DNA of 64,000 bases, from contig JARGXX010000019.1 of assembly GCA_030374765.1 (NCBI GenBank), forward strand, positions 1 through 64,000. The letters run 5' to 3'. The DNA is from Agarophyton chilense (taxonomy: Eukaryota; Rhodophyta; Florideophyceae; Gracilariales; Gracilariaceae). Below, in pieces: positions 1-64,000 of the stretch. Position numbers and translations under genes: made by a program. The notes under the pieces were generated by a model that worked only from the letters and a program-made list of their open reading frames with translations, had not been told where the DNA came from and made no database searches. Every line of letters begins with the position of its first letter. The stretch's first letter is position 1.

Positions 1-160
1 ATAACTCGACCGTCGACGTGTACCCTCACCGCTTCACGACGTTCGGTCTGCCACTTTGGACCCCGATTCGAATGGCCATGGTCGGCCCTATTCCAGGCCA
101 ACCCCTCAACCCGGTCGTGGAGATAGCCAAAAAAGAAAGCCGAGTTGGTGGACATCATTA

Positions 161-1264
161 ATGAACGAGTCACAGCAGCAACCTCCGCCTGATCCGGGAG
201 CGCCACTACCGTCGTCATCGGAACGCGCCAACGCCGCTGGTCCCTCACCTCCTCCCCAACCCCCAAATCTTCCCTACAACGTCAACGAAACTCGCGTCCT
301 CCCGCGCCGCACTCCTTTCACCCAAACTACTACTCTCAACGCTCTACAAGAGGCGGAGGACGAAATGGAAAAGCATATTCGCCTCTACGGTGTCGATTTC
401 AAAGAATTCGTACAGGTGGATATTATCAAACGAACTACCGCCTCATCTCCAGTCGGAGCAGTGCAACTGGTCCTCACCGACCCGCCTTACAACATTCGGT
501 CCTTAGCTGGCCGCCACAACAGCAACCACGACGCCATTTCCCAAGACGATATGAAGCGCACGGCGCAGGTTATTGGCGAGCTGTTGTGCCCTGGCGGCCA
601 CTTTATTCTCTTTTGCTCCATTCGCCAGTTCAGGCCGTGGTTGTCGTGCTTCAAGAGCATTTCCGAGTCCCATACTGCGCTGTTCAAGGTGGACCCTGTG
701 CCGTTGGTTTTCGTCCGCGCCGCTTCCCATCCTACTGGGAGCCACCGCGGGCTGCGAACGTCGCCGTTGCCCATCACCGAGTATGCCATTCACGGCATCA
801 AAACGGGGCTCACTCACGATGAAAACCTGGCTCTCGTAAACCTCGTTAACTACAACTACGTTCCTTCTCGCTACCCGGCTTACAAGAACGTGATTGATAA
901 CGTGCCGGGACTAGCCGCTGGCGAGACCCTGCGTTGGAATCGCCTGCATTCTGTCACCAACAATCACAACGCCGTCACTGAAAAAGTACGCCCGGAGCAG
1001 AAGAGTCGTGCTCTACTCAAGGAACTCATAAGCCGCTATTCTCAGCCTGGCGACATGGTGGTGGATTTATTTGCCGGAACGGGTTCCACCGCTTTGGCGT
1101 GCATGGAGCTCCCAGGTCACAGACGCTTTTTGGGGTGCGAGAAAGACGCAGTGTGTTACGCTCACGCAAAACACAATGCTGTCGTTCACTTCATCAAAAC
1201 CGTTTTACAGAACAGCACCGACATTGAAGTGCCGCACCATCTCATCGCAAGTTCAGTCGCCTAG
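161..1264 (+). CDS. beta-class amino DNA methyltransferase (N-4/N-6 methylase family), probably N6-adenine type
   Basis: Transfers a methyl group from SAM to an exocyclic amino group of DNA. Residues 107-110 read DPPY (motif IV, catalytic) and residues about 303-310 read DLFAGTGST (motif I, SAM binding). Motif IV lying before motif I is the permuted order of the beta class (CcrM/HinfI-like bacterial enzymes); DPPY rather than SPPY favours adenine-N6. The first ~100 residues are rich in Pro, Ser and Gln and have no domain I recognise. The frame is open from base 5 (TAA at 2-4) but has no ATG before 161, so 161 is used; an upstream spliced exon cannot be excluded. The frame stops at 1262-1264, inside another open frame that encodes a SET domain, so the two may be one gene. 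Beta-class enzymes are rare in eukaryotes and normally bacterial or phage-derived, so horizontal capture is likely (inference). Confidence 0.85.
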   Translation: MNESQQQPPPDPGAPLPSSSERANAAGPSPPPQPPNLPYNVNETRVLPRRTPFTQTTTLNALQEAEDEMEKHIRLYGVDFKEFVQVDIIKRTTASSPVGAVQLVLTDPPYNIRSLAGRHNSNHDAISQDDMKRTAQVIGELLCPGGHFILFCSIRQFRPWLSCFKSISESHTALFKVDPVPLVFVRAASHPTGSHRGLRTSPLPITEYAIHGIKTGLTHDENLALVNLVNYNYVPSRYPAYKNVIDNVPGLAAGETLRWNRLHSVTNNHNAVTEKVRPEQKSRALLKELISRYSQPGDMVVDLFAGTGSTALACMELPGHRRFLGCEKDAVCYAHAKHNAVVHFIKTVLQNSTDIEVPHHLIASSVA

Positions 1265-2094
1265 TTCGCTCACTACCGAACACGGACCTGCGATCGAAAT
1301 ACCTTTGGACCGCGCCTCCCGGTCTGCCACAGTACCAAATTTTTCCTGCGCCGCTCGCTTCCTTTCTCTGCAACTTGTGGAAAGACCGTGAGTTTGCAGC
1401 CGTTTGCCGCACTAAACCGGTGCATGAATGGCCGCGAGAGAAACAGGGCCTTCTCACTCAGATTGATCCGGCTACGTTACTTGCCATAGAAGGGTATGCC
1501 CATGGAGTGTATACCAAAAAGTCCGACATCCGACACCCCTTGGCGGGAGACGGGGTCTTTGCCGCACGCCAGTTTAATGAAGGCGACACCGTGTGCTACT
1601 TTTATGGAACTCTCGTCTACCACGACCTCTCCAAACGCTCCGCCGCACAGTCTTCGTATGCCAACGGTTTGCTCGCCGTCACCGTGGAGCGCTTCAACTC
1701 CACTTCCATGGAAATCCGAGTGACAGGTCCGGACTTTGTCAGACTGCCCACCCCGGGAGACCGTGGAACCCACTCCATGTGGATCACGCCTGCCCCGTTC
1801 TGTGTTGGCGGAATCATCAATGATGCCCAATACCGCCCAGAGGACCTCGACATTCAGGCCTTACGGGACAAGGTACTCCCCAACCCTCGCACACCAAATG
1901 TAGTAGCGCGCCTTTCGTCTACTTTGAAAAACTCAAAGTCAGGAATCCAAGACTACCACCTTATCACAATAGTAGCCACCCGAACCATCGAGCGAGAAGA
2001 AGAAGTGCTAATAGACTATGGAAACGACTACGCTCATTGGCCCAGGGTTCCAAAACCACAAACACACACCTTTCATGTGGATCTTGTAGATTAG
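1228..2094 (+). CDS. SET domain (protein-lysine methyltransferase) frame, probably the 3' part of a methyltransferase-SET gene
   Basis: Encodes a SET domain, which methylates lysines, usually on histones. Visible motifs are GDGVFAAR (the GxG SAM-binding strand), YFYG, a divergent GGIINDAQ in the place of the usual NHS motif, and EEEVLIDYGNDY near the C-terminus, the conserved active-site tyrosine region. The frame opens after a TGA at 1225-1227 and has no ATG before the middle of the SET domain (near 1710), so it does not look independently started. It overlaps the last 37 bases of the DNA methyltransferase frame, one base out of phase, and the stretch encoded between 1264 and 1375 (Trp/Pro-rich, ending NLWKDREF) looks protein-like. 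A single-base slip, a sequencing error or an unseen splice would join the two. No post-SET cysteines are visible. The substrate cannot be predicted. Confidence 0.75.
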   Translation, partial: SAAPSHRKFSRLVRSLPNTDLRSKYLWTAPPGLPQYQIFPAPLASFLCNLWKDREFAAVCRTKPVHEWPREKQGLLTQIDPATLLAIEGYAHGVYTKKSDIRHPLAGDGVFAARQFNEGDTVCYFYGTLVYHDLSKRSAAQSSYANGLLAVTVERFNSTSMEIRVTGPDFVRLPTPGDRGTHSMWITPAPFCVGGIINDAQYRPEDLDIQALRDKVLPNPRTPNVVARLSSTLKNSKSGIQDYHLITIVATRTIEREEEVLIDYGNDYAHWPRVPKPQTHTFHVDLVD

Positions 2095-3063
2095 TTGTTT
2101 CTTTTCTTTCTCAGTAGAACACAACTAAAAACTAAACCTTCTCTCCTAAGAACAACCACGCGCAAACTCTCTTCCTTCATTCGTTTTAAAAACAGAAAAC
2201 CTATAACCTTCTTCTTCGGCCCCCACTGCCACGCCCCGCAACATCTCACTTCTTTTGCCAAACACCATCATAACGTTACACAGTGCGCATACTGTAACAC
2301 ATAGCACCCCTCCTACCCACGTCACATGTAGCACCATTTTTCCAAAATCAACGGTCAAACATGTCGCATATGCATATATGAGCTCAACCGCGGTGCAGCA
2401 CCGCTTGTGCTCAAACTAATACGTGTGTACGATACGCCACCACCGCCACTAGTTAGCCGTTCTGAAAACGTCATGCTTCACAACAAGTTGCCACATTGCC
2501 GCACAACATCCGCTGGCGCACCCGATCGCGCGCCAGCTCGTTCTAAACCTCCGTCCATTTACACACAAGTCCGAACCCACCCTGAAAACTTCTGCCCTCC
2601 CCCAACCCGACTCCACCACCGCGCAGCCCCATCTCCTCTCTGTGCTGCCCTTTTTCCCCTTCCCGCTCCCCCCCTGCACGGAAACCACGCCCCTTACACA
2701 AAATCACTCTCCTCAATGGGGCGGAGGCCAATGAGCTTTATTGTGACACACTCCTCCCCACAACCCCACAGTCATACACCGGGAATGAATGACCTGCAAT
2801 ACCAAATAGTATCGTGAAAGTTCCCTTGTACAGTATGCCATTTGCTCAAGCCAGCCACACGCGCCCTCCCCCAAAACACCAAACCGCCTTTCTCCAATTA
2901 CCCTCGCCCCACCTATTTACTACTTATACTGCTATATCGGCAGTGAACCCGTCCATTTCGCTGATGCTCCCAAACTCGATTGTGTTTGTTTGTGTGTGTC
3001 TTTCTTTGCGTCTTCAAAAACAATCCTCCCAAGCGTCTTCTTCTCTCTCTTACACGTTCAGTT
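2095..3063. other. gene-free spacer upstream of recombinase-helicase copy 1
   Basis: No convincing coding sequence. The spacer is pyrimidine-rich on the + strand, especially the 120 bases before the ATG at 3064, and should hold the promoter of the downstream gene. A 10-bp perfect palindrome ATATGCATAT lies at 2368-2377. Short open frames here are low-complexity and not supported. Confidence 0.5.
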
Positions 3064-6000
3064 ATGTCGCAAAACAGCTTATCCTCCGCCGGCGAACATG
3101 GCTTGCCCGTGTTCATCCCCTCTTCGGTGCACAGCCCACCGAGGGCTGCGGTGAACATCTCACCGCCCACTCCCCCTAATCCCCTGCTCCCCCCACCGCC
3201 TCCGCCCGTGGCGCGTGACGCCCATGCTCAACCCCATTCCGACTTACCCGTTACCGACGCAAATGCAGCCGACGATTCTTCCTCTTTTATCATGGCACTC
3301 GGTACCATTGTGAATATGGGTATTCATTCTATTGGGTTCTTTCCGTTGTGCTTCAACTGCCAGTGTGGGCTGCCGTCTGCCCGCGCAATCCAACATCACT
3401 TGCGCAAACAGCACTCCATCCCTTTGGAAATTGCAAGTCCCATGTCAATGGCAATCCTGCACGAGGTGCACACCTTGCGCAACAACTCTAACGTTGCCCC
3501 CGTGTGGCAAAAGTATCGCCCCCAACACAACGCTCAATTTGTGTCCGGGCCCTCTACGTTCCTCACGCCCCTGGCACACATTGCCATTCACAATGGCTAT
3601 CAGTGCCCGCTCTGCAAATTCTGCTACCTCGACCCCGTTCGTTTGCAAGCGCATCTGATCGAATGCCACAATATGTCGCCTGCGGTTGCCCAGCCACACC
3701 TTGACCGTACCGTCTCGTCGGGCCGTATTGCCTTGCAGACAGTGTACGGCGGCGTTCGTCGCCGTTTATTCCCCGTTACCAATGCTCAACCCATAGGCTG
3801 CTTGTCCAAAACTTTCCAGGTTCCGCAGGCGCCTGCGGCACGGCCTGAGACCCCCCCGGCGCAGCCTGTTTGTCTCCAACCACCCCATCGTCCAGTGGCA
3901 ACGACTGCCAAAGGCATCGAGCCCCCGCTTCAACACATTAACCACTTTTTACAAAAGTTCAACACCGGCGCTCCTTGTTCGCAATCAGACCCTTTGCTTC
4001 GTCACCACTCGGAGAAGAATTCTTTCATCACCTTTTCCAAGTTTGACATCGTTCTTCACTCGCTTCATGTTCATCTGGATGTGGCGGCTCAACTATCCAG
4101 AACTGGCACAACGCCCACATCCGCTGAAAGCACCATCACCCACCACATCTTCGACTACCTCTCTCAGGTGAACATTTTGGTTAGTAAGACCTCCCTGGCT
4201 TTCTTGGACCGCCTCAACAAGCGCACCGACACAGCTTTTAAAACTGTCTCCACTGAAACCCTCAAGCGTTACGCTTCACACATTTCCCGTTTGCTTGTGT
4301 TTACTCACAGGACAAGGGCAAACCTCCCTCATCTCGTACCCGACTCAGACCTCATGTACTGCTACACTACTTCCGTGTTGGATGCCATTCGCATGTCTTC
4401 CTCTGGTGAGCTCCCCGCTCCCTTTCCTCCAACCCAACATGGCCCAGCGGTCCATAGCGCGCTCAAGCCCTTCTTGCTTCAATCTTTAGCGCCATACCAC
4501 TCTTTGGATCTCCTCTCCGTTCGCAACTTCATTGCTTGCGCAAGCGTGATAAGCACCGACCCCAACCCGCCTATCGCTGCCCCCTTGCCGTCTGACCGCA
4601 CGCCTGAGCCTTACGACACGGTCATTTCTCACGACCCCAACAATACCTCCTTTCGTTTTGCAGCCGCCTCAGATGTGACGCACCTCCTCGCCGCTCTTCA
4701 ATATGGCATCTGTGCCTGCGCCATACACGAACTGCACGTGCTCTCCAAATCTTCTCCCCTGTTGCAACCTGCCACCCCTGCTTCCGAACGCCCAGTTCAC
4801 GTTCAAGAACGCATGCGTACCATCGACGCGGCAATCGACGCTGATTCCAACAACGCCCTTTCGTTTGTCAGAAAGACACTCACGCTTGCAATGTCCATAT
4901 CCTCTCGCGAGGAAATGTTCGTTTCTTTCCACAATTGTGATGTTCACCCGTCCTGCGGCATAGTGCGTGACACTCACCTCGCCCTCTCAGAAGTCGGCTC
5001 TTTGGTTTTAACTCTACACAAAGAAATACAACATACTCTTCACAACGACCTGCTTCTTGGCCACGCTCTGCCAACCGGTTTCACAAACGCGCTACACTCA
5101 CTTCAGGACGACTCCTTCAACAAAAGCCCAGGCTTTTCTTTCCTTACCAACCTCAACAACCGCCCATTTATCGAACAAAACATGGCTTTCGTTTTCACTT
5201 GTCTCACGTCTTCCATGCCCCACAACTCCAACACCGACCACACTCCGTTTCTTCCGCAACGCAAGCAAAACGGTACCTTTCCCCGCACACAACTGCCCAC
5301 AACCGACATTTTGGGCACCGATATGTTCACGCATGCGTTGTCGAGGTGGCTCTCATGTGCACAGAAAATCCAAGAACGCCTGTTGGTTGCGCTACACCTT
5401 TCGTCGGGCTCTCCTGCGCGCGGCACAGAGATTGAGACATACCGTATCCACAACGACCAACACTTTCAACGTTGTCTCATGCTCATCGACAAATCGCCTG
5501 TCCTCATTTGCCGGTACATGAAAACGCGAAACAGCAAAGGGGCCGCCACTCCGATTGCTCGCTTTCCCGATGCCCAAACATCCCGTCTTCTGCTCATGTA
5601 CTTGACTCTGATACGTCCGTTTGAAGCATATATCGTCCGCTGCCTACACGGAGAAAACTGTTTCCAGATGCATTGGAAAATGCTGTTCGCCAACTGCGGA
5701 ATTCCGTATGCCGCAAACACCATCCGCTCGATAATCAGCTCTCACTTGAGCAAACGCGGTTTCCCGATATCCTTCAACGACTATAGAAACTTCACCGTGG
5801 GAATGACCAACACAGTTTCCAATGTCACCGCATCTTCTGTAGCCGATCACATCTTGGAAGAGCTATTGACCATTGCCCATGGCCAGGCGGGCCACTCTGC
5901 GCACACCGCCGCTTTTCTTTACGCTCGTACACCACATGACATATCCGGTTTGCAGCACTCTCAACTTTCCAAATATCACGAGTGGTCCAGCAAATGGCAC

Positions 6001-8607
6001 CAGTATCTCGGTCTTCTTCTTAATGCTCCCCTCACCCAACAACAACAACAACAACAACACCACAGAAAACGTCCGGTTACTGACACAGTTCTACCTACAC
6101 CTGAACCAAAGCGCTCCATCCATACATCGCAGCCAACCCCGTCCCCTCCCACTGACCGCTCTGCGATCCCCCATTCTCAAATCAACCTAAACCTGGCCGC
6201 CTCTCATCCTTTCAATCCACATCCGCCTGCTTTTATGGCAGCCGCCATACCGCGCGGTGGAGCTTCTCTCTTACAACAACCGCTTGTGACCTACGAACAT
6301 ATTACATCAGAAATGCTCCGAGCACTAAGACAGGCACTTTCCAACGACTCCGCTTTATTCAAGTCCCACCAACAATTTGTGAACACAGCGGCCGTGTACA
6401 ACAGGCTTTCCAACATGCTACTACTCCAGCCGACTGGATCTGGAAAAACACTATCTCTTCTGCTCCCCGTCTTCATGGAAAAGGGCAAATACTCCACCGT
6501 TCTCATCACCCCTCTCACAGCCTTGCGCAGTGAATACGAACTGCGCGCTCAGCTCTTCGGCCTTCGTGCTTCTCGTACACCCACCCCTCCCGGATCGCAC
6601 TCCTTTGCCGACATTTACATCTTTTCCGCTGAAAGACTTTCTCTTCCTTCTTTTACAGAGTTCACCACGCGACTGATCGCCGCCGACCGCCTCGCCCGCA
6701 TTGCCATCGATGAATGTCACTTATTTCTTTTATGGCAACACTTTCGCCCGTGCTTGGCCAACCTCCACAACTGCTTCGGCCATATTCCCACAAAGATCCC
6801 TCGCGTGCTTTTAAGCGCGACAGTGCCGCCGCGCGACCGCCCCCTTCTTCTGTCGCAGCTGCACATCCCGAACGCGCATGTGTACGCTTCTTCGACTGCA
6901 AGAAACAACATTTCTTTTGTCGTGTATCAGCTAAGCTCAGCCCCCAGCACTTCGCGTGCCACACGCTTTCGCGCCGCTCATGGCCACTTTCAGGATGTGT
7001 TTGGATACCTGCTTCAGCTGGGCGTCTCAATCATGCAAGAGCATGTGGCTCGATTGCTTCACTCGTCGGCTGACACAACCCTAGCTCGCGTTCTTATATT
7101 CTCGTTAACACGCCCGGCTGCCGAAGCTGTCCATGAAGCTCTCGCCGCTTCGCGTTCTTCTTTTGGTGCCCTTAAACAATCCACTACTGTCACGGTTCTC
7201 CTGTACCATTCTGGTCTCTCCGATGTTCGTAAACGCCGGGCTCACACCCTTTGGAACTCTCCGCCTTCTTCCAGCGCACCCACAACCAACCACATTCTCT
7301 TCATGGTTTGCACCTCTTCTTTTGGTACGGGCATCGACGTTCCCAACGTTCGCCTGGTTTTCAACTTTGGTGGAGTAGCGAGTCTTTGCGATCTCGCGCA
7401 ACAGGCCGGCAGGGCCGGCCGCGATGGAAACCCATCCACTTGCGTCACCATTTATTTCCAGCCCTACTTCAAACTCGTTACGGAAACTCTTTCTTCGTCC
7501 TCATCCAACACAAATGCGTTTGAGGAGCCCAATCGCATATACAACCAAGCACTTTCCACGGAGCGTTGGTTGGAAGCGCAGCATTGGGTCGAATGCAAAT
7601 CTGTTTGTCGAAGGAATGCCCTCTATTTCCACATGGACGGAAAAGAACCAGGCATCTGTCTCTTCTCTCCTTCGGTTCTTAATTGCGATATTTGCAATAG
7701 CATCGCAGCTGTCTCCCCCTCTCCCACCCCGGAACGAAGCTCCGTTTCCGCTACCCCTTCTGCCTCTCAGCACGCCCAATCCATTTCACCGTCACCCAGC
7801 GCTTCCCCACAAACGCCCACGCCGCCAAAAAACCGTGCCAATCAATCAAACAGAACATCCTTAAACAACCAAAACACGAACACCAACGGCGGCCCAACAC
7901 AAAGCCCCAAACCCCACGCCAGTCGTCCACCACGACCCCCCACCTCCACTCCATCGCCCTTGCTGACAACCACGCATCCATCCGCAGCGACCCAATCGCC
8001 CACTGTCGCTCATTCTCAATCTCAGTCGCACTCTGCCACCTTCTTTTACACCTTGGAACGAAAAACACCGCAACAAATCGTGTCACACTTCGAGGAGCTC
8101 TCCCGCCGACTTGCCCCTCTCTGTGTGCCATGCTTGCTGCACGAAAAAACGCAAGTGCACTTGACGGACACTCATGCATGCCCCCATTCCCGTCAACGAT
8201 GCTTCAGATGCTTTTCGCCGCACCATATATCGCGCAACTGCAGGTTCGATAAATCACCTCAAGGAACCTGCTACCGTTGCCATCTCGGATTCTGCAAGGG
8301 ACTCAAAACTCATTCTCAACCGCACACTTTTGGAACAAGACACTGCATCTTCATTTCGCTCTATCAACTGGCATGGGTCTTGTGGCGAACATGCTCCAAA
8401 ACTCGCTCCGAAATTGCACTCCACCTCTTTGACGGCCGCATGCAATCCAAGTTCAACTCCATTTCCCAATCCTCCCAAGATTCCTCACCCCTCCACCTTG
8501 AAATAGACGCCATGTTTCATGATTGGTTAACACACAACAACCACTTTGCCGTACCCAACATTCTACGCCTTGCAGCTTGGTGGAAGTCAACCACAACACT
8601 CATTTAA
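3064..8607 (+). CDS. C2H2 / tyrosine recombinase / RecQ helicase fusion protein, copy 1 (intact, 1,847 aa)
   Basis: The only uninterrupted member of a three-copy family here. Order: two C2H2-like fingers (C96/C99 and C181/C184 starts); a tyrosine recombinase domain with arginine in GSPARGTE (R786), second arginine in FNDYR (R908), AGHSAHT (H944) and nucleophile Y953 in LYAR; a Gln run near 992; a RecQ-type helicase with Walker A TGSGKT (K1128), DECH at 1216-1219 and motif VI QQAGRAGRDG at 1446-1455; a RecQ zinc region CRRN...CDIC near 1511-1550; a Ser/Pro/Asn-rich linker; and a C-terminal Cys/His cluster ending in a conserved LAWVLWR segment. The parts suggest DNA cutting and rejoining coupled to 3'-5' unwinding, as in a transposon that moves by site-specific recombination (inference). 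The start is ATG 3064; the upstream frame opens with TTG. Codons are strikingly C-rich compared with copies 2 and 3. I know of RecQ genes at fungal telomeres but not this exact fusion. Confidence 0.85.
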   Translation: MSQNSLSSAGEHGLPVFIPSSVHSPPRAAVNISPPTPPNPLLPPPPPPVARDAHAQPHSDLPVTDANAADDSSSFIMALGTIVNMGIHSIGFFPLCFNCQCGLPSARAIQHHLRKQHSIPLEIASPMSMAILHEVHTLRNNSNVAPVWQKYRPQHNAQFVSGPSTFLTPLAHIAIHNGYQCPLCKFCYLDPVRLQAHLIECHNMSPAVAQPHLDRTVSSGRIALQTVYGGVRRRLFPVTNAQPIGCLSKTFQVPQAPAARPETPPAQPVCLQPPHRPVATTAKGIEPPLQHINHFLQKFNTGAPCSQSDPLLRHHSEKNSFITFSKFDIVLHSLHVHLDVAAQLSRTGTTPTSAESTITHHIFDYLSQVNILVSKTSLAFLDRLNKRTDTAFKTVSTETLKRYASHISRLLVFTHRTRANLPHLVPDSDLMYCYTTSVLDAIRMSSSGELPAPFPPTQHGPAVHSALKPFLLQSLAPYHSLDLLSVRNFIACASVISTDPNPPIAAPLPSDRTPEPYDTVISHDPNNTSFRFAAASDVTHLLAALQYGICACAIHELHVLSKSSPLLQPATPASERPVHVQERMRTIDAAIDADSNNALSFVRKTLTLAMSISSREEMFVSFHNCDVHPSCGIVRDTHLALSEVGSLVLTLHKEIQHTLHNDLLLGHALPTGFTNALHSLQDDSFNKSPGFSFLTNLNNRPFIEQNMAFVFTCLTSSMPHNSNTDHTPFLPQRKQNGTFPRTQLPTTDILGTDMFTHALSRWLSCAQKIQERLLVALHLSSGSPARGTEIETYRIHNDQHFQRCLMLIDKSPVLICRYMKTRNSKGAATPIARFPDAQTSRLLLMYLTLIRPFEAYIVRCLHGENCFQMHWKMLFANCGIPYAANTIRSIISSHLSKRGFPISFNDYRNFTVGMTNTVSNVTASSVADHILEELLTIAHGQAGHSAHTAAFLYARTPHDISGLQHSQLSKYHEWSSKWHQYLGLLLNAPLTQQQQQQQHHRKRPVTDTVLPTPEPKRSIHTSQPTPSPPTDRSAIPHSQINLNLAASHPFNPHPPAFMAAAIPRGGASLLQQPLVTYEHITSEMLRALRQALSNDSALFKSHQQFVNTAAVYNRLSNMLLLQPTGSGKTLSLLLPVFMEKGKYSTVLITPLTALRSEYELRAQLFGLRASRTPTPPGSHSFADIYIFSAERLSLPSFTEFTTRLIAADRLARIAIDECHLFLLWQHFRPCLANLHNCFGHIPTKIPRVLLSATVPPRDRPLLLSQLHIPNAHVYASSTARNNISFVVYQLSSAPSTSRATRFRAAHGHFQDVFGYLLQLGVSIMQEHVARLLHSSADTTLARVLIFSLTRPAAEAVHEALAASRSSFGALKQSTTVTVLLYHSGLSDVRKRRAHTLWNSPPSSSAPTTNHILFMVCTSSFGTGIDVPNVRLVFNFGGVASLCDLAQQAGRAGRDGNPSTCVTIYFQPYFKLVTETLSSSSSNTNAFEEPNRIYNQALSTERWLEAQHWVECKSVCRRNALYFHMDGKEPGICLFSPSVLNCDICNSIAAVSPSPTPERSSVSATPSASQHAQSISPSPSASPQTPTPPKNRANQSNRTSLNNQNTNTNGGPTQSPKPHASRPPRPPTSTPSPLLTTTHPSAATQSPTVAHSQSQSHSATFFYTLERKTPQQIVSHFEELSRRLAPLCVPCLLHEKTQVHLTDTHACPHSRQRCFRCFSPHHISRNCRFDKSPQGTCYRCHLGFCKGLKTHSQPHTFGTRHCIFISLYQLAWVLWRTCSKTRSEIALHLFDGRMQSKFNSISQSSQDSSPLHLEIDAMFHDWLTHNNHFAVPNILRLAAWWKSTTTLI

Positions 8608-8634
8608 GCACGATTTTAGATTCCAACCCGGTAC

Positions 8635-8640
8635 AATAAA
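8635..8640 (+). terminator. AATAAA polyadenylation signal for copy 1
   Basis: AATAAA lies 28 bases after the stop codon of the gene ending at 8607. Assigned by sequence and position only. Confidence 0.4.
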
Positions 8641-9016
8641 CACCCATTCTTCTTTCTCCATTTTGCTTTCAACTCTCTTCCTTGCCACAGAAAACCACAT
8701 TTCCTCCTCTTTATACTTAAGTATAACGCCAAACACCCCATATTCGACCGTTACATTACACCCAACCCAGCAACAAGCGTTATTCAAACGACTCTATCTC
8801 CAGCTCAACCTCAGCCCCTAAATACCCCAACTCCGCCTCAAAAATACAGTGTAACGAAACAACCTACACTCTATATCAGTCCTACACATAAAGCCCAGTA
8901 CACTTATCGAATGCAGGTCGCTCAACACAGAACTTTATCCAACCACCGCAGATATCCAGTACACCCTCAAACAATCTGTTCACCACGCATTCGTACTATA
9001 CTGGAACTTGACGTCT

Positions 9017-9540
9017 CGACTCTAGACCCCTAAAACCCCTAAAATCCAATAAACGCAAAGCTTCCCCTAAAACCCCTAAAGCCCTCCAGCCCCTAAACAA
9101 TGTTTTCCTCTCCGTAAATAAAAAATCCCATAAAGGTAAAGTTTCCCCTAAACCCCCTGAACCCCTGAACCCCTGAACCTCTAAAACCCCTAAAACCCCT
9201 ACACAATGGTTTCCTCTCCGTAAATTCAAAATCCCATAAAGACTCCTAAAACCCCTAAAATCCAATAAACGCAAAGCTTCCCCTAAAACCCCTAAAGCCC
9301 TCCAGCCCCTAAACAATGTTTTCCTCTCCGTAAATAAAAATCCCATAAAGGTAAAGTTTCCCCTAAACCCCCTGAACCCCTGAACCCCTGAACCTCTAAA
9401 ACCCCTAAAACCCCTACACAATGTTTTCCTCTCCGTAAATTCAAAATCCCATAAAGGTAAAGCTTCCCCTAAATCCCCTAAACTCCTAAACCCCTGAAAC
9501 CTGTAAAAGCCCGTACACAATGGTTTCCTGTACGAAAACG
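9017..9540. repeat. telomere-like minisatellite (CCCCTAAAA / CCCCTGAA), 216-bp higher-order unit
   Basis: Runs of CCCCTAAAA, CCCCTAAA and CCCCTGAAC (TTTTAGGGG-like on the - strand) sit inside a larger period: AAAATCCAAT recurs at 9041 and 9257, giving 216 bp. Each unit is made of two halves of about 108 bp that end in a shared TTTCCTCTCCGTAAAT...ATCCCATAAAG tail. About five half-units are present; the last is diverged. Because 108 is a multiple of three, a 204-codon frame stays open on the - strand, but it encodes only the repeat. The G-rich strand resembles eukaryotic telomere repeats but is not uniform, so this is interstitial or subtelomeric-type DNA rather than an active end. Confidence 0.85.
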
Positions 9541-9800
9541 TAAACTCCCGTAGGCCCTGACCAATAGCTACTTTGTGGCGATGGCACTGTTGGACAAACC
9601 TTAACGTCATAAGACCCTACCTGGCATCGTTAAGCATACGTCATCCCTACCTCACTAAACGCACTGCACGCGTCTTCTTTAGCTGAGAGTGTGGCGCCAG
9701 CACTCGCCTGACCTACTACTCACCACACTCAACCTACATTGAACTTGACAATACCAACGAATATCGGCCCCCAGTGTTGCCGGATATGAAAACCATCCTA

Positions 9801-10380
9801 GAACCAAGCGCAAACGCACCTTTTTCAGCCGCGTACACGACCCCAAAAACGCACATACAAAACGCCTGACAATGTGCCATCTGCCTCCACGAAATCGCCA
9901 CAGAACCAAGCGCAAACGCATAACACAACCCTTTCTTTTGATAAAAATTTCGCACATTATCCAGCTTACAACACAGCTCGACTGTGCAGCGGAGATGTGG
10001 CTGAAACCAAGCGCCTTTGAGTGCCACACTCGACGCACGCCTCCACGTTGTGTAGCAAAAATGTTACAATAAAGCATGTGCAAACGCAGGATTTGGCAGA
10101 AAGCCCAGCGCGCGTAAAATTTATGATTTTTTCAAAAGCAAATATTGCGAAAATGGGTGCTGCGCCCCAACATCTGGCAATTCGCGCGCTACGTTACCCG
10201 AACGAAGCGCCTGAGCGCAATTAGCCACGATTTTTTGAGCGTGCCAATGTGTCATACGCGCTCTCCAGCACAACGTTTTCCATCCAGGGTGTCAAAATCG
10301 CACATACGTCGAATGCAGCGCGTGGCGCTTGGTGTATGTAATTACCAAGCGCTACTGACAACTGCGTTTTACCAAGCGCC
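9801..10380. repeat. array of AAGCGC motifs at about 100-bp spacing upstream of the Ulp1-like gene
   Basis: ACCAAGCGC begins at 9803, 9905 and 10006 (spacing 102 and 101), with weaker forms near 10103, 10202 and 10313, then exact copies at 10344 and 10371. The first two copies share the longer GAACCAAGCGCAAACGCA. Sequence between them is only faintly similar, so this is either an old tandem repeat or spaced binding sites. Confidence 0.5.
10325..10352. promoter_or_regulatory. inverted repeat GCGCTTGGT / ACCAAGCGC
   Basis: A perfect 9-bp inverted repeat with a 10-base spacer, made from the same ACCAAGCGC core as the surrounding array. It lies about 50 bases upstream of the TATA-like run and about 205 bases upstream of the ATG at 10559. 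It could be a dimer-binding site; no factor can be named. Confidence 0.4.
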
Positions 10381-10401
10381 AGCCCACACTTACAACCTGT
10401 A

Positions 10402-10410
10402 ATATATATA
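10402..10410 (+). promoter_or_regulatory. TATA-like element for the Ulp1-like gene
   Basis: ATATATATA lies about 150 bases before the ATG at 10559 and just before a C run, in an otherwise mixed sequence. Assigned by motif and position only. Confidence 0.35.
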
Positions 10411-10423
10411 GACCCCCCCCGAA

Positions 10424-10444
10424 TTGGGGGGCTGCGCCCCCCAA
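10424..10444 (+). other. strong G/C hairpin in the probable 5' leader
   Basis: TTGGGGGGC, loop TGC, GCCCCCCAA: a perfect 9-bp stem, followed by another C run. If transcribed from the TATA-like run at 10402 it would lie near the 5' end of the mRNA of the gene at 10559. Confidence 0.5.
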
Positions 10445-10558
10445 ACCCCCCCCCCTCTTTTTCGTTCTCACCAGGTACTCCATTTCAGGTTTATCTCCGT
10501 TCGGATCAACCACTTTTCATTTCCACTACCTCGTTTTGACTTCTTCCGCCTTTCCCTC

Positions 10559-13360
10559 ATGCCCAAGCGCGATGCTGTTAAGGTCAATACCGTCTATGAC
10601 AGGAGTATGGAATCCCTTTCCATCTTCTTGTCGAATGTTTATCGACGAATTCAGGAAGCCAGAACGTCTTCTGTGCGTGTGGCTTGCGTAGATCTTTTCG
10701 TTGGACCCGTTACTGGCCACCACACATCTATGAAGAAGTTAACTACGTTAGCGCAGGAGATTGGTTCAAGTCTGGAATACCATTTGTCAGAGCCTCTGCT
10801 GGTACTGAACGGAACCGGTAGCGTGCTGTATGGTAAACTGGTCGTTGTCGGTGGTGGACACCGTTTCCTGGTGGGAGCCCGACAGAAGCATATGCTCTTG
10901 ATACCGTACCAAGTTGTGGATCTATCTAATCTTAATGATGATGGAAGTCCTGTAGACTTTTTGCGCCACGATTTCCTTCTCATTCATCACATAGAATCTT
11001 CCGAGCCGCGGCCTGCGGTTTACGGGATCATGGCACAAGTAGCCGAATATGAAAAGCTTCGAAACTACTGGAAGATGAAAGAAAATGAGCGCGTCCGCAA
11101 GCTCAACCGCCCCAGCGCTACACCACTATCCCCAACACATCCCAAAATTATCGATCTCTACAAGGCACTCTACAAACCATTGCGAAACAGAAGTACTCAT
11201 GCCATTGCTTTCATGGATCCATCTTTAACTATGAAGACATTGCACGGTTACTTATTGGGAGCGGATAGATTACTGAAAGCAAACGTAGTTGGAGATCTCT
11301 GCTTCTTGGAAGGCTTTGCAAACACAAGCTTCAACATTAGATCGCTTGAAACTGTACGCACCTGGAAGATCTCAAAGATTAAAGCTACCGGTGACCACTG
11401 GTTCCTTATCATTGAGAAGGAACCAGATACGCTCCTAAAGTTTGTCAAGGAGAGAAAAACGGGAAAGAAGAAGGACAATAAATCTACCGATAAGCAGTCC
11501 TGTAAGAACAATTCAACCATCCCTGGTCCGCCGATTCAGCATACAAAGCCTCCTGCTGGATGGGAATCTTACATTGATTGGACAGTGCAGGGGACGCTTT
11601 CCCTACTTGATCAACTGAAGTGGGCGCTCGAAGAAGAAGACGAAAGGGTGAGGAAGCAGGCGGGATGTTCGGCTACGGTGATTGATGACAACTCAGACAA
11701 ACTGGATATTGTTGAAAAAGTGAGATTGAGGATGTTATCTGCCCAAAAGAAAGCTGGGCATGTTGTTGACTTAGCAGCCCTTGTACAGGAAGAATCTGTT
11801 TCTTTCGAAACGGCCAGAGACCGTAGTGCTGAACTAGTTGTGGCAGGAGGGTTACTAAGAACCACACTCAGTCTATCTCCCAACGATATACTTTCTATAC
11901 AGAACCTAAGCTGGGCTACTGATCAAGTGCTTTTGTATACAATCTCGTTTTTGAACAACTGGACAGATCGCACTATGAAAGAAGTATACGTATTGGACCC
12001 TTTACTAACGCACGGGTGGTGGGAGAACAAATTTAACGAGGACTCTGCTGCTCTCAGACAGTTGCAGCAAAACGTTGGATCGCACACAAAGGCGAAAATC
12101 AACCCACACGAACTAGTTTGGAGGTCTCAGGTGTCGTTCTTGCTAATGTGTGGAAACAAGCACTGGAGCCTAGCTGTGCTTATAAACCTCCCCCAACTTC
12201 TTGATTCAATGGAGTTCAACTCAAATCTTAAGGATGAGCAGTATCCGTCCCACCAAGTCGCTCGATGTATTATAATGGATAGCATGAATTCCAAGACATC
12301 GCCACATCAGAACCTTGCGCAAAATGTACTGCATTACCTTACCTGTGCGTATCCGAACCCGACGCTACAGACTGAGACTCTGCGAAGATTACTTCCCATT
12401 TTCGAGTACAGAACCAACCTGCGGAAAGCGTGTGAATGTCGCTTTTTCGCCACTTACCATGCTGCAGTCACAACTCGAAACATTCAAGTGTTCCGTGAAG
12501 GTAATTTGGAGGATGTACGCCCCTACCTCAGTGACGTGCTAAGGAGTTACTCGTTCAATGAATATGATCATTCTCTTCAAACGAGGATGCATATCATGCA
12601 ATTCAGATTTGGCCAAAACGGGAGAAAATGTGTACGCAGCAACGTCTTTCTTTGGAACGACTATGAAAGTGCTCATGAGCCTCATCAGCGCGAGGATTCA
12701 AAGAAGTTACCGGAATCAAAGCTCTCCAAACATGAGCCTGTGTCGAACAGGACAAGGCTAAAAGCTGGAACGTCCAGAACGTCGCAGAAGACCATCGATA
12801 TCAGCGATGAAGCCCCATCGTCCAACGACCCAACCCGAGAAGACAAATCAACTACAAGGACACCAACGACTTCGTCACCCAACCTCGAAACCAACAAAGG
12901 AATTGCTCGTGCTCTACTGCAGTTCAGTCTTAATACCGCCGCGGAAACTAAAGTGGAGGAAGGTGGTTTCATTCACATTTTGAGCGATCTGAATGTGGAA
13001 CGGGTGATGCAAGAAGTGTCCCGGAGCAACGATGTGCTGCAGGCTATAGGAAAGGTCACTTCCGATCTGGCGCCTCGTATTAAAGAGGCTTTGCAAAGGA
13101 CGAGAACCCCTCCTACAAAAGAGAGTTTCAACGGAGACAAAGGCCCGAGTTTGATGTTACCAACCTCTCAGCTCGGTGTCTCCCACACAGATCATCATTT
13201 TGAGGAGCGTACTGGCACTGATGCAGAATCAATATTACTGGAAGGTGCGAAATTGATGAAACACAGCGCGGACAAGAGTATTCAGAAAGAATGGCAGGAA
13301 TGTATGCAGAAAGCGAAGGAGCTCATTGATCATGTGAAGAAGAAACGTAGGCTCATCTAG
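10559..13360 (+). CDS. Ulp1/C48-type cysteine protease-like protein (933 aa)
   Basis: Ulp1-family proteases remove SUMO or related modifiers, and related genes are carried by several DNA transposon groups. Here GNKHWSLAV gives the catalytic His (H535), IIMDSMN the Asp (D574), and KACECRFF the probable nucleophile (C627, with C625 nearby). The upstream FLNNWTDRTMKEVYVLDPLL region resembles the start of the fold. The His-Asp gap (39) is longer than usual and the normal DCG around the Cys is ECR, so activity is uncertain. Residues 1 to about 400 match no domain I recognise; 300-340 are Lys-rich. The ~200-residue tail before the last helical stretch is Ser/Thr-rich, and the protein ends KKKRR. 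The start is ATG 10559, as the upstream frame opens only with TTG. It lies between recombinase-helicase copies 1 and 2 in the same orientation and is uninterrupted. Confidence 0.65.
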   Translation: MPKRDAVKVNTVYDRSMESLSIFLSNVYRRIQEARTSSVRVACVDLFVGPVTGHHTSMKKLTTLAQEIGSSLEYHLSEPLLVLNGTGSVLYGKLVVVGGGHRFLVGARQKHMLLIPYQVVDLSNLNDDGSPVDFLRHDFLLIHHIESSEPRPAVYGIMAQVAEYEKLRNYWKMKENERVRKLNRPSATPLSPTHPKIIDLYKALYKPLRNRSTHAIAFMDPSLTMKTLHGYLLGADRLLKANVVGDLCFLEGFANTSFNIRSLETVRTWKISKIKATGDHWFLIIEKEPDTLLKFVKERKTGKKKDNKSTDKQSCKNNSTIPGPPIQHTKPPAGWESYIDWTVQGTLSLLDQLKWALEEEDERVRKQAGCSATVIDDNSDKLDIVEKVRLRMLSAQKKAGHVVDLAALVQEESVSFETARDRSAELVVAGGLLRTTLSLSPNDILSIQNLSWATDQVLLYTISFLNNWTDRTMKEVYVLDPLLTHGWWENKFNEDSAALRQLQQNVGSHTKAKINPHELVWRSQVSFLLMCGNKHWSLAVLINLPQLLDSMEFNSNLKDEQYPSHQVARCIIMDSMNSKTSPHQNLAQNVLHYLTCAYPNPTLQTETLRRLLPIFEYRTNLRKACECRFFATYHAAVTTRNIQVFREGNLEDVRPYLSDVLRSYSFNEYDHSLQTRMHIMQFRFGQNGRKCVRSNVFLWNDYESAHEPHQREDSKKLPESKLSKHEPVSNRTRLKAGTSRTSQKTIDISDEAPSSNDPTREDKSTTRTPTTSSPNLETNKGIARALLQFSLNTAAETKVEEGGFIHILSDLNVERVMQEVSRSNDVLQAIGKVTSDLAPRIKEALQRTRTPPTKESFNGDKGPSLMLPTSQLGVSHTDHHFEERTGTDAESILLEGAKLMKHSADKSIQKEWQECMQKAKELIDHVKKKRRLI

Positions 13361-14789
13361 ATTTTGTGCCCCACAAAACAATGAATTCTCGAACCGCATG
13401 CTATTTTTTTTTTCCAAACCAACGGCAAAGCCCTCCTCTTCAAAATAGGACTCTCAACAAATCTCGAAATTATTTTTACATTCGTTTTTCAACTACATTT
13501 TTTACGAATTGGGTGTATAGAATTTGGAAATCACACCTTCGAATGTCAAGACAATTAATTTCGATATTGTTTCAAATCTTTTCCAAATGGAGGGCATAAT
13601 CTTCCTATTCACAATGTGGCGCTCAGGGAAACTTCAAAAGTTTTATTCAAAACTTATTGTGAGTCTTAACACGTGAAAAGTGCAGTCTTCAATCAAATAA
13701 TTTAGAACGTTTTCTGAAATATTCAAAATTGATGGCATCGTCGTGTTTTCCGGTATGTGACGCTCCGCCAATTTTTAACAATTTGGTTCGACACTAATGC
13801 AGAGCCAATTTACATGGACCTTTCATTTTTCACAACTTGAACCAATCAAGAGTCTCTTCGAGGTCAATCTTAATAGAAATCGGACTCTCATTTTTCGGTA
13901 GCGACAACTGACTACCCTAACGTTTCATGGTGTGTGGAATGAATACAGATTGAGACACACTCATCTTTTCAGATCAGAAAAATTCTGGAATTATTCGAAT
14001 ACTTCGATAAACATGTTATTCTGGTTTATCGGACTCACGAATTTGTTCACTTGACCAACGGACCTTTCAGCTAGGATTGAGAAATACACAAAGTTCTAGG
14101 AAAATGGATTACCAATTACTGTTTTCCAACTTACTATCACTACACTCAAAATACGCCATTGAACGACCACCTGACACAAATGGAACGGAGAATGTTCACG
14201 AAAAAATGGTAGAAGTTCATCCAAGATTTATGCACGAAGCAAAACTTCGCTCACCGGAACGCCATTTCACAATATCCACCATCACCATCGAGTCGTATCA
14301 GTTTTTCTGTCGGGATCCGAATATGTGGAACACCGCAAATATTCAGGTGTCCATCACCAAGTAAGAAGTTCACATCACTCCTTGAGATTGTGGTCCCCCC
14401 ATTTGTGAATGCTTCCCGCAGCGCATTCATAATGAAGAGCACATGGAACACGGTGAAAATCATGCATGTTTTCGTTGCCAAGTAAGCAGTTTGCATCATT
14501 CCATGATGCTACAGTCCCCCACTGCAAACGTTACACGGATCGCAATCATAATTTCATGTGCGATTCTGCCCTTCTCCAGAAATCATCATGGAGCAAGTGG
14601 TTCCAATATCCCTTTAGGATACACCTTATCACACATCACCACACTACATCAATATGGCTTTGCGTGTTGTGTCTTTCGAGTGCATTCTTCGTCTTTTTCT
14701 TTAGCCTGGAGCTATCGCTGGAGCTTATTATTTGCCTTTGCTTGCGTGCATACTGTGTTCACACTCTTTTTTCCATCAATCAAACCATT
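13361..14789. other. AT-rich spacer between the Ulp1-like gene and recombinase-helicase copy 2
   Basis: No gene is supported between 13361 and 14789. The only structure seen is the direct repeat at 14323-14552. The frame of copy 2 is open from 14466, but the extra 108 residues are hydrophobic, resemble no part of copy 1 and are probably leader. Confidence 0.5.
14323..14552 (+). repeat. imperfect direct repeat, two units of about 110 bp, period 120
   Basis: Unit 1 (14323-14433) and unit 2 (14443-14552) both run from ATGTGGAACAC/CATGGAACACG through CCAAGTAAG(A/C)AGTT and a C-run to GC(A)ATTCATAAT/GCAATCATAAT. They are clearly alike but diverged. They lie 240-470 bases before the ATG of copy 2. 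Confidence 0.6.
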
Positions 14790-17700
14790 ATGAACGGGGA
14801 TATAGAAATTGGAGTTCATTCAGTGGGATTCTTCGTGTTGTGCCTTACATGTAAATTGGGAATACGATCTTCGAAAGGGGTAGCACGCCATCTATCTGTT
14901 CGGCACGGTGCCTCACCTGATGAGAGAAAAGATATGGCTGCGACAGTTTGGGAGAGAAAGCAAGAATTGGAGTCGAAGCTTCCGTACGTACCTCTCTGGA
15001 ATCGCTACATCGCTCATAGTGAAGAGGAAAACTGCAGAAGTGGTGTTTCGGGCATGGAGCCGACTGCCGTTTTTATGTCAGCAAGTCCACTAGCCCCCCT
15101 AACCGGCCTTAAAGTCTTATACGGGTACAAATGCCCGAATTGCATCACGTGCTACACGGACATGAGAAGTTTATCTACGCATCTCTCGACCGCGCATGGC
15201 GTTGAAAATACGGGCAATGTCATCACTGACGTAAAAAAACGTGGATTGATACGCCTGCAAACCCTTTTCGGAGGACGTTGTCGAAAATTGTTTCCTGTAT
15301 CAGAAGCTGTCCAGGTGGGAGAAGTGACGATCGTCTTCACTTCCAAATGTAGCTCCCCTCGGCAGAAAAATTCGAATCCTAACCTTCTTGGGCAGAACTC
15401 ACTGAACGGATCAGAGGAGGGTCCTAGGATCGTTCACGAAGAAATCTCTGGTGTTGGTATGAACTCGGCTGCCTCGAAATTCATTTCGTCTATTGTAGGG
15501 TTTACTGATGACCTACAAGAACAGGAACCTATGCATGACAAGATGAAAAATACTTTTGTTGCCTTGTCAAGGGTAGATGAGGTCCTAGATCACAGGAAGA
15601 TATCACTTCAGGACGCGGTGAAACTCTCTGGGTCAATTACTGAGAAAAGTATTTTATGGGACGTCGTGCAGCAAGACGTCGTTCAGTACCTCAGGATGGT
15701 TCGGGATTTAACCATTGACTTGCCGAACTGTGTGCTAGAATCTATCAACGTAAGAAGCCGGGGTGATAATCGCTTTACATTCAGAACCGCTTCTTCTAAG
15801 TGCGTCAAAGCCTATGCGGTTGAGATAAGTCGCTTTCTATCGTTCTGCATCAAATGTCAGCACCGCCATGAACATCTCTGGAATGAAGAAGTTGCCGGAT
15901 TAATCGCTTTATATCTGGAGGAGCTTAATGAGAATGTTTTACATCAAAAACTTGACGTTCCAGACCCTTTCAAATCCACGAAACCAATGTGCTTCGAAAA
16001 AAGATACCTTGATCTTCATTTCTTCATGAAAAGCGTTCTGCTAGAGGTTCGCCCAATGTCTTCTTCTTGCGAATCACTTGCAGTGAAAAATTTCTTTAGT
16101 TTTCGCTGCGTGCGATCTGAGGAAGACGCTCGTTTGCAGACAGCTCAACCCAACAACTTTCGATATGCAGAAGCATGGGAGGTCACAAGAACACTTGCAG
16201 CTCTCCAGTATTGCATATCTGCCTGCGCAGTGCATGAGGTATCCATTTCTCAAAAACAAAATGAAGACAACAGAAATGGATTTCTCTTAGACAGCACTGA
16301 CCACACGATGAATTTGATCAAGGACGCTCTGGACCTCCAAAAGAACAACACTACATCATATGTGCGATCTGCTTTGGATTTGGCAATGGGTGTCATTGAC
16401 CAGGAAGATATTGCTGTTACTTTCGATTGCTGTCGGAGCCATGATCTCTGTGGAGTGGTCAAAAACACTCATATTCGATTACAAGATGTTGGGACTTGGG
16501 TGAGGGACGCTCATATCAGAATCGACTCGCTCCTGTTCAGTAACCTTCTGAACAATACTGCACTTCCTGATGGGTTTATGAACATGATTCAGTCGTTGAC
16601 AGACAATTTTACTGTTAAGGCCCCAGGTTACAACTTCATGTCAGTTTTGGAAAAGAAAAAGAATTGGTTGCAAAAGAACACTTGCTTTGTACTCGATTCG
16701 TTGAAAACGCGTGCTGGTTGGATTTCTCTTGGTCATCCCAACGATTCCGCAGTATCTCTTTCAGGAGATAAAGAAGTTGTAGATTTGCACGGTGTCCTTA
16801 TGCTCAAGTCAAAGGTTCTTGACTGGTTGAACTACTGCCGTCAGATTCAGGAACTTTTATTGTTCTGTGTACATATATCATCAGGATCTCCTGCTAGGGC
16901 TACAGAAATAGCTACTCTTCGTCTCACAAACGATATATATGGGATGCGAAGTCTTTTCGTCTCACAAGGTCAGGCAATGATCGTTACAAGGTGGGTCAAA
17001 ACCCGAGGAATGAAAGGATTGTCGAAGCCCATACCACGTTTTCCAGATTCCAGAACAAGCGAGTATCTTCTCATGTATCTTAATCTAATAAGGCCATTGG
17101 AAACTGCAATAGTCTCAGCTTTATATGGGCCCTCTTTGGGAAAAGAACACTGGAATATCCTCTTCTGCAACAAGGGTAAACCTTTCACTGATGATTATAT
17201 ACGCGGTGTGGTATCTAAACATCTTGAACTAAAAGGGATCCAACTAACCTTCAACGACTACAGAAATTATTCAGTTGGCATGGTCCCTGCCGTTAGTGAA
17301 GGAAAAGCTCATGATCTAATGGATCGGATTCGTGACGAGTTCCGTGCAGTCGGGCACAATCAGGCAGCTCACAGTGTGGAAACTGCTGAAAGGGCTTACG
17401 CCAGAACTAAAGAGGAATTAATCCATTTGCAGAAACCTAGTTTGGACAAGTATCGTAGATGGTCTATGCAATGGCACAAATACCTGGGCTTTCACGGGAA
17501 AGAAAGGAACGCTTCTGAGCTTCAAAACGACACAGATGAGTCTGGTCGTCCCAGAAAAAGGCTAAAGCCTTTAAACTTGCCTACATCAGAGAACAAAGTC
17601 CAGATGCAAGACAAGTCAGGGCATCACCCAAATCTTGATACGATTCCTTTCGATGTATCGAAACCAAGTTCTCAGAGTCTTGGGCGCCGAAGCTATTCTG

Positions 17701-18938
17701 GAGCCGCTGTTCTGGAAAGCGATATTTCTTTGGAATACAGAGGAAATACAATCTTTGAAATTGGCCCATATCAGCCCATGTCTCCCTTCGGTGTCAAACT
17801 CGTCGATGTAGGGACTCGGACATATGAACATCATCTCCCTACTTTTCTAGAGCACCTTCGCACAATGAACAGCTGCAATCAGTCGGTGTTTAAGTCCACC
17901 ATGCAATTTAACGTTACTGTTGCAGTAGCAGAACGCCGTGAAAACATTCTAGTGGTCATGCCCACCGGATCGGGAAAGACTTTGTGCATTCTAATTCCAG
18001 CGTTTATGAAACGCTCATCCTTTTCTACAATCATGATTGTTCCGCTGGTGGCACTGGTAGAGGAACTTAGGCTCCGTGCCGAGAAATGTGGGCTTCATGC
18101 CAGTACAACTATACCTGGAAACATCGGAGAGCCAGCCGACGTTTACATGCTCGTTCCCGAGCAGGTTCGGGACCAACGATTCAAGCAGTTGGTTCAAAAA
18201 CTTGTGGCGGAGAGAAGACTGGCCCGCGTTGTAATCGACGAAGCCCATCTCACTGCATCTTGGTCTTCTTTTCGACAAAGCCTTCGTGATTTGAGATACG
18301 GACTACTTGAAGTACCGAAAAGCATCCCACGCATCTTACTAACTGGGACTATTCCACCACGAGATCGCTCTGCCCTTGTCGCAAAGCATGGAATGCGTAA
18401 AGCTTCTGTTCTCAGCATGCCCACAGTCCGCAAGAACCTTTGTTTTGCCGTGATCAACGTCGAAAGCGATTCACCATGTTCGCAAGATCGTTCAGAGGGC
18501 GGAAGGTTTCAAAGTGCGAAGCAGAAGATCCTCGAGAAGACTCTCTCCGTTCTTGAAGAAAAGTTAGAAGAGATAGGTCAACAATTTAGGCTTAACGCCA
18601 ATGCTCATCAGGACTCGCCTGCTCTCCGAGTTCCCCTTTGCGTCACTCGAAGCAAGGACGCCGAGCAGCTCAGTGATATTCTATCAGCCTTATACGAGGA
18701 GGAACAGGGTTTAGACAACGGAAGCCCCAGGAAACCACTATCGAAAAAGGTCTCTGTTCTTTGCTTTCACGCCGGCATGGACAAGATTCAACGGATCCAG
18801 ATATACAAAGCTTGGAGACAGCAACATAGTCAAGGTGAAACCGATACGACGGATTCATCTCAGTGCACAGTGGTCCTCATGGTGTGCACGTGTGCGTTTG
18901 GAGCTGGAATAGACGCCCCTAATGTGAGACTAGTCTAG
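14790..18938 (+). pseudogene. C2H2 / tyrosine recombinase / RecQ helicase fusion, copy 2: N-terminal 1,382 codons, up to an in-frame TAG
   Basis: Homologous to the protein at 3064-8607 along its length. It begins MNGDIEIGVHSVGFF, the counterpart of the finger region of copy 1; two C2H2-like fingers follow. Recombinase motifs are GSPARATE (R703), FNDYR, AAHSVET and nucleophile Y870 in AYAR. The helicase has Walker A TGSGKT (K1062) and DEAH at 1150-1153. The frame stops at TAG 18936-18938, just after AGIDAPNVRLV in helicase motif V, and the same frame then continues without a gap as the rest of the gene (18939-19982). Only this one lesion is seen, so loss is recent, or the TAG is a sequencing error, or it is read through. 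Truncation here removes motif VI and both C-terminal zinc clusters, so a shortened helicase should be inactive. Codon use is more AT-rich than in copy 1. Confidence 0.8.
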
Positions 18939-19982
18939 CATGTAGGTGGATCTACGTCCCTTTCGGACCATGCACAGGAGTCTGGAAGAGCAGGGAGGGA
19001 TGGAAGGCTCTCTTTTTGTATCTCCGTCTACTCCAGTAGTCTTGCACGTTCCTTTGAGGCTGAACTAGAGCGAAAGGCATTGCAGATCCAAAATGAAGAA
19101 GACTATATTAAACTAGAGCAGTGGAGGGAAGAACAGAAATGGTTCGAAAACACTTTGTTGTGCCGAAAGAACTGGATGTATGGTGTCATGGACGGGGAAC
19201 AAAGTGGCATGTGCTTGCTGGATAGCGAGTCGGAGAATTGTGACATTTGCGACACTCGAAGCAATGGTGCACCAAAATTTGATGACGGTGATAAGCGACA
19301 GAGTTGGGAAAATTGCAGCCCTGCTGGGCCGAAATGGAGACCGAAACCCCACGCCCTGGAAGCGGAAGGTCCTGCTAACGCCTTCTCTCAAGCATATGAA
19401 GCTTCTAGTCGGGCACTACAATTTACATCTTCTCATGAAGAAGACTCAATGAGTCATGTTGTAGGGACTTGCGAGTCCCTCATTAGAGAATTTGAACATG
19501 ATTGCATTGCTTGCTATGTTTCACACAAAGCAGTTGTGAAACACGGTAATCAAAGTTGCGGGTGGAAAAGGAACCGAGGCTTCAGATGCTACTCAAAGGA
19601 TCACAGGTACCGCTTGTGTGACAAAGATCTTGCAATACCATCTGGAGGTTGTTTCAAGTGTGGTCTGTCTTACGCGAAAGGATTCAAAGTACACAGGGAT
19701 GGGCTGGGTTTCGGTCCTACTTGTAGACTGGTTCTTCTCAGGGAGCTTGGCTGGTTTCTGTGGAGATCATCGCCGATGAAAAGAGCGCGTTTGGTACAGG
19801 ATCTTTTCTGCGACAGAGACTGCAGTCTCTTCAACGAATCACAAGTGGCAAGCTTACGTTCTGACTCTACTATGTTTCACGAACAAGACCGGGTGTTTGC
19901 GAAATGGTTATCGTCGTCGGACGACGAAACTCCCAATGTTCTAAGGATTGGCGTTTGGTTTTCAAATGTGAGGAAGGAGTAA
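18939..19982 (+). pseudogene. recombinase-helicase copy 2, C-terminal part after the TAG
   Basis: Same reading frame as 14790-18938. It starts HVGGSTSLSD and reaches motif VI at once (QESGRAGRDG). Next comes a RecQ zinc region with CRKN...CDICD, then a linker much shorter than in copy 1, and a C-terminal Cys/His cluster: CIACY, then FKCGLSYAKGFKVH, then a conserved LGWFLWR. The first ATG in frame is near 19092, but that would give a fragment without catalytic motifs. It therefore makes sense only as a continuation of the upstream gene. Confidence 0.8.
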
Positions 19983-20427
19983 AACGAGCTTAGTCATATA
20001 TGAAAGTAAATGCAGCTGTACGTAAGTATAAACTTTCACATTCGTTTCACACGTACATGTTTTAGGGCAGTACTGCACCATTACCGATCAGAGATATGAA
20101 ATGAGAGTTATATGAACCGTGTGATGCTTGTAGTAAAGACCATGCTCCATTTCGCCGCGTTCTATGGTTTTGGTATCGTAAAATGATCAACAATGGAACG
20201 GGGCTAAATTTACCGGAGCGCTTTGGCATACAACTGGTTCTCCAAAAAACTAAAAATTTAATCGCGTTCCATTGCATCCATCAGGCACTGTGAAAAACGC
20301 ACATACACTTATTCTGCACTGCGTTCCATGGTTGGCGTCAGAGCAATGACAACATGTAAGCAGCCCAAACGCATGTAAAATCATAGAACCCAACCTGATC
20401 CTAGTAGTAGGAGTTGGGAAACAAAAA
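19983..20427. other. spacer between recombinase-helicase copies 2 and 3
   Basis: No coding sequence. It carries AAAAACGCACATACA near 20292, a motif also present near 9845 (and in part near 10295) upstream of the Ulp1-like gene. The third copy starts at ATG 20428. Confidence 0.5.
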
Positions 20428-22994
20428 ATGACTGAAGAAGGACGGAGCGACGTCCGTAGTGTGAACACATCCGAGTATCTTTTGAAAAATATCGAAGCAG
20501 ATTTGTTTACGAAGAGACTTAACGTTCTGCAGCGACTGGAGGCCCTTGCTTTTACAAGGCTGACAGATGCACCAATAGAATTGTTATTGAAGCCTTGCTC
20601 GAAAAGAACAGAACCCCATGATAAGAGAAGCGAAAATGACCTTGAACGTTTGGGAACATCTCTTTTGGCAGAAATCGGCTTTGAGGAATCGATACTACTC
20701 TCTCATGCCGCAACGTATTTAAAGGTGGCTGGCATTCAATTCCGGAAGAGTGCTGCTTTCATAAGCAGAATGGTTTGCACCATAGACATGTATACGCCAG
20801 ACACAAATGGAAATACCATGAGTTCGTCGACTCACGGGCGTCGCGTAAAATTTCAACCATCAAGTTCCCCGAAGACAGAGAAGGAATACTCGATCGTTTT
20901 GGCAACGCTCTGTGCATTCTTTATGCGCATAGTAGCAATCAAGATTTCGCTCAGTGGTGATGCAAGCGAAAATAGTCAAAGGGAAAGATGTGGCGAAAGC
21001 GTCTTGAGCTTTCGCCGAGTTCCCTTCGTTGTGGCGCGAAAGGTGACGGACCGATATAAATCTCTCCTTCATAGCATTGGAGAAAGATTTGAAACGGCGG
21101 TGTTGCATTTTAATGCCCAATACCGCCTGACATGTATTGCGTGCCAGAATTTGGGATGGGGAACTCAGCCTGCTCGGTGGAAAGAAACCCCATTACAGAA
21201 CAACGAAGATCGAAATTATGCAGAGGTGCGCTTTTCTCTTGAACGGGAACTTGATAAGAGGTTTCATGAGGTGGTGAAGTGCATCTTACTACAGAAACTG
21301 GGGCACACAGCCAGCACATACAGTTTGTTCGTTCATTCTTTTCTGTCGGTCTTCTGTGTGACTGATGACAAGCGTGGTATGTATCGATTGAGAAAGGCAC
21401 ACGAAGTATCTCCAACGCTTGCTGCATTGCTTTATTGTGCAAGCAGCTGCGGGGTTCTGGAAGCTTGTGATGTGTTTGAAACCACGGAAGGTGGTGCTCG
21501 CATTGCAAAAAGACAAAGCGAGCAGATTGAGACAATGAAGTTCGCCACCGCTAATACAATTCGGAACGAGTTTTTTGGGGCTGGAGACATTCCAATTGAT
21601 GGTAACACTCAGATCATGACGCATGACGATATTCGATCGCGATACAGGCAAGACAAGAATAATGCTGTCTCTTTTCTTCGAGAGTGGATGAGCACGAGCA
21701 TTTTAATTCAATCGTCGTCGAAAAGAAATGTTCGACTGTCATGGTGTCTCCAACACAAAAATTGTGCCTTCATTGATGGGAGAGAGTGTAGCATCGATAT
21801 TGTGAATAACGCGGTGCAAAATTTGCAGGGTGAGTTGCGACAATTGTTAGCAAAAGAGTTACTTCTCGGAGCAGATATGAATACGCAACTATGGACGAAG
21901 TTGACCAACGTCAACGACGATTATTGCATCGTCAAAGCAGGTGAAAATTTTCTCTCTGCCACGGATAACCACGAATTGGCATTGGAAACAAGCCGCCTGA
22001 TATTTTTCCATCTTATGGACAACAAGTGTCTGTTACATAGATTCTTTGACGTTGAGATATTGCAAGATGGTGCTTATGAAAAGGATGTCGACGACCCCTT
22101 GGACGTATATGCCATTCTACAACAATGTGTTCGGCTTGGTACACCATGCATAGAAAACTATTTGAGAAAATGTGAAGAGGCTAAGGAACTGGCTTTGGTT
22201 CTAGTTCACATATGCGGGGGTTCCCCGGCGAGAGCGACCGAAATCGGGACGTATATGTTCTGCAATGGCGAAAGCCTGTCTAGATCTTTCTTCTTCAAAC
22301 AAGGGCGTGTTGTGTTTCTTGCGGGGTATGGCAAGAATGAATGGAGAAGCGTATTCGAGACTGAAGTTTGGAGGCAGGTAGATGCAGAAATATCTCGGTT
22401 GTTATTGGTGCTTTTTCAATTGTTAGACCTTTTCAAGAGCTTCTACTACGTGCTAAGAAGCCTTCTGCTACAGATCAAGGGGTACTACACCATGTCTTCT
22501 GCTGTTCAGACGGAAAGCCATTCGATGCCCGACGCATCAGCGCTGTCATTACGAAACATTTTGCTTGCCACAGTATTCCGTACTCCTTCAGTCAGTACCG
22601 ACATTGGCAATGCTCGGTGGTGAAGAGATTTTCTACCCAAAATGGGAGAAACTTGTTGCTACTCTGTGACGAAGGCGAAGAATACTACGCCACATACAGT
22701 TTCACAGACGGAGACATCAGTGAAAAACCCGATGGAACAGGATCCGTGGCAGAGGTGATACATTTACAGGCCGGACATTCTGAAAGTACGGCTCGACTAA
22801 AATATGCTCAGTTGAGAGATTCACATCAATCTCTTAATAAGGATAAGAAGACGAAGTTCATTATGGCTTCAAAAGCATGGCACACCATCCTAGGCGTTAT
22901 TGAAGATTGGAAATACAAAAAGGTATCCTTTCAACAAATCGAAAGCAGAGAAGATGATGAAGACAGTCGTAGAAAACTTAACAAGCTGCCATGA
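20428..22994 (+). pseudogene. recombinase-helicase copy 3, tyrosine recombinase part, broken by a frameshift near 22,410
   Basis: Homologous to the middle of copies 1 and 2, without the N-terminal C2H2 fingers. The first frame (20428-22623) holds the recombinase core to GSPARATE and a segment ending SRLLLVLFQL. The homologous continuation (IVRPFQELL..., FSQYRHW, AGHSEST and nucleophile Tyr in KYAQ) lies in the next frame and ends at TGA 22992-22994. The switch is near 22,400-22,425, around a CTTTTTC run, consistent with a one-base indel. Beyond the switch the first frame encodes unrelated residues. All four recombinase signature residues survive if the frame is followed by eye, so decay appears young, though the protein is the most diverged of the three. 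Confidence 0.75.
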
Positions 22995-24239
22995 CAGCTA
23001 AAAGGTGCTGACGGGGGAAATGAATTTGAAGAGAAGCTATGTGGAAAGCGAAGCAGAGTGAAAGCGAGTTTGAACGTTCACATAATGGAACGCGACCCGA
23101 AGCGAAGCCGGAAAAGTAATAAACATTGTTCCATATCCGAAGGCAAGGGTGCTACATGGGGGGGAAATGCGTGCGAAGCAGTACGTACACAAGATTTGAA
23201 ACCAGGAGAAGAGCAATTTCAACAGTCGAAGCCTAGCGGACACGAAGTGAGTCGAACGGTGATCGAGGTTGAGAACTACAGGTTACCCCTGTTATACTTA
23301 CGAAAAGCTTTGAGTATTCCAGAAACACATTTTAAATCTGAAGCTCAAGCGCAAGCAATTCAAATGGTTTACACTGGTTCCGAAGATCTCATATTAGTAT
23401 TGGGAACGGGACAAGGAAAGTCCCTTGTGTACCAAGTGCCCGCACTTATGTCCAGACGCAGAAACGTGGTATTCGTTGTCGTTGTGCCTCTTCTCTCGCT
23501 GTTGCAAGAGCTCAGCAAAAAGAGTCAGGGAAGAGGTCTCCGAGTAGGAAGTTGGGAGAAAAGAGAAATATTGGATTATGACATTTTGTTTCTGACGGCG
23601 GAACCTTTATCAGGAATGGATTTCGAGCCGTACATTGCAAAAGTCCTCTGCCATCGGAAAAATGTGCAACTCGTCGTCGAAGAATGCCATTTGACTCTGC
23701 TTTGGAGTTGCTTTCGACCCGCAATGGAAAGTTTTCAAATGCGTCTCAGTAACCCTTGCCTACCGATGCGAAAGATTGTTCTCAGTGCAACGATTCCGCC
23801 TGTCATGTTTGAAAAGGTTGCCAAAGCGCACGGGCTTTCACCCAACTACCGCGTGATACGTAGAGACACTTTGCGCCAAAACCTATGTTACGAGGTGCGC
23901 AATGTCAATTTGGAAAAGTTTGGAAATACGGTATCCCGTATGGTGCAAGCTACAATTCATCAATTGAAGCTCGAAATTGAACATATATTTTGTGAAACGA
24001 TAACCAGAATGGAGAAAGTTCAAAGCGTGAAAGAAAGGCACCAAATTGTGGTATACTGCCCTTCGTGTTCTTTAGTAGATGAAGTCTTTAAGCAGCTCCT
24101 GGCGCAGGAATTGTACTCCAGTGAATTGGATCTCACAGACTACTCATCAATCGAATGGAATGGAAAGATGATGTCTGTTCCTATACGAGTCGGAAAACTG
24201 GTACTAGTCTTCGAATTCCCTCTTTCATATTACGCTTGA
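22995..24239 (+). pseudogene. recombinase-helicase copy 3, N-terminal half of the RecQ helicase part
   Basis: In the same frame as the end of the recombinase part, separated from it only by TGA 22992-22994. It could start on its own at an ATG near 23085 (MERDPKRSRK), so a split into separate recombinase and helicase genes is possible. Helicase motifs are Walker A as LGTGQGKSLVYQ, motif II as VEECH and motif III as LSATIPP. It ends at TGA 24237-24239, before motifs V and VI, which follow in the same frame. Confidence 0.7.
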
Positions 24240-25844
24240 ATGAAACGGGAGGATCGTGATAACAATCAAAGAAAGTGGCTGAGAGGAATCGATGGGCTTC
24301 AAAACCTGTCAACGAGTACTACTGTTCGTGAATGGGACGACTTGAAATGGACTTTCGACAATCTCAAACTGGCTTCAAGTAATATGCCGCCTAAACAATC
24401 AGAGGAAAAGAATAGTTTGGGGAAGAGAAAAGTGCTTATGTTTCAAATAATGTCGGCTACATCAGCGTTTGGAACGGGCATCGACTCTTCCTTCGTGAGA
24501 AGTGTTGTGCACGTTGGATTCTCTCGTAGTGTGATGGAATATATTCAAGAGTCTGGTAGGGCAGGTCGTGATGGTGAGCCCGGAAGATGTGTTTTATTGT
24601 TCAATGAAACGTTTCTGAAGCGCTACGAGCAAGTTATCAAGTATGAGCCACCGGAATCAGTACGTTTGATGGTCAATGAATCTAAATCATCGCAGTCGTT
24701 ATCAAATTCTTCTCATCCACGGGGAAGGAAAACAGGTATGAACAAAGACGCAGCAGTTTGTTACTTGAGAACAGAAGCCGTCCATGAGATTCTGAGTGCG
24801 GAGTACGCGTGGAGAAGATTTTGTTTGTGGGCCAGAAACTCAACGTTTTGCAGGAGGCAGACCCTTTATGCTGAAGTAGACAATGTGGTGCCAGAGCCAT
24901 GCTTTTTTTATCGGAATGGAATTGTGTGTGACGTTTGTAGAAAACGTTTTTGCACGAAACTGGTACTCGAATCAACAGACAGTGATGAGAACATCCCACT
25001 TACGAACGTTGAACACAGTGTGCAACAAGAAATGGCGAATTCAACTACAAACATTTTAGCGGGTGAGAGAAAGTCCGAATCACCAATAGATGTCAGGAAA
25101 AAAGAGTTGCCGAATCTTTTTAGAGTTTTCGACAAACAGGAGAACAGAGATGAAAAAGCACAAAGTATCAGAAAAACAAACGCTGTTTTTTGGAATCTGT
25201 TGACCAAGCTATCTAATCACTGTCTGTGTCTGGTGTGCTATGTTGAAGGAAAAGAGCCTCACTACTCCGAGGGGTACAACTCTACTGGGGATAGGGAATG
25301 TTTCAGGAGGTTTCAACGCTGTTTTAAGTGTCTCCGTACAAACTGCGAAAGTATGAAAACGAAATCATCCTGTCCCCTTCTTGGAGACGTAAGACAAAAG
25401 ACGAACGTCGGCAATAGCTGGGATGGAAAGGAAAATGATTCTAGGGGCATTTCAATGAATATATCGCAATCAATCAAACCTCATTTCATTCGAGGCAATT
25501 TGGAAAACGCCAATGAAAGCTGGAAAATGCAGGATGCGCCTTGTTGCTATGGATGTGGTCTTCCTTTGAAGTTTGAATCGTCAGAAACACATCCAAGTCG
25601 TGACCAGATAGGGAGTCGATGTCTTGTGAAGGCATGTCTAAAGGTTTGCATTGCAGTGTGGTGTAATGAGGATGGAAGAACTTGGATTATTGATGAGTTC
25701 AAACTGTCGCGCGACATGGATGACAATACCTTGAGAAGCATGTATGCCTTTGTCACATGGTTGCAAGAGAAAAACTCCGAACGAGTTGGTTTCAATGTCA
25801 TGGATATGTTTCCAAAATTATGGGTACGAATGAAAGGCTGGTGA
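24240..25844 (+). pseudogene. recombinase-helicase copy 3, C-terminal helicase half and zinc clusters
   Basis: Continues the frame of 22995-24239 after a single TGA. The ATG at 24240 directly follows that stop. It holds FGTGIDSSFVRSVVHVGF (motif V), QESGRAGRDG (motif VI), a RecQ zinc region with CRRQ...CDVCRK, and a C-terminal cysteine cluster (CLCLVCY, then CFKC, then CCYGCG). Compared with copies 1 and 2 the last part is shuffled and loosely conserved. A separate 534-residue product would lack Walker A and could not act as a helicase by itself. Confidence 0.7.
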
Positions 25845-26503
25845 AAGATGTATACCTCGAGCCAAAGGTAGCTTTCATGCTTAGAGTTTTAAGTACCATA
25901 TTGCTGCGGTAGTTCTAGATCACGAGACAAACATAGGAGGTGTTTTTACTGTTTTATGAATCGCGAACACTAGTTTCCAAGATGAGGGAGCGTTCCAGAT
26001 GAACAAGATCGAAGTACTTTATTGCCAGTGCCACTCGATAAGAAGTGGTGCAGATTGGATACCACTTCTTTATGACTCTGTGTTGGCGAGACAATTGGAT
26101 CCACCAAGCCAGACGCCTCTGATAGCACTGCGATTCTAAGCGACTTTCGACGAAGATACTGGAAACGTAGTCATATCGATGTCGAAACACAAGGCATAGA
26201 GCCTGGTTCACAGCTGAAACCCCTTAGAGTTCATACCACTTTAGTCCTGAGTGAAATATCTAGTTTGTATCGTTCGCTGTTCGAGGGTCGTTCCAAGTTC
26301 TCTTGCATTTTACGGTAACATCGCCAAGATAATAAAACGGGATTCCTACAAGTATGACTCCTAGGCAACTCTCATTGCGAAAATCCATCTTTTCTGAATG
26401 CTATCTGCGAAACACGCTAAACAAAATCGAAACAATCGAAGACGATGTCCGTTTTCGATGTTCACAAATCACATTCTGAACGCCGACGCCTTGATATCGT
26501 TGT
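25845..26503. other. gene-free spacer after recombinase-helicase copy 3
   Basis: No supported gene. An 85-codon frame on the - strand (25954-26211) has protein-like composition but no recognisable motif. I see no obvious target-site duplication or terminal repeat marking an element end. Confidence 0.4.
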
Positions 26504-28693
26504 TCAAACCCAACAAAATCTTTTGCTTCTGGGAGCATGTGCCATATCCCTTCGTTTCTTAATGATTTTTTCCACCATCCTTCGAATGCCTCTCCTTAAA
26601 ATCAGCTGACTTCGGTCCAGAATATCTTCGAGTTTTGGAGTTTTGACCCACTCTTCGCTGTTTTTCGTCAGTGCAGTTTCTTTTTGAATCATCACGGCTG
26701 TTTTAGACAGTGGTGTTTGCCAAAGAGTGTTCTGAATGAACTCCATCGTCCTTGCTTCCCGTTTTGGACTTTCCTTTTTTGTTTCAAATGTTCGTAGGTT
26801 TCGACACCCGCGGTGCTTCCGTGACTGTTGGGGTTTTTTGATTTCCTTTGACTGTGCAATTTCCTTTTAGTGTTCATCTTGGTTTGCCAGCTTACTCTTT
26901 GGAGCTGGAAAGCTGTTCGTGTTGACATATTTCGCACTGCAATTGTTTTTCGAATGGATGTTCGAATCTCGTGGTGCCAGAACCAAATTTGGCTGCTCTA
27001 CGTCTGGTCCTTGCTTTTCGTGATTAATTCCAATTGTTTCGCCGATGAGCAACCTCGAAATCATGACTTCAATAGGGTACCCAAATATGTAAACTGTGCG
27101 ATGAGAGCTTTGTCGCCCGGATTCATTATTACCTATGACTTCAATAATTGTATCTGATCGAATCTGCATTTCACAACTGTTTGTTCCATTCTTTCCAATC
27201 AACTATCTCGTGTGCTCGGCGGAGACTAGAAAGGAATCTTTCATCTTTCCTTGTGAGTATGCTTGCTGGCGGATGTGCTGCATTAGAGAAAAACTTTCAG
27301 TTGGGTGATCGGCGATTTTTTGCAGGTGTTGGTTATCAATATGAAGCCCATCAAAGTTTCGCAGGGATCTTTCTCCTTTTTGAATTTAAGATCATGAAGC
27401 CAGGGAATTAACCTCCGCGACATTGCCTGATATTATAATCTGTCTCCCAGGACTCGTGCCGGCTTTTTCATCTAAGTCAACCCTTGTAAACGCACAGCTT
27501 TTCTGAAGGACCATTTCAATTTAATTCCGCCTGAGCCGATCATAGAACGAACAGACGTAAGAGGGATATACATGGCAGTTGAATTTTCAATCGCACCGAT
27601 AGAAAGGTTGCGCGAGAGAGAGTGTGGATCGCTTTGAAGGTTTCCAATTATGATCTGGAGTGCATAGGGGGCTTACTGTTCTGTGTTTTCATTGGTAGGT
27701 AACTATAAATCTGCCTCCACCTGGTCATTGTGAATCGAGGCATAAGCGCCCGTCTTCTCTTTGATAAAACGAATGGTAGCGCCACCCGCACCAATGACGA
27801 GCCCAATTTTGGAGACTGGAATCCACATCTCTCGAGTTTCTAAAGCTGAGTTTTAACGAAACTTTCGATCGCGACTGGGATGGCTTCGATCCATGGAAAC
27901 AATAGCATTAGAGGAGTTCTGTATGGCCTTGATGGTATCGCCGTGTTTTCCAATGATGAGGCCTACATGTTCAGTTAGCACAATCACAAGGTCACATGCC
28001 TTGGGTTGATTGGATTCGGACGCATACGGATTTTCGGGACTAGTATGGTCGAATTGCTCAGGATGGGGAGCAATGGGGTGTGAAGGGGCGTTCACGGGGG
28101 ATGAGGGAGCATTGTAATTCGGTTCTGAACCCGGAGAGAAGAGGAGTCGGTTCGAAGAATGACAGCTCGTGATGGGGAATCAGGGCGTGGATAATCGGGA
28201 GCGGGTCGCATGGAAGGCAGAGAGGATGCGGGACTAGAAGCCAGATAAAGACCATGAAAAGAGCTTTGTATCTGCCTTGCACGTGTAGAAAGGTCATGCA
28301 GAGAATGCCGCAAGTACGAAGATGGAATGATCGGAGAAGACAAGATGACGAGTAAGCAGGAAATCGTGAAGAAGGGACTGATTTCTGAATGGAAGGAAAG
28401 CTGTCACAGCGTTGATTCACCAAGAAAGACCGTAGGATTGAAGGCTGAGAGCGGCACACATGAGGTGCTGTTGACGCGTTGAGGCGAAAAAATGGCGCGC
28501 ACAGGGTGGAACATTTAGTTTGGACAGCGGCAGTTGGCTGAGGATTTAGCGCGGGCGTACTGTAATACCCATCGTGCGTGTGGCAGTTGACCGCTGCCTG
28601 ACAAAGCTGCGGCGCTTCGCGACTTAGCACATGCGTGTACGCATACAGTTGTAGCGTAAGAGGCAGTGCACACCGCGATGCAAAGAGTATCAC
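26504..28693 (-). pseudogene. decayed multi-KH-domain RNA-binding protein gene (FUBP/PCBP-like)
   Basis: Pieces of at least four KH domains, which bind single-stranded RNA or DNA, lie in order on the - strand in different frames. KH-a (about 28000-27855): EHVGLIIGKHGDTIKAIQ. KH-b (about 27850-27720): WIPVSKIGLVIGAGGATIR. KH-c (about 27620-27500): YIPLTSVRSMIGSGG. KH-d (27202-27020): IGKNG...MQIRSD...VYIFGYPIEVM. Upstream (28693-28050) is Ser/Pro-rich sequence like the N-terminus of such proteins; downstream (26937-26504) is Lys/Arg-rich. The second half of KH-a is missing, stops and frame changes separate the pieces, and no GT-AG introns restore them in a simple way. A functional gene with many unseen introns is less likely. 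The family and decay are clear; the boundaries are approximate. Confidence 0.65.
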
Positions 28694-28999
28694 GAGGGGA
28701 GAGGCTCTGAACTACAGAGACAGTAGACTGTTTCGCTACAAAAGCGGCTTTTGGTATGGTACACCGGAGAGCGTGTCGAAGTAGCGAGATGGGGGCCTTG
28801 TCAGCGCTCAGGACGCATTACTTTAAAAATGATCCCAATTTTTAAGAATTTCAGAAGAGAATTTATCTCCATATACTTGCCAAGAGTTCTGTGTACAGAA
28901 ACATCCCGTGTCATGACTTCTTCCATGCGTGAATTACAGTCCTTCAGAACTGTACAAAATCGTGTAAGAACCTAACTGTACCTGCAGTTTCCTATCAGT

Positions 29000-30350
29000 C
29001 GAGCGGTATTCGCTTCAGGCTATTAATCACGCCGCTTCTGCTGCCAATGCGCTAGTCGACGCCGTAGCAACAATAGTGGCGTCCCGTGGCAGCAGCCTCG
29101 CTACCGCTCTTGATCGAGTTGCGACACTGCTGGCGATGTTGAAGTTGCCGCGGTTCGCTCGCTTAACGACTGGTAAGGCTGTCCCACAGTCAATGTGCTT
29201 TCCGCTGCTGCGCCGCTCGCCAGGTTACCATCTCTGCCGTCGCCGCCGCCGAAACACACCGCATGTGAATCCCGCTGCCGATCGTTGCCGTTCGTTGCTG
29301 ATCGATACGCTGCCGCTGAAGCGCTACAATACTTTCTAGTTGTGACGAATTTATGCCGCTCATGCACGCTTTAAACTTGCTGCACCCGCACCATTCGTAT
29401 TGCTGCCGCCTGCTCCGCAACATCACCCCTAGAATTGTGGATTCAGCCACCGCCCTTTTTCGGTTAGGGTTGCACCCCACGCACGGCTCCGGCTGTGGCT
29501 TTCGCCGTTCTCTCGGTCGTGCTGTTGCGGCCGTTAGACTTCGCATGTTGATTCGACTGCCAAAGGGCCACGCCAGTTGACTTTCATCACATAGGCCTCC
29601 CGATTATTGGAGCCTCCTCCGCCACACCATGCTCGCTGTCGAAGCGGCCGTCGGGTTGCGTTGGGTGCAGCCCCAGCAGTAGCTTAGTGCTTGTCGAAGT
29701 CTCTGCAGCAACATCGCAATCGTTGTTGCCACTGCCATCCAGCGGAGCTCTTTATAACTGCCGCCATTGCGCCGCGCTCCATAAGCCAAACTTGTTGTCG
29801 ACGTTGCTGCTGTCTTTCAGTGGAGCTTTTCGTCGCCGCTATAGTCGGGTTACATTGGTTGTCGCCGCCGTTGTCGCGCCGTACTTGTTGGCGCCGTTCA
29901 CGTTTCGCTGCGATCGTTTTCGCCAACGCTTTCTCGCTGCCGGTGCGCTGTTATTATCATCGCAGTCGTTATTTGAGACCTTCGTGCGCATGCCTGCTAG
30001 AAAGCACCTCGATGGTTCTCGTCCTCGCCGTCGTACAACGTACAGTCTTAAAAGCGGTCGCCGTCCGGTCTGCTACTGGCGGCCTTCTGATCATGGCGTT
30101 TACGCTCTTTGCTGCCCCTACTGGCACAATCGGAAACATGTACGTCGTTTTTGGTCGATTCCGACGCAATGCCGCCAGCACTAGCCAGCAGTGACGTGCA
30201 GCCGTCCTGTCGCCCGTGCGCCTTTGAAAACGCAGGTTTCGCTCGTTGCCGCCTTCACTTCGCCGGCATCGTGCCGCTGTATACAACACTTTCGCTTCTC
30301 CATGCTGCATCCATGAAGCAACCAGAGCACAGTGTTTGCGACAACTGATA
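29000..30350. repeat. degenerate GC-rich triplet region, open on both strands
   Basis: Full of GCC, GTT, GCT and CGC triplets with loosely repeated longer phrases such as GTCGGGTTGCGTTGG (near 29652) and GTCGGGTTACATTGG (near 29842). Long frames are open on both strands at once, which triplet repeats produce without coding. Best read as an old, diverged minisatellite or triplet expansion; no protein is called. Confidence 0.5.
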
Positions 30351-30674
30351 GAACTATCATATAGCTCTGAGACTCGTGATGGTATGACAGTCAGGATTTT
30401 ACCGTGAAGATATTTTGGGGTTAAAGTCGTTTAACAATGTTCGGGTTCAGCGATACGAGGGAGAACCTCAACGTGTTTCGGGCGACGCCAAAAGTGCTCA
30501 ACATGATGCGCATAGGCTGCGTTGAATTTGGCAGCTGTCCTAACTTTCTGGAACGTGCTTCAGACAACGCCGTGCTGTCTCAGACAACCTTGGTTTTCAG
30601 CACCATTCATGGTGGTTTTTCAATCTCGGACAGACATGCGTTTTCAACGTCGTGAGGCGTGTTCTTCGCTAAAT

Positions 30675-31000
30675 TTATTAAAATTACATGTCTTTCCGCC
30701 CAATCTGGACCTCAACATAAAATTTACAATTTTTTTTTAGACGGCCTTGTTCTCACCTCAGACAAAGACATCGAATAATACAATGATTTTTCAGCTTCCA
30801 AAAACACCAATATATTCAGAGGCCTGCTATTCGGTAGATTTAATCAAAATACATGTCTGGCTGCTTGACCTGCGCCACAGCATAATTTTTACAATTTTTT
30901 GTCTGGCCGGTCCTGTTTTCAACTCAGACACAGGCATCAAAAAATTCATTGATTTTTCAGCATGCCAAAACACCAATATATTCAGGGGACCACTACAACA
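30675..31000 (+). repeat. 165-bp tandem duplication
   Basis: ACATGTCT recurs at 30686 and 30851, and both units carry TTTACAATTTTTT, GATTTTTCAGC and CAAAACACCAATATATTCAG. The units are about 165 bp and clearly related though diverged. A third, weaker unit may precede them. No coding potential. Confidence 0.7.
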
Positions 31001-31766
31001 AATGTTCACGACGGTGCTTCCTCTTCCAAGAGATATTTCAACACGTGGATGACCAACCCAAAAGTCCGAGAACGGATTCTAAGTCGGGAGACCACTTGTG
31101 GAGCAAAACCCGGCGACGGGAAGTGCTCTCAAGGTGTTCGAAGCCTTGCTCCCTGGGGGAGGCAGACTCAGAGACAGAGCCCTCCGTTCCACCCGTATTG
31201 TGGGGTGTAACTCCCACGGGGTATTCCGGCAATACCGACGGAGGTGAGGGGTAGAAACCTTTGGATCGGGAATGGGTATGGGTATCCCAAAGAATGGGGG
31301 AAAATCCGGCGAAGAGGAAAAACGGGGCGAGGGTCGGGCACTAACAGGAACCGGACCCGAGAACCAGAAAAGGGGCGAAACAACAAAAGAAACCCAATAC
31401 AGGGGCGAAAACCTGTCCTCGAAAGGAAACACAAAAAGCACGCAACAAGTAAGCAGAACCCCCACGGGGTATCGTGCACGCAGGTCGTCTGAGCGGTCCC
31501 AAGGGGGTTATTGCACGGAACCCAAACGTGGGCACTCTCCAAGTGGAGTCGTGTCCCTACGCAGGCGTTGCTAACCAGAGCCCGTTCCGGGTTTTAAGGC
31601 CGAAACGATGGCGACGAAGAACCTCTAAAGGTATCGAAGACCAACTTTGGTTCCCATTTACTCTGAGCTTCGGACTGTCAGATCTCATCTCCCTAAGTAG
31701 GGCCCACTAACTAAACTCTACAGTAGTGCACACCTGCTCAGGGCCATACACGTGGAGATCCAACTG

Positions 31767-32013
31767 TCAGGGCCCAAAAGTCCAACTTTCTAACAAATAT
31801 CCGAAAATCGGTGCCAAAATTAAGCCACGTGTATCACGGGGCCAATCCAACCATGGGCCATCCGAATTTTCACTTCATAGGCGAACTCTAACCAGAAAAC
31901 AGTGCCACCTCAGCACACCTTAGAGGAAATCATAGTTATAACCCTCGGAGGGTTCAATCCTCATTCTATGAATTGAATTTTCAAGTATCCCCTAACTGGG
32001 CGTTGTTCTACAT
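31767..32013 (+). mobile_element. possible solo LTR with primer-binding-site-like sequence
   Basis: TGTCAGGGCC at 31767 and TTCTACA ending near 32013 give TG...CA ends about 247 bp apart. They are followed, after TT, by TGGCAGCACCAGAAAG, which has the form of a tRNA-complementary primer-binding site. A strong hairpin (AACCCTC / GAGGGTT) lies inside. No gag or pol sequence and no second LTR is seen, so this is only a candidate. Confidence 0.25.
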
Positions 32014-33629
32014 TTGGCAGCACCAGAAAGTGTAGGGTGCAACAGGAACGGCAGGCGTACTGAGACCACGTTAGTAGAAAGTGATGAACAGCGCACGCTG
32101 CTCTGAAAAACCGTTAAGATACTAGGCTTGACATTATACTAGACTTTAGAAACCAAAAGTTGTTACACTAGTTTAATAGGTGCCTAACTTTACAATAGTG
32201 ACTGGGGTGGCTATGCTTGTTGAAGACTTATATCTCACCAACTACCTGATCTAAAGTGCCGTTCCTGGTCACGTTGCCACCAGAGGTGCAGTTGAAGTGC
32301 GCCTTCTTATCTACCTAATCCTGTCTATCTAATACTAAAGTAGTGGAAAGCTAATCTAATTCCTAACTAAACAACTATAGTACACAGCACATGCCAGCAA
32401 ACATCCAGTTCAAACACATAACACCATTACCTTTTTGGTGTAGCACACAATAATCCAATCTCAAGCCACTTTACGAAATCGACGAAGATAAATGGTTTAC
32501 AAAGATAATTTAATATCAAGGTGACGTTTGACCGTGAAATGACGAAATTTTTGGCGATTCAATCAGTAGGCGTTTTGGTGACCACGGCTTGAAAGTTGAT
32601 AAATTAGCCTTCAAGAATATTTTGAGTACACTGAAACCCACGTTACTAATGTTGAACTACAATTCAGATCCATAAAAAGAAAGATTGTCATTTTGTGGCA
32701 AACTACACGAGTTGTTAGTCATGTGAAGGTAAGGTTGGATGCTTTGGTTTTCTTGGAGGCCAAATGTGCTCGTTTTATGTACCGGAAATGTGTCTCTTGA
32801 TAAGGAAAAAACCATGTCGAGGCCCACCTACTCTTGGTCTAATTGTTTAGGTGTTTTCGGTAATGGGATTTCCTTGGATTTCGTCTAGCAAAATGGAGAC
32901 AAAAACGGCTACATATTGCAGCATAATTGTTCTCGTGATTTTGAAGAACTATTCAAATAAAAAAGTAAAACAACTTAAGTAGTTTAAAGTGTTTACCTTT
33001 TTCAAATGATTAGAATAACTTATGATTATGAACATAAATTTTTGTACAGAACGTAAATTGTTATTTATCGTCAAATAAAATTTTAGCAGCCACAAATAGC
33101 CTAAATGCATAACTTAGTGGTATAGTGCTTTAAAAACGAGTGTCAAGTGATTAAAAAGTACCAATTGTGCGCCTAACGGGCTGAAAGATTGTTTTTGATG
33201 TCAGCAGCTTATTTAATAAAATTGTCTACATTCTGCTCTCTAACGAGAATGAAATTCTACGAAATTCTAATCAAAACTTTTGCGATGGCATTTTCTTTTG
33301 AAAGTGTAAATTGAGCTTTTTGTGACGATTTATTTAGTCGGCATGCTTTGAACGTTGGTTTTTGATTGCATTTGTTGAAGAAGATGAGAAGGTTGAATTT
33401 GGTGAAGGGATGAGCTTCGCACTAATAATTAAAAAGTGTAGAAACAGCGAGGCGTGTGTTTGGAAAATTTCTAGGTTGCTTTCATTATGTTTCGTAGAGA
33501 GCATGGGGGTTCCCTGCTCCACGGTTTCTGCCGCGAAATGCACTCGATCGTGCCCAATGGGAAGCTTTCACACCTTTGCTCGGACAGCACCATTTTGTAC
33601 CCTGAAAACCTGCTGAATCAATTTTTTTT
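32014..33629. other. AT-rich region without genes
   Basis: No frame of useful length and no RNA gene recognised. It marks the boundary between the accessory block and the gene-dense right half. Confidence 0.5.
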
Positions 33630-33699
33630 GACACCTTTATTGACACCTTTATTAACACCTTTGTGCAGACCTCTATTGACACCTTTATTGACACCTTGA
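33630..33699 (+). repeat. short tandem repeat GACACCTTTATT (five to six units)
   Basis: Units of about 12 bp, some altered to AACACCTTTGTG or GACCTCTATT. Located about 350 bases upstream of the POLD3-like start. Confidence 0.8.
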
Positions 33700-34051
33700 T
33701 GACCAGTGCGGCCGACCAGGCAGGTGCATTGAAGCAAAATCTGATCACTAGTTTATTTGCCCATCCTCGGTGGGGATGCTCTGAGTGAGTTTTACGGCGG
33801 TGTGCCTAAATCAATTTCATCCAAAAGAGCCATTTCGAGTAGTTGATATAGATTGTAACACAATTGATTTCCCGCTAAAATCGCAACTACGCAAACCCAG
33901 GATTTGCTCGGCTTGGCATGCTAGCCAACATGCAAAAAGTAACGTCGTTCAGGCAGCGTGCCGCGAAGAAGAGCTGACTCGACTACCCTATTACTCGCAC
34001 AGGCGACGGCAGCATTTACCACGCCCGCAATTTGTGTATCTCAAGTCACCC

Positions 34052-35524
34052 ATGGAGCAAGCCACATTAGACGCTCTCATCTACGGAAAAGAGCAATGTG
34101 TCTCCTTTCGTCACGCCTCAGCACTGTTCTCTCTTCCCACACGCTCCGCACAAGAGTTGTTATTAGCGTACATACATTCACAACCAGCAGAAAAACTAAG
34201 TGCTCTCTGGATTGTTTCATGCCGTGATCAGAACACAAATGCTTTGAAATCTATGTTGACCACTTCACCAGCTCCGACAGATAAGAAACAGATTTGGGCT
34301 GTTGGTCCTGCTAGTGCGAGTGCTGCACCTTCATTACATGCAGCATGGATTGCACATGACACAAAACGGGAGAAAGATTTGGTTAAGCGACCCTCGCATG
34401 AACCGAATGAGCTGAGGGATGGACGTTTCAATGTTTTGAAATCTAGAACCAGTGTGTATGATGAGCGCATTGATCCCCGTCTTGTCACTAATTCCAACAT
34501 GTTGAACAGGAACGGTGCGGAAAAGAGGAATAATTCAAGTTCATTTCTTTCAATGGTCAAGTCCAAAACAAAGGGGAAGAAAAATAAGCAAGCCCCAATT
34601 TCGTTCAAGAAGAGTACCAATGGCTCTACCTCGAGTCTTTTCAGTTCGAAGCCGCTTGGTGCAGATTCTATTCGCAAGATTAAAGCTGAGAAACATGTCG
34701 ATACTGAAGAATTTAGTGGCGAGAAAAAGGTCACTTCTTCCACTGCAACGCCCTCTGTTCCAAATTCTTCAAAATCCACTGCTTCTAAAGCAGGGAACCA
34801 AGATATTCGGAAAAAGACGAAAAATGGGAAGAAGACGAGAAGGATTGTAGTACAGGCGGATAGTGATAGTGAAGACAAAGAATCTGATGAAGAGATGAGC
34901 GAGGAAAAGGAACAAATTATGATGATGGAAAGAGAGGCTTCGGAGGAGGAGCGCGCCGCTGAAGAACGGGCTGAGCTAGAAAGGGAATTGATGGAGCTTC
35001 AGGACAAGGTAGACGACGAGGCGGAATCTCCTTTGATGCAAGATATGGATTCCGAAATGAAAGACGTCGAAAATGCGCCTCCTGAAAACACGTCCTCTAC
35101 TAAAGAGCACTCGAAAGGCAGCCCGATTAAAGGAAAACGGTCGTACTGGGATACATTGAACCACACACCGCCGGTCGGTCGCCGAATTCGTAAGGAAGTA
35201 GAAGAGCTTGTTGAAGAAGATGGTTACTATGTGACAAGGAGAGTACTCAAGGTCTATGACGAGAATGGAAATGAAGTTGCTGATGAAGGAGAAAAGGATA
35301 CAAAGGATGAGGAAGAAAAGAAGAAAAATAAAAAAACTAGTGCTTCTCTGCGCCAGTTATTCACGCCTCTCGAAAGCAAAAAGGACCATCGTATGAGACA
35401 CGTTAGCGGCCATGGCAAAAACCCGAAGTCTTCCTCCTCAACCACAACAGCCGGAAAAAAGACTTCAATTACACGAAAAAGCAAAAGCATCAACTCTTAC
35501 TTTCAGAAGAAAGTATGGCAGTAA
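34052..35524 (+). CDS. POLD3: DNA polymerase delta subunit 3 (POLD3 / Cdc27 / Pol32-like)
   Basis: Accessory subunit that links polymerase delta to PCNA during replication. The N-terminal ~75 residues (YGKEQCVSFRHASALFSL...SAQELLLAYIHSQ...LSALWIVS) follow the winged-helix pattern of Cdc27/POLD3. The middle is long, charged and disordered (Lys/Ser-rich, then a Glu-rich helix). The C-terminus has KSINSYFQKKVWQ, a PCNA-interacting motif ending the protein, as in Pol32. At 490 residues it is close to the family size. The frame is open from 33785, but ATG 34052, in context CACCCATGG, directly precedes the conserved domain and is chosen. It is convergent with the TyrRS gene, about 100 bases apart. 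The repetitive acidic region makes alignment weak, so the call rests on both ends. Confidence 0.75.
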   Translation: MEQATLDALIYGKEQCVSFRHASALFSLPTRSAQELLLAYIHSQPAEKLSALWIVSCRDQNTNALKSMLTTSPAPTDKKQIWAVGPASASAAPSLHAAWIAHDTKREKDLVKRPSHEPNELRDGRFNVLKSRTSVYDERIDPRLVTNSNMLNRNGAEKRNNSSSFLSMVKSKTKGKKNKQAPISFKKSTNGSTSSLFSSKPLGADSIRKIKAEKHVDTEEFSGEKKVTSSTATPSVPNSSKSTASKAGNQDIRKKTKNGKKTRRIVVQADSDSEDKESDEEMSEEKEQIMMMEREASEEERAAEERAELERELMELQDKVDDEAESPLMQDMDSEMKDVENAPPENTSSTKEHSKGSPIKGKRSYWDTLNHTPPVGRRIRKEVEELVEEDGYYVTRRVLKVYDENGNEVADEGEKDTKDEEEKKKNKKTSASLRQLFTPLESKKDHRMRHVSGHGKNPKSSSSTTTAGKKTSITRKSKSINSYFQKKVWQ

Positions 35525-35626
35525 ACATGAATTCTTTGCGCTAGCTGTCCATATGTTTCGCAACCCAGCCCCTGGCTCTACGAATCCCGATCGCACAGCA
35601 ACGAAAACCAAAGTTTCTAGAGCTTG

Positions 35627-37042
35627 TCACTTTACACGAACCAAAAGCTTGTTTTTCTTGCCAGCAGCTAAGAGGGCGAGCTTGCCACCTACAAGGTCAT
35701 TGCTTTCAAGCACGGCACGTTCATCGGTAATCTTCTCGTTGTTCAGGTAGCCACCACCGTTTCTGATGAGACGCCTAGCCTCACCTTTAGACTTCTGCAA
35801 ACCTCCTTTCACCATCAGGTCGACGACGCCAATCCCGACAATTTCTTCCGCTCCAAAGCTAGCGCTCGGCATGTCGGATGCAATTGCTTCTAGCGCTTCT
35901 ACACTTAGAACAGCACTACTCCCTGGGGCAGCGGCTGCTGTGGCTGCTAAAGCAGACTTGACTCCTTCGTCCCCGTGAACTATTCGAGTAACCTCTTCAG
36001 CCAGTCGTTTTTGTGCAGTGTTCGGAACATAATGGGGAAACTTCATCTGCTGTTCAATGTTTTCAATCTCCTCCAGTGCCAAGAACGTTAACCGCTTCAA
36101 AAGGGTGATGACATCCTCATCCGTAGTGCGGATCAAAAATTGGTAGAACTGATATGGAGATAGTTTCTCCTTCGAAAGCCACACAGCCCCATTTTCACTC
36201 TTTCCAAATTTCTTACCATCAGCAGTGGTAAGCAGCGGAAATGTGATTCCATGCAAGATCTTAGATCGAATCTTTCTAGCGAGTTCGGTTCCAGCAGTAA
36301 TATTCCCCCACTGATCTGAACCTCCAAGTTGCATAACACAGTTAAGACTATCGCTCAAATGCACGAAGTCAAATGCCTGCAACAGCTGATACGTAAACTC
36401 AGTGAAACTTATACCGTCATCACTTGCAAGTCTGGTCTTGACCGAATCTTTCGCAATCATGGTGTTGACGCGCGCATATTTTCCAACGTCACGTAGAAAG
36501 TGCAAAAATGAAATCTGTCCCAACCAGTCGTAGTTATTCGCAATGACAAACGGCTGGTTGGCCATACCAGCCTGCTGAAGGTGTCTCTCCGACCGTTGTA
36601 AAATCTGGTTCAAATTGGCTTCGATACCGTTCAGGTTGCGTCGTATGGTCTCATCGTCCAAAACAGGCCGTTCAACACTCTTTCCACTTGGGTCGCCAAC
36701 TCTGGCCGTGGCGCCTCCAAGGAGAGCAACAACTCGATGGCCGCATCTCTGAAACCAAGCCAGTGTCAAAATGGCCAACAGATTCCCCAAATGCAGAGAA
36801 TCGGCTGTGGGGTCGAACCCAGTATACACGGTGATAGGCTTCTCACACAGCGTTTTCACAACATAAGACTCCGCGGTGCAGGCGTCCAACAGTCCTCTTT
36901 TCTGCAGTACATCAATCACATTCGGCATAACAACGGGCCGCTTCGGCGGCAGTCGCGCACACGCGGCGAATCTTGCACGCGGGGCAGATGAGCGAGCCGT
37001 GAACAGCTGCGCGCATCGAGCAAAGGCAACAGGGCGACGCAT
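35627..37042 (-). CDS. tyrosyl-tRNA synthetase, bacterial type, organelle-targeted
   Basis: Attaches tyrosine to tRNA-Tyr in mitochondria and/or plastids. Class I signatures are HLGN at 84-87 (HIGH) and KFGKS at 278-282 (KMSKS). YTGFDPTADSLH, VGDPSGK and QLGGSDQWGNI are typical of bacterial TyrRS, not the eukaryotic cytosolic enzyme. The C-terminal ~60 residues (VDLMVKGGLQKSKGEARRLIRNGG) form an S4 RNA-binding domain. The first ~38 residues are rich in Arg, Ala and Ser with no acids, like a transit peptide, before MPNVIDVLQKRG where bacterial proteins begin. ATG 37042 is chosen; the frame is open further upstream but starts there would not extend homology. It is divergent from the ZnT5-like gene. 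Confidence 0.95.
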   Translation of the reverse strand: MRRPVAFARCAQLFTARSSAPRARFAACARLPPKRPVVMPNVIDVLQKRGLLDACTAESYVVKTLCEKPITVYTGFDPTADSLHLGNLLAILTLAWFQRCGHRVVALLGGATARVGDPSGKSVERPVLDDETIRRNLNGIEANLNQILQRSERHLQQAGMANQPFVIANNYDWLGQISFLHFLRDVGKYARVNTMIAKDSVKTRLASDDGISFTEFTYQLLQAFDFVHLSDSLNCVMQLGGSDQWGNITAGTELARKIRSKILHGITFPLLTTADGKKFGKSENGAVWLSKEKLSPYQFYQFLIRTTDEDVITLLKRLTFLALEEIENIEQQMKFPHYVPNTAQKRLAEEVTRIVHGDEGVKSALAATAAAAPGSSAVLSVEALEAIASDMPSASFGAEEIVGIGVVDLMVKGGLQKSKGEARRLIRNGGGYLNNEKITDERAVLESNDLVGGKLALLAAGKKNKLLVRVK

Positions 37043-37384
37043 GGTGTCGAACTGGCGACTCCTGGTCGTTACCAACGCACCGCGACACGACGTAGCACGA
37101 TCTCGACGATTGCAATGCCAAGCGGCACGTTCATCATTGAATTGGTGAGCTATAGCAGATGGGCGCTGTGCTACGTGCACCACGTGACAAGCTGGCGGCG
37201 CTTACACCTCAATGGCACGCGTTTCCAGCACGCGGAGGCCGGCCGAACGGCTGCTGTCGACGTTGACAAACACCGCCAAAAAGAACAAGTGTGCCCTGCG
37301 CCAGTTGCCGGGACTGGGCTCTGTCGGCTGATCAGCCCGCGTCCAAGCTGCCCGAATACGCCCCCGCGCCATCTTGCCCTCATC
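37043..37384. promoter_or_regulatory. shared upstream region of the divergent TyrRS and ZnT5-like genes
   Basis: 342 bases between two divergent starts. No TATA box is obvious. Function is inferred from position. Confidence 0.4.
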
Positions 37385-38686
37385 ATGCCGAACAACCTGG
37401 TTCTCCCAGGTGCCATGTCGTCAAAGTCTAAGTCATCATCTCGTGCTTCTTCCAAAACTGCTTCTCGTGTTCGAGTACCCACTCTCCCATATGTTCCGGC
37501 GTTGGCACTTTTCACGGTTGGAAAAGCGTGTCGGGTATTCGCTGCCTTTGTGTCGTTTTCTTTTCTGCAAAGGGGTGTTTCACTGCTTGTTTATTTGTCC
37601 TGTGTGACGCTAGGAGCTAGCATATGCTTGTTGGCGTTACAGAGACCTTGGAATGGAAAGCGAATCGGTGCGAAGCGGACAAGAAGAACACTTCTGGCAG
37701 GTCTAATTTCGGCGATTACGCTGGCCACATGGTCAGCGGGGCTAAGAGCTGCAGGGCCGTTAAGAGCGCTGCTGGTAGATGGTGCAGAACTTCCACTTGT
37801 GTACGTCTTCGCATTGGTGCGACGCCGCGAATTGCCAGAGAGACGGAAGACAAGGGGGGCTATATTAATGTTGATAGCATATGTTTTGCTCATGTGGGAT
37901 GCATCTGGGCATGTACCCAATGTACAGGAACTAGAACAATCGGCACTTGGTCAGCGCGCAGAACATACCTTAGACCGTTTTGCACATCTCACGCATCTGA
38001 AAGACGGTGCGACATCAGGAGGAGACGACGCACAAGCGGGTGAAACCATAAACGGCGCGCGACGGCGATTGCAACGGATTGTAAAGCGCTTCAATGTGGA
38101 TCAAGACGGGAGAAAAGCAAGTGATTGGAGACGTTCACCGACTACGTGGCGTTGTGAATTGGGAGTGCTGCTCGTGTTGGCTGCGTCAATTATGATGCAG
38201 TCGTCCCGCGCGTTTACGCGAAGATTAGCGACTGAGTTAGGTGGGGCCAAGAGATACTTCGCGCTTGGAACAAGTGCTGCAAGTGCTTGGCTAGCACTTG
38301 CGGCATTACTGCTCTCAGCAGTATGGCGCGATGGTATTGGAGGAGCAGACAGTATTGGCGAAACGATTCGATGGACCGGCGTGGGTGTGCTATGGTTAGT
38401 TGTACCGTACTACGTACGCGCGATTGTGAGCACGGCGATCTCTGCGCGAGTAGTTTTGCAAGGCGGCGTGGTGTTGCCATTCGTGATGGCAGTTTGTGGA
38501 TGCGCATTCGTTGGAGCCACCAAGTGCGCCGGCGGCGCGAGTTGGTTGCTTGTAGCAGCGTTTCTGTTGAATGCGTGCGGGGTATCACTGATGATGGCCG
38601 GGGGAGCGCGACGCGCTATCTCAGAATTGCCTCTGGACGGGGCGGGTGGAGGCAGCTCTAATGGTGGTGAGAGTGAGACGCGCTAG
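37385..38686 (+). CDS. polytopic membrane protein resembling the N-terminal half of zinc transporter ZnT5/Msc2
   Basis: 433 residues with about eight to ten hydrophobic helices. Two regions follow the N-terminal membrane half of ZnT5 (SLC30A5) and Msc2: AGPLRALLVDGAELPL with TRGAILMLIAYVLLMWD, and GVLLVLAASIMMQSSRAFTRRLATELGGAKRY. Known full-length members continue with a cation diffusion facilitator domain of about 350 residues holding the zinc-binding His/Asp. Here the protein stops after a Gly/Ser tail and no such domain follows before the next gene. It may be a stand-alone partner subunit, a solute carrier of the EamA-like superfamily, or a truncated gene. A charged loop (about 190-265) splits the helices. 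The start is ATG 37385; a second, MSSKSKSS, lies ten codons on. Confidence 0.5.
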   Translation: MPNNLVLPGAMSSKSKSSSRASSKTASRVRVPTLPYVPALALFTVGKACRVFAAFVSFSFLQRGVSLLVYLSCVTLGASICLLALQRPWNGKRIGAKRTRRTLLAGLISAITLATWSAGLRAAGPLRALLVDGAELPLVYVFALVRRRELPERRKTRGAILMLIAYVLLMWDASGHVPNVQELEQSALGQRAEHTLDRFAHLTHLKDGATSGGDDAQAGETINGARRRLQRIVKRFNVDQDGRKASDWRRSPTTWRCELGVLLVLAASIMMQSSRAFTRRLATELGGAKRYFALGTSAASAWLALAALLLSAVWRDGIGGADSIGETIRWTGVGVLWLVVPYYVRAIVSTAISARVVLQGGVVLPFVMAVCGCAFVGATKCAGGASWLLVAAFLLNACGVSLMMAGGARRAISELPLDGAGGGSSNGGESETR

Positions 38687-39262
38687 GGCTGGAAGGGGGA
38701 AGAGAATGCCGCGAGGAAGAAAACGAGCGTAACTGCCCATGGTGGCGTGTGGTTGGGAAAACGAGGGCGAGCAACGCTGGCTTGACGGTTGCACAGCGCT
38801 GCCTGCACTTGCGCTTGGCGAACGCGTTGTGGAGCGTGGACACGCTGTGCACCGCCATTGGACGCGGCGCTACCGAAGCGTCCAGTGATGTGCGAGGTGG
38901 AACACGTGGACGCTCGTCTCGAGCTGAGCTTTCTCTCGAATCGCTTGGGCTTTTTTGTCGCTCGGCTTTTTTGGGCGTGCGCTTGCGTTTCGATTTGTGT
39001 TTTGTACGCTGCGCTGTGTACATATTCGAGTTCGTTGTGTGTGGCGTGGCCACTTGCTTCATGACTTGCGGGTGTGTTGTTGTTTGCTGTTGCTAACTTT
39101 TTTGTATACCGTTCGTTGTTCGTAGTACGCTTCTGCCTCGCGTACGTCCCCTTTCTCCTTCGCTGCCTCTCCCTGTGTGCCCCGCCCTCCCGTAGTGCCC
39201 AAGGAATATCCCTTTCTTTGGGCAACTGCGTACGCGTCCTTTGTACGCTCTGTGATTCGGCC
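38687..39262. other. spacer between the ZnT5-like gene and bZIP gene 1
   Basis: No supported gene. A frame on the - strand across this region (38683-39378) overlaps the start of the bZIP gene and has low-complexity, Arg/Ser-rich content. The bZIP frame is open from 39074 but the extra residues are hydrophobic and unlike a transcription factor. Confidence 0.5.
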
Positions 39263-40450
39263 ATGGACAGTGCACCGGCTGAAGATGCTTTCATGTCCTG
39301 GGATGATCTTCCGGCACTAGCACCCCTTGACCCACTCATGTCTACTGCCACCCCCGGGAGAGACCATGAATGGCCCATATCCTTATACGATCCTTCTTCT
39401 CTTCAGGACGTTCCGCATGTCAGTTTGGACGGTGAACTGGCACTGCCCCTCGAAAGTTCGATGAAAAGGGAGCCTCAGTTGCCATTGCCTACTTCCCCTA
39501 TTCAATCATCCCAAACAATCAGACAACATCCGCTCGCCAATGCTGTCCCGCAAGCCACCCTCAAAGTCACACCCCCATCTCAACAGCCGCCGCAGCAACC
39601 GTCGCAGCAACCGCCGCAGCGACCGTCGCCGCAGCCGTCGCAGCAGCAGCAGCAGCCGCAGCAACAGCAGCCGCCACGGCCGCTGCCTCAACCACCGACA
39701 GAGCCGCCTCAGAAGCCGCCGCAATCGGAAAAGTGTGTGGATCTATCTGGGCGTCCTGTTGGCGGAGGAGCCCAAACTATATTTCGCGCGATGCATGCTA
39801 TGGACGCAAGGACGACATCTTCTCATAGTAGAGGGAGCAAAAGTGTTTCTCCGATGCTCAGAACAGTTCCGCATCCGAATTTTCCACCCACTGCTCCTGG
39901 CGGCGAGGCAAATAGCCCACGATCTCACAGCGGAACTACGGTGGGCTTGGGCGTAGTACGGACTATTGAGAAGACCGAAGATTGTTTGAAGCAAACGGGC
40001 ACAAAGAAGCGGACAGTGTCGACGAAGGCATCATCACTATCACTGAAAGCTAAAAGAGAGCGAGAAGCTGCCATGTTTCCTAAGGAAGCATTAGCTGACT
40101 TAGGAGGAACTACTTCTGCGCAAGTTAGAAAGATGACTGAAGATCAGAGAAAGCTTGTTTTATACAAGCGCAAGTTGAGGAATCGGATATCGGCGAAAAA
40201 GTCTCGGGCGAACCGGCAAACTGCACTGGCGCAATTGCGGACTGAAGTTGATGAAATTCAAACTACTACTGTAGATATTCTTGAAACGACTTTGGCGGTA
40301 GCTCGTGAAAATGAACGACTTCGGAGATGCACGGCCGACCAAGATCGTCGTATTTCGATGTTGGAAGAGGAAAATGAAATGTTGAGGAGACGCAACGGCA
40401 AAGAAGAGCGTCATACTTCTTTGCCGATTGAACGCAAGCTTGGTGCTTGA
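39263..40450 (+). CDS. bZIP transcription factor (395 aa)
   Basis: DNA-binding dimeric transcription factor. The basic region KRKLRNRISAKKSRANRQ begins at residue 302 and has the N-x7-R spacing of bZIP proteins (N307, R315). A leucine-zipper helix follows to about residue 385, with heptad positions partly filled by Ile, Val and Met. The N-terminal part is acidic and hydrophobic (MDSAPAEDAFMSWDDLPAL), like an activation region. Residues about 108-153 (39584-39720) are almost only Gln and Pro, from CAG/CCG-type triplets that may vary in length. ATG 39263 is chosen. Its targets cannot be deduced. Confidence 0.9.
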   Translation: MDSAPAEDAFMSWDDLPALAPLDPLMSTATPGRDHEWPISLYDPSSLQDVPHVSLDGELALPLESSMKREPQLPLPTSPIQSSQTIRQHPLANAVPQATLKVTPPSQQPPQQPSQQPPQRPSPQPSQQQQQPQQQQPPRPLPQPPTEPPQKPPQSEKCVDLSGRPVGGGAQTIFRAMHAMDARTTSSHSRGSKSVSPMLRTVPHPNFPPTAPGGEANSPRSHSGTTVGLGVVRTIEKTEDCLKQTGTKKRTVSTKASSLSLKAKREREAAMFPKEALADLGGTTSAQVRKMTEDQRKLVLYKRKLRNRISAKKSRANRQTALAQLRTEVDEIQTTTVDILETTLAVARENERLRRCTADQDRRISMLEEENEMLRRRNGKEERHTSLPIERKLGA

Positions 40451-41625
40451 AACTTATAGATCGCACGGTATTTCTCCCGTGGAATTCACTTGGGCAAGCG
40501 TTTTGTGTATATAGTGCCCTCACGCGCGCCCACTCTCAATCGTTTTCTGTCTCTTTCTCGGCTATGGTATAGAACTTGTGTTGCCGGTCACTCTCATGTG
40601 TTGTAGATGGTTGTTTTCGTTTTGGTTGTACAACAGTTTGTATTTTGCTGTACCGATCTCTCTACTTGGACCGTGTTTCTGTTCTGACTTCCTGGCGACC
40701 AGTGGTTGCCATGCATTTGTTCGCCCACTCTTGTTTTCTCTCTTGCGGTCTTGTCACTTTTTGATACGCTTTCTATTCCATCTTCACATAATTATTTTTC
40801 TTTCGGAGTTCACCTGGGGTCTTGGCGTTCGCACTCTATGCGTTTCCTGGCTCCCCGTTGTCTCTGAGAGCAAAAGTCCAGACAGCAGTGACGAAAATGG
40901 TATGGATCTTTTTGATGTTGTCGCTCCGTTGACCTTTATTGTCTTTGGTTCGTGCTAGATTTATCCTGCTGTTGATTGTAACGTGTATTGGGTTTGACAA
41001 TCCTGTTGATCTTCGAACTGTGTTGTTCTTTGCGAACAAGTAATATCGCTTGTTACAGCGATATTGCCTCTGTTTGGCTTCTGTTTTGGAAGTCTTGAAA
41101 TGGTTGCAATCTCACTATTTCTCTCACATCGTGTTCCTGTACGTTGTCTGTACATCATTAAAACACTCTCTTCACTGACTCGCCTATTGTGTGCAAAAGT
41201 TGTGAGGAACGGCCTTAGTTTTAGTATGTTTTGGTTCACAAGGCGATCAACAGGTTTTCAGTATTCGTTTCATGGTGCTGTGATATTAACTAGAGCAGTG
41301 GACCCCTCGGGTACTCGACAGTAATAAGTATTCAAATCACTATATTTGATTCACAAACTCTCTCCCCACCACCCGTCAAAGTGGATAGGGTCCCCGCCCC
41401 ACTCAAGCAGGATTTAAAACACCGCATGCATGCTCCAGTGCGTGTGTCCAACTCACCTCGTTGAGGTTTCTGTACACCACGTATGAAAGTTCCGATTTAG
41501 CGACAACAGCATTGATCTACACACCATTGATCTACACACCATATCGAGCAAGGATTTATGGTCTCTTATGATGCTCTGCACCCTCTCGCATAATTTCCAT
41601 TGACCTGTGCGACCTTGTAAGCGAT
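40451..41625. other. T-rich spacer without genes
   Basis: No supported coding or RNA gene. A 15-bp phrase ATTGATCTACACACC occurs twice in tandem near 41511-41540. Confidence 0.5.
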
Positions 41626-42132
41626 TTAATTTGAGGGTGTAGAATGACTTGCGCCCAGAGTTTGGCCAACATTTGCATCACTCGGAGACCCTGTGGTGGT
41701 GTCCATCACACCGTTCGTACCATTTACCTCGGATTTTTCCTTGTTAGAACTATCTTCTTCATCCAACTTCTTCACAAGCGCAACAAACAAAATACGTTTT
41801 TTCTGGCGCAGTTCTTCCAATTCCTTAACTAGAGCACGTACCTGATCATTTCCTGGATCAGCTTCTTGTATACCAGCGAGAATATTTTCTGCATGTCGTT
41901 GAGCCTCTGTTCTTTCCACAGCACGAACCGCAGCTCGTGCTTTCAAAGCCTCTAGGCGCTCCTTTTCGAGCAATTTCCGTACTCCTCCCTGCAGTCGATG
42001 TATTCTTTCGGGAGACAGTCGCCCTAAAACGTATGAACGTGGTCGTAGAGCTTTTTTCGAAACTCTTGCCATTTGCTTGGGAAAATGAGTTCGATAAGTT
42101 TGGGTGCGAATAGAAGGTGAAACTTGTCGCAT
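41626..42132 (-). CDS. small coiled-coil protein of unknown function (168 aa)
   Basis: I do not recognise the family. From residue 21 (MARVSKKALRPRSYVLGRLS) the protein is mostly predicted helix: a Lys/Arg/Glu/Leu-rich stretch (about 45-75) and a second one (about 97-125, VRALVKELEELRQKKRILFVALVKKLDEE) with coiled-coil spacing. The last ~40 residues are Ser/Thr/Asn-rich and probably disordered. The pattern resembles small subunits of nuclear complexes, but no function is assigned. Start at ATG 42132 or, equally plausibly, 42072. Gene-free stretches on both sides support an independent gene. Confidence 0.6.
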   Translation of the reverse strand: MRQVSPSIRTQTYRTHFPKQMARVSKKALRPRSYVLGRLSPERIHRLQGGVRKLLEKERLEALKARAAVRAVERTEAQRHAENILAGIQEADPGNDQVRALVKELEELRQKKRILFVALVKKLDEEDSSNKEKSEVNGTNGVMDTTTGSPSDANVGQTLGASHSTPSN

Positions 42133-45074
42133 TCAGAAGATTGAACAAAATACGAAGCGAAGCACTTTGGAAGGGACCAGGAGTTATTTGGGTTTGAGAA
42201 TTGAGGATTGTATTGGATCAAAATAAGATGAGAGGAAAAGAACGAGTATAGTGGGAATTCTTGCGCAAGTATAGGGGCCTTGGAAATTATTTGGCCAGCG
42301 ATTGTTCAAAAGCAGTCAGCAGGACACAAAAGTTGAACAGCTGCAACAAGTATATACTGTTTTTGCTTCATGAAAACGAATGGAGGCGAAGTAATACGCT
42401 CTTGAAGAAAGAAGTGGAGCCGATGTTGGCCTCTGAGGGGGAGAAACAACCCCCTTGATAAACAGGCTAGAGAAACAGTTATCTTGACGCTCAATGACAC
42501 ACAGGTTGCGGGGGATACGCGTGAGGCAACGTATACTTAGCGCGCTTTGACCAAGGTCCCTCTTTTTTTCGGTACCGAATGGCTTCGCTGCTGTGGCAGG
42601 ATCAATTTGAATTTTATTTAGATTCAACATTACGTTCTGGCTGGCAGAAAACCCGCGCGCCAATCATTTTTTCGCGTTTCCTGTATCATCTATCTACCTT
42701 TGTACCACATGCAAAAAAAAAAGAATAACCAACAGACATTGAAAATGAGAGTTGACATCCTCGAGCTTCTCTATGAGTTATCTTTTGTTACCGTCCAGCC
42801 CATCCGTTGTAATGCGTTCGAGTGGATTTTTTGAATAAGAGACACGAATGACGAGCCAATAGAAGATTCGGACCACAACGGAGAACTCCGTCATTGTTCA
42901 ACAGTTAAACCACCCAGAAAGCTTACCTGTGCTTCATTACAAAAACCAGTGCGTTGCCAACTATTTCGAGACTATTTGATACCTGTTTATCGCAGATCCT
43001 ATTCGGCACTGTAGTCAACTTTAAATTCCATTTGCCGATGGAAAACTTCCACAGCTAATGAATACCACGAATGCTTATTTTTGATCTTAAAGGAAGAAGC
43101 CATTGCCTTGTGAGAGTAGGTATCCCAACGAAATGACGAAAAAATCGCAGATCTCCAAAGACGGCTTCGACAAAATGCATACTGAATATTATCGCTTTCA
43201 TCTTTTTCGTTGTGGGTCTTAGAATCTATTTCTGACCTAGCCTGAAAGATATCTAAAAGATATCTATGCTGGAGACAGTTCTCTCTCTGCAAAAAGATCG
43301 CCTCCTCATTCGTGGCCCATGGTTTTATTTTCGTCCGCCCTCTCCAGAGCCTATCCTTCGAAAGATAGAACCTGAGAAGACGCTCATCATGTACCTCTTT
43401 ATTTTCTCTAGTCCTTCTCACAGATCTGCGGAACATCCGCGTACATTGTGCAATCGCCCCTTTTGGAAAGGCCAGAAATGGTTCCTCGGTCATTGCATAA
43501 TTACGGCACTTACAATATATGTGGGCCAACCATACGGTGTTTTGTTAAAAGTCCCGTATTTCGATTGTGAAAGAGCTTCTTAGTGCGATGTGTTTTACAT
43601 ACTCTTTTTTCTATCCAATGGCTATATTATCGATGCGAACTCTTAAAGGATTATTCGGTAGCTTCAAGCTGTCCTCCGGTTCATAAACACGCATGACGAT
43701 AGCTCCGAGAAATATTGTGGAGAGAAAACCAGTTCCTTTTGTTTCTCTATGACATCGACTGATGATGCTTCCTTCCAAAGATTTGGTTTTGTGAACAATT
43801 CAAACCAAAAAATATCCCCCGTGGAAAACAGAAGTTTGAAAGTAATAGAAGAGTAGATGTAACAACTTGCATTAAAAAAAACGTTGACCACAGTAGAGAA
43901 GAAGTGCAACTCTCGAAGTTTGAACTGCAACCAAAACGTTTTGATTGAAAGATTGAGATTATGGCACCCAATCACGGAGGAAGGCAAGGAGAAGAGGAAA
44001 ATGAAGAGAGACTACGAAGGGTATCCTGGTTTCCCTGTGATTCTTTTTGTTCAATGAGAGCGATTTGGCATATGGACTCACCAGCAATGCAGGCTACCTC
44101 GATCAGGGGAACAGCCGTTAATCAAACCTTCACCAGTCCATCAAAACACAGGCTCACGACGTTGAAAGCGGGACAAAAAACCTACGAAGCCGCAATGCGA
44201 TGCAGAACGGGCAGTCAGTCAATTCATTTAGGCCTGGTGCAAGCGTGTGTAGATTCATCAAAAGCGGCGTGCGAAAACTGCCCACTTGTGTGAACCCTCA
44301 AAGAACAGAACGTCATTTTATGTTGCATATGTCGCACATCTCGTGCAGATGTCCCAGTGGTAGCAAATGTTGACCAAAGCGGCAAAGATTGTTCGAGTGC
44401 TTTCGCTCCTGGAACGCAAACCACATTTTCAATCGTCTGTGCTTTACACACGTTTTTCTCTCAGCACCTTTTTAGCTTCGCAACTCTCGAACCAACACAC
44501 GTACCATACACGAGGTACAATACCAAACAGTTGATTGTCCATAGGTTGTGCTGAAAATGACCGAAACGCGAGCCAACAAAACGAAACCCACATAGGGTTG
44601 GCCTTATCGAAAAAAGTGCTACAAGGGCACGGTGCTGTTGCAGTCACAAGGTTAAAAAGAGATGGTTTGGAAGTGCATCGTGCAATGATGGGCCATAAAA
44701 TGAGACAGTCCCTTTTTCGAAGGTGGTAGTAATAACAGCATGCATTCAAGGTCTTTGTTGTTTCCAGAGCGCAGCGGTGGAAGTTCTGTGTGCTCTCTTT
44801 TGCTCGGATCTTTTACTTTAAGAGATGGGGCAATAGGCGGATGAGAATGGTTGACGACTGTTTGACGTTGCGTACCCTATCGTGTATTCGACCTCATATC
44901 TGTTGTTCTCGTTTCCGTTTCCCTTTGTGCCGGGAACACCGTCTGTAAGAGGTAGGCAGGCTTTTTCTCACTACTATTTGAAGTCGTTGGTTCATCCGTA
45001 GATGAATGAAAGAAACTAACTTTATGTTAAATGCCACAAGAAGCGACCGTTTCGCGCGTGATACATAAAAATAT
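42133..45074. other. 2.9-kb stretch without a confident gene
   Basis: Several frames of 70-175 codons occur on both strands (for example - strand 42999-43529, which opens with TTG, and a + strand frame ending at 44293). None has a recognisable domain, a good start or clear codon bias. No tRNA or rRNA was recognised. Confidence 0.4.
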
Positions 45075-46112
45075 ATGAGAAGACAGAATAATGCAGAGCA
45101 GGAGATGGTGCGCATAGATGAGGAGGAAAGCAAAGAAGCGAAACGAAACAGGGAATATCTACTATTGATATTCGACCATCCATCGAAGGTAGTCGAAAAG
45201 ACTTTGAAGGATTGCGGAGAGATGTACTCGTGTGCATATGATGAGTTGGTAAGAATGCATGGACATGGCACACCAGGAAGACGTGCCGTAAGAGGCGCAT
45301 ACGTACCACCTATAACAAGGTTGACGCCAACGGCACGGACAAGCGTAGCATGCAGTGGCACGTTGATCGAACACCAGAACGGTACTAATTCAAACGGCGA
45401 CACAGTGGGCAGTTTGCCGTGGAGAAGAGCACGTGTTCAACATGCATGCTCATACGTGGAACGTTTCAAAAGAAGAGACTGCGCCGTTCAGGAGTTTTGG
45501 CGCAGGCAATGGGGCGAGTCATATGAAGGCTTCCTGAGGGTTCAACGCGAGCTTGGAGTTCTGCGTGATGAAATGTCCGATACGCGATGGTTTGGGGAAG
45601 AGGATGAGTACGTTTGTGATCAATCTGTGACGAGTTTGAAACAGATGATGGGCTATATGCTGCGAAATAGTGCTGGGGAGTGGTATAAACGATGGGGTGA
45701 ATTGGATTTACATCGGTTGTGTGTTCGGGACGCGCTGCATTGTATAAATGAATTCATGAAACGGCCAGCGTGGAACGAGATGAGAATCGTGGCGGGACAG
45801 AAACAACACATGGGAGATGATCACAACTCAGAGGGCGTGCTGTACGATTTGATACATCGTCTGTTCGACGTGGGGTGGATGACGACGGGAAGAAGGGTGG
45901 GGGCGGTTGGGGAGGATGCGGACGACGCTGTGTGCGATGAAATCAAGAGCGGGGTGGAGCGCGGCGACGTGGACGTGCGGTTCTACTCGAATGGGGCAGC
46001 CGTGCTGCTGCGGAAAGGGCGGGGCGCAACGGTGTTGCGCAGTTTGGAAAGCTCTCGCGCTTGGCACGTCAAGCGTCAACGCGCAATGCATTCGGCGAAT
46101 TGGCGGCAGTAA
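45075..46112 (+). CDS. unknown protein, 345 aa
   Basis: A single open frame with ATG start and balanced composition, but no family that I recognise. Mostly helical, with many Arg, Glu and Trp residues (for example RRQWGESYEGFLRVQRELG and EWYKRWGELDLHRL). The C-terminal part (FYSNGAAVLLRKGRGATVLRSL) looks like a small folded segment. No signal peptide, membrane helix or metal-binding cysteine pattern. It is the only long frame in a 5-kb region otherwise without genes. Confidence 0.55.
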   Translation: MRRQNNAEQEMVRIDEEESKEAKRNREYLLLIFDHPSKVVEKTLKDCGEMYSCAYDELVRMHGHGTPGRRAVRGAYVPPITRLTPTARTSVACSGTLIEHQNGTNSNGDTVGSLPWRRARVQHACSYVERFKRRDCAVQEFWRRQWGESYEGFLRVQRELGVLRDEMSDTRWFGEEDEYVCDQSVTSLKQMMGYMLRNSAGEWYKRWGELDLHRLCVRDALHCINEFMKRPAWNEMRIVAGQKQHMGDDHNSEGVLYDLIHRLFDVGWMTTGRRVGAVGEDADDAVCDEIKSGVERGDVDVRFYSNGAAVLLRKGRGATVLRSLESSRAWHVKRQRAMHSANWRQ

Positions 46113-47014
46113 ACGGAACGAAAGCGGCTGTTTGCTATGCCAAGCTGCTCGCGATGTGTAGATTTTCGAATGACAGCCATGGCGGCGGTGGCGGGGACGG
46201 GGACGAGAAGGGCAGGCAACGTGGCTGCGTGCGCGCGCTTATCGTAGAAGCCTATCTACGAAGAGTACTCCTTCAGGGGTAAGTTAAATACATTCAGACG
46301 AGCTTTCAAGGCTTACAGCGGAGCCCCGCCAGCAACTATAGTCGTCGGCACACCACGACGTGACGGGTGCACCCTAACGCAACCGGCGCACACGTGCCGC
46401 CAGCACAGGCGGACGCGCGCCACTGTCAGCCACGGGCGGCCATTCCCGCACCCGGTACGCAGCTTGCGCATTGTGCAGGCATACACTCACAGACGCTCTG
46501 TTGCTACGCCGCCATCACAGTCACACACGCAAGGGTGCTTGCTTGCCGCGCGTTGAGCGCATGATTTGTGAGCGCGGGCATCGTGTATTTGCATGGTGGC
46601 ACGCCTCGCCTACTTTCGGGCGCGGCCCCTGCGACGCTGTGAGCTTTCCCTTTGCGTCATCGTCTGTTTTCGGGACCGCGTGCTTTGCCGTCGACTGTCG
46701 CTTTGTTTTCAGGCGCTTCGTGTGGCGAGGCCTGACTTGTGCCGCCAACCCGCGCCCCAAGCACGTTGGCATCTTGATAACGGCCTTTGACGCGCTGGCT
46801 CTGTGCGTGTTTCCGCACACCGCACGTATACTTCGCCTGACGCGTTCTTGTTTCGTGCCACTGCGCTTGTGCTTTTCATCGCTCAGTACATAGATGCCAC
46901 CGCGCATCGCCTACACTTTGACACATCCTCCGTACCTTCGCCGCCGAGCACCCCCAACAAACACTCAACCACCTGACCACCTTCACCCAACTTTTATCTT
47001 ATCTTCAACCAACC
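46113..47014. other. spacer upstream of the cyclin gene
   Basis: GC-rich, with overlapping low-complexity frames on both strands (around 46471-46907) that I do not accept as genes. The last 100 bases are CA/CT-rich leader-like sequence before ATG 47015. Confidence 0.45.
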
Positions 47015-47959
47015 ATGCTTCCGTTAAACTCTCTCAAACAAACGGCGCATCTTCGTCGCGCAGCAGCCACAATCACCACTCATAATCATTCGCTCGTTGC
47101 ACCCACCACCACCACCACCGCTCATCACGACACTCAGTCAACCATATTGTACTCTCATCGCAAACACCCATCTGTCTACTCAGACTCTTCGTCCACGCAA
47201 GCCGCTTCTGCCCAATCCATCATACACTCTTCTTCTTCGTTCGACGATCGCCTATCATCGTCTTTATCTCCAGTTCACTCAAAAAAGTCGCGCCTAACGA
47301 ACTGTGAGCTGCTCATCAGTGTCTTGGAATGTTATATGACGCTTCAAATCCGACACAACCAGAGTTTGGAAACAAATCAATCATCTTCTCTTGTGAAACA
47401 GCACCATGTCCGGCAGGAGCACTGCCTAGCCCTCAAAACTAATCAGGAACCATCTGTATTTCACGCTCTACAACCGCCGTCAATTACACCTGTTGAATAC
47501 CTTCGTCGTCTTGCTCGATACGCGTTTTGCTCCCGTTCAGCTTTCATCCTAGCCTTCTACTATCTTGACAAGATTGCCAATCTTCCGCAAGCCTCTCTAA
47601 AAGTTAATTCGCTCAGCATTCATCGGTTACTATTGACTGCCACCTTGCTGGCCACCAAAATGGTAGATGACATTCTGTACGACAACGCGCATTTCGCAAA
47701 GGTTGGAGGCTTGGACATGCAGGAACTTAACACGTTGGAACTGGATATGCTTAACGTGCTTCACTTCGAGCTCTGCGTAAGTGCCGAACAATTCGAAGCG
47801 TTTGAGCGATCCGTTCTGAATGACGTTCTCTCCTGCGAAGACTCTCAGTTTGCAGTGTTGCACGAGCGGCTACGGAATATGGGATATGCCCCTGATGAAC
47901 ACCTACCGCCTTGCTCGCCTGTTTCGTCGTTGGATGATTTTACCTCCTCTGACGTGTAG
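47015..47959 (+). CDS. P/U-type (PHO80/PCL-like) cyclin
   Basis: Cyclin that activates a Pho85/CDKA-type kinase, as in phosphate or cell-cycle signalling in fungi and plants. Residues about 95-265 form one cyclin box: ISVLECYMTLQIRHNQ, then PSITPVEYLRRLARYAFCSRSAFILAFYYLDKIA, then LSIHRLLLTATLLATKMVDD, then LNTLELDMLNVLHFELCVSAEQF. The LLATKM..D and the L.F.L.V phrases are typical of the PCL/U group. The N-terminal ~90 residues are His/Thr/Ser-rich and disordered. The 314-residue length is normal, and the gene has no intron. Confidence 0.9.
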   Translation: MLPLNSLKQTAHLRRAAATITTHNHSLVAPTTTTTAHHDTQSTILYSHRKHPSVYSDSSSTQAASAQSIIHSSSSFDDRLSSSLSPVHSKKSRLTNCELLISVLECYMTLQIRHNQSLETNQSSSLVKQHHVRQEHCLALKTNQEPSVFHALQPPSITPVEYLRRLARYAFCSRSAFILAFYYLDKIANLPQASLKVNSLSIHRLLLTATLLATKMVDDILYDNAHFAKVGGLDMQELNTLELDMLNVLHFELCVSAEQFEAFERSVLNDVLSCEDSQFAVLHERLRNMGYAPDEHLPPCSPVSSLDDFTSSDV

Positions 47960-48551
47960 TTGTACCAACACTCAATGTCGGCCCCGCTGTCGCCGAGCAC
48001 ACCGAAGCACACTGCCCAGCCCCGATGTTGACAAAGCTAGGTCTGCGCGCTACGATATGGAAGATTTTCGAACCTCACCTACGTGGCAAGTCGGAGCGGC
48101 GCATCAACACTACTCACCTACTCACAAGCCCCTCCCCTCCGTCTCCGCCTCCGTCTCCGCCTCCGCCTCCCCTCGCAAACAAAGTTACTTAACGATTAAG
48201 AATGTGTAAAGTGAAGCGTTGGACATCGCGTCTTCGTTGTAGAATTCAAGGCAAAACCCCACCCTCCCACCCCTCAATTCCATTGCTAAGTCAAGACAAT
48301 AATGACTTGAAAACCTATAGTTAGGCGCCAGTTGACGGACAGCAATACATGGCACGCAGCTTACAGATGGTGTTGGCACGCGCTCGAAGTGCGCACCAAC
48401 ACCGCCTGTCACGCGCCGCTCGCCGCGCAACTTACCGTTCGCTCCCGCGTGAGCACGGCCAGAAGCAGTCGCGCGTCCCTGGTCACAAAGCAACCCTCGA
48501 TCGCCAAGCTCACACAAGCCCTCCTCGCGCTCTGTGAGGACCTGCGTTCCC
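47960..48551. other. spacer between the cyclin and PPWD1 genes
   Basis: No supported gene; the short frames are low-complexity. A near-repeat of GTCTCCGCCTCC lies at about 48139-48170. Confidence 0.5.
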
Positions 48552-50949
48552 ATGTCAAGTGCATCATCTGCTTCCTCCCCTTCACCACTGGGCCCAGCTC
48601 ATCCGCCACCCTCCCCCACGCGGTCTCCCACCCGGCCGCCTCCTATCCAGCCGCCTCCCTCGTCGGTGGCGCCTACTACACCACCTCCTTCCTCGCCGCC
48701 CCGAAAGAAACCCCGCGTTGAGCATGTTATGCGAACTCACAATGGCGGTGCGGCATTGCCAGCACACCTTCCGAACGGCCCATATTATCAGCGGTCGTAC
48801 ATGATGCGTTATCCGGTCCAATGCCTGTTTACATCATCCTCATCCATTGTAGTTGCGTCATTGGATGCCGCACTCACGTTTTGGGCGCGATCTACTACCC
48901 CGCCTGCCACTCCTTCCCACGAAGCACGTCGTGATGACACAAATGTTGTTCTTGATGGTGTGAATAACAACAGCGCCAAACTACATTTTGTGAAGCGCTT
49001 GCATGCGCACAAGCCCCCTTTATTGGCCTCTGGATTATCCAAACGTGCGGATGCTTTGCTCACAAGCAGTGTTGCTGATAGTACTCTCAAGCTGTTTTCC
49101 ACCCCGACCTTCGAACTACTTCACGTTCACAATTTATCGTTCCAAGCCGGTTCCGTGTTGCTACATATCGAGTTACAATCCGCTCAAATCGCGCTTGTAT
49201 CACACAAGAACTCCCCCGCTCTATCTTGTTTCACCCTACCCGAGTTGGAGTTTCGAGCTGATCTCACTTGCCCACATGCAAAACCGCTAACGCGAGCTAC
49301 CTACAACCATGCTTATTCTGCAATCATATCAATCGACGAAGCGAATGTGATTGATTATTGGGCAGTCAAACGGCAAGGAAATTCTTATCACACGTCTGTG
49401 GACATTCCCCAGCTAGAGTTTCGCTCAAAGCTACGGACTGATCTTTTTTATTTTGCGAGGAATGCGCTTGTGGCGACCAGTATGGACGTATCATCTCGCG
49501 GATCTCAATTTGCTGTTGCCGATCATCAAGGCAAAATTCACATTTTCCACTTTTTGACAGGCCATCTACGGTCTGTGATTGATCTTTCCCTCCCATCGAT
49601 TCGAGCAGGTCTCACCAGCAATGCGTACGAAAACTTTGGTTTGAATCGCAGAAACATTGACAACAGATTGGAAGCAGAACGTGTACTTAAAAAGCATGAA
49701 CAATTGCAATCGCAGAACAACGTTGTGTTTGATGAAACCGGGAAATATGTTTTATATGCTACGGTTTTAGGAATTCATTTGATCCATGTATCGTCTTGCA
49801 CCACCGTTATAATATACGGATTAAATGAACATCAGTATCGATTTGTCAACGTTTCCATTTGCGCTGGAGATACTATTGACCGTGAGAATGGTATCCCCAC
49901 TTCGTTGCAACCCCTCGTTGTCGCATCAGCGTTTAAAAGCCAACGAATCTTCCTGTTCGGAGCCTCCCAAGCATTCCGAAAGGGTAGAGATGTGATGAAC
50001 GAACCGCTTTACACAGATTCGAAGCTACCGGCAACTCCTTCCCAGCCTTCCAAAAAGAAAGTGTCTACCGACCAACTTGTAAAACGAGTCACGCTGCACA
50101 CCACTTTTGGAGACGTTATGTTGCAACTGTATGGACAACAGGCGCCCAAGACTGTGGAAAACTTTTCCACGCATGCGCGAAATGGTTACTACGATGGCGT
50201 GGTATTTCATCGTGTGATTCGAGGATTTATTGTACAAAGTGGTGATCCGGAAGGCAACGGAACAGGTGGCGAGTCTATCTGGGGCGTGGAATTTGAAGAC
50301 GAGATCAATCCTTCTCTCAAGCATGACGTAGGGATTTTGTCTATGGCCAATGCAGGACCCAACACAAACGGATCGGTAAGCTTTCCATTCTGCCTGATTC
50401 GGAACTGTTGCACATGCAGTGATTGTTGCCCCATCGTTGCTGACTCTAATGATTTTCTATCTAACTGATGCGTCCCGTCTCGACAGCAATTCTTTATCAC
50501 ATGTGGGCCTGCCCCTCATTTGAATGGTAAACACACCGTCTTTGGTACGTCAAAACTATCTAATGTCTGTCACGTTGGACAGTGCTGACCTCCTTAACGG
50601 GAAGAAAGAAGATAAGGAATTGACGCGTTTCTTTTATGGAGCACAGCTTAATCAGACACCTAGAACATCCTGACACTGAAGCATATCGCAACTCGCTATC
50701 ATGACACTAACCAATCCTTTCGGTGTTACTCTGCCTCGGCGTCGTCTTTATCGTTCCAACATTCGGAAAATGCTCCAAAATATATTACACTAACTTTCTA
50801 CGCCCAAATCTAACATTTCGTCTCTGATTCCAGGTAAAGTTATGAAAGGAATGACAGTGGTGAGACAGATTGAAAATGTGAAGGTAGACAAACATGATAA
50901 ACCCTTCGACGAGGTTCGAATTGAAAGCATATCGGTGTATTCGGACTGA
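48552..50949 (+). CDS. PPWD1: PPWD1-like WD-repeat peptidyl-prolyl cis-trans isomerase, three exons
   Basis: Spliceosome-associated cyclophilin with an N-terminal WD propeller. Exons are 48552-50375, 50487-50544 and 50834-50949 (665 aa); joining them is in frame and restores the cyclophilin fold. The N-terminal ~60 residues are Pro/Ser-rich and end PPRKKPR, a likely nuclear signal. Residues about 75-470 hold the WD region ([56 protein letters not shown]). The isomerase domain starts [16 protein letters not shown], with [22 protein letters not shown] holding the catalytic Arg/Phe motif, then AGPNTNGS before intron 1, [20 protein letters not shown] across exon 2, and [15 protein letters not shown] in exon 3. 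ATG 48552 is chosen; the frame upstream opens with GTG. Without splicing the protein would lose the end of the active site. Confidence 0.92.
50376..50486 (+). other. intron 1 of the PPWD1-like gene (111 bp)
   Basis: GTAAGC donor, CGACAG acceptor. Removing it joins TNGS to QFFIT in the conserved cyclophilin sequence. Confidence 0.92.
50545..50833 (+). other. intron 2 of the PPWD1-like gene (289 bp)
   Basis: GTACGT donor, TTCCAG acceptor. Removing it joins HTVF to GKVMKG, splitting a Gly codon. Confidence 0.9.
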
Positions 50950-51364
50950 GCACCGAGTGGATCGGGTGTAGAAAAGTGACGTGAGGACGCAATGGAAACG
51001 ATGAAATGGGTTTCTGTAACTGACTAGACGCCAATGAAATTGAGAAGCAAAAACGAGCCACTACCACTGGAGCGCATGAGTACAGCACCAACCACGGTTA
51101 TTGACGTTGAGTCGCTTGGTAGTTGAAGCTATCAAATACGGAGCGCATCAATGATGTGCCTCTAGACCATCCAGTGGTGTAATAGAAAGGATATTGCGGA
51201 AAATGAGCGTTATTGTAGAGATCCATTAAGGACAATCGTGTGGCGGGTCGATGGCAATTCACTCATTCGAACACATGCACAAAATGATCGTTTCTCGTTC
51301 CAACTCGTGACACTAATGAACGCAAAGGATTTTTTGATGTCAGTGGGAAAAGCGATAGTATTGC

Positions 51365-52111
51365 TCAAGGTGCATGCTGATCTGATTGAGACGACGGCGG
51401 CGGCGGTGGAAGAACGCGAACTTCATAAAATGCAGGTGGCAGGTAAAGGTTGTGGTCGAGCTCATTTTCATTGGGGAGAAGAATTCGGGTTTCGTCATCG
51501 CACTCAGCTGTTCGCAAAGGTCCATGTGTGCCAGGCTCATCGCCATCATTTGACGGATTGACATCATAAACATCTCGGTAATCCATAGCTGACAAGACAG
51601 CGGAGGCGCCATCCAATTGCAGATAAACCCTCCTTCCAAACGAATCTCTATAAAAATTCTCATGGCTGATTTCCCAGTCGGACAAAGGATGTACGTAAGT
51701 CTTATCAGTTGGGGAAGGCTCAGCAAGCCCATAATCGACGACAAGTTCCTTTTCGACGTCCGGATACCAAGAGCGTTCAAAGGCGTCAGAAATACCCCTC
51801 AAAAAACGCGCGCCCAACTTGGTAACACGGGCGAGCAAAGACGACTCCACACAAGAAGCAGCAAAAGTTTCCAATGCATTGAGAAAGGCACGGTTATCCA
51901 TGGTGAAGATTGTTCGCCAAGACGTGCGCGCCCCGGACCACTGCCAATTGCGATTGGCGCTGGTATGCTTCTTGGCAACGCGCACACGGCGAGGACGCGA
52001 CGGCGGCCGCATCTCAGCCGAAACGCGCCGCCTGCGGGCGGTGGGAGCACATCCCACAGCCTGACTATGCTTCCCCCGACGAAACGGAAGATGCGATGTA
52101 AAAGCGAGCAT
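51365..52111 (-). CDS. unknown protein with transit-peptide-like N-terminus (248 aa)
   Basis: Not recognised. The first ~65 residues from MLAFTSHLPFRRGK are rich in Arg, Ser and Ala and poor in acids, as in organelle targeting peptides. From about residue 70 (MDNRAFLNALETFAASCVESSLLARVTKLGARFLRGISDAFERSW) the protein is helical, followed by a Tyr/Asp-rich part with the phrase NFYRDSFGRRVYLQLDGAS. The C-terminus is acidic, then Pro-rich. The frame is open to 52270 upstream, but ATG 52111 gives the better leader. A plastid role is plausible only from the leader. It runs in the same direction as the SAS-6-like gene upstream. Confidence 0.6.
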   Translation of the reverse strand: MLAFTSHLPFRRGKHSQAVGCAPTARRRRVSAEMRPPSRPRRVRVAKKHTSANRNWQWSGARTSWRTIFTMDNRAFLNALETFAASCVESSLLARVTKLGARFLRGISDAFERSWYPDVEKELVVDYGLAEPSPTDKTYVHPLSDWEISHENFYRDSFGRRVYLQLDGASAVLSAMDYRDVYDVNPSNDGDEPGTHGPLRTAECDDETRILLPNENELDHNLYLPPAFYEVRVLPPPPPSSQSDQHAP

Positions 52112-52560
52112 GATACAATCGAGAGCAGTGCCGCACACCGAGGAACAATACGGCACGAGGAAGGGTAAGGGGTGTGGAAAGGACTGGTCCGAGGAGGGCA
52201 GGGATGCGCAGGGGGTGAGTGCCTGGCAGAGAGAGGCAGCGGGCCGCGCCGCAGATTTTGCAGTTTCCACGCGTTTTCTGGCAGTGGCGATATTTTAGGG
52301 CTCTTTGGGGTCGAAAGGGTGCATGTATTTGCAAACGACCAATCACGGCGCGACCACCACTCTCCTGCTTTTCAAGAGAGATGGCTGCTCCTCTGCGGCT
52401 AGGCATCACCACACGCGAATTTCCGTCACTTCCGAGCCACCTCGTTAAGTTTATGTAGCGGCACGATAAATCGCTAGCTACATTGTCTACGTTACAAACT
52501 ATGCTATTCTCGACACAAAGATCCAGCCAATCCAGCAGGCGGTGCGCCCCGAAAACACGC

Positions 52561-53895
52561 TCATGTGGCAACTCCGGAACCGTCCACCACGTCCTGCGTG
52601 GCGCCGAGCACATCCTGAACCGTATCTCCGCCAATCTGATCGATCAGTCTATCGTTCAACTCGCGATTCAAATATGCAATGACCTGTTGGTCACTTTGCA
52701 ACACCGCTCGATTCTCCTCAAGCTTGCGAAGCGCCTCCCGCAATCGATCCTCCACACCCTCTTTTTGCACGTGCAGCAGAGCAGCCCGATCGCGCACGCG
52801 AATCAATTCTCTCTGCAATTCAGCCAGCTTGCCATCCCTTTCAGCCAGTACTTGCTCCTGCTTCGCAATCAGCTTACTTTTCACCCGACTTCTCGCGCGA
52901 CTTGCTCGCAACTCCTTCTGCAGCGTGTCGATAATTTTGTTGCCCTTCTCAATCTCGTTGCAAGCCTCTTGTCGTTGTGAAGTCACCGTCTGCACGCGTT
53001 GTTTCAGCGCATCGATTTCAGCGTCCTTCGCGGCGTCGTTACCCGTCAAATTCTCAACTACAGCTCGAAGGCGATCGCATTCGGCCGAAACAGTTTGGTA
53101 TTTGTCACCACCAAGCTCAAGCTCCTTGACGCGCTGTTCGCTGTCTGCAAGCAGCTGCTCGAGCTGGCGGCATTTCTGCGAGTCCCGCTCCCCTAGTTGC
53201 ATTTTGTCCTCCGCCTCCGTCAACAAACGCTGCAAACGGTCTGTGTGAACGTTGGCGTCGCGTAATTGTGCTTGTGTGTGCTGCAATTCAGACTCGAGTT
53301 GCCTCTGGCGCTGCGCGCTCGTGGTAGAGCCCCTGGCCAACATTGCCAGCGTCGAGACTAACAAGTGATTGGAGGCGTGTTGCATGACAAGCTCAATGTG
53401 CGTGATGACCTTGAAAGTAGCAATTTCAACAATACGCAACAGCGCCGTAGACGGGACTCCGTGCTCTCGAATGCGCTCACTCGGTGTATGAAATTCAAGC
53501 TCATCGTCTGGGGCGTGTGTGGCAGCAGCCTCTCTGTCCGCCTGTTCGGCAGCCTCTCTGCGTAGCTCTTCGCCAGCGCCCAGATGAAGCTCAGCAACAT
53601 AGGTGTCGTCGTTGGCAACCCTCTTGAGCAGACCCACCAGGTGGGCAGAAAACTGCGAAAAGTCGACGCGCAGCAACTGAGCGGCCCTGAACGCCGGATA
53701 CGAGGAAGCGGTTTGCACGTGGCGCAACAGCAGCAAATCCGCGGACAGATCGAAGAGAGTGAGGGTGAGCGCCGAGTCGGGCTCGCTCCAAGCCACGGTC
53801 ACACTGAGCGAAGAAGTAGTGGGCGGCGAACTGGGCGCCGCGCGGCGATGCACCACAAGTGGCAGCGACTCGTCCAGCAGCGAGTCGGCCGCCAT
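52561..53895 (-). CDS. SAS-6-like centriole cartwheel protein (444 aa)
   Basis: SAS-6 builds the nine-fold cartwheel of centrioles and basal bodies. Residues about 28-190 follow the SAS-6 head domain, and the PISA motif LRIVEIATFKVITHIEL lies at 153-169, close to the VETN.FKHLTHLSL consensus. Residues about 195-430 are an unbroken heptad coiled coil. Near the C-terminus VIAYLNRELND matches the conserved SAS-6 tail phrase for a helix/short motif. An acidic, Ala-rich insertion (about 108-140) interrupts the head. Start is ATG 53895 (MAADSLLDES); the longer frame upstream is Cys/Gly-rich leader-like. XRCC4/XLF-type relatives share the fold, but the PISA motif points to SAS-6. It is surprising if the organism lacks centrioles. 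Confidence 0.75.
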   Translation of the reverse strand: MAADSLLDESLPLVVHRRAAPSSPPTTSSLSVTVAWSEPDSALTLTLFDLSADLLLLRHVQTASSYPAFRAAQLLRVDFSQFSAHLVGLLKRVANDDTYVAELHLGAGEELRREAAEQADREAAATHAPDDELEFHTPSERIREHGVPSTALLRIVEIATFKVITHIELVMQHASNHLLVSTLAMLARGSTTSAQRQRQLESELQHTQAQLRDANVHTDRLQRLLTEAEDKMQLGERDSQKCRQLEQLLADSEQRVKELELGGDKYQTVSAECDRLRAVVENLTGNDAAKDAEIDALKQRVQTVTSQRQEACNEIEKGNKIIDTLQKELRASRARSRVKSKLIAKQEQVLAERDGKLAELQRELIRVRDRAALLHVQKEGVEDRLREALRKLEENRAVLQSDQQVIAYLNRELNDRLIDQIGGDTVQDVLGATQDVVDGSGVAT

Positions 53896-54376
53896 GCCCG
53901 CCCCTCCCTGCGCACGATGCGGCTGCGCATCGCGCAGCAATAGTGCAGTTTCTTGCACATATCCACAGCGGCAAGCACGCACCGTGTTTTCGCTTTTGTG
54001 TTTTGCATGCCTACTTTTGGCGCCACTGGAACCCAGCGCGCTGTTACGTGTACACATCACACAGACGCACACGCGTGTGCGTGGCCACGACACACAGACA
54101 CAGCCTTCAATGCAGTGATCACTGCCTACTATGCAGTGCGTAGTATGTACGTGCCCATGCGACTTCAATTTTTGCATACATAGTGAACAGTTTTGAAGAT
54201 ATTTGCGGCGCGAGCATACTTTTGCCCCTTCGTCCCCTTGATGTGCCGTGAGGTTGTGCCTGGAGCGTCCCCGTGCTGCGTTGTGCTCGTGTGTCTCGCT
54301 GTCGCCGCTGCCGCCGTTTCCTTCGGCATCCCCATCTCCGCCACCGTCACCACCGGCCCCGCCCCATGCCGTTCCG
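53896..54376. promoter_or_regulatory. shared upstream region of the divergent SAS-6-like and four-TM genes
   Basis: 481 bases between divergent ATGs, with ACACAC-type runs and no clear TATA box. Role inferred from position. Confidence 0.35.
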
Positions 54377-55003
54377 ATGTCGGACGCCGTGCTGATTGAC
54401 CTGCACCGTCCGTTCACGCAGTATGCCTCTCAAGCGCCGCCTCCTCCGCCACCCCGTCCGCATCCCTTCCGCCAGCACACGCTCTGGGCTGCCGCCGCCT
54501 TGTTCTTCTCTTCGTACCTTGCGCTAGTGCTGTACCTGTTCCTTACCAGCGATGCCTTTCGCCACTTTGTGGTCGCCAGAGCAAATGCGCTGTTCGCTTT
54601 GCCTTACGTGCTTTCGCTCCTGGTTGTTTTGTTGTGTTTAGCGCCATGTGCCCCTGCACCACCACGCGCACAGCTTGATGCTGTCATTACAAGCCCCGCA
54701 GATTGCTGTTTGGTGTTACTGGTCTTATTGGAATGGGCTACCTGCCTGGCGTTGGTCTTGGTCACCCTTGTAGCCGTGCACGACCATTTGAGCTACGTCA
54801 GCCCAGACGGCCTAATCATTCCTGTGGTGCAGGACGTGCCGCCCGACGCCAAGCCAGCTGACGGAATATCTAGAAATGCTCTAGTCATCTTGCTTATACC
54901 TCTGCTTCTCATGTACACTCTTTTCAACTTTCTACTGCATTTCTTCTCTTGTGTCCAGGGTGCCTGGCGCTCGCGGGTGGGTTTGGACGATTTGGATGTT
55001 TGA
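54377..55003 (+). CDS. four-transmembrane protein of unknown function (208 aa)
   Basis: Four hydrophobic helices: about 36-58 (LWAAAALFFSSYLALVLYLFL), 70-93, 108-135 (DCCLVLLVLLEWATCLALVLV) and 172-198. The N-terminus is short and Pro-rich, without a signal peptide. A polar loop with Asp/Pro/Gly lies between helices 3 and 4. It resembles no family I can name with confidence; tetraspan-like proteins are common in endomembranes. ATG 54377 (MSDAVLIDL) is preferred over the Pro-rich upstream frame. Confidence 0.6.
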   Translation: MSDAVLIDLHRPFTQYASQAPPPPPPRPHPFRQHTLWAAAALFFSSYLALVLYLFLTSDAFRHFVVARANALFALPYVLSLLVVLLCLAPCAPAPPRAQLDAVITSPADCCLVLLVLLEWATCLALVLVTLVAVHDHLSYVSPDGLIIPVVQDVPPDAKPADGISRNALVILLIPLLLMYTLFNFLLHFFSCVQGAWRSRVGLDDLDV

Positions 55004-55791
55004 GTCCTGCATAATGCAGTACTTTGCTTTACATTTCACCGCTTTTCGATCTTTCGCTCGGCCCTCACAGCCTTCGGTACGACCGCCATGAGCGATACCT
55101 CGGTGCCTAACTGTTCAACTTTTTTCGATCTTCTCCTCATCGCATCAGTAAGGCGTTATTCCAGCCCTATCGAAGCTGCACGCCTTTTGTGTCACGCTCG
55201 CTCGCCCTACTGCTTGTGTACATACATCCCCATTGCTTCTGCGTACAAGGTTCGTTCTGTACATCTGCCAATTTCAGACGCCCAAGCATGCATACACACG
55301 TACATCCCCACGAAAACATACGCAACATGCGGGTCGCACGGTCTTGTTGTTTTCGCCTTAATCGTCTGTATACGAGAGCAGTGAGGTCTCGTGAGAACAA
55401 CAACGCGCAGCGTCATGCATTATATCACCTAAAAGAGATGCGCGATGCCACACTGCAATCTATCGTCAACAAAGCTGCCCTTGCATATTGTATGTTTCAA
55501 ACCAGCTTTGCACCACACTGTTCACACGGCTTGAACACAATGCGATGCGTACGCGTATCGACATACATACTACAACCAACTTAAACGCTTATTTTAATCA
55601 AACCATGATTAACTACAACAAGCAAGATCACACTCTTACGTTTCTATTTTTTCAGATATAGACGACGCCGACGCGGCTTCCAACTTCCAAAATGAACTCT
55701 TATTACATTCTCAGCATATTTGTTCCGCTCATGCGGCGTCGCGAATCCGCCCTTAATTTTGCACAAATGCTTAATGCTTTCTGTTGCACTC
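55004..55791. other. spacer without a supported gene
   Basis: A 98-codon frame at 55088-55384 and one at 55189-55584 have no recognisable content. Nothing else is seen. Confidence 0.45.
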
Positions 55792-56754
55792 TTAATCTCG
55801 GTTTCTGGATAGGATTGATAGGATGTACAAAAACAGATTCAGAAGATCTAGGTACAGCATGATGGCGCCCATAATGGCATCATCGGGTCCAAGGTGATGC
55901 ATGATCATCGAGGCTGTTCAGTTGAGACAAAACGCGCCGCAACAGAAGAGTATGTTAGAAATTTTGCTCGACAAAAAGCCGTTCCACTATTTTTCGCTAC
56001 CAGAAAAGTTTTGATGGGTTTCCAACTTACTGTCATAGAGAATGTAAAGACTAAATAAGAGAGCCCCTCCGTACGAAATGAGCATAGCCAAGAACGGGCT
56101 CTTGTTTCCTGTGAATCCCATGAAGAGGTTGACAAAAGAGGCAACCAAAAGACCAATCAATGCGGCGTACAAGGCTCCTCCCATGAACGAAAAGTCTTTC
56201 TTGGAAACGAAGGCGTAGAGGGTAATCCCAGAAAACACAGCCAACGTAATTACAAGGGCTTCAAGTACCAAGCCCCCAAGTCCAGATTGCTGATACTGGG
56301 CACAAACAGAACCGACCAAGAAGGATTCAAACATTGTAAACGCAGCCAGCAACTGCAAATTGGTCGGGTGTGAGTCCTTGTATGCAAGAAGTGCGAACAA
56401 GGAACCGAATGTTCCTATCATTGAAACGATTAAAAGAAAACCATTTGCATTAACGGCAAGCATGCGCAATGGCTTGATGTACATGAAAGCGGCACATATG
56501 AGGACAGTCAGAGCAAGCTGGGCAGCCAGAATGCCGTACACTTTGCGAATAAAACCCAGACGAATGATGGGCTCGCAAGTAGCCACACTGGTACCATAGG
56601 CAAAGTCGTTCGCGTAGTCTTCTCTCGAGCCAGACTTGTTCGCCATAGAGAGCGCAGCTTTGGTCTCCCTGTTGACGCTGCGGGACGCGTCGGCAGCGCT
56701 GCGTGGCATCTCCCGCATGGATTCTTTGTCAATGGAGTCGCGCATGACAGACAT
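55792..56754 (-). CDS. Lifeguard/TMBIM (Bax inhibitor-1 family) membrane protein, two exons
   Basis: Calcium-leak and cell-death modulator of ER/Golgi membranes. Exons are 56754-56031 and 55913-55792 (281 aa). Six or seven helices follow an Asp/Arg/Ser-rich N-terminus: FIRKVYGILAAQLALTVLICAAF, FLLIVSMIGTFGSLFALLAY, NLQLLAAFTMFESFLVGSVC, VITLAVFSGITLYAFV, FSFMGGALYAALIGLLVASF, and FLAMLISYGGALLFSLYILYD. The family signature YDT...H...AIMLYLDLLNLFLYIL is complete only after splicing, because the unspliced frame ends shortly after YDS. The start is ATG 56754 (MSVMRDSIDK), before the conserved region; the longer frame upstream is not supported. Confidence 0.9.
55914..56030 (-). other. intron of the Lifeguard-like gene (117 bp)
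   Basis: GTAAGT donor and AACAG acceptor on the - strand. Removing it restores ILYDT and SMIMHHLGPDDAIM of the family's last helix region. Confidence 0.9.
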
Positions 56755-57606
56755 CGTGAATGAGGGCTTGAAAGAGCTGAAATTGTGATATTTGAAAGGG
56801 CTAGAGATGAGACGCAAGAATCGTCCGCGTGGAGAAGGGACGAGTGTGGCGTCTTGTGGGTTTAGTGTCGTAAGCACCAGGCAGGAACTGGCCAAGCTCG
56901 CTTGCAGCCTGAAACTCTGCAGTCGTTTTTCGGAGGGTGGCATTGTAATTCAAGTGTGACAATTACAACTGAACAGAAAGTTGTACGGCACAGCTCATGC
57001 CAGCAGTGTCAACTTGTCGCTGATCATAATTTGATCATTTCACTTTCCCTCGAAGGTTTCCAAATTTTCGTTTTATGTCTTCCTTTCGCAACGTGCCCCC
57101 ACTTTTATCCGCTGTCCTGGAAAGCTTGGCACCGGGCATTCGGCAAGCCCGGTGCAAAGCCCGATTTCAATCTCCACCAAGCTCTGTTCACCATCAGTGG
57201 CGACCTGCAGGAAGAATGGGTCTGTTCATGCTTCTGAAACCAGCATGATCCAGTCATGTTGAGAACGTTTTCGTGGCGATCCTGGAATGTTGTCATTTGT
57301 TCTAGCGCAGCTGAGCGAGCAGCCACCGTCAAATTCATAGAATGGGGCTACAAGGTTTTGAAGAATGGGGCACCATCAGCGTTACATCAATCCTAACTTG
57401 ATTCTCTTCTTAGCGGATCAGTGTACCACAAGCGTCAACCTCGCGGAGCTCATATCATTCATGAGACTAATCATCAGCAACTTTAAACGACTCGATTGAA
57501 GCACGCTCAAGTGTCGAGTTTATAATCCCAATTAGTCGTTTAGTTTAAGTTTGCACCAACCCAGACCATTCCTATCAACGACATCAACCTTGCGGACCCC
57601 CCGACC
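56755..57606. other. spacer with a 9-bp inverted repeat at 57129-57155
   Basis: GCACCGGGC and GCCCGGTGC flank a 9-base loop, a potential hairpin or dimer site. No other structure and no gene is supported in this spacer, which separates the Lifeguard-like start from the end of bZIP gene 2. Confidence 0.5.
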
Positions 57607-60040
57607 CTATCCACCACGGCCGCCTAGTCCGCCCCGCCTACTTTGACCGGCTCCCCGCGCCGGCTCGCTTCGTGCCCCACGCCCGCGGCTCCTCCGACGC
57701 CGATCTTCACCGATACTGCCGAGCTCCACCTCTGGCTCCTCTTTCGTGAATGTATATGAGCACTGTCCGACCATGTTGCTCACGACATCCACCACATTCT
57801 GCATAGCCGGAGTGGGAATCTGATGCTGGTCGCCGTGCATCTGCTTTATATCTCGTTGCATCTCGGACAACCGCCTAAGTCCTCTGATGTAACTTTGCCG
57901 CCACTCCTGACTTTTCCCTCGCAATTCCAGAACGTTCGATTCCAGAGACATAGCATACGCCTTACGGCGGCGGCGACTTTTTTCCGCCGACTGCCTGTTT
58001 CGCATCGCACGAATGCGCTTCTTCTCCTGTTTTTCTTCAGCCGTCAACTCGTGCTATGTTATCAAGGAAGTGAGAGGTAGAAAGGAAAGAGGGGTCAGAT
58101 ATCTAAACACAAGACAGGGACAGCTTTTGAAAAAGACGATGAACGCTAGCAACACATACCTTTCTCTTCACGGATTTGCGTCCTGCAGTCGCTGGTGTCA
58201 TGGGGCTCGCGGCTACAACATCTGCTTCTTCCTCTTGGGACGCTTGCTCACTTTTTGGAGATTCATTGCCACGCGTCGTCCTGTTTTCGTTTTCGCTTGA
58301 GGGGGCGGCCGGGCTTGCAGGAGTAGGGACTCTTCTTTCTTCCGTGGCAGATGCCACCGCCCGGACGTTTGCGTTCTCATGAAGGGGACGGTGCAACGGG
58401 CTTACGAAAGTGTCCAAGAGCCTTTCCAGCTCCGTATGACTTGCAGAAGACCCCGGCTGCCCTCTTTGCACGAGCATCTGATGGTCACTCTCTTCCAAAC
58501 CCTGAGAGGGAATCGGGCTTGCTGGAGAGACATGATCAGCAGAAGGGGGCTGTATGGGGTAGAGGGGAGGTCGGGAGGGCTGGGCATGCAAGGCGTCGCG
58601 CCGCGGTGTCTTGATCACTCGGACCCGACGACCATCTTGCATGAACACCGGCTTGCCATCAGTGGCTGCCGAAATTCTCTGCGCGACCCTCTCGCATGTC
58701 TTCCGTTGCCCATCCCTGGAAGCTTTGCTCTTCATCGGCAGCGGTCGCACTCCGAAGTCTCTTGCACCGCTGGGCGCTGGGGCTACTATGTCATTGGAAG
58801 TCGCCCGCTGTCGAATGCGGAAGAATGCTGGCGCGTGTGGATTCCCGGCCACATGAAGGCTCGCGGTGGCGACACAGTGATGCGTGACACCCGGTTGTAA
58901 GCGAACTTGGGGAGTTGACTGGCTTGTTGGCGGTGTTTCCAGGTTTGGGAGAGACGAGAAAGGTGCTCGGCATCGCTGTGTTGCGCTCGCGGACACAACC
59001 ACTCGCTGTCCTTGCGAGACTGCGGAAGGTGTCGCGACCGGCCTCAGAGGTGACGGGGTGAAGAAGTCATCATCCTTGAGTGGTGCCTTTTCTTCGCAGA
59101 GACCCTCCGATGGCGCTTGAAGAATATTTCCGAATGCACCTGATAAAGCCGCTGTGGCAATCTGCGATGTGTATGGATGAACATCAGCAGTACGTTCCGC
59201 CACCTTTTCATCCAAAGAAACCGAGAGCGCCGAAAGTGAGGCAGAGTTGTTGACCTTAACAGTCTGTGCTTCGCCAAGGTCTTTTTTGTTTGCCTCTAGT
59301 AGTTCTAACTCCTTCTTGGTCGCCGCAGTTAGATTACCGTCGAGGTCCACCTGCATTTCCACATTCTTTCCGCCTTTATACCTCTGAGGGAAACGTGATG
59401 GGCTTTGTGGACTCTCCCAGGGAAGCTGGGGGGTTGCGAGAGCACCGTCGACGCTGTCCTTTCCAGTTCCCCGATCGACAGGTTCGGACTGTGTACTTTC
59501 TTTCGCCGCGTCGTTCTTATCCACCGCCTCCCCTTTACTGACCGTGGTCCTATCATATTGATTTTTGCCGGTCGGATGGTAACCGGGGGCTGTGCCAGGG
59601 TCTTCCTCCGCGAGAAAGGAAGAAGGTTCATGGTCACCATTTCCTTCTTCACCCTCTTCATCACCAGTGGTCGTACCGCTGTCACTGTCAGATTGTCGCT
59701 CTTCTTGCGACATCGCCTCATCCCGGCCGGTGCAGTCGATACCAGCATCGGTGTTGCCCTCGCCAGCTTCCTCCTCGCCTTCTCTTTCCATGGCCAAAAT
59801 GTCTTCCTCTCTGCTATCTCCCCCCTCTTCTTCAGAGTTTTTGCTGCTCGCGAGGGCGTCGTAGTATTCTTCGCCCAGGTGCTCATCTCCAAGTTTGAGA
59901 GGTTGAGTTATCTGCAACAACTCTTCTTCTGGAATGGGTTGATGTGATCCGGAAGGGAACAAATCGTAATCCTCTTCTCCAATCGTCGGTCGCAAGTCCT
60001 CATACTCCTCGGTCGTGTTGTTGTAAGGTGACCCGTTCAT
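57607..60040 (-). CDS. bZIP transcription factor, large acidic N-terminus, two exons
   Basis: Exons are 60040-58160 and 58053-57607 (775 aa). The bZIP domain straddles the splice: exon 1 ends RKSVKRK and exon 2 continues HELTAEEKQEKKRIRAMRNRQSAEKSRRRRKA, with N-x7-R, then a leucine zipper. The protein ends in a Gly/Arg-rich tail. Exon 1 is nearly all disordered: acidic at the start (EEYEDLRPTIGEEDYDLF), Glu/Ser/Gly-rich in the middle, then Pro/Ser-rich with short basic patches. ATG 60040 (MNGSPYNN) is chosen; the frame is open to 60547, but starts there are TTG or followed by basic, unlikely sequence. Without splicing the DNA-binding part would be lost. Targets unknown. Confidence 0.82.
58054..58159 (-). 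other. intron of bZIP gene 2 (106 bp)
   Basis: GTATGT donor, ACATAG acceptor. Removal keeps the frame and joins the basic region. Confidence 0.9.
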
Positions 60041-61419
60041 CTCTAGTTTGAGTTTCGGTTTATCCAAAGAAACGTGAGAAGTCCTGGGTTCTCGATTTTT
60101 TTTCTTGGTTTCTCGTCGCTGAAGCTTGTCCGCCGACCGATGCAGGTGATGGCCAACATCGGTTGTCTGCGGAGCAACTCGTGTCTTAAATACGCTGCGG
60201 GGATCCGCATTATGAGGTGAAGCTTCTCTGTATCGAAAAACTCTCGCAGAAGATTTTACTCTGGAGTTAATGCAATTTTTGGTCTCAAGTCTGTGGGAGA
60301 GTTCAACCTGTCCAAATCGTCGAAAACATTTCATGTACTGGGGAGAAGTCATGCGAAAGTAAGTGTTGTCAGTCACAAAATGAAAACGCTTTGAGGGAGA
60401 TATCAAAATCACTCGCAACGAGCGTCTTGACAAGAACACACATCTGAAGGAAACGTTGCCGTGATTTGGGAACAGGGCAGTGGAAGGCAGATACTGGGTA
60501 CATTGGTGACAATTATGATGGACGGTCGAGATTGTAACAGAAGCCAAGCTGAATCAATTTTAAAGCAGTGCAAAGAGCAGAGGAAGAGAGGTGGTATGCA
60601 TAACGGTTCATGTTTGATAAGCGAAAGGGGAGTTCTCGCTACTGCTGTTTATACTTGTATCACAATATATTTTTATTACAGTGTTCGGCTTCAAGCCTGA
60701 ACGGACTTGCGGCACCGTACTTCGAGCTTTTGATTTAAAAATCCAAACCGTCTACTAGTCTCGTAGCGTCTCTCAAGGGGTTTGAACATGTAGGAGACAT
60801 GGAATGCTGAAATGAAAGCTAATGATTATTTGGGAGAACGGCTCGTAGGTATTGCATCCTGGATATATCGTGTTTATTTCAACGCCGATGAGGAGCAAGG
60901 GACGCCCGCACCGTCAGCACGAGAACTTTTGCGCTTCCAATCACAATGGTAGGACCCAACCCACAAGTTTGAGCTTTTTATGCAGCCGTCCAAAGCCTTC
61001 TAAGCGTTCTCGACCCAACTTGCCTTTCCTTATGTTTTGAAGTTATTGGATACCGTTCTCTCTAGAGGAAACGTATCATAGCAATTAATGATCTTAATAT
61101 CGCCTGGTTGCATCCTTGGTTGCTTAACATGGGTTTAAATGGGATTCTTTCGAGTATGTGCTCTTGAAAGTTCACGTTGTTGCTTCTTGCTTCGTCCAAC
61201 ATGTACTGATTCTGTCATCTGCAGGACAGTTATTAATCTTCCGGGGTTTATTCCGAATTGGTGACACCCCCATCTGTAAATCCTGTCACCACGATCAAAG
61301 ATATGAAGCCGGTCGGTAAGACTGCCTCGAGAACCCATTTGAAATCTCTCACTTTGAAAAAGATCTATTTAACCTTTTACGATGAACACCAAACAGGACC
61401 CACATGAAATCTCAGCCTG
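60041..61419. other. spacer between bZIP gene 2 and MCM3
   Basis: No supported coding or RNA gene. Confidence 0.5.
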
Positions 61420-64000
61420 CTACACAATAAAGATTGATTGATCAGCTATGACAACTACATCTCGTTCTTGCAGCTTATTCAACGCTTGTAGCACAGCCTC
61501 CTCGGATAAAGGGCCTCCATGCTCATTGGAACTTAACAAACTGATTAACAAGGATAGCTTCACGGTGCTATCACGTCCTCGAAGCTTATTCAAACCATTC
61601 TTTACCCGCTCAACATCATCCACTGCCCGATTAGCTCTTTCGTCATCGATTTGCGAGCCGCCTTCTGCCTCGGCTGATTCAGGTAGACTTGAGCCAGTCC
61701 CTCCTCCTTGTCTACGCGAACTGCCGCTGGGAGCTGCACTTTGTCGTCGCTGTTGCTGTCGCTGAGTACGACTACTCGGGGCTGGTGTGACTTCATCCTC
61801 CTCTTCTTCGGGATTAGTTTCTTCTACCTCTGGATTCTCGATTGTATCACTTCTATCGATTGCACTTCCTTTCCTGTTGTTTTCGTCATCTGAGTCATCT
61901 GAGTCACCACTGTCAGACTCGTCCTGTCCATTGACGCCCTTCGAGCGCCTTGATCTCTGACTGCGACGGAAGACCCGCTCCGATTTATCTGGCTCAGCTT
62001 GATTAAATAGGGCGAAGCGGAGAACCTCTGCAGCAGCTCTGACATCTTCGGTTCCCACCTTCGATTTCTCAAGGCGTAATTTTGCATGTGCCGTTGCCAA
62101 CCGGATAAGTGTCTCAAGGCTTCGAGCGGTGATATGTTGAGTCTTCGAGTATTCATCTTGTCGAAGAGACTGGTACATTTTCGCGATCAATTCAGCGGCT
62201 GCTTCCGTCAGCACAGGATTCATTCGATGTTTAACGTAGCTAATGTAAAGCTTAAGGAACTTCGAAGACAAAATCCTATTCTCACTTCTATTAGCCTGCC
62301 TTCTTGACCTCCTTCTACCAGATGAGGTGTATAACATAGATGCTGCAGATTCGTAGACCGGTGTAGGTCCCGTGCTGTGATCGGTGACATTAGCACCAGT
62401 ATTGCGTCCTCGAACGGGTCCATCGATAACATCGTCCAAAGTCTCGGTTGCCCTTCTGAAACGATGACCACGAAGAACATGATCAGCAATCTGACGGTCT
62501 CTTTCCTTATCGGTGACGTCTAGTACAATAAATAGGAGATCAAAACGGGACAGTAGAGAATCAGGAAGTGCAATATTTTCGTTCGGCATGCGAGTTTTGT
62601 CATAAGAGCCATAAACAGGATTTGCAGCAGCCACAACTGAACATCTTGCGTTTAAACTTGCGTGGATGCCAGCTTTAGCGATGGTTACAGTTTGCTGTTC
62701 CATAACTTCGTGAATAGCAACACGATCCTCGTCCGACATCTTGTCAAACTCATCAATGCATACGACTCCACGATCGGCCAAAACCATCGCTCCAGCTTCT
62801 AGATGACGATCGCCCGTGTCCTTATCGGTGGTAACAGCTGCCGTGAGACCAACTCCAGAAGATCCTCTTCCTGTCGTAGACACCGCAAGGGGTGCAGTGT
62901 TCATGATGAAGCGGAGCAATTGAGATTTCGCTGTGGAGGGGTCGCCTACCATTAGAATATTAAGATCTCCACGCAAATGAGTTCCGTTATCCAAATTTCG
63001 CTCTTTCCCGCCAATAAGTAGAAGGAGCAAAGCCTTCTTGATATAGTCGTGCCCACAAATGCTCGGTGCTATGGATCTCGACATTCTGTTTAGAACACTG
63101 CCTTTCCTAGCATAGTCACGAAAATTCCGGATATCTTCTTCATCGATGGAAGCGTCAACAGTGACTCTTCCCTCAGCCCCGGACAAAAGCGTGATATGGT
63201 TTGCTACAACAAACGTGGAAAACAAACCACTGGACCCTGCAGCCACTGCGCCTCCTACAGCACGGAAGATACCAGAAATACTGACACGGTCACCAGGCTT
63301 GCATACATCACATAAGTCTCCTTCGATAAGAACGTCAACGCTTCTCGGGAGCTGACCAGGAGGACTCTTTTCCGGTAGTTCTTGTATGGTGATTCTCTGC
63401 GAGTCTCTATACCAGCATTTTCCGAACTCAGTCTCCAGCGGATTACCTTCCTCGTCTTTCGTTGGGTACGAACTACCAGGCATGCCAGCATTTTGAGTAA
63501 ATACAGCTAAAGAGCTCACACTAGCATTGTCCCGGTAAGTCTTCTCGTGGAATTTCTTGGTAATCGGACAGTAGTGTACAGAGAGTACAAGTCTGGGACG
63601 GACAACAGAAGCTCGGGTAACAATTCCTTCCACATTTACAACGCCACCGACAAGATTGGCTTTCAGACCTCTGGGAGACACCCTCCGAGAACCGAAGGCA
63701 CCATCAAGTCCGATTCGGTACTCAGCCAATTTGCGTTTGTCCAGAGTCAGCTCCTGGCGGATACCAGTTACAAGGTCTTGCATGGCCCGTTCAAAAACGG
63801 GGAGGAGTTCTACTGGTTTGACTAGCAGCTGGGTAGTGAGTTCAGGATCAAAGTCTCTCAAATCATCGATGGAGACGATAAGTCGTTTTGGCATTTGGTC
63901 CATTCGAAGTGTCTCCTGATCTGGTGGCTGAACCATTTCCTTGATACGGTTCGAGAGGATTCCATGGCCGTTATCTGCATCAAGAAAATCGGTAAAGCGA
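61420..64000 (-). CDS. MCM3: MCM3, subunit of the replicative helicase (5' end beyond the window)
   Basis: Part of the MCM2-7 ring that unwinds DNA at replication forks. The frame runs through the right edge of the window, with FTDFLDADNGHGILSNRIKEM upstream of the first ATG (63936), matching the MCM3 N-terminus, so the gene is partial. VVNVEGIVTRASVVRP and LVLSVHYCP are typical of MCM3. The AAA+ core has Walker A GDPSTAKSQLLRF, Walker B VCIDEFDKM and arginine finger SRFDLLF. A long acidic and Gln/Ser-rich linker precedes a C-terminal winged helix ending at 61420. At least 860 residues are present, close to the usual length. No introns are seen. Confidence 0.95.
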   Translation of the reverse strand, partial: RFTDFLDADNGHGILSNRIKEMVQPPDQETLRMDQMPKRLIVSIDDLRDFDPELTTQLLVKPVELLPVFERAMQDLVTGIRQELTLDKRKLAEYRIGLDGAFGSRRVSPRGLKANLVGGVVNVEGIVTRASVVRPRLVLSVHYCPITKKFHEKTYRDNASVSSLAVFTQNAGMPGSSYPTKDEEGNPLETEFGKCWYRDSQRITIQELPEKSPPGQLPRSVDVLIEGDLCDVCKPGDRVSISGIFRAVGGAVAAGSSGLFSTFVVANHITLLSGAEGRVTVDASIDEEDIRNFRDYARKGSVLNRMSRSIAPSICGHDYIKKALLLLLIGGKERNLDNGTHLRGDLNILMVGDPSTAKSQLLRFIMNTAPLAVSTTGRGSSGVGLTAAVTTDKDTGDRHLEAGAMVLADRGVVCIDEFDKMSDEDRVAIHEVMEQQTVTIAKAGIHASLNARCSVVAAANPVYGSYDKTRMPNENIALPDSLLSRFDLLFIVLDVTDKERDRQIADHVLRGHRFRRATETLDDVIDGPVRGRNTGANVTDHSTGPTPVYESAASMLYTSSGRRRSRRQANRSENRILSSKFLKLYISYVKHRMNPVLTEAAAELIAKMYQSLRQDEYSKTQHITARSLETLIRLATAHAKLRLEKSKVGTEDVRAAAEVLRFALFNQAEPDKSERVFRRSQRSRRSKGVNGQDESDSGDSDDSDDENNRKGSAIDRSDTIENPEVEETNPEEEEDEVTPAPSSRTQRQQQRRQSAAPSGSSRRQGGGTGSSLPESAEAEGGSQIDDERANRAVDDVERVKNGLNKLRGRDSTVKLSLLISLLSSNEHGGPLSEEAVLQALNKLQERDVVVIADQSIFIV

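Follow-up and report, generated by a model that had tools for sequence, protein, structure and literature searches.

Results

Gene structure of the locus

The window, by which we mean the whole 64-kb stretch analysed, lies at the very start of contig C19, which is 96.7 kb long. It contains three homologous genes, all on the + strand and at the places where an earlier note had put them. We refer to copies 1 and 2 as TLH1 and TLH2, for telomere-linked helicase (TLH); YR denotes tyrosine recombinase and a vertical stroke marks a joint. The features are as follows.

5-2094, + strand: DNA N6/N4-methylase and SET-domain gene, 5′ of copy 1 (PF01555, E 9e-18; PF00856, E 1e-6)
3064-8607, + strand: copy 1 (TLH1), with C2H2 fingers, YR, RecQ and COOH-terminal cysteine motifs; 1847 amino acids from the first Met
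3349-3669, + strand: two C2H2 fingers of copy 1 (3349-3414 and 3604-3669), identified by eye
4102-6084, + strand: core-binding and catalytic YR domains of copy 1 (residues 380-1040)
5257-6099, + strand: YR catalytic domain of copy 1 alone
6427-7428, + strand: RecQ helicase core of copy 1 (DEAD, Helicase_C; RecQ/BLM was the best match in the PDB)
9024-9512, + strand: telomere-like satellite, CCCCTAAA(A)-rich, with a 215-bp unit; the repeat type is also found at the start of contig C76
9803-10379, no strand: TLH1 iteron field, which holds all six exact ACCAAGCGC of the 64 kb
10389-10410, + strand: CTTACAACCTGTAATATATATA, where the TLH1 block has its fixed right end; the GAC that follows is assigned to the neighbour
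10412-13360, + strand: gene of the copy 2 block, a 982-amino acid frame
14790-19982, + strand: copy 2 (TLH2), interrupted at 18936-18938 by a stop
16884-17405, + strand: YR signature of copy 2, GSPARATEI ... VKTRG ... FNDYRNY ... QAAHSVETAERAYAR
20157-20331, no strand: second iteron family, GCGTTCCATGG, four matches with up to two mismatches in 175 bp
20387-20409, + strand: AACCCAACCTGATCCTAGTAGTA, where the TLH2 block has its fixed right end; GG comes next
20411-25844, + strand: copy 3, its 5′ side apparently cut at the right end of TLH2 and otherwise broken (frameshifts, one stop)

Copy 1 is a single open frame (2965-8607, first Met at 3064), whereas copy 2 is divided by its stop into frames 14457-18938 and 18939-19982, and copy 3 by frameshifts and a stop into frames 20350-22623, 22995-24239 and 24240-25844. 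In Pfam searches, DEAD was found in all three copies, and Helicase_C scored above the cut-off in copies 1 and 3 and below it in the first piece of copy 2 (16.6 of 23.5 bits); these matches and the PDB comparison identify the helicase part as a RecQ-type superfamily 2 helicase. The earlier note had described a YR signature followed by RecQ in each copy. The helicase holds for all three, and the fold and catalytic residues described below bear out the recombinase, although the second half of the copy 3 signature (FSQYRHW; QAGHSESTARLKYAQ) lies in a different frame from the first. Visual inspection identified two C2H2 fingers in copies 1 and 2, the earlier note having also reported fingers in two of the copies; they provide the NH2-terminal zinc-finger part of these proteins. 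None was identified in copy 3. The OrsD family was below threshold in copy 2 (23.9 of 26.6 bits; Pfam) and was matched, at E <= 5, in 15 of 28 family members.

The methylase-SET gene is one frame of 1141 amino acids in locus L035 and two overlapping frames in the window, and its DNA recurs at other chromosome ends. The 982-amino acid frame at 10412-13360 stops 1.1 kb short of the TLH2 frame at all eight places examined (matches of >=91% reaching its COOH-terminus, distances measured by hand). The P0002 product had no family above cut-off and may resemble C48 proteases; P0008 had no match among viral contigs. ARAGORN, run with the bacterial code, detected no tRNAs in the window. For an MCM3-like gene at 61420-63999, identity was 88% with Gracilaria domingensis at full coverage and 76% with Chondrus crispus at 79% coverage, which identifies the host as a red alga close to Gracilaria.

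Fold and active site of the recombinase domain

Comparison by VIA-align revealed that the structure of the copy 1 YR domain resembles the catalytic fold of tyrosine recombinases and topoisomerase IB, contrary to the lack of such a fold that the earlier note had named as a refutation. A Foldseek search with this structure against the PDB and a viral library returned nothing at E <= 0.001, a sequence profile of the domain gave three weak PDB matches, none of them a recombinase, and neither a YR family nor DUF3435 (the Starship captain family) was present among Pfam families at E <= 1 for copies 1 to 3. The Pfam search that had been suggested for each domain recovered the helicase and not the recombinase.

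The catalytic residues of copy 1 are R819, K853, R941, H977 and Y986. The corresponding R, K, R, H/W and Tyr are kept in 28, 28, 28, 27 and 28, respectively, of 28 family members, whereas the first His/Lys of the HxxR box is not kept, position 938 being S in 12, R in 9, N, G and Q in 2 each, and K in 1 of the 28. Among 19 copy 1 genes of equal length (from a set of 20, one being omitted for its length), the catalytic residues are intact in all 19, with the exception of K853, which is intact in 18. These genes manifest 39 synonymous and 43 nonsynonymous changes, with a pN/pS of 0.35 overall, 0.39 for the YR catalytic part and 0.31 for RecQ. On the basis of the fold and the catalytic residues, we consider the recombinase domain of the copies to be real, and its conserved active site gives TLH genes a candidate enzymatic function that can be tested.

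Copies at chromosome ends

We searched the genome assembly (79.8 Mb, 135 contigs) for further copies; the numbers of places are lower bounds. Copy 1 occurs, itself included, in at least 25 places at 97-100% identity, 22 of 25 of which lack an inner stop, and on long contigs of known size these places lie near contig ends. It is thus subtelomeric, multi-copy and near-identical between places, and its presence at different chromosome ends sets aside the single-copy host orthologue that the earlier note had named as an alternative. The start of contig C76 carries telomere repeats. Copy 2 occurs, itself included, in at least 15 places at >=89% identity. Five of the other places have frames of 1865-1878 amino acids, one of which contains an inner stop; at 1865 amino acids, the frames of four relatives outside the window are uninterrupted. 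Copy 3, searched with its first piece, stands alone, the next matches listed being 22-28% identical. Homology between copies of the TLH1 block spans from contig ends to window position 10411 and then stops; the shared block exceeds 10 kb and has frames on both strands.

A fixed inner end of the TLH1 block

Sixteen joints were read directly (the window, two in locus L040 and 13 of 23 short stretches fetched, the remaining 10 of which adjoin the end and show no joint). All 16 end in TTACAACCTGTAATATATATA, after which the DNA differs: TLH2 gene (C96, C117), TLH1 genes (C4, C10, C32), satellite and other subtelomere DNA. A seventeenth joint, in C76, reads TATATAGTA|CATG beside a palindrome and was omitted from the counts. 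The 22-base end occurs, with <=2 mismatches, at 147 places in the genome (70 forward, 77 reverse), whereas the reversed control occurs at none. It faces inward in 75 of 75 testable cases, at 26 ends and within 89.5 kb of the contig end; these cases come from 100 listed places of the 147 and lie on contigs of known size >=150 kb, with 25 on short or unsized contigs omitted. The end also keeps its distance from the gene, lying 1569-1802 bp past the last codon in 17 of 17 copies within the listed part. For the other eight copy 1 places, the end was seen in five (C103, C107, C116, C117, C121) and not in three. Only the inner end of TLH blocks was seen, the outer side running to contig ends.

The six exact ACCAAGCGC iterons in the window compare with 0.45 expected in 64 kb, and the last 90 bp of the TLH1 block contain three of them along with an inverted repeat of 11 bp. 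In C76 a diverged end, which is preceded by a different gene and finishes in TATGTATA|GG, has retained no more than the final 89 bp of its TLH1 counterpart (87.6%), including two exact iterons. A third, weaker end in C76 (66 bp, 80%) is followed by A, not G.

For base counts we used 36 joints, the 16 first read and 20 further ones. G directly follows the end in 31, an extra TA intervenes in 4 and an extra A in 1. With the extra TA or A set aside and equal sites merged, 28 distinct sites remained (two in one satellite and perhaps not independent), at which G occupies the first position in 26 cases and a purine the second position in 27. An unoccupied copy, usually at another chromosome end, was found for 21 sites, the other 7 being without one, and the base preceding the joint was A in 17 of the 21. 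With the first two bases left free, A, G and a purine were found at 17, 18 and 19 of the 21 sites, respectively. TLH1 joints thus prefer an A|G-purine target. A fixed donor point together with a short acceptor preference points to an enzyme that cuts at a sequence.

Ordinary subtelomeric recombination might instead account for these copies, with gene conversion and break-induced replication spreading chromosome tips and the YR domain being a relic or serving only in DNA binding. The 97-100% identity of the copies and the shared blocks reaching contig ends are as in other subtelomeres, and the tlh genes of Schizosaccharomyces pombe are polymorphic (PMC7840980, excerpt). Homology-driven exchange does not, however, explain a single fixed joint beside unrelated sequences or a three-base target preference, and the active-site residues are conserved across algal and basidiomycete relatives (27 to 28 of 28). 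We therefore judge this explanation improbable, though it retains some weight.

The TLH2 end and the layering of the window

The TLH2 block has a fixed end of its own. The match between the window and contig C93 (97.6%) extends as far as ...CCAACCTGATCCTAGTAGTA|GG, after which the window continues with copy 3 and C93 with other DNA; these two joints, of the window and C93, are the only ones read for TLH2. The end occurs at 18 places in the genome, compared with 1 for the reversed control, and faces inward in 14 of 14 cases on contigs of known size >=150 kb, as counted by hand. It lies exactly 1452 bp past one same codon in 12 of the 13 copies that reach that codon, the exception being the copy in C10, for which no TLH2 end was listed. 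The iterons near it are of the second family, GCGTTCCATGG, which in the whole window gives 29 matches versus 17.6 expected. Such differences in end and iterons between the subfamilies would be expected of recombinases that each recognise a separate site; the tie between YR gene and end is a correlation.

The window can be read as layers. Positions 1-10410, the layer at the tip, are the inner portion of a TLH1 block. They abut the 5′ edge of a second block, that of TLH2 (10412-20410), and this block appears in its turn to have removed the zinc-finger part of copy 3 at about 20411. The tandem look of the three copies is therefore due to three stacked layers. The earlier note had presented them as tandem copies, and they are adjacent; tandem duplication as their origin is ruled out by the mutual identity of only about 21-35% (relative to copy 1 across the alignment, 33% for the first piece of copy 2 and 21% for that of copy 3) and by the two different ends between them.

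The main rival to an enzyme-cut end is terminal retro-addition, in which the fixed end would correspond to the 3′ terminus of an RNA, a reverse transcriptase (such as the telomeric Penelope-like one) would prime on broken chromosome ends, and homologous copying would extend the tip with the YR of the TLH protein unused. The genome contains a reverse transcriptase of 602 amino acids (RVT_1), presumably Penelope-like by its motifs, in tandem arrays with a 3060-bp period at contig ends. These arrays, together with the short TA tail of the fixed end and its stable RNA fold (z -2.87), speak for this rival, and it would also fit the occasional extra TA, the strict polarity of ends and the tail-only copies that lie on C98 at a spacing of about 800 bp. 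In Fusarium, too, TLH genes are found together with telomeric retroelements (PMC12857005, excerpt). On the other side, random broken ends would show no A|G-purine preference; the TLH1 and TLH2 ends differ, each being tied to its own gene; and the block common to chromosome ends is longer than 10 kb with frames on both strands. Moreover, in the one copy read, the 3′ part of the reverse transcriptase meets telomere repeats before the TLH end. A Penelope-like reverse transcriptase sharing the TLH 3′ end is ruled out by the order in C76 (reverse transcriptase 3′ DNA, telomere repeats, satellite, spacer, end). No hammerhead ribozyme was detected at E <= 5 at the end (window 8600-10600) or in the reverse transcriptase stretch searched (L031, 1-4400), and no reverse transcriptase in the frames scanned, which cover part of the TLH1 block. 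We consider retro-addition unlikely, if somewhat less so than ordinary recombination.

Relatives in basidiomycetes

Telomere-linked RecQ helicases are puzzling subtelomeric genes that have been known since the 1990s and for which a role in telomere upkeep has been proposed. A search with copy 1 retrieved 7 proteins, including those of Coprinellus and Hydnum, and one with the Coprinellus protein retrieved 38, including those of Agaricus, Leucocoprinus, Ephemerocybe and Ceratobasidium. Homologues in Coprinellus, Agaricus, Leucocoprinus, Ceratobasidium and Hydnum are named helicase, P-loop NTPase or hypothetical protein. The basidiomycete proteins align with the copies across zinc fingers, YR and RecQ, so that the fusion, which the earlier note knew from no standard element, is not a private invention of the alga.

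Given that both architecture and subtelomeric setting match those of fungal telomere-linked helicases, we assign the three genes to a TLH type, defined as a fusion of C2H2/OrsD zinc fingers, YR (R-K-R-H-Y active site) and RecQ and likened to the named TLHs by description; as part of the overall explanation given below, this assignment is slightly favoured. A subtelomeric family of Ustilago has been described with RecQ and OrsD (PMC10532341, excerpt). In the partial texts consulted, we found no report that assigns a fixed end site or a recombinase domain to telomere-linked helicases, or that describes a zinc finger-YR-RecQ fusion or a one-ended element anatomy. To the extent of these sources, our results reinterpret the domain content of a known gene family and describe an apparently unreported element anatomy.

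Discussion

We observed a recombinase-like fold with a conserved active site, fixed ends of strict polarity and target preference, stacked layers, and the pairing of each gene subfamily with its own end. The explanation that we prefer, by a narrow balance of probability, is a telomere-capped, one-sided element whose own YR-RecQ protein acts at the end site of the element to swap or copy chromosome tips. Each intact TLH subfamily in the alga would belong to such an element, which has at its inner, centromere-facing end a fixed site and iterons of its own and continues outward toward the telomere. The zinc fingers or the YR domain would bind the iterons, as putative binding sites, and the end site; the YR domain would make the joints by cutting at ...TATA|G and, on a second chromosome, at an A|G-purine site, with strand cleavage through a 3′-phosphotyrosine being an activity predicted from sequence. 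The tip would then be exchanged, or replicated onto the recipient, with RecQ probably aiding strand opening and copying. Repeated tip transfers would stack layers and so yield three diverged copies in tandem. Strict polarity and an open outer side fit transfer of a whole tip rather than two-ended insertion in both orientations.

The earlier note had proposed a mobile element superfamily in which one protein finds the site, cuts and unwinds. Such a combination of functions in the protein itself is what we also infer, and the fused genes are part of multi-copy DNA that has moved between chromosome ends; the element does not, however, look like an ordinary two-ended transposon, given that its one fixed end faces the chromosome interior and a contig end lies on the other side.

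The same cutting mechanism could serve the host, in which case the protein would be a domesticated recombinase-helicase that heals broken ends and the pattern would reflect repair rather than selfish movement; this alternative differs from our preferred explanation only in the interest served. Purifying selection on copy 1 is in its favour, as is the up-regulation of subtelomeric RecQ-like genes in Ustilago upon loss of telomerase (PMC10532341, excerpt), whereas the copy number, the decayed old layers and the joints that disrupt other TLH genes look selfish. We regard a host role as the least probable of the explanations considered.

The one-sided tip-moving element resembles several known systems in part. 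The named TLHs (UTASa/UT5 of Ustilago, tlh1-4 of S. pombe, and TLHs of Magnaporthe and Fusarium), matched by description, are likewise multi-copy subtelomeric RecQ helicases; they differ from the algal proteins in that the partial sources consulted mention no recombinase domain or fixed end site for them. Crypton and Starship elements break DNA with a tyrosine recombinase, as proposed here for the algal TLH, but have two ends rather than the one fixed end and open outer side seen here; the algal YR is in addition fused to RecQ, with no DUF3435 match in copies 1 to 3. The Y′ elements of budding yeast are flanked by telomere tracts, and we know of no sequence-specific A|G-purine joint or YR domain in them. 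Like TLH blocks, they are subtelomeric and encode a helicase (PMC4522978, excerpt). Terminons, Athena and other telomere-attached Penelope-like elements, as well as HeT-A/TART, are polar and stacked, as are TLH blocks, with Terminons forming head-to-tail stacks at chromosome ends with telomere repeats between copies (PMC6431247, excerpt). TLH blocks appear to differ from this group in that no reverse transcriptase was detected in the stretches scanned and no hammerhead ribozyme at the end, and the reverse transcriptase arrays of the alga are separate from them.

More broadly, and with a confidence that falls somewhat short of even, these observations may define mobile DNA of a new kind, one end of which is a site and the other a telomere, with a YR-RecQ protein that cuts end and A|G-purine sites and transfers the whole tip. 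All fungal and red algal TLHs would then be recombinases of this sort, and they, rather than passive homologous exchange, would account for much of the subtelomere turnover in these groups. Fungal "telomere-linked helicases" may thus really be recombinases that move chromosome tips. A conserved recombinase active site in the middle part of the protein, common to a red alga and mushrooms, gives TLHs an enzymatic function that can be tested, with the fixed end, iterons and A|G-purine target providing a ready substrate for testing the enzyme. If the explanation is true, the subtelomeres of these organisms would be built in part by site-specific recombination, which could be checked in any TLH-bearing fungus.

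Genes and repeats associated with the TLH1 and TLH2 blocks

The TLH1 block, the shared chromosome-end DNA around the first tyrosine recombinase–RecQ fusion gene, carries a chromatin-modifying gene, seen as one frame of 1141 amino acids in which a DNA N6/N4-methylase is fused to a SET domain (L035:3199-6624, from another contig of the same genome). The window copy of this gene (5-2094) comprises two overlapping frames. In Mycosphaerella, RecQ genes have been described in subtelomeres, as has a family of subtelomeric repeats that includes a DNA methyltransferase (PMC4522978). In its outer part, the TLH1 block contains tandem repeats of ~773 bp (L032:5219-8460 and the matching parts of L029-L040, stretches of other contigs), beside which lie minus-strand frames of up to ~1000 amino acids; the one such frame scanned showed no known family.

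A gene of 982 amino acids, which matches no family above cut-off, travels with the genes of the separate TLH2 subfamily (window 10412-13360). Its HWSL and D-S motifs suggest a putative likeness to C48 (Ulp1) proteases.

Copies of the fixed inner end of the TLH1 block were found in other settings. On contig C76, such an end is directly followed by a palindrome (L031:4182-4262) with arms of ~35 bp and the centre TATATATA, which is perhaps a small inserted element. Several copies spaced 798 bp apart at C98:1474950-1480122 apparently form a series of units, each an end plus a spacer, that lack the gene.

Reverse transcriptase arrays and telomere-type repeats

In this red alga, CCCCTAAA and CCCCTAAAA (TTT(T)AGGGG) alternate irregularly in the telomere-type repeat. 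A reverse transcriptase gene of 602 amino acids forms near-perfect head-to-tail arrays, with a period of 3060 bp, at contig ends.

Telomere-type repeats and reverse transcriptase arrays
L031:1-90 (C76), telomere-type repeat
Window 9024-9512, interstitial satellite of this repeat type in degenerate form, within the TLH1 block
C87, C127, C32, C89, C63, C1, C135 and C76 (copy at L031:220-2028), arrays of the 602-amino acid reverse transcriptase

In the one copy read, that of C76, CCCCTAAA(A) telomere repeats flank the gene on both sides. A second reverse transcriptase subfamily shows 71% identity and a period near 3232 bp. Judging from its motifs, the 602-amino acid protein is probably an endonuclease-free Penelope-like enzyme. 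The telomeres of this red alga may be, in part, retroelement arrays.
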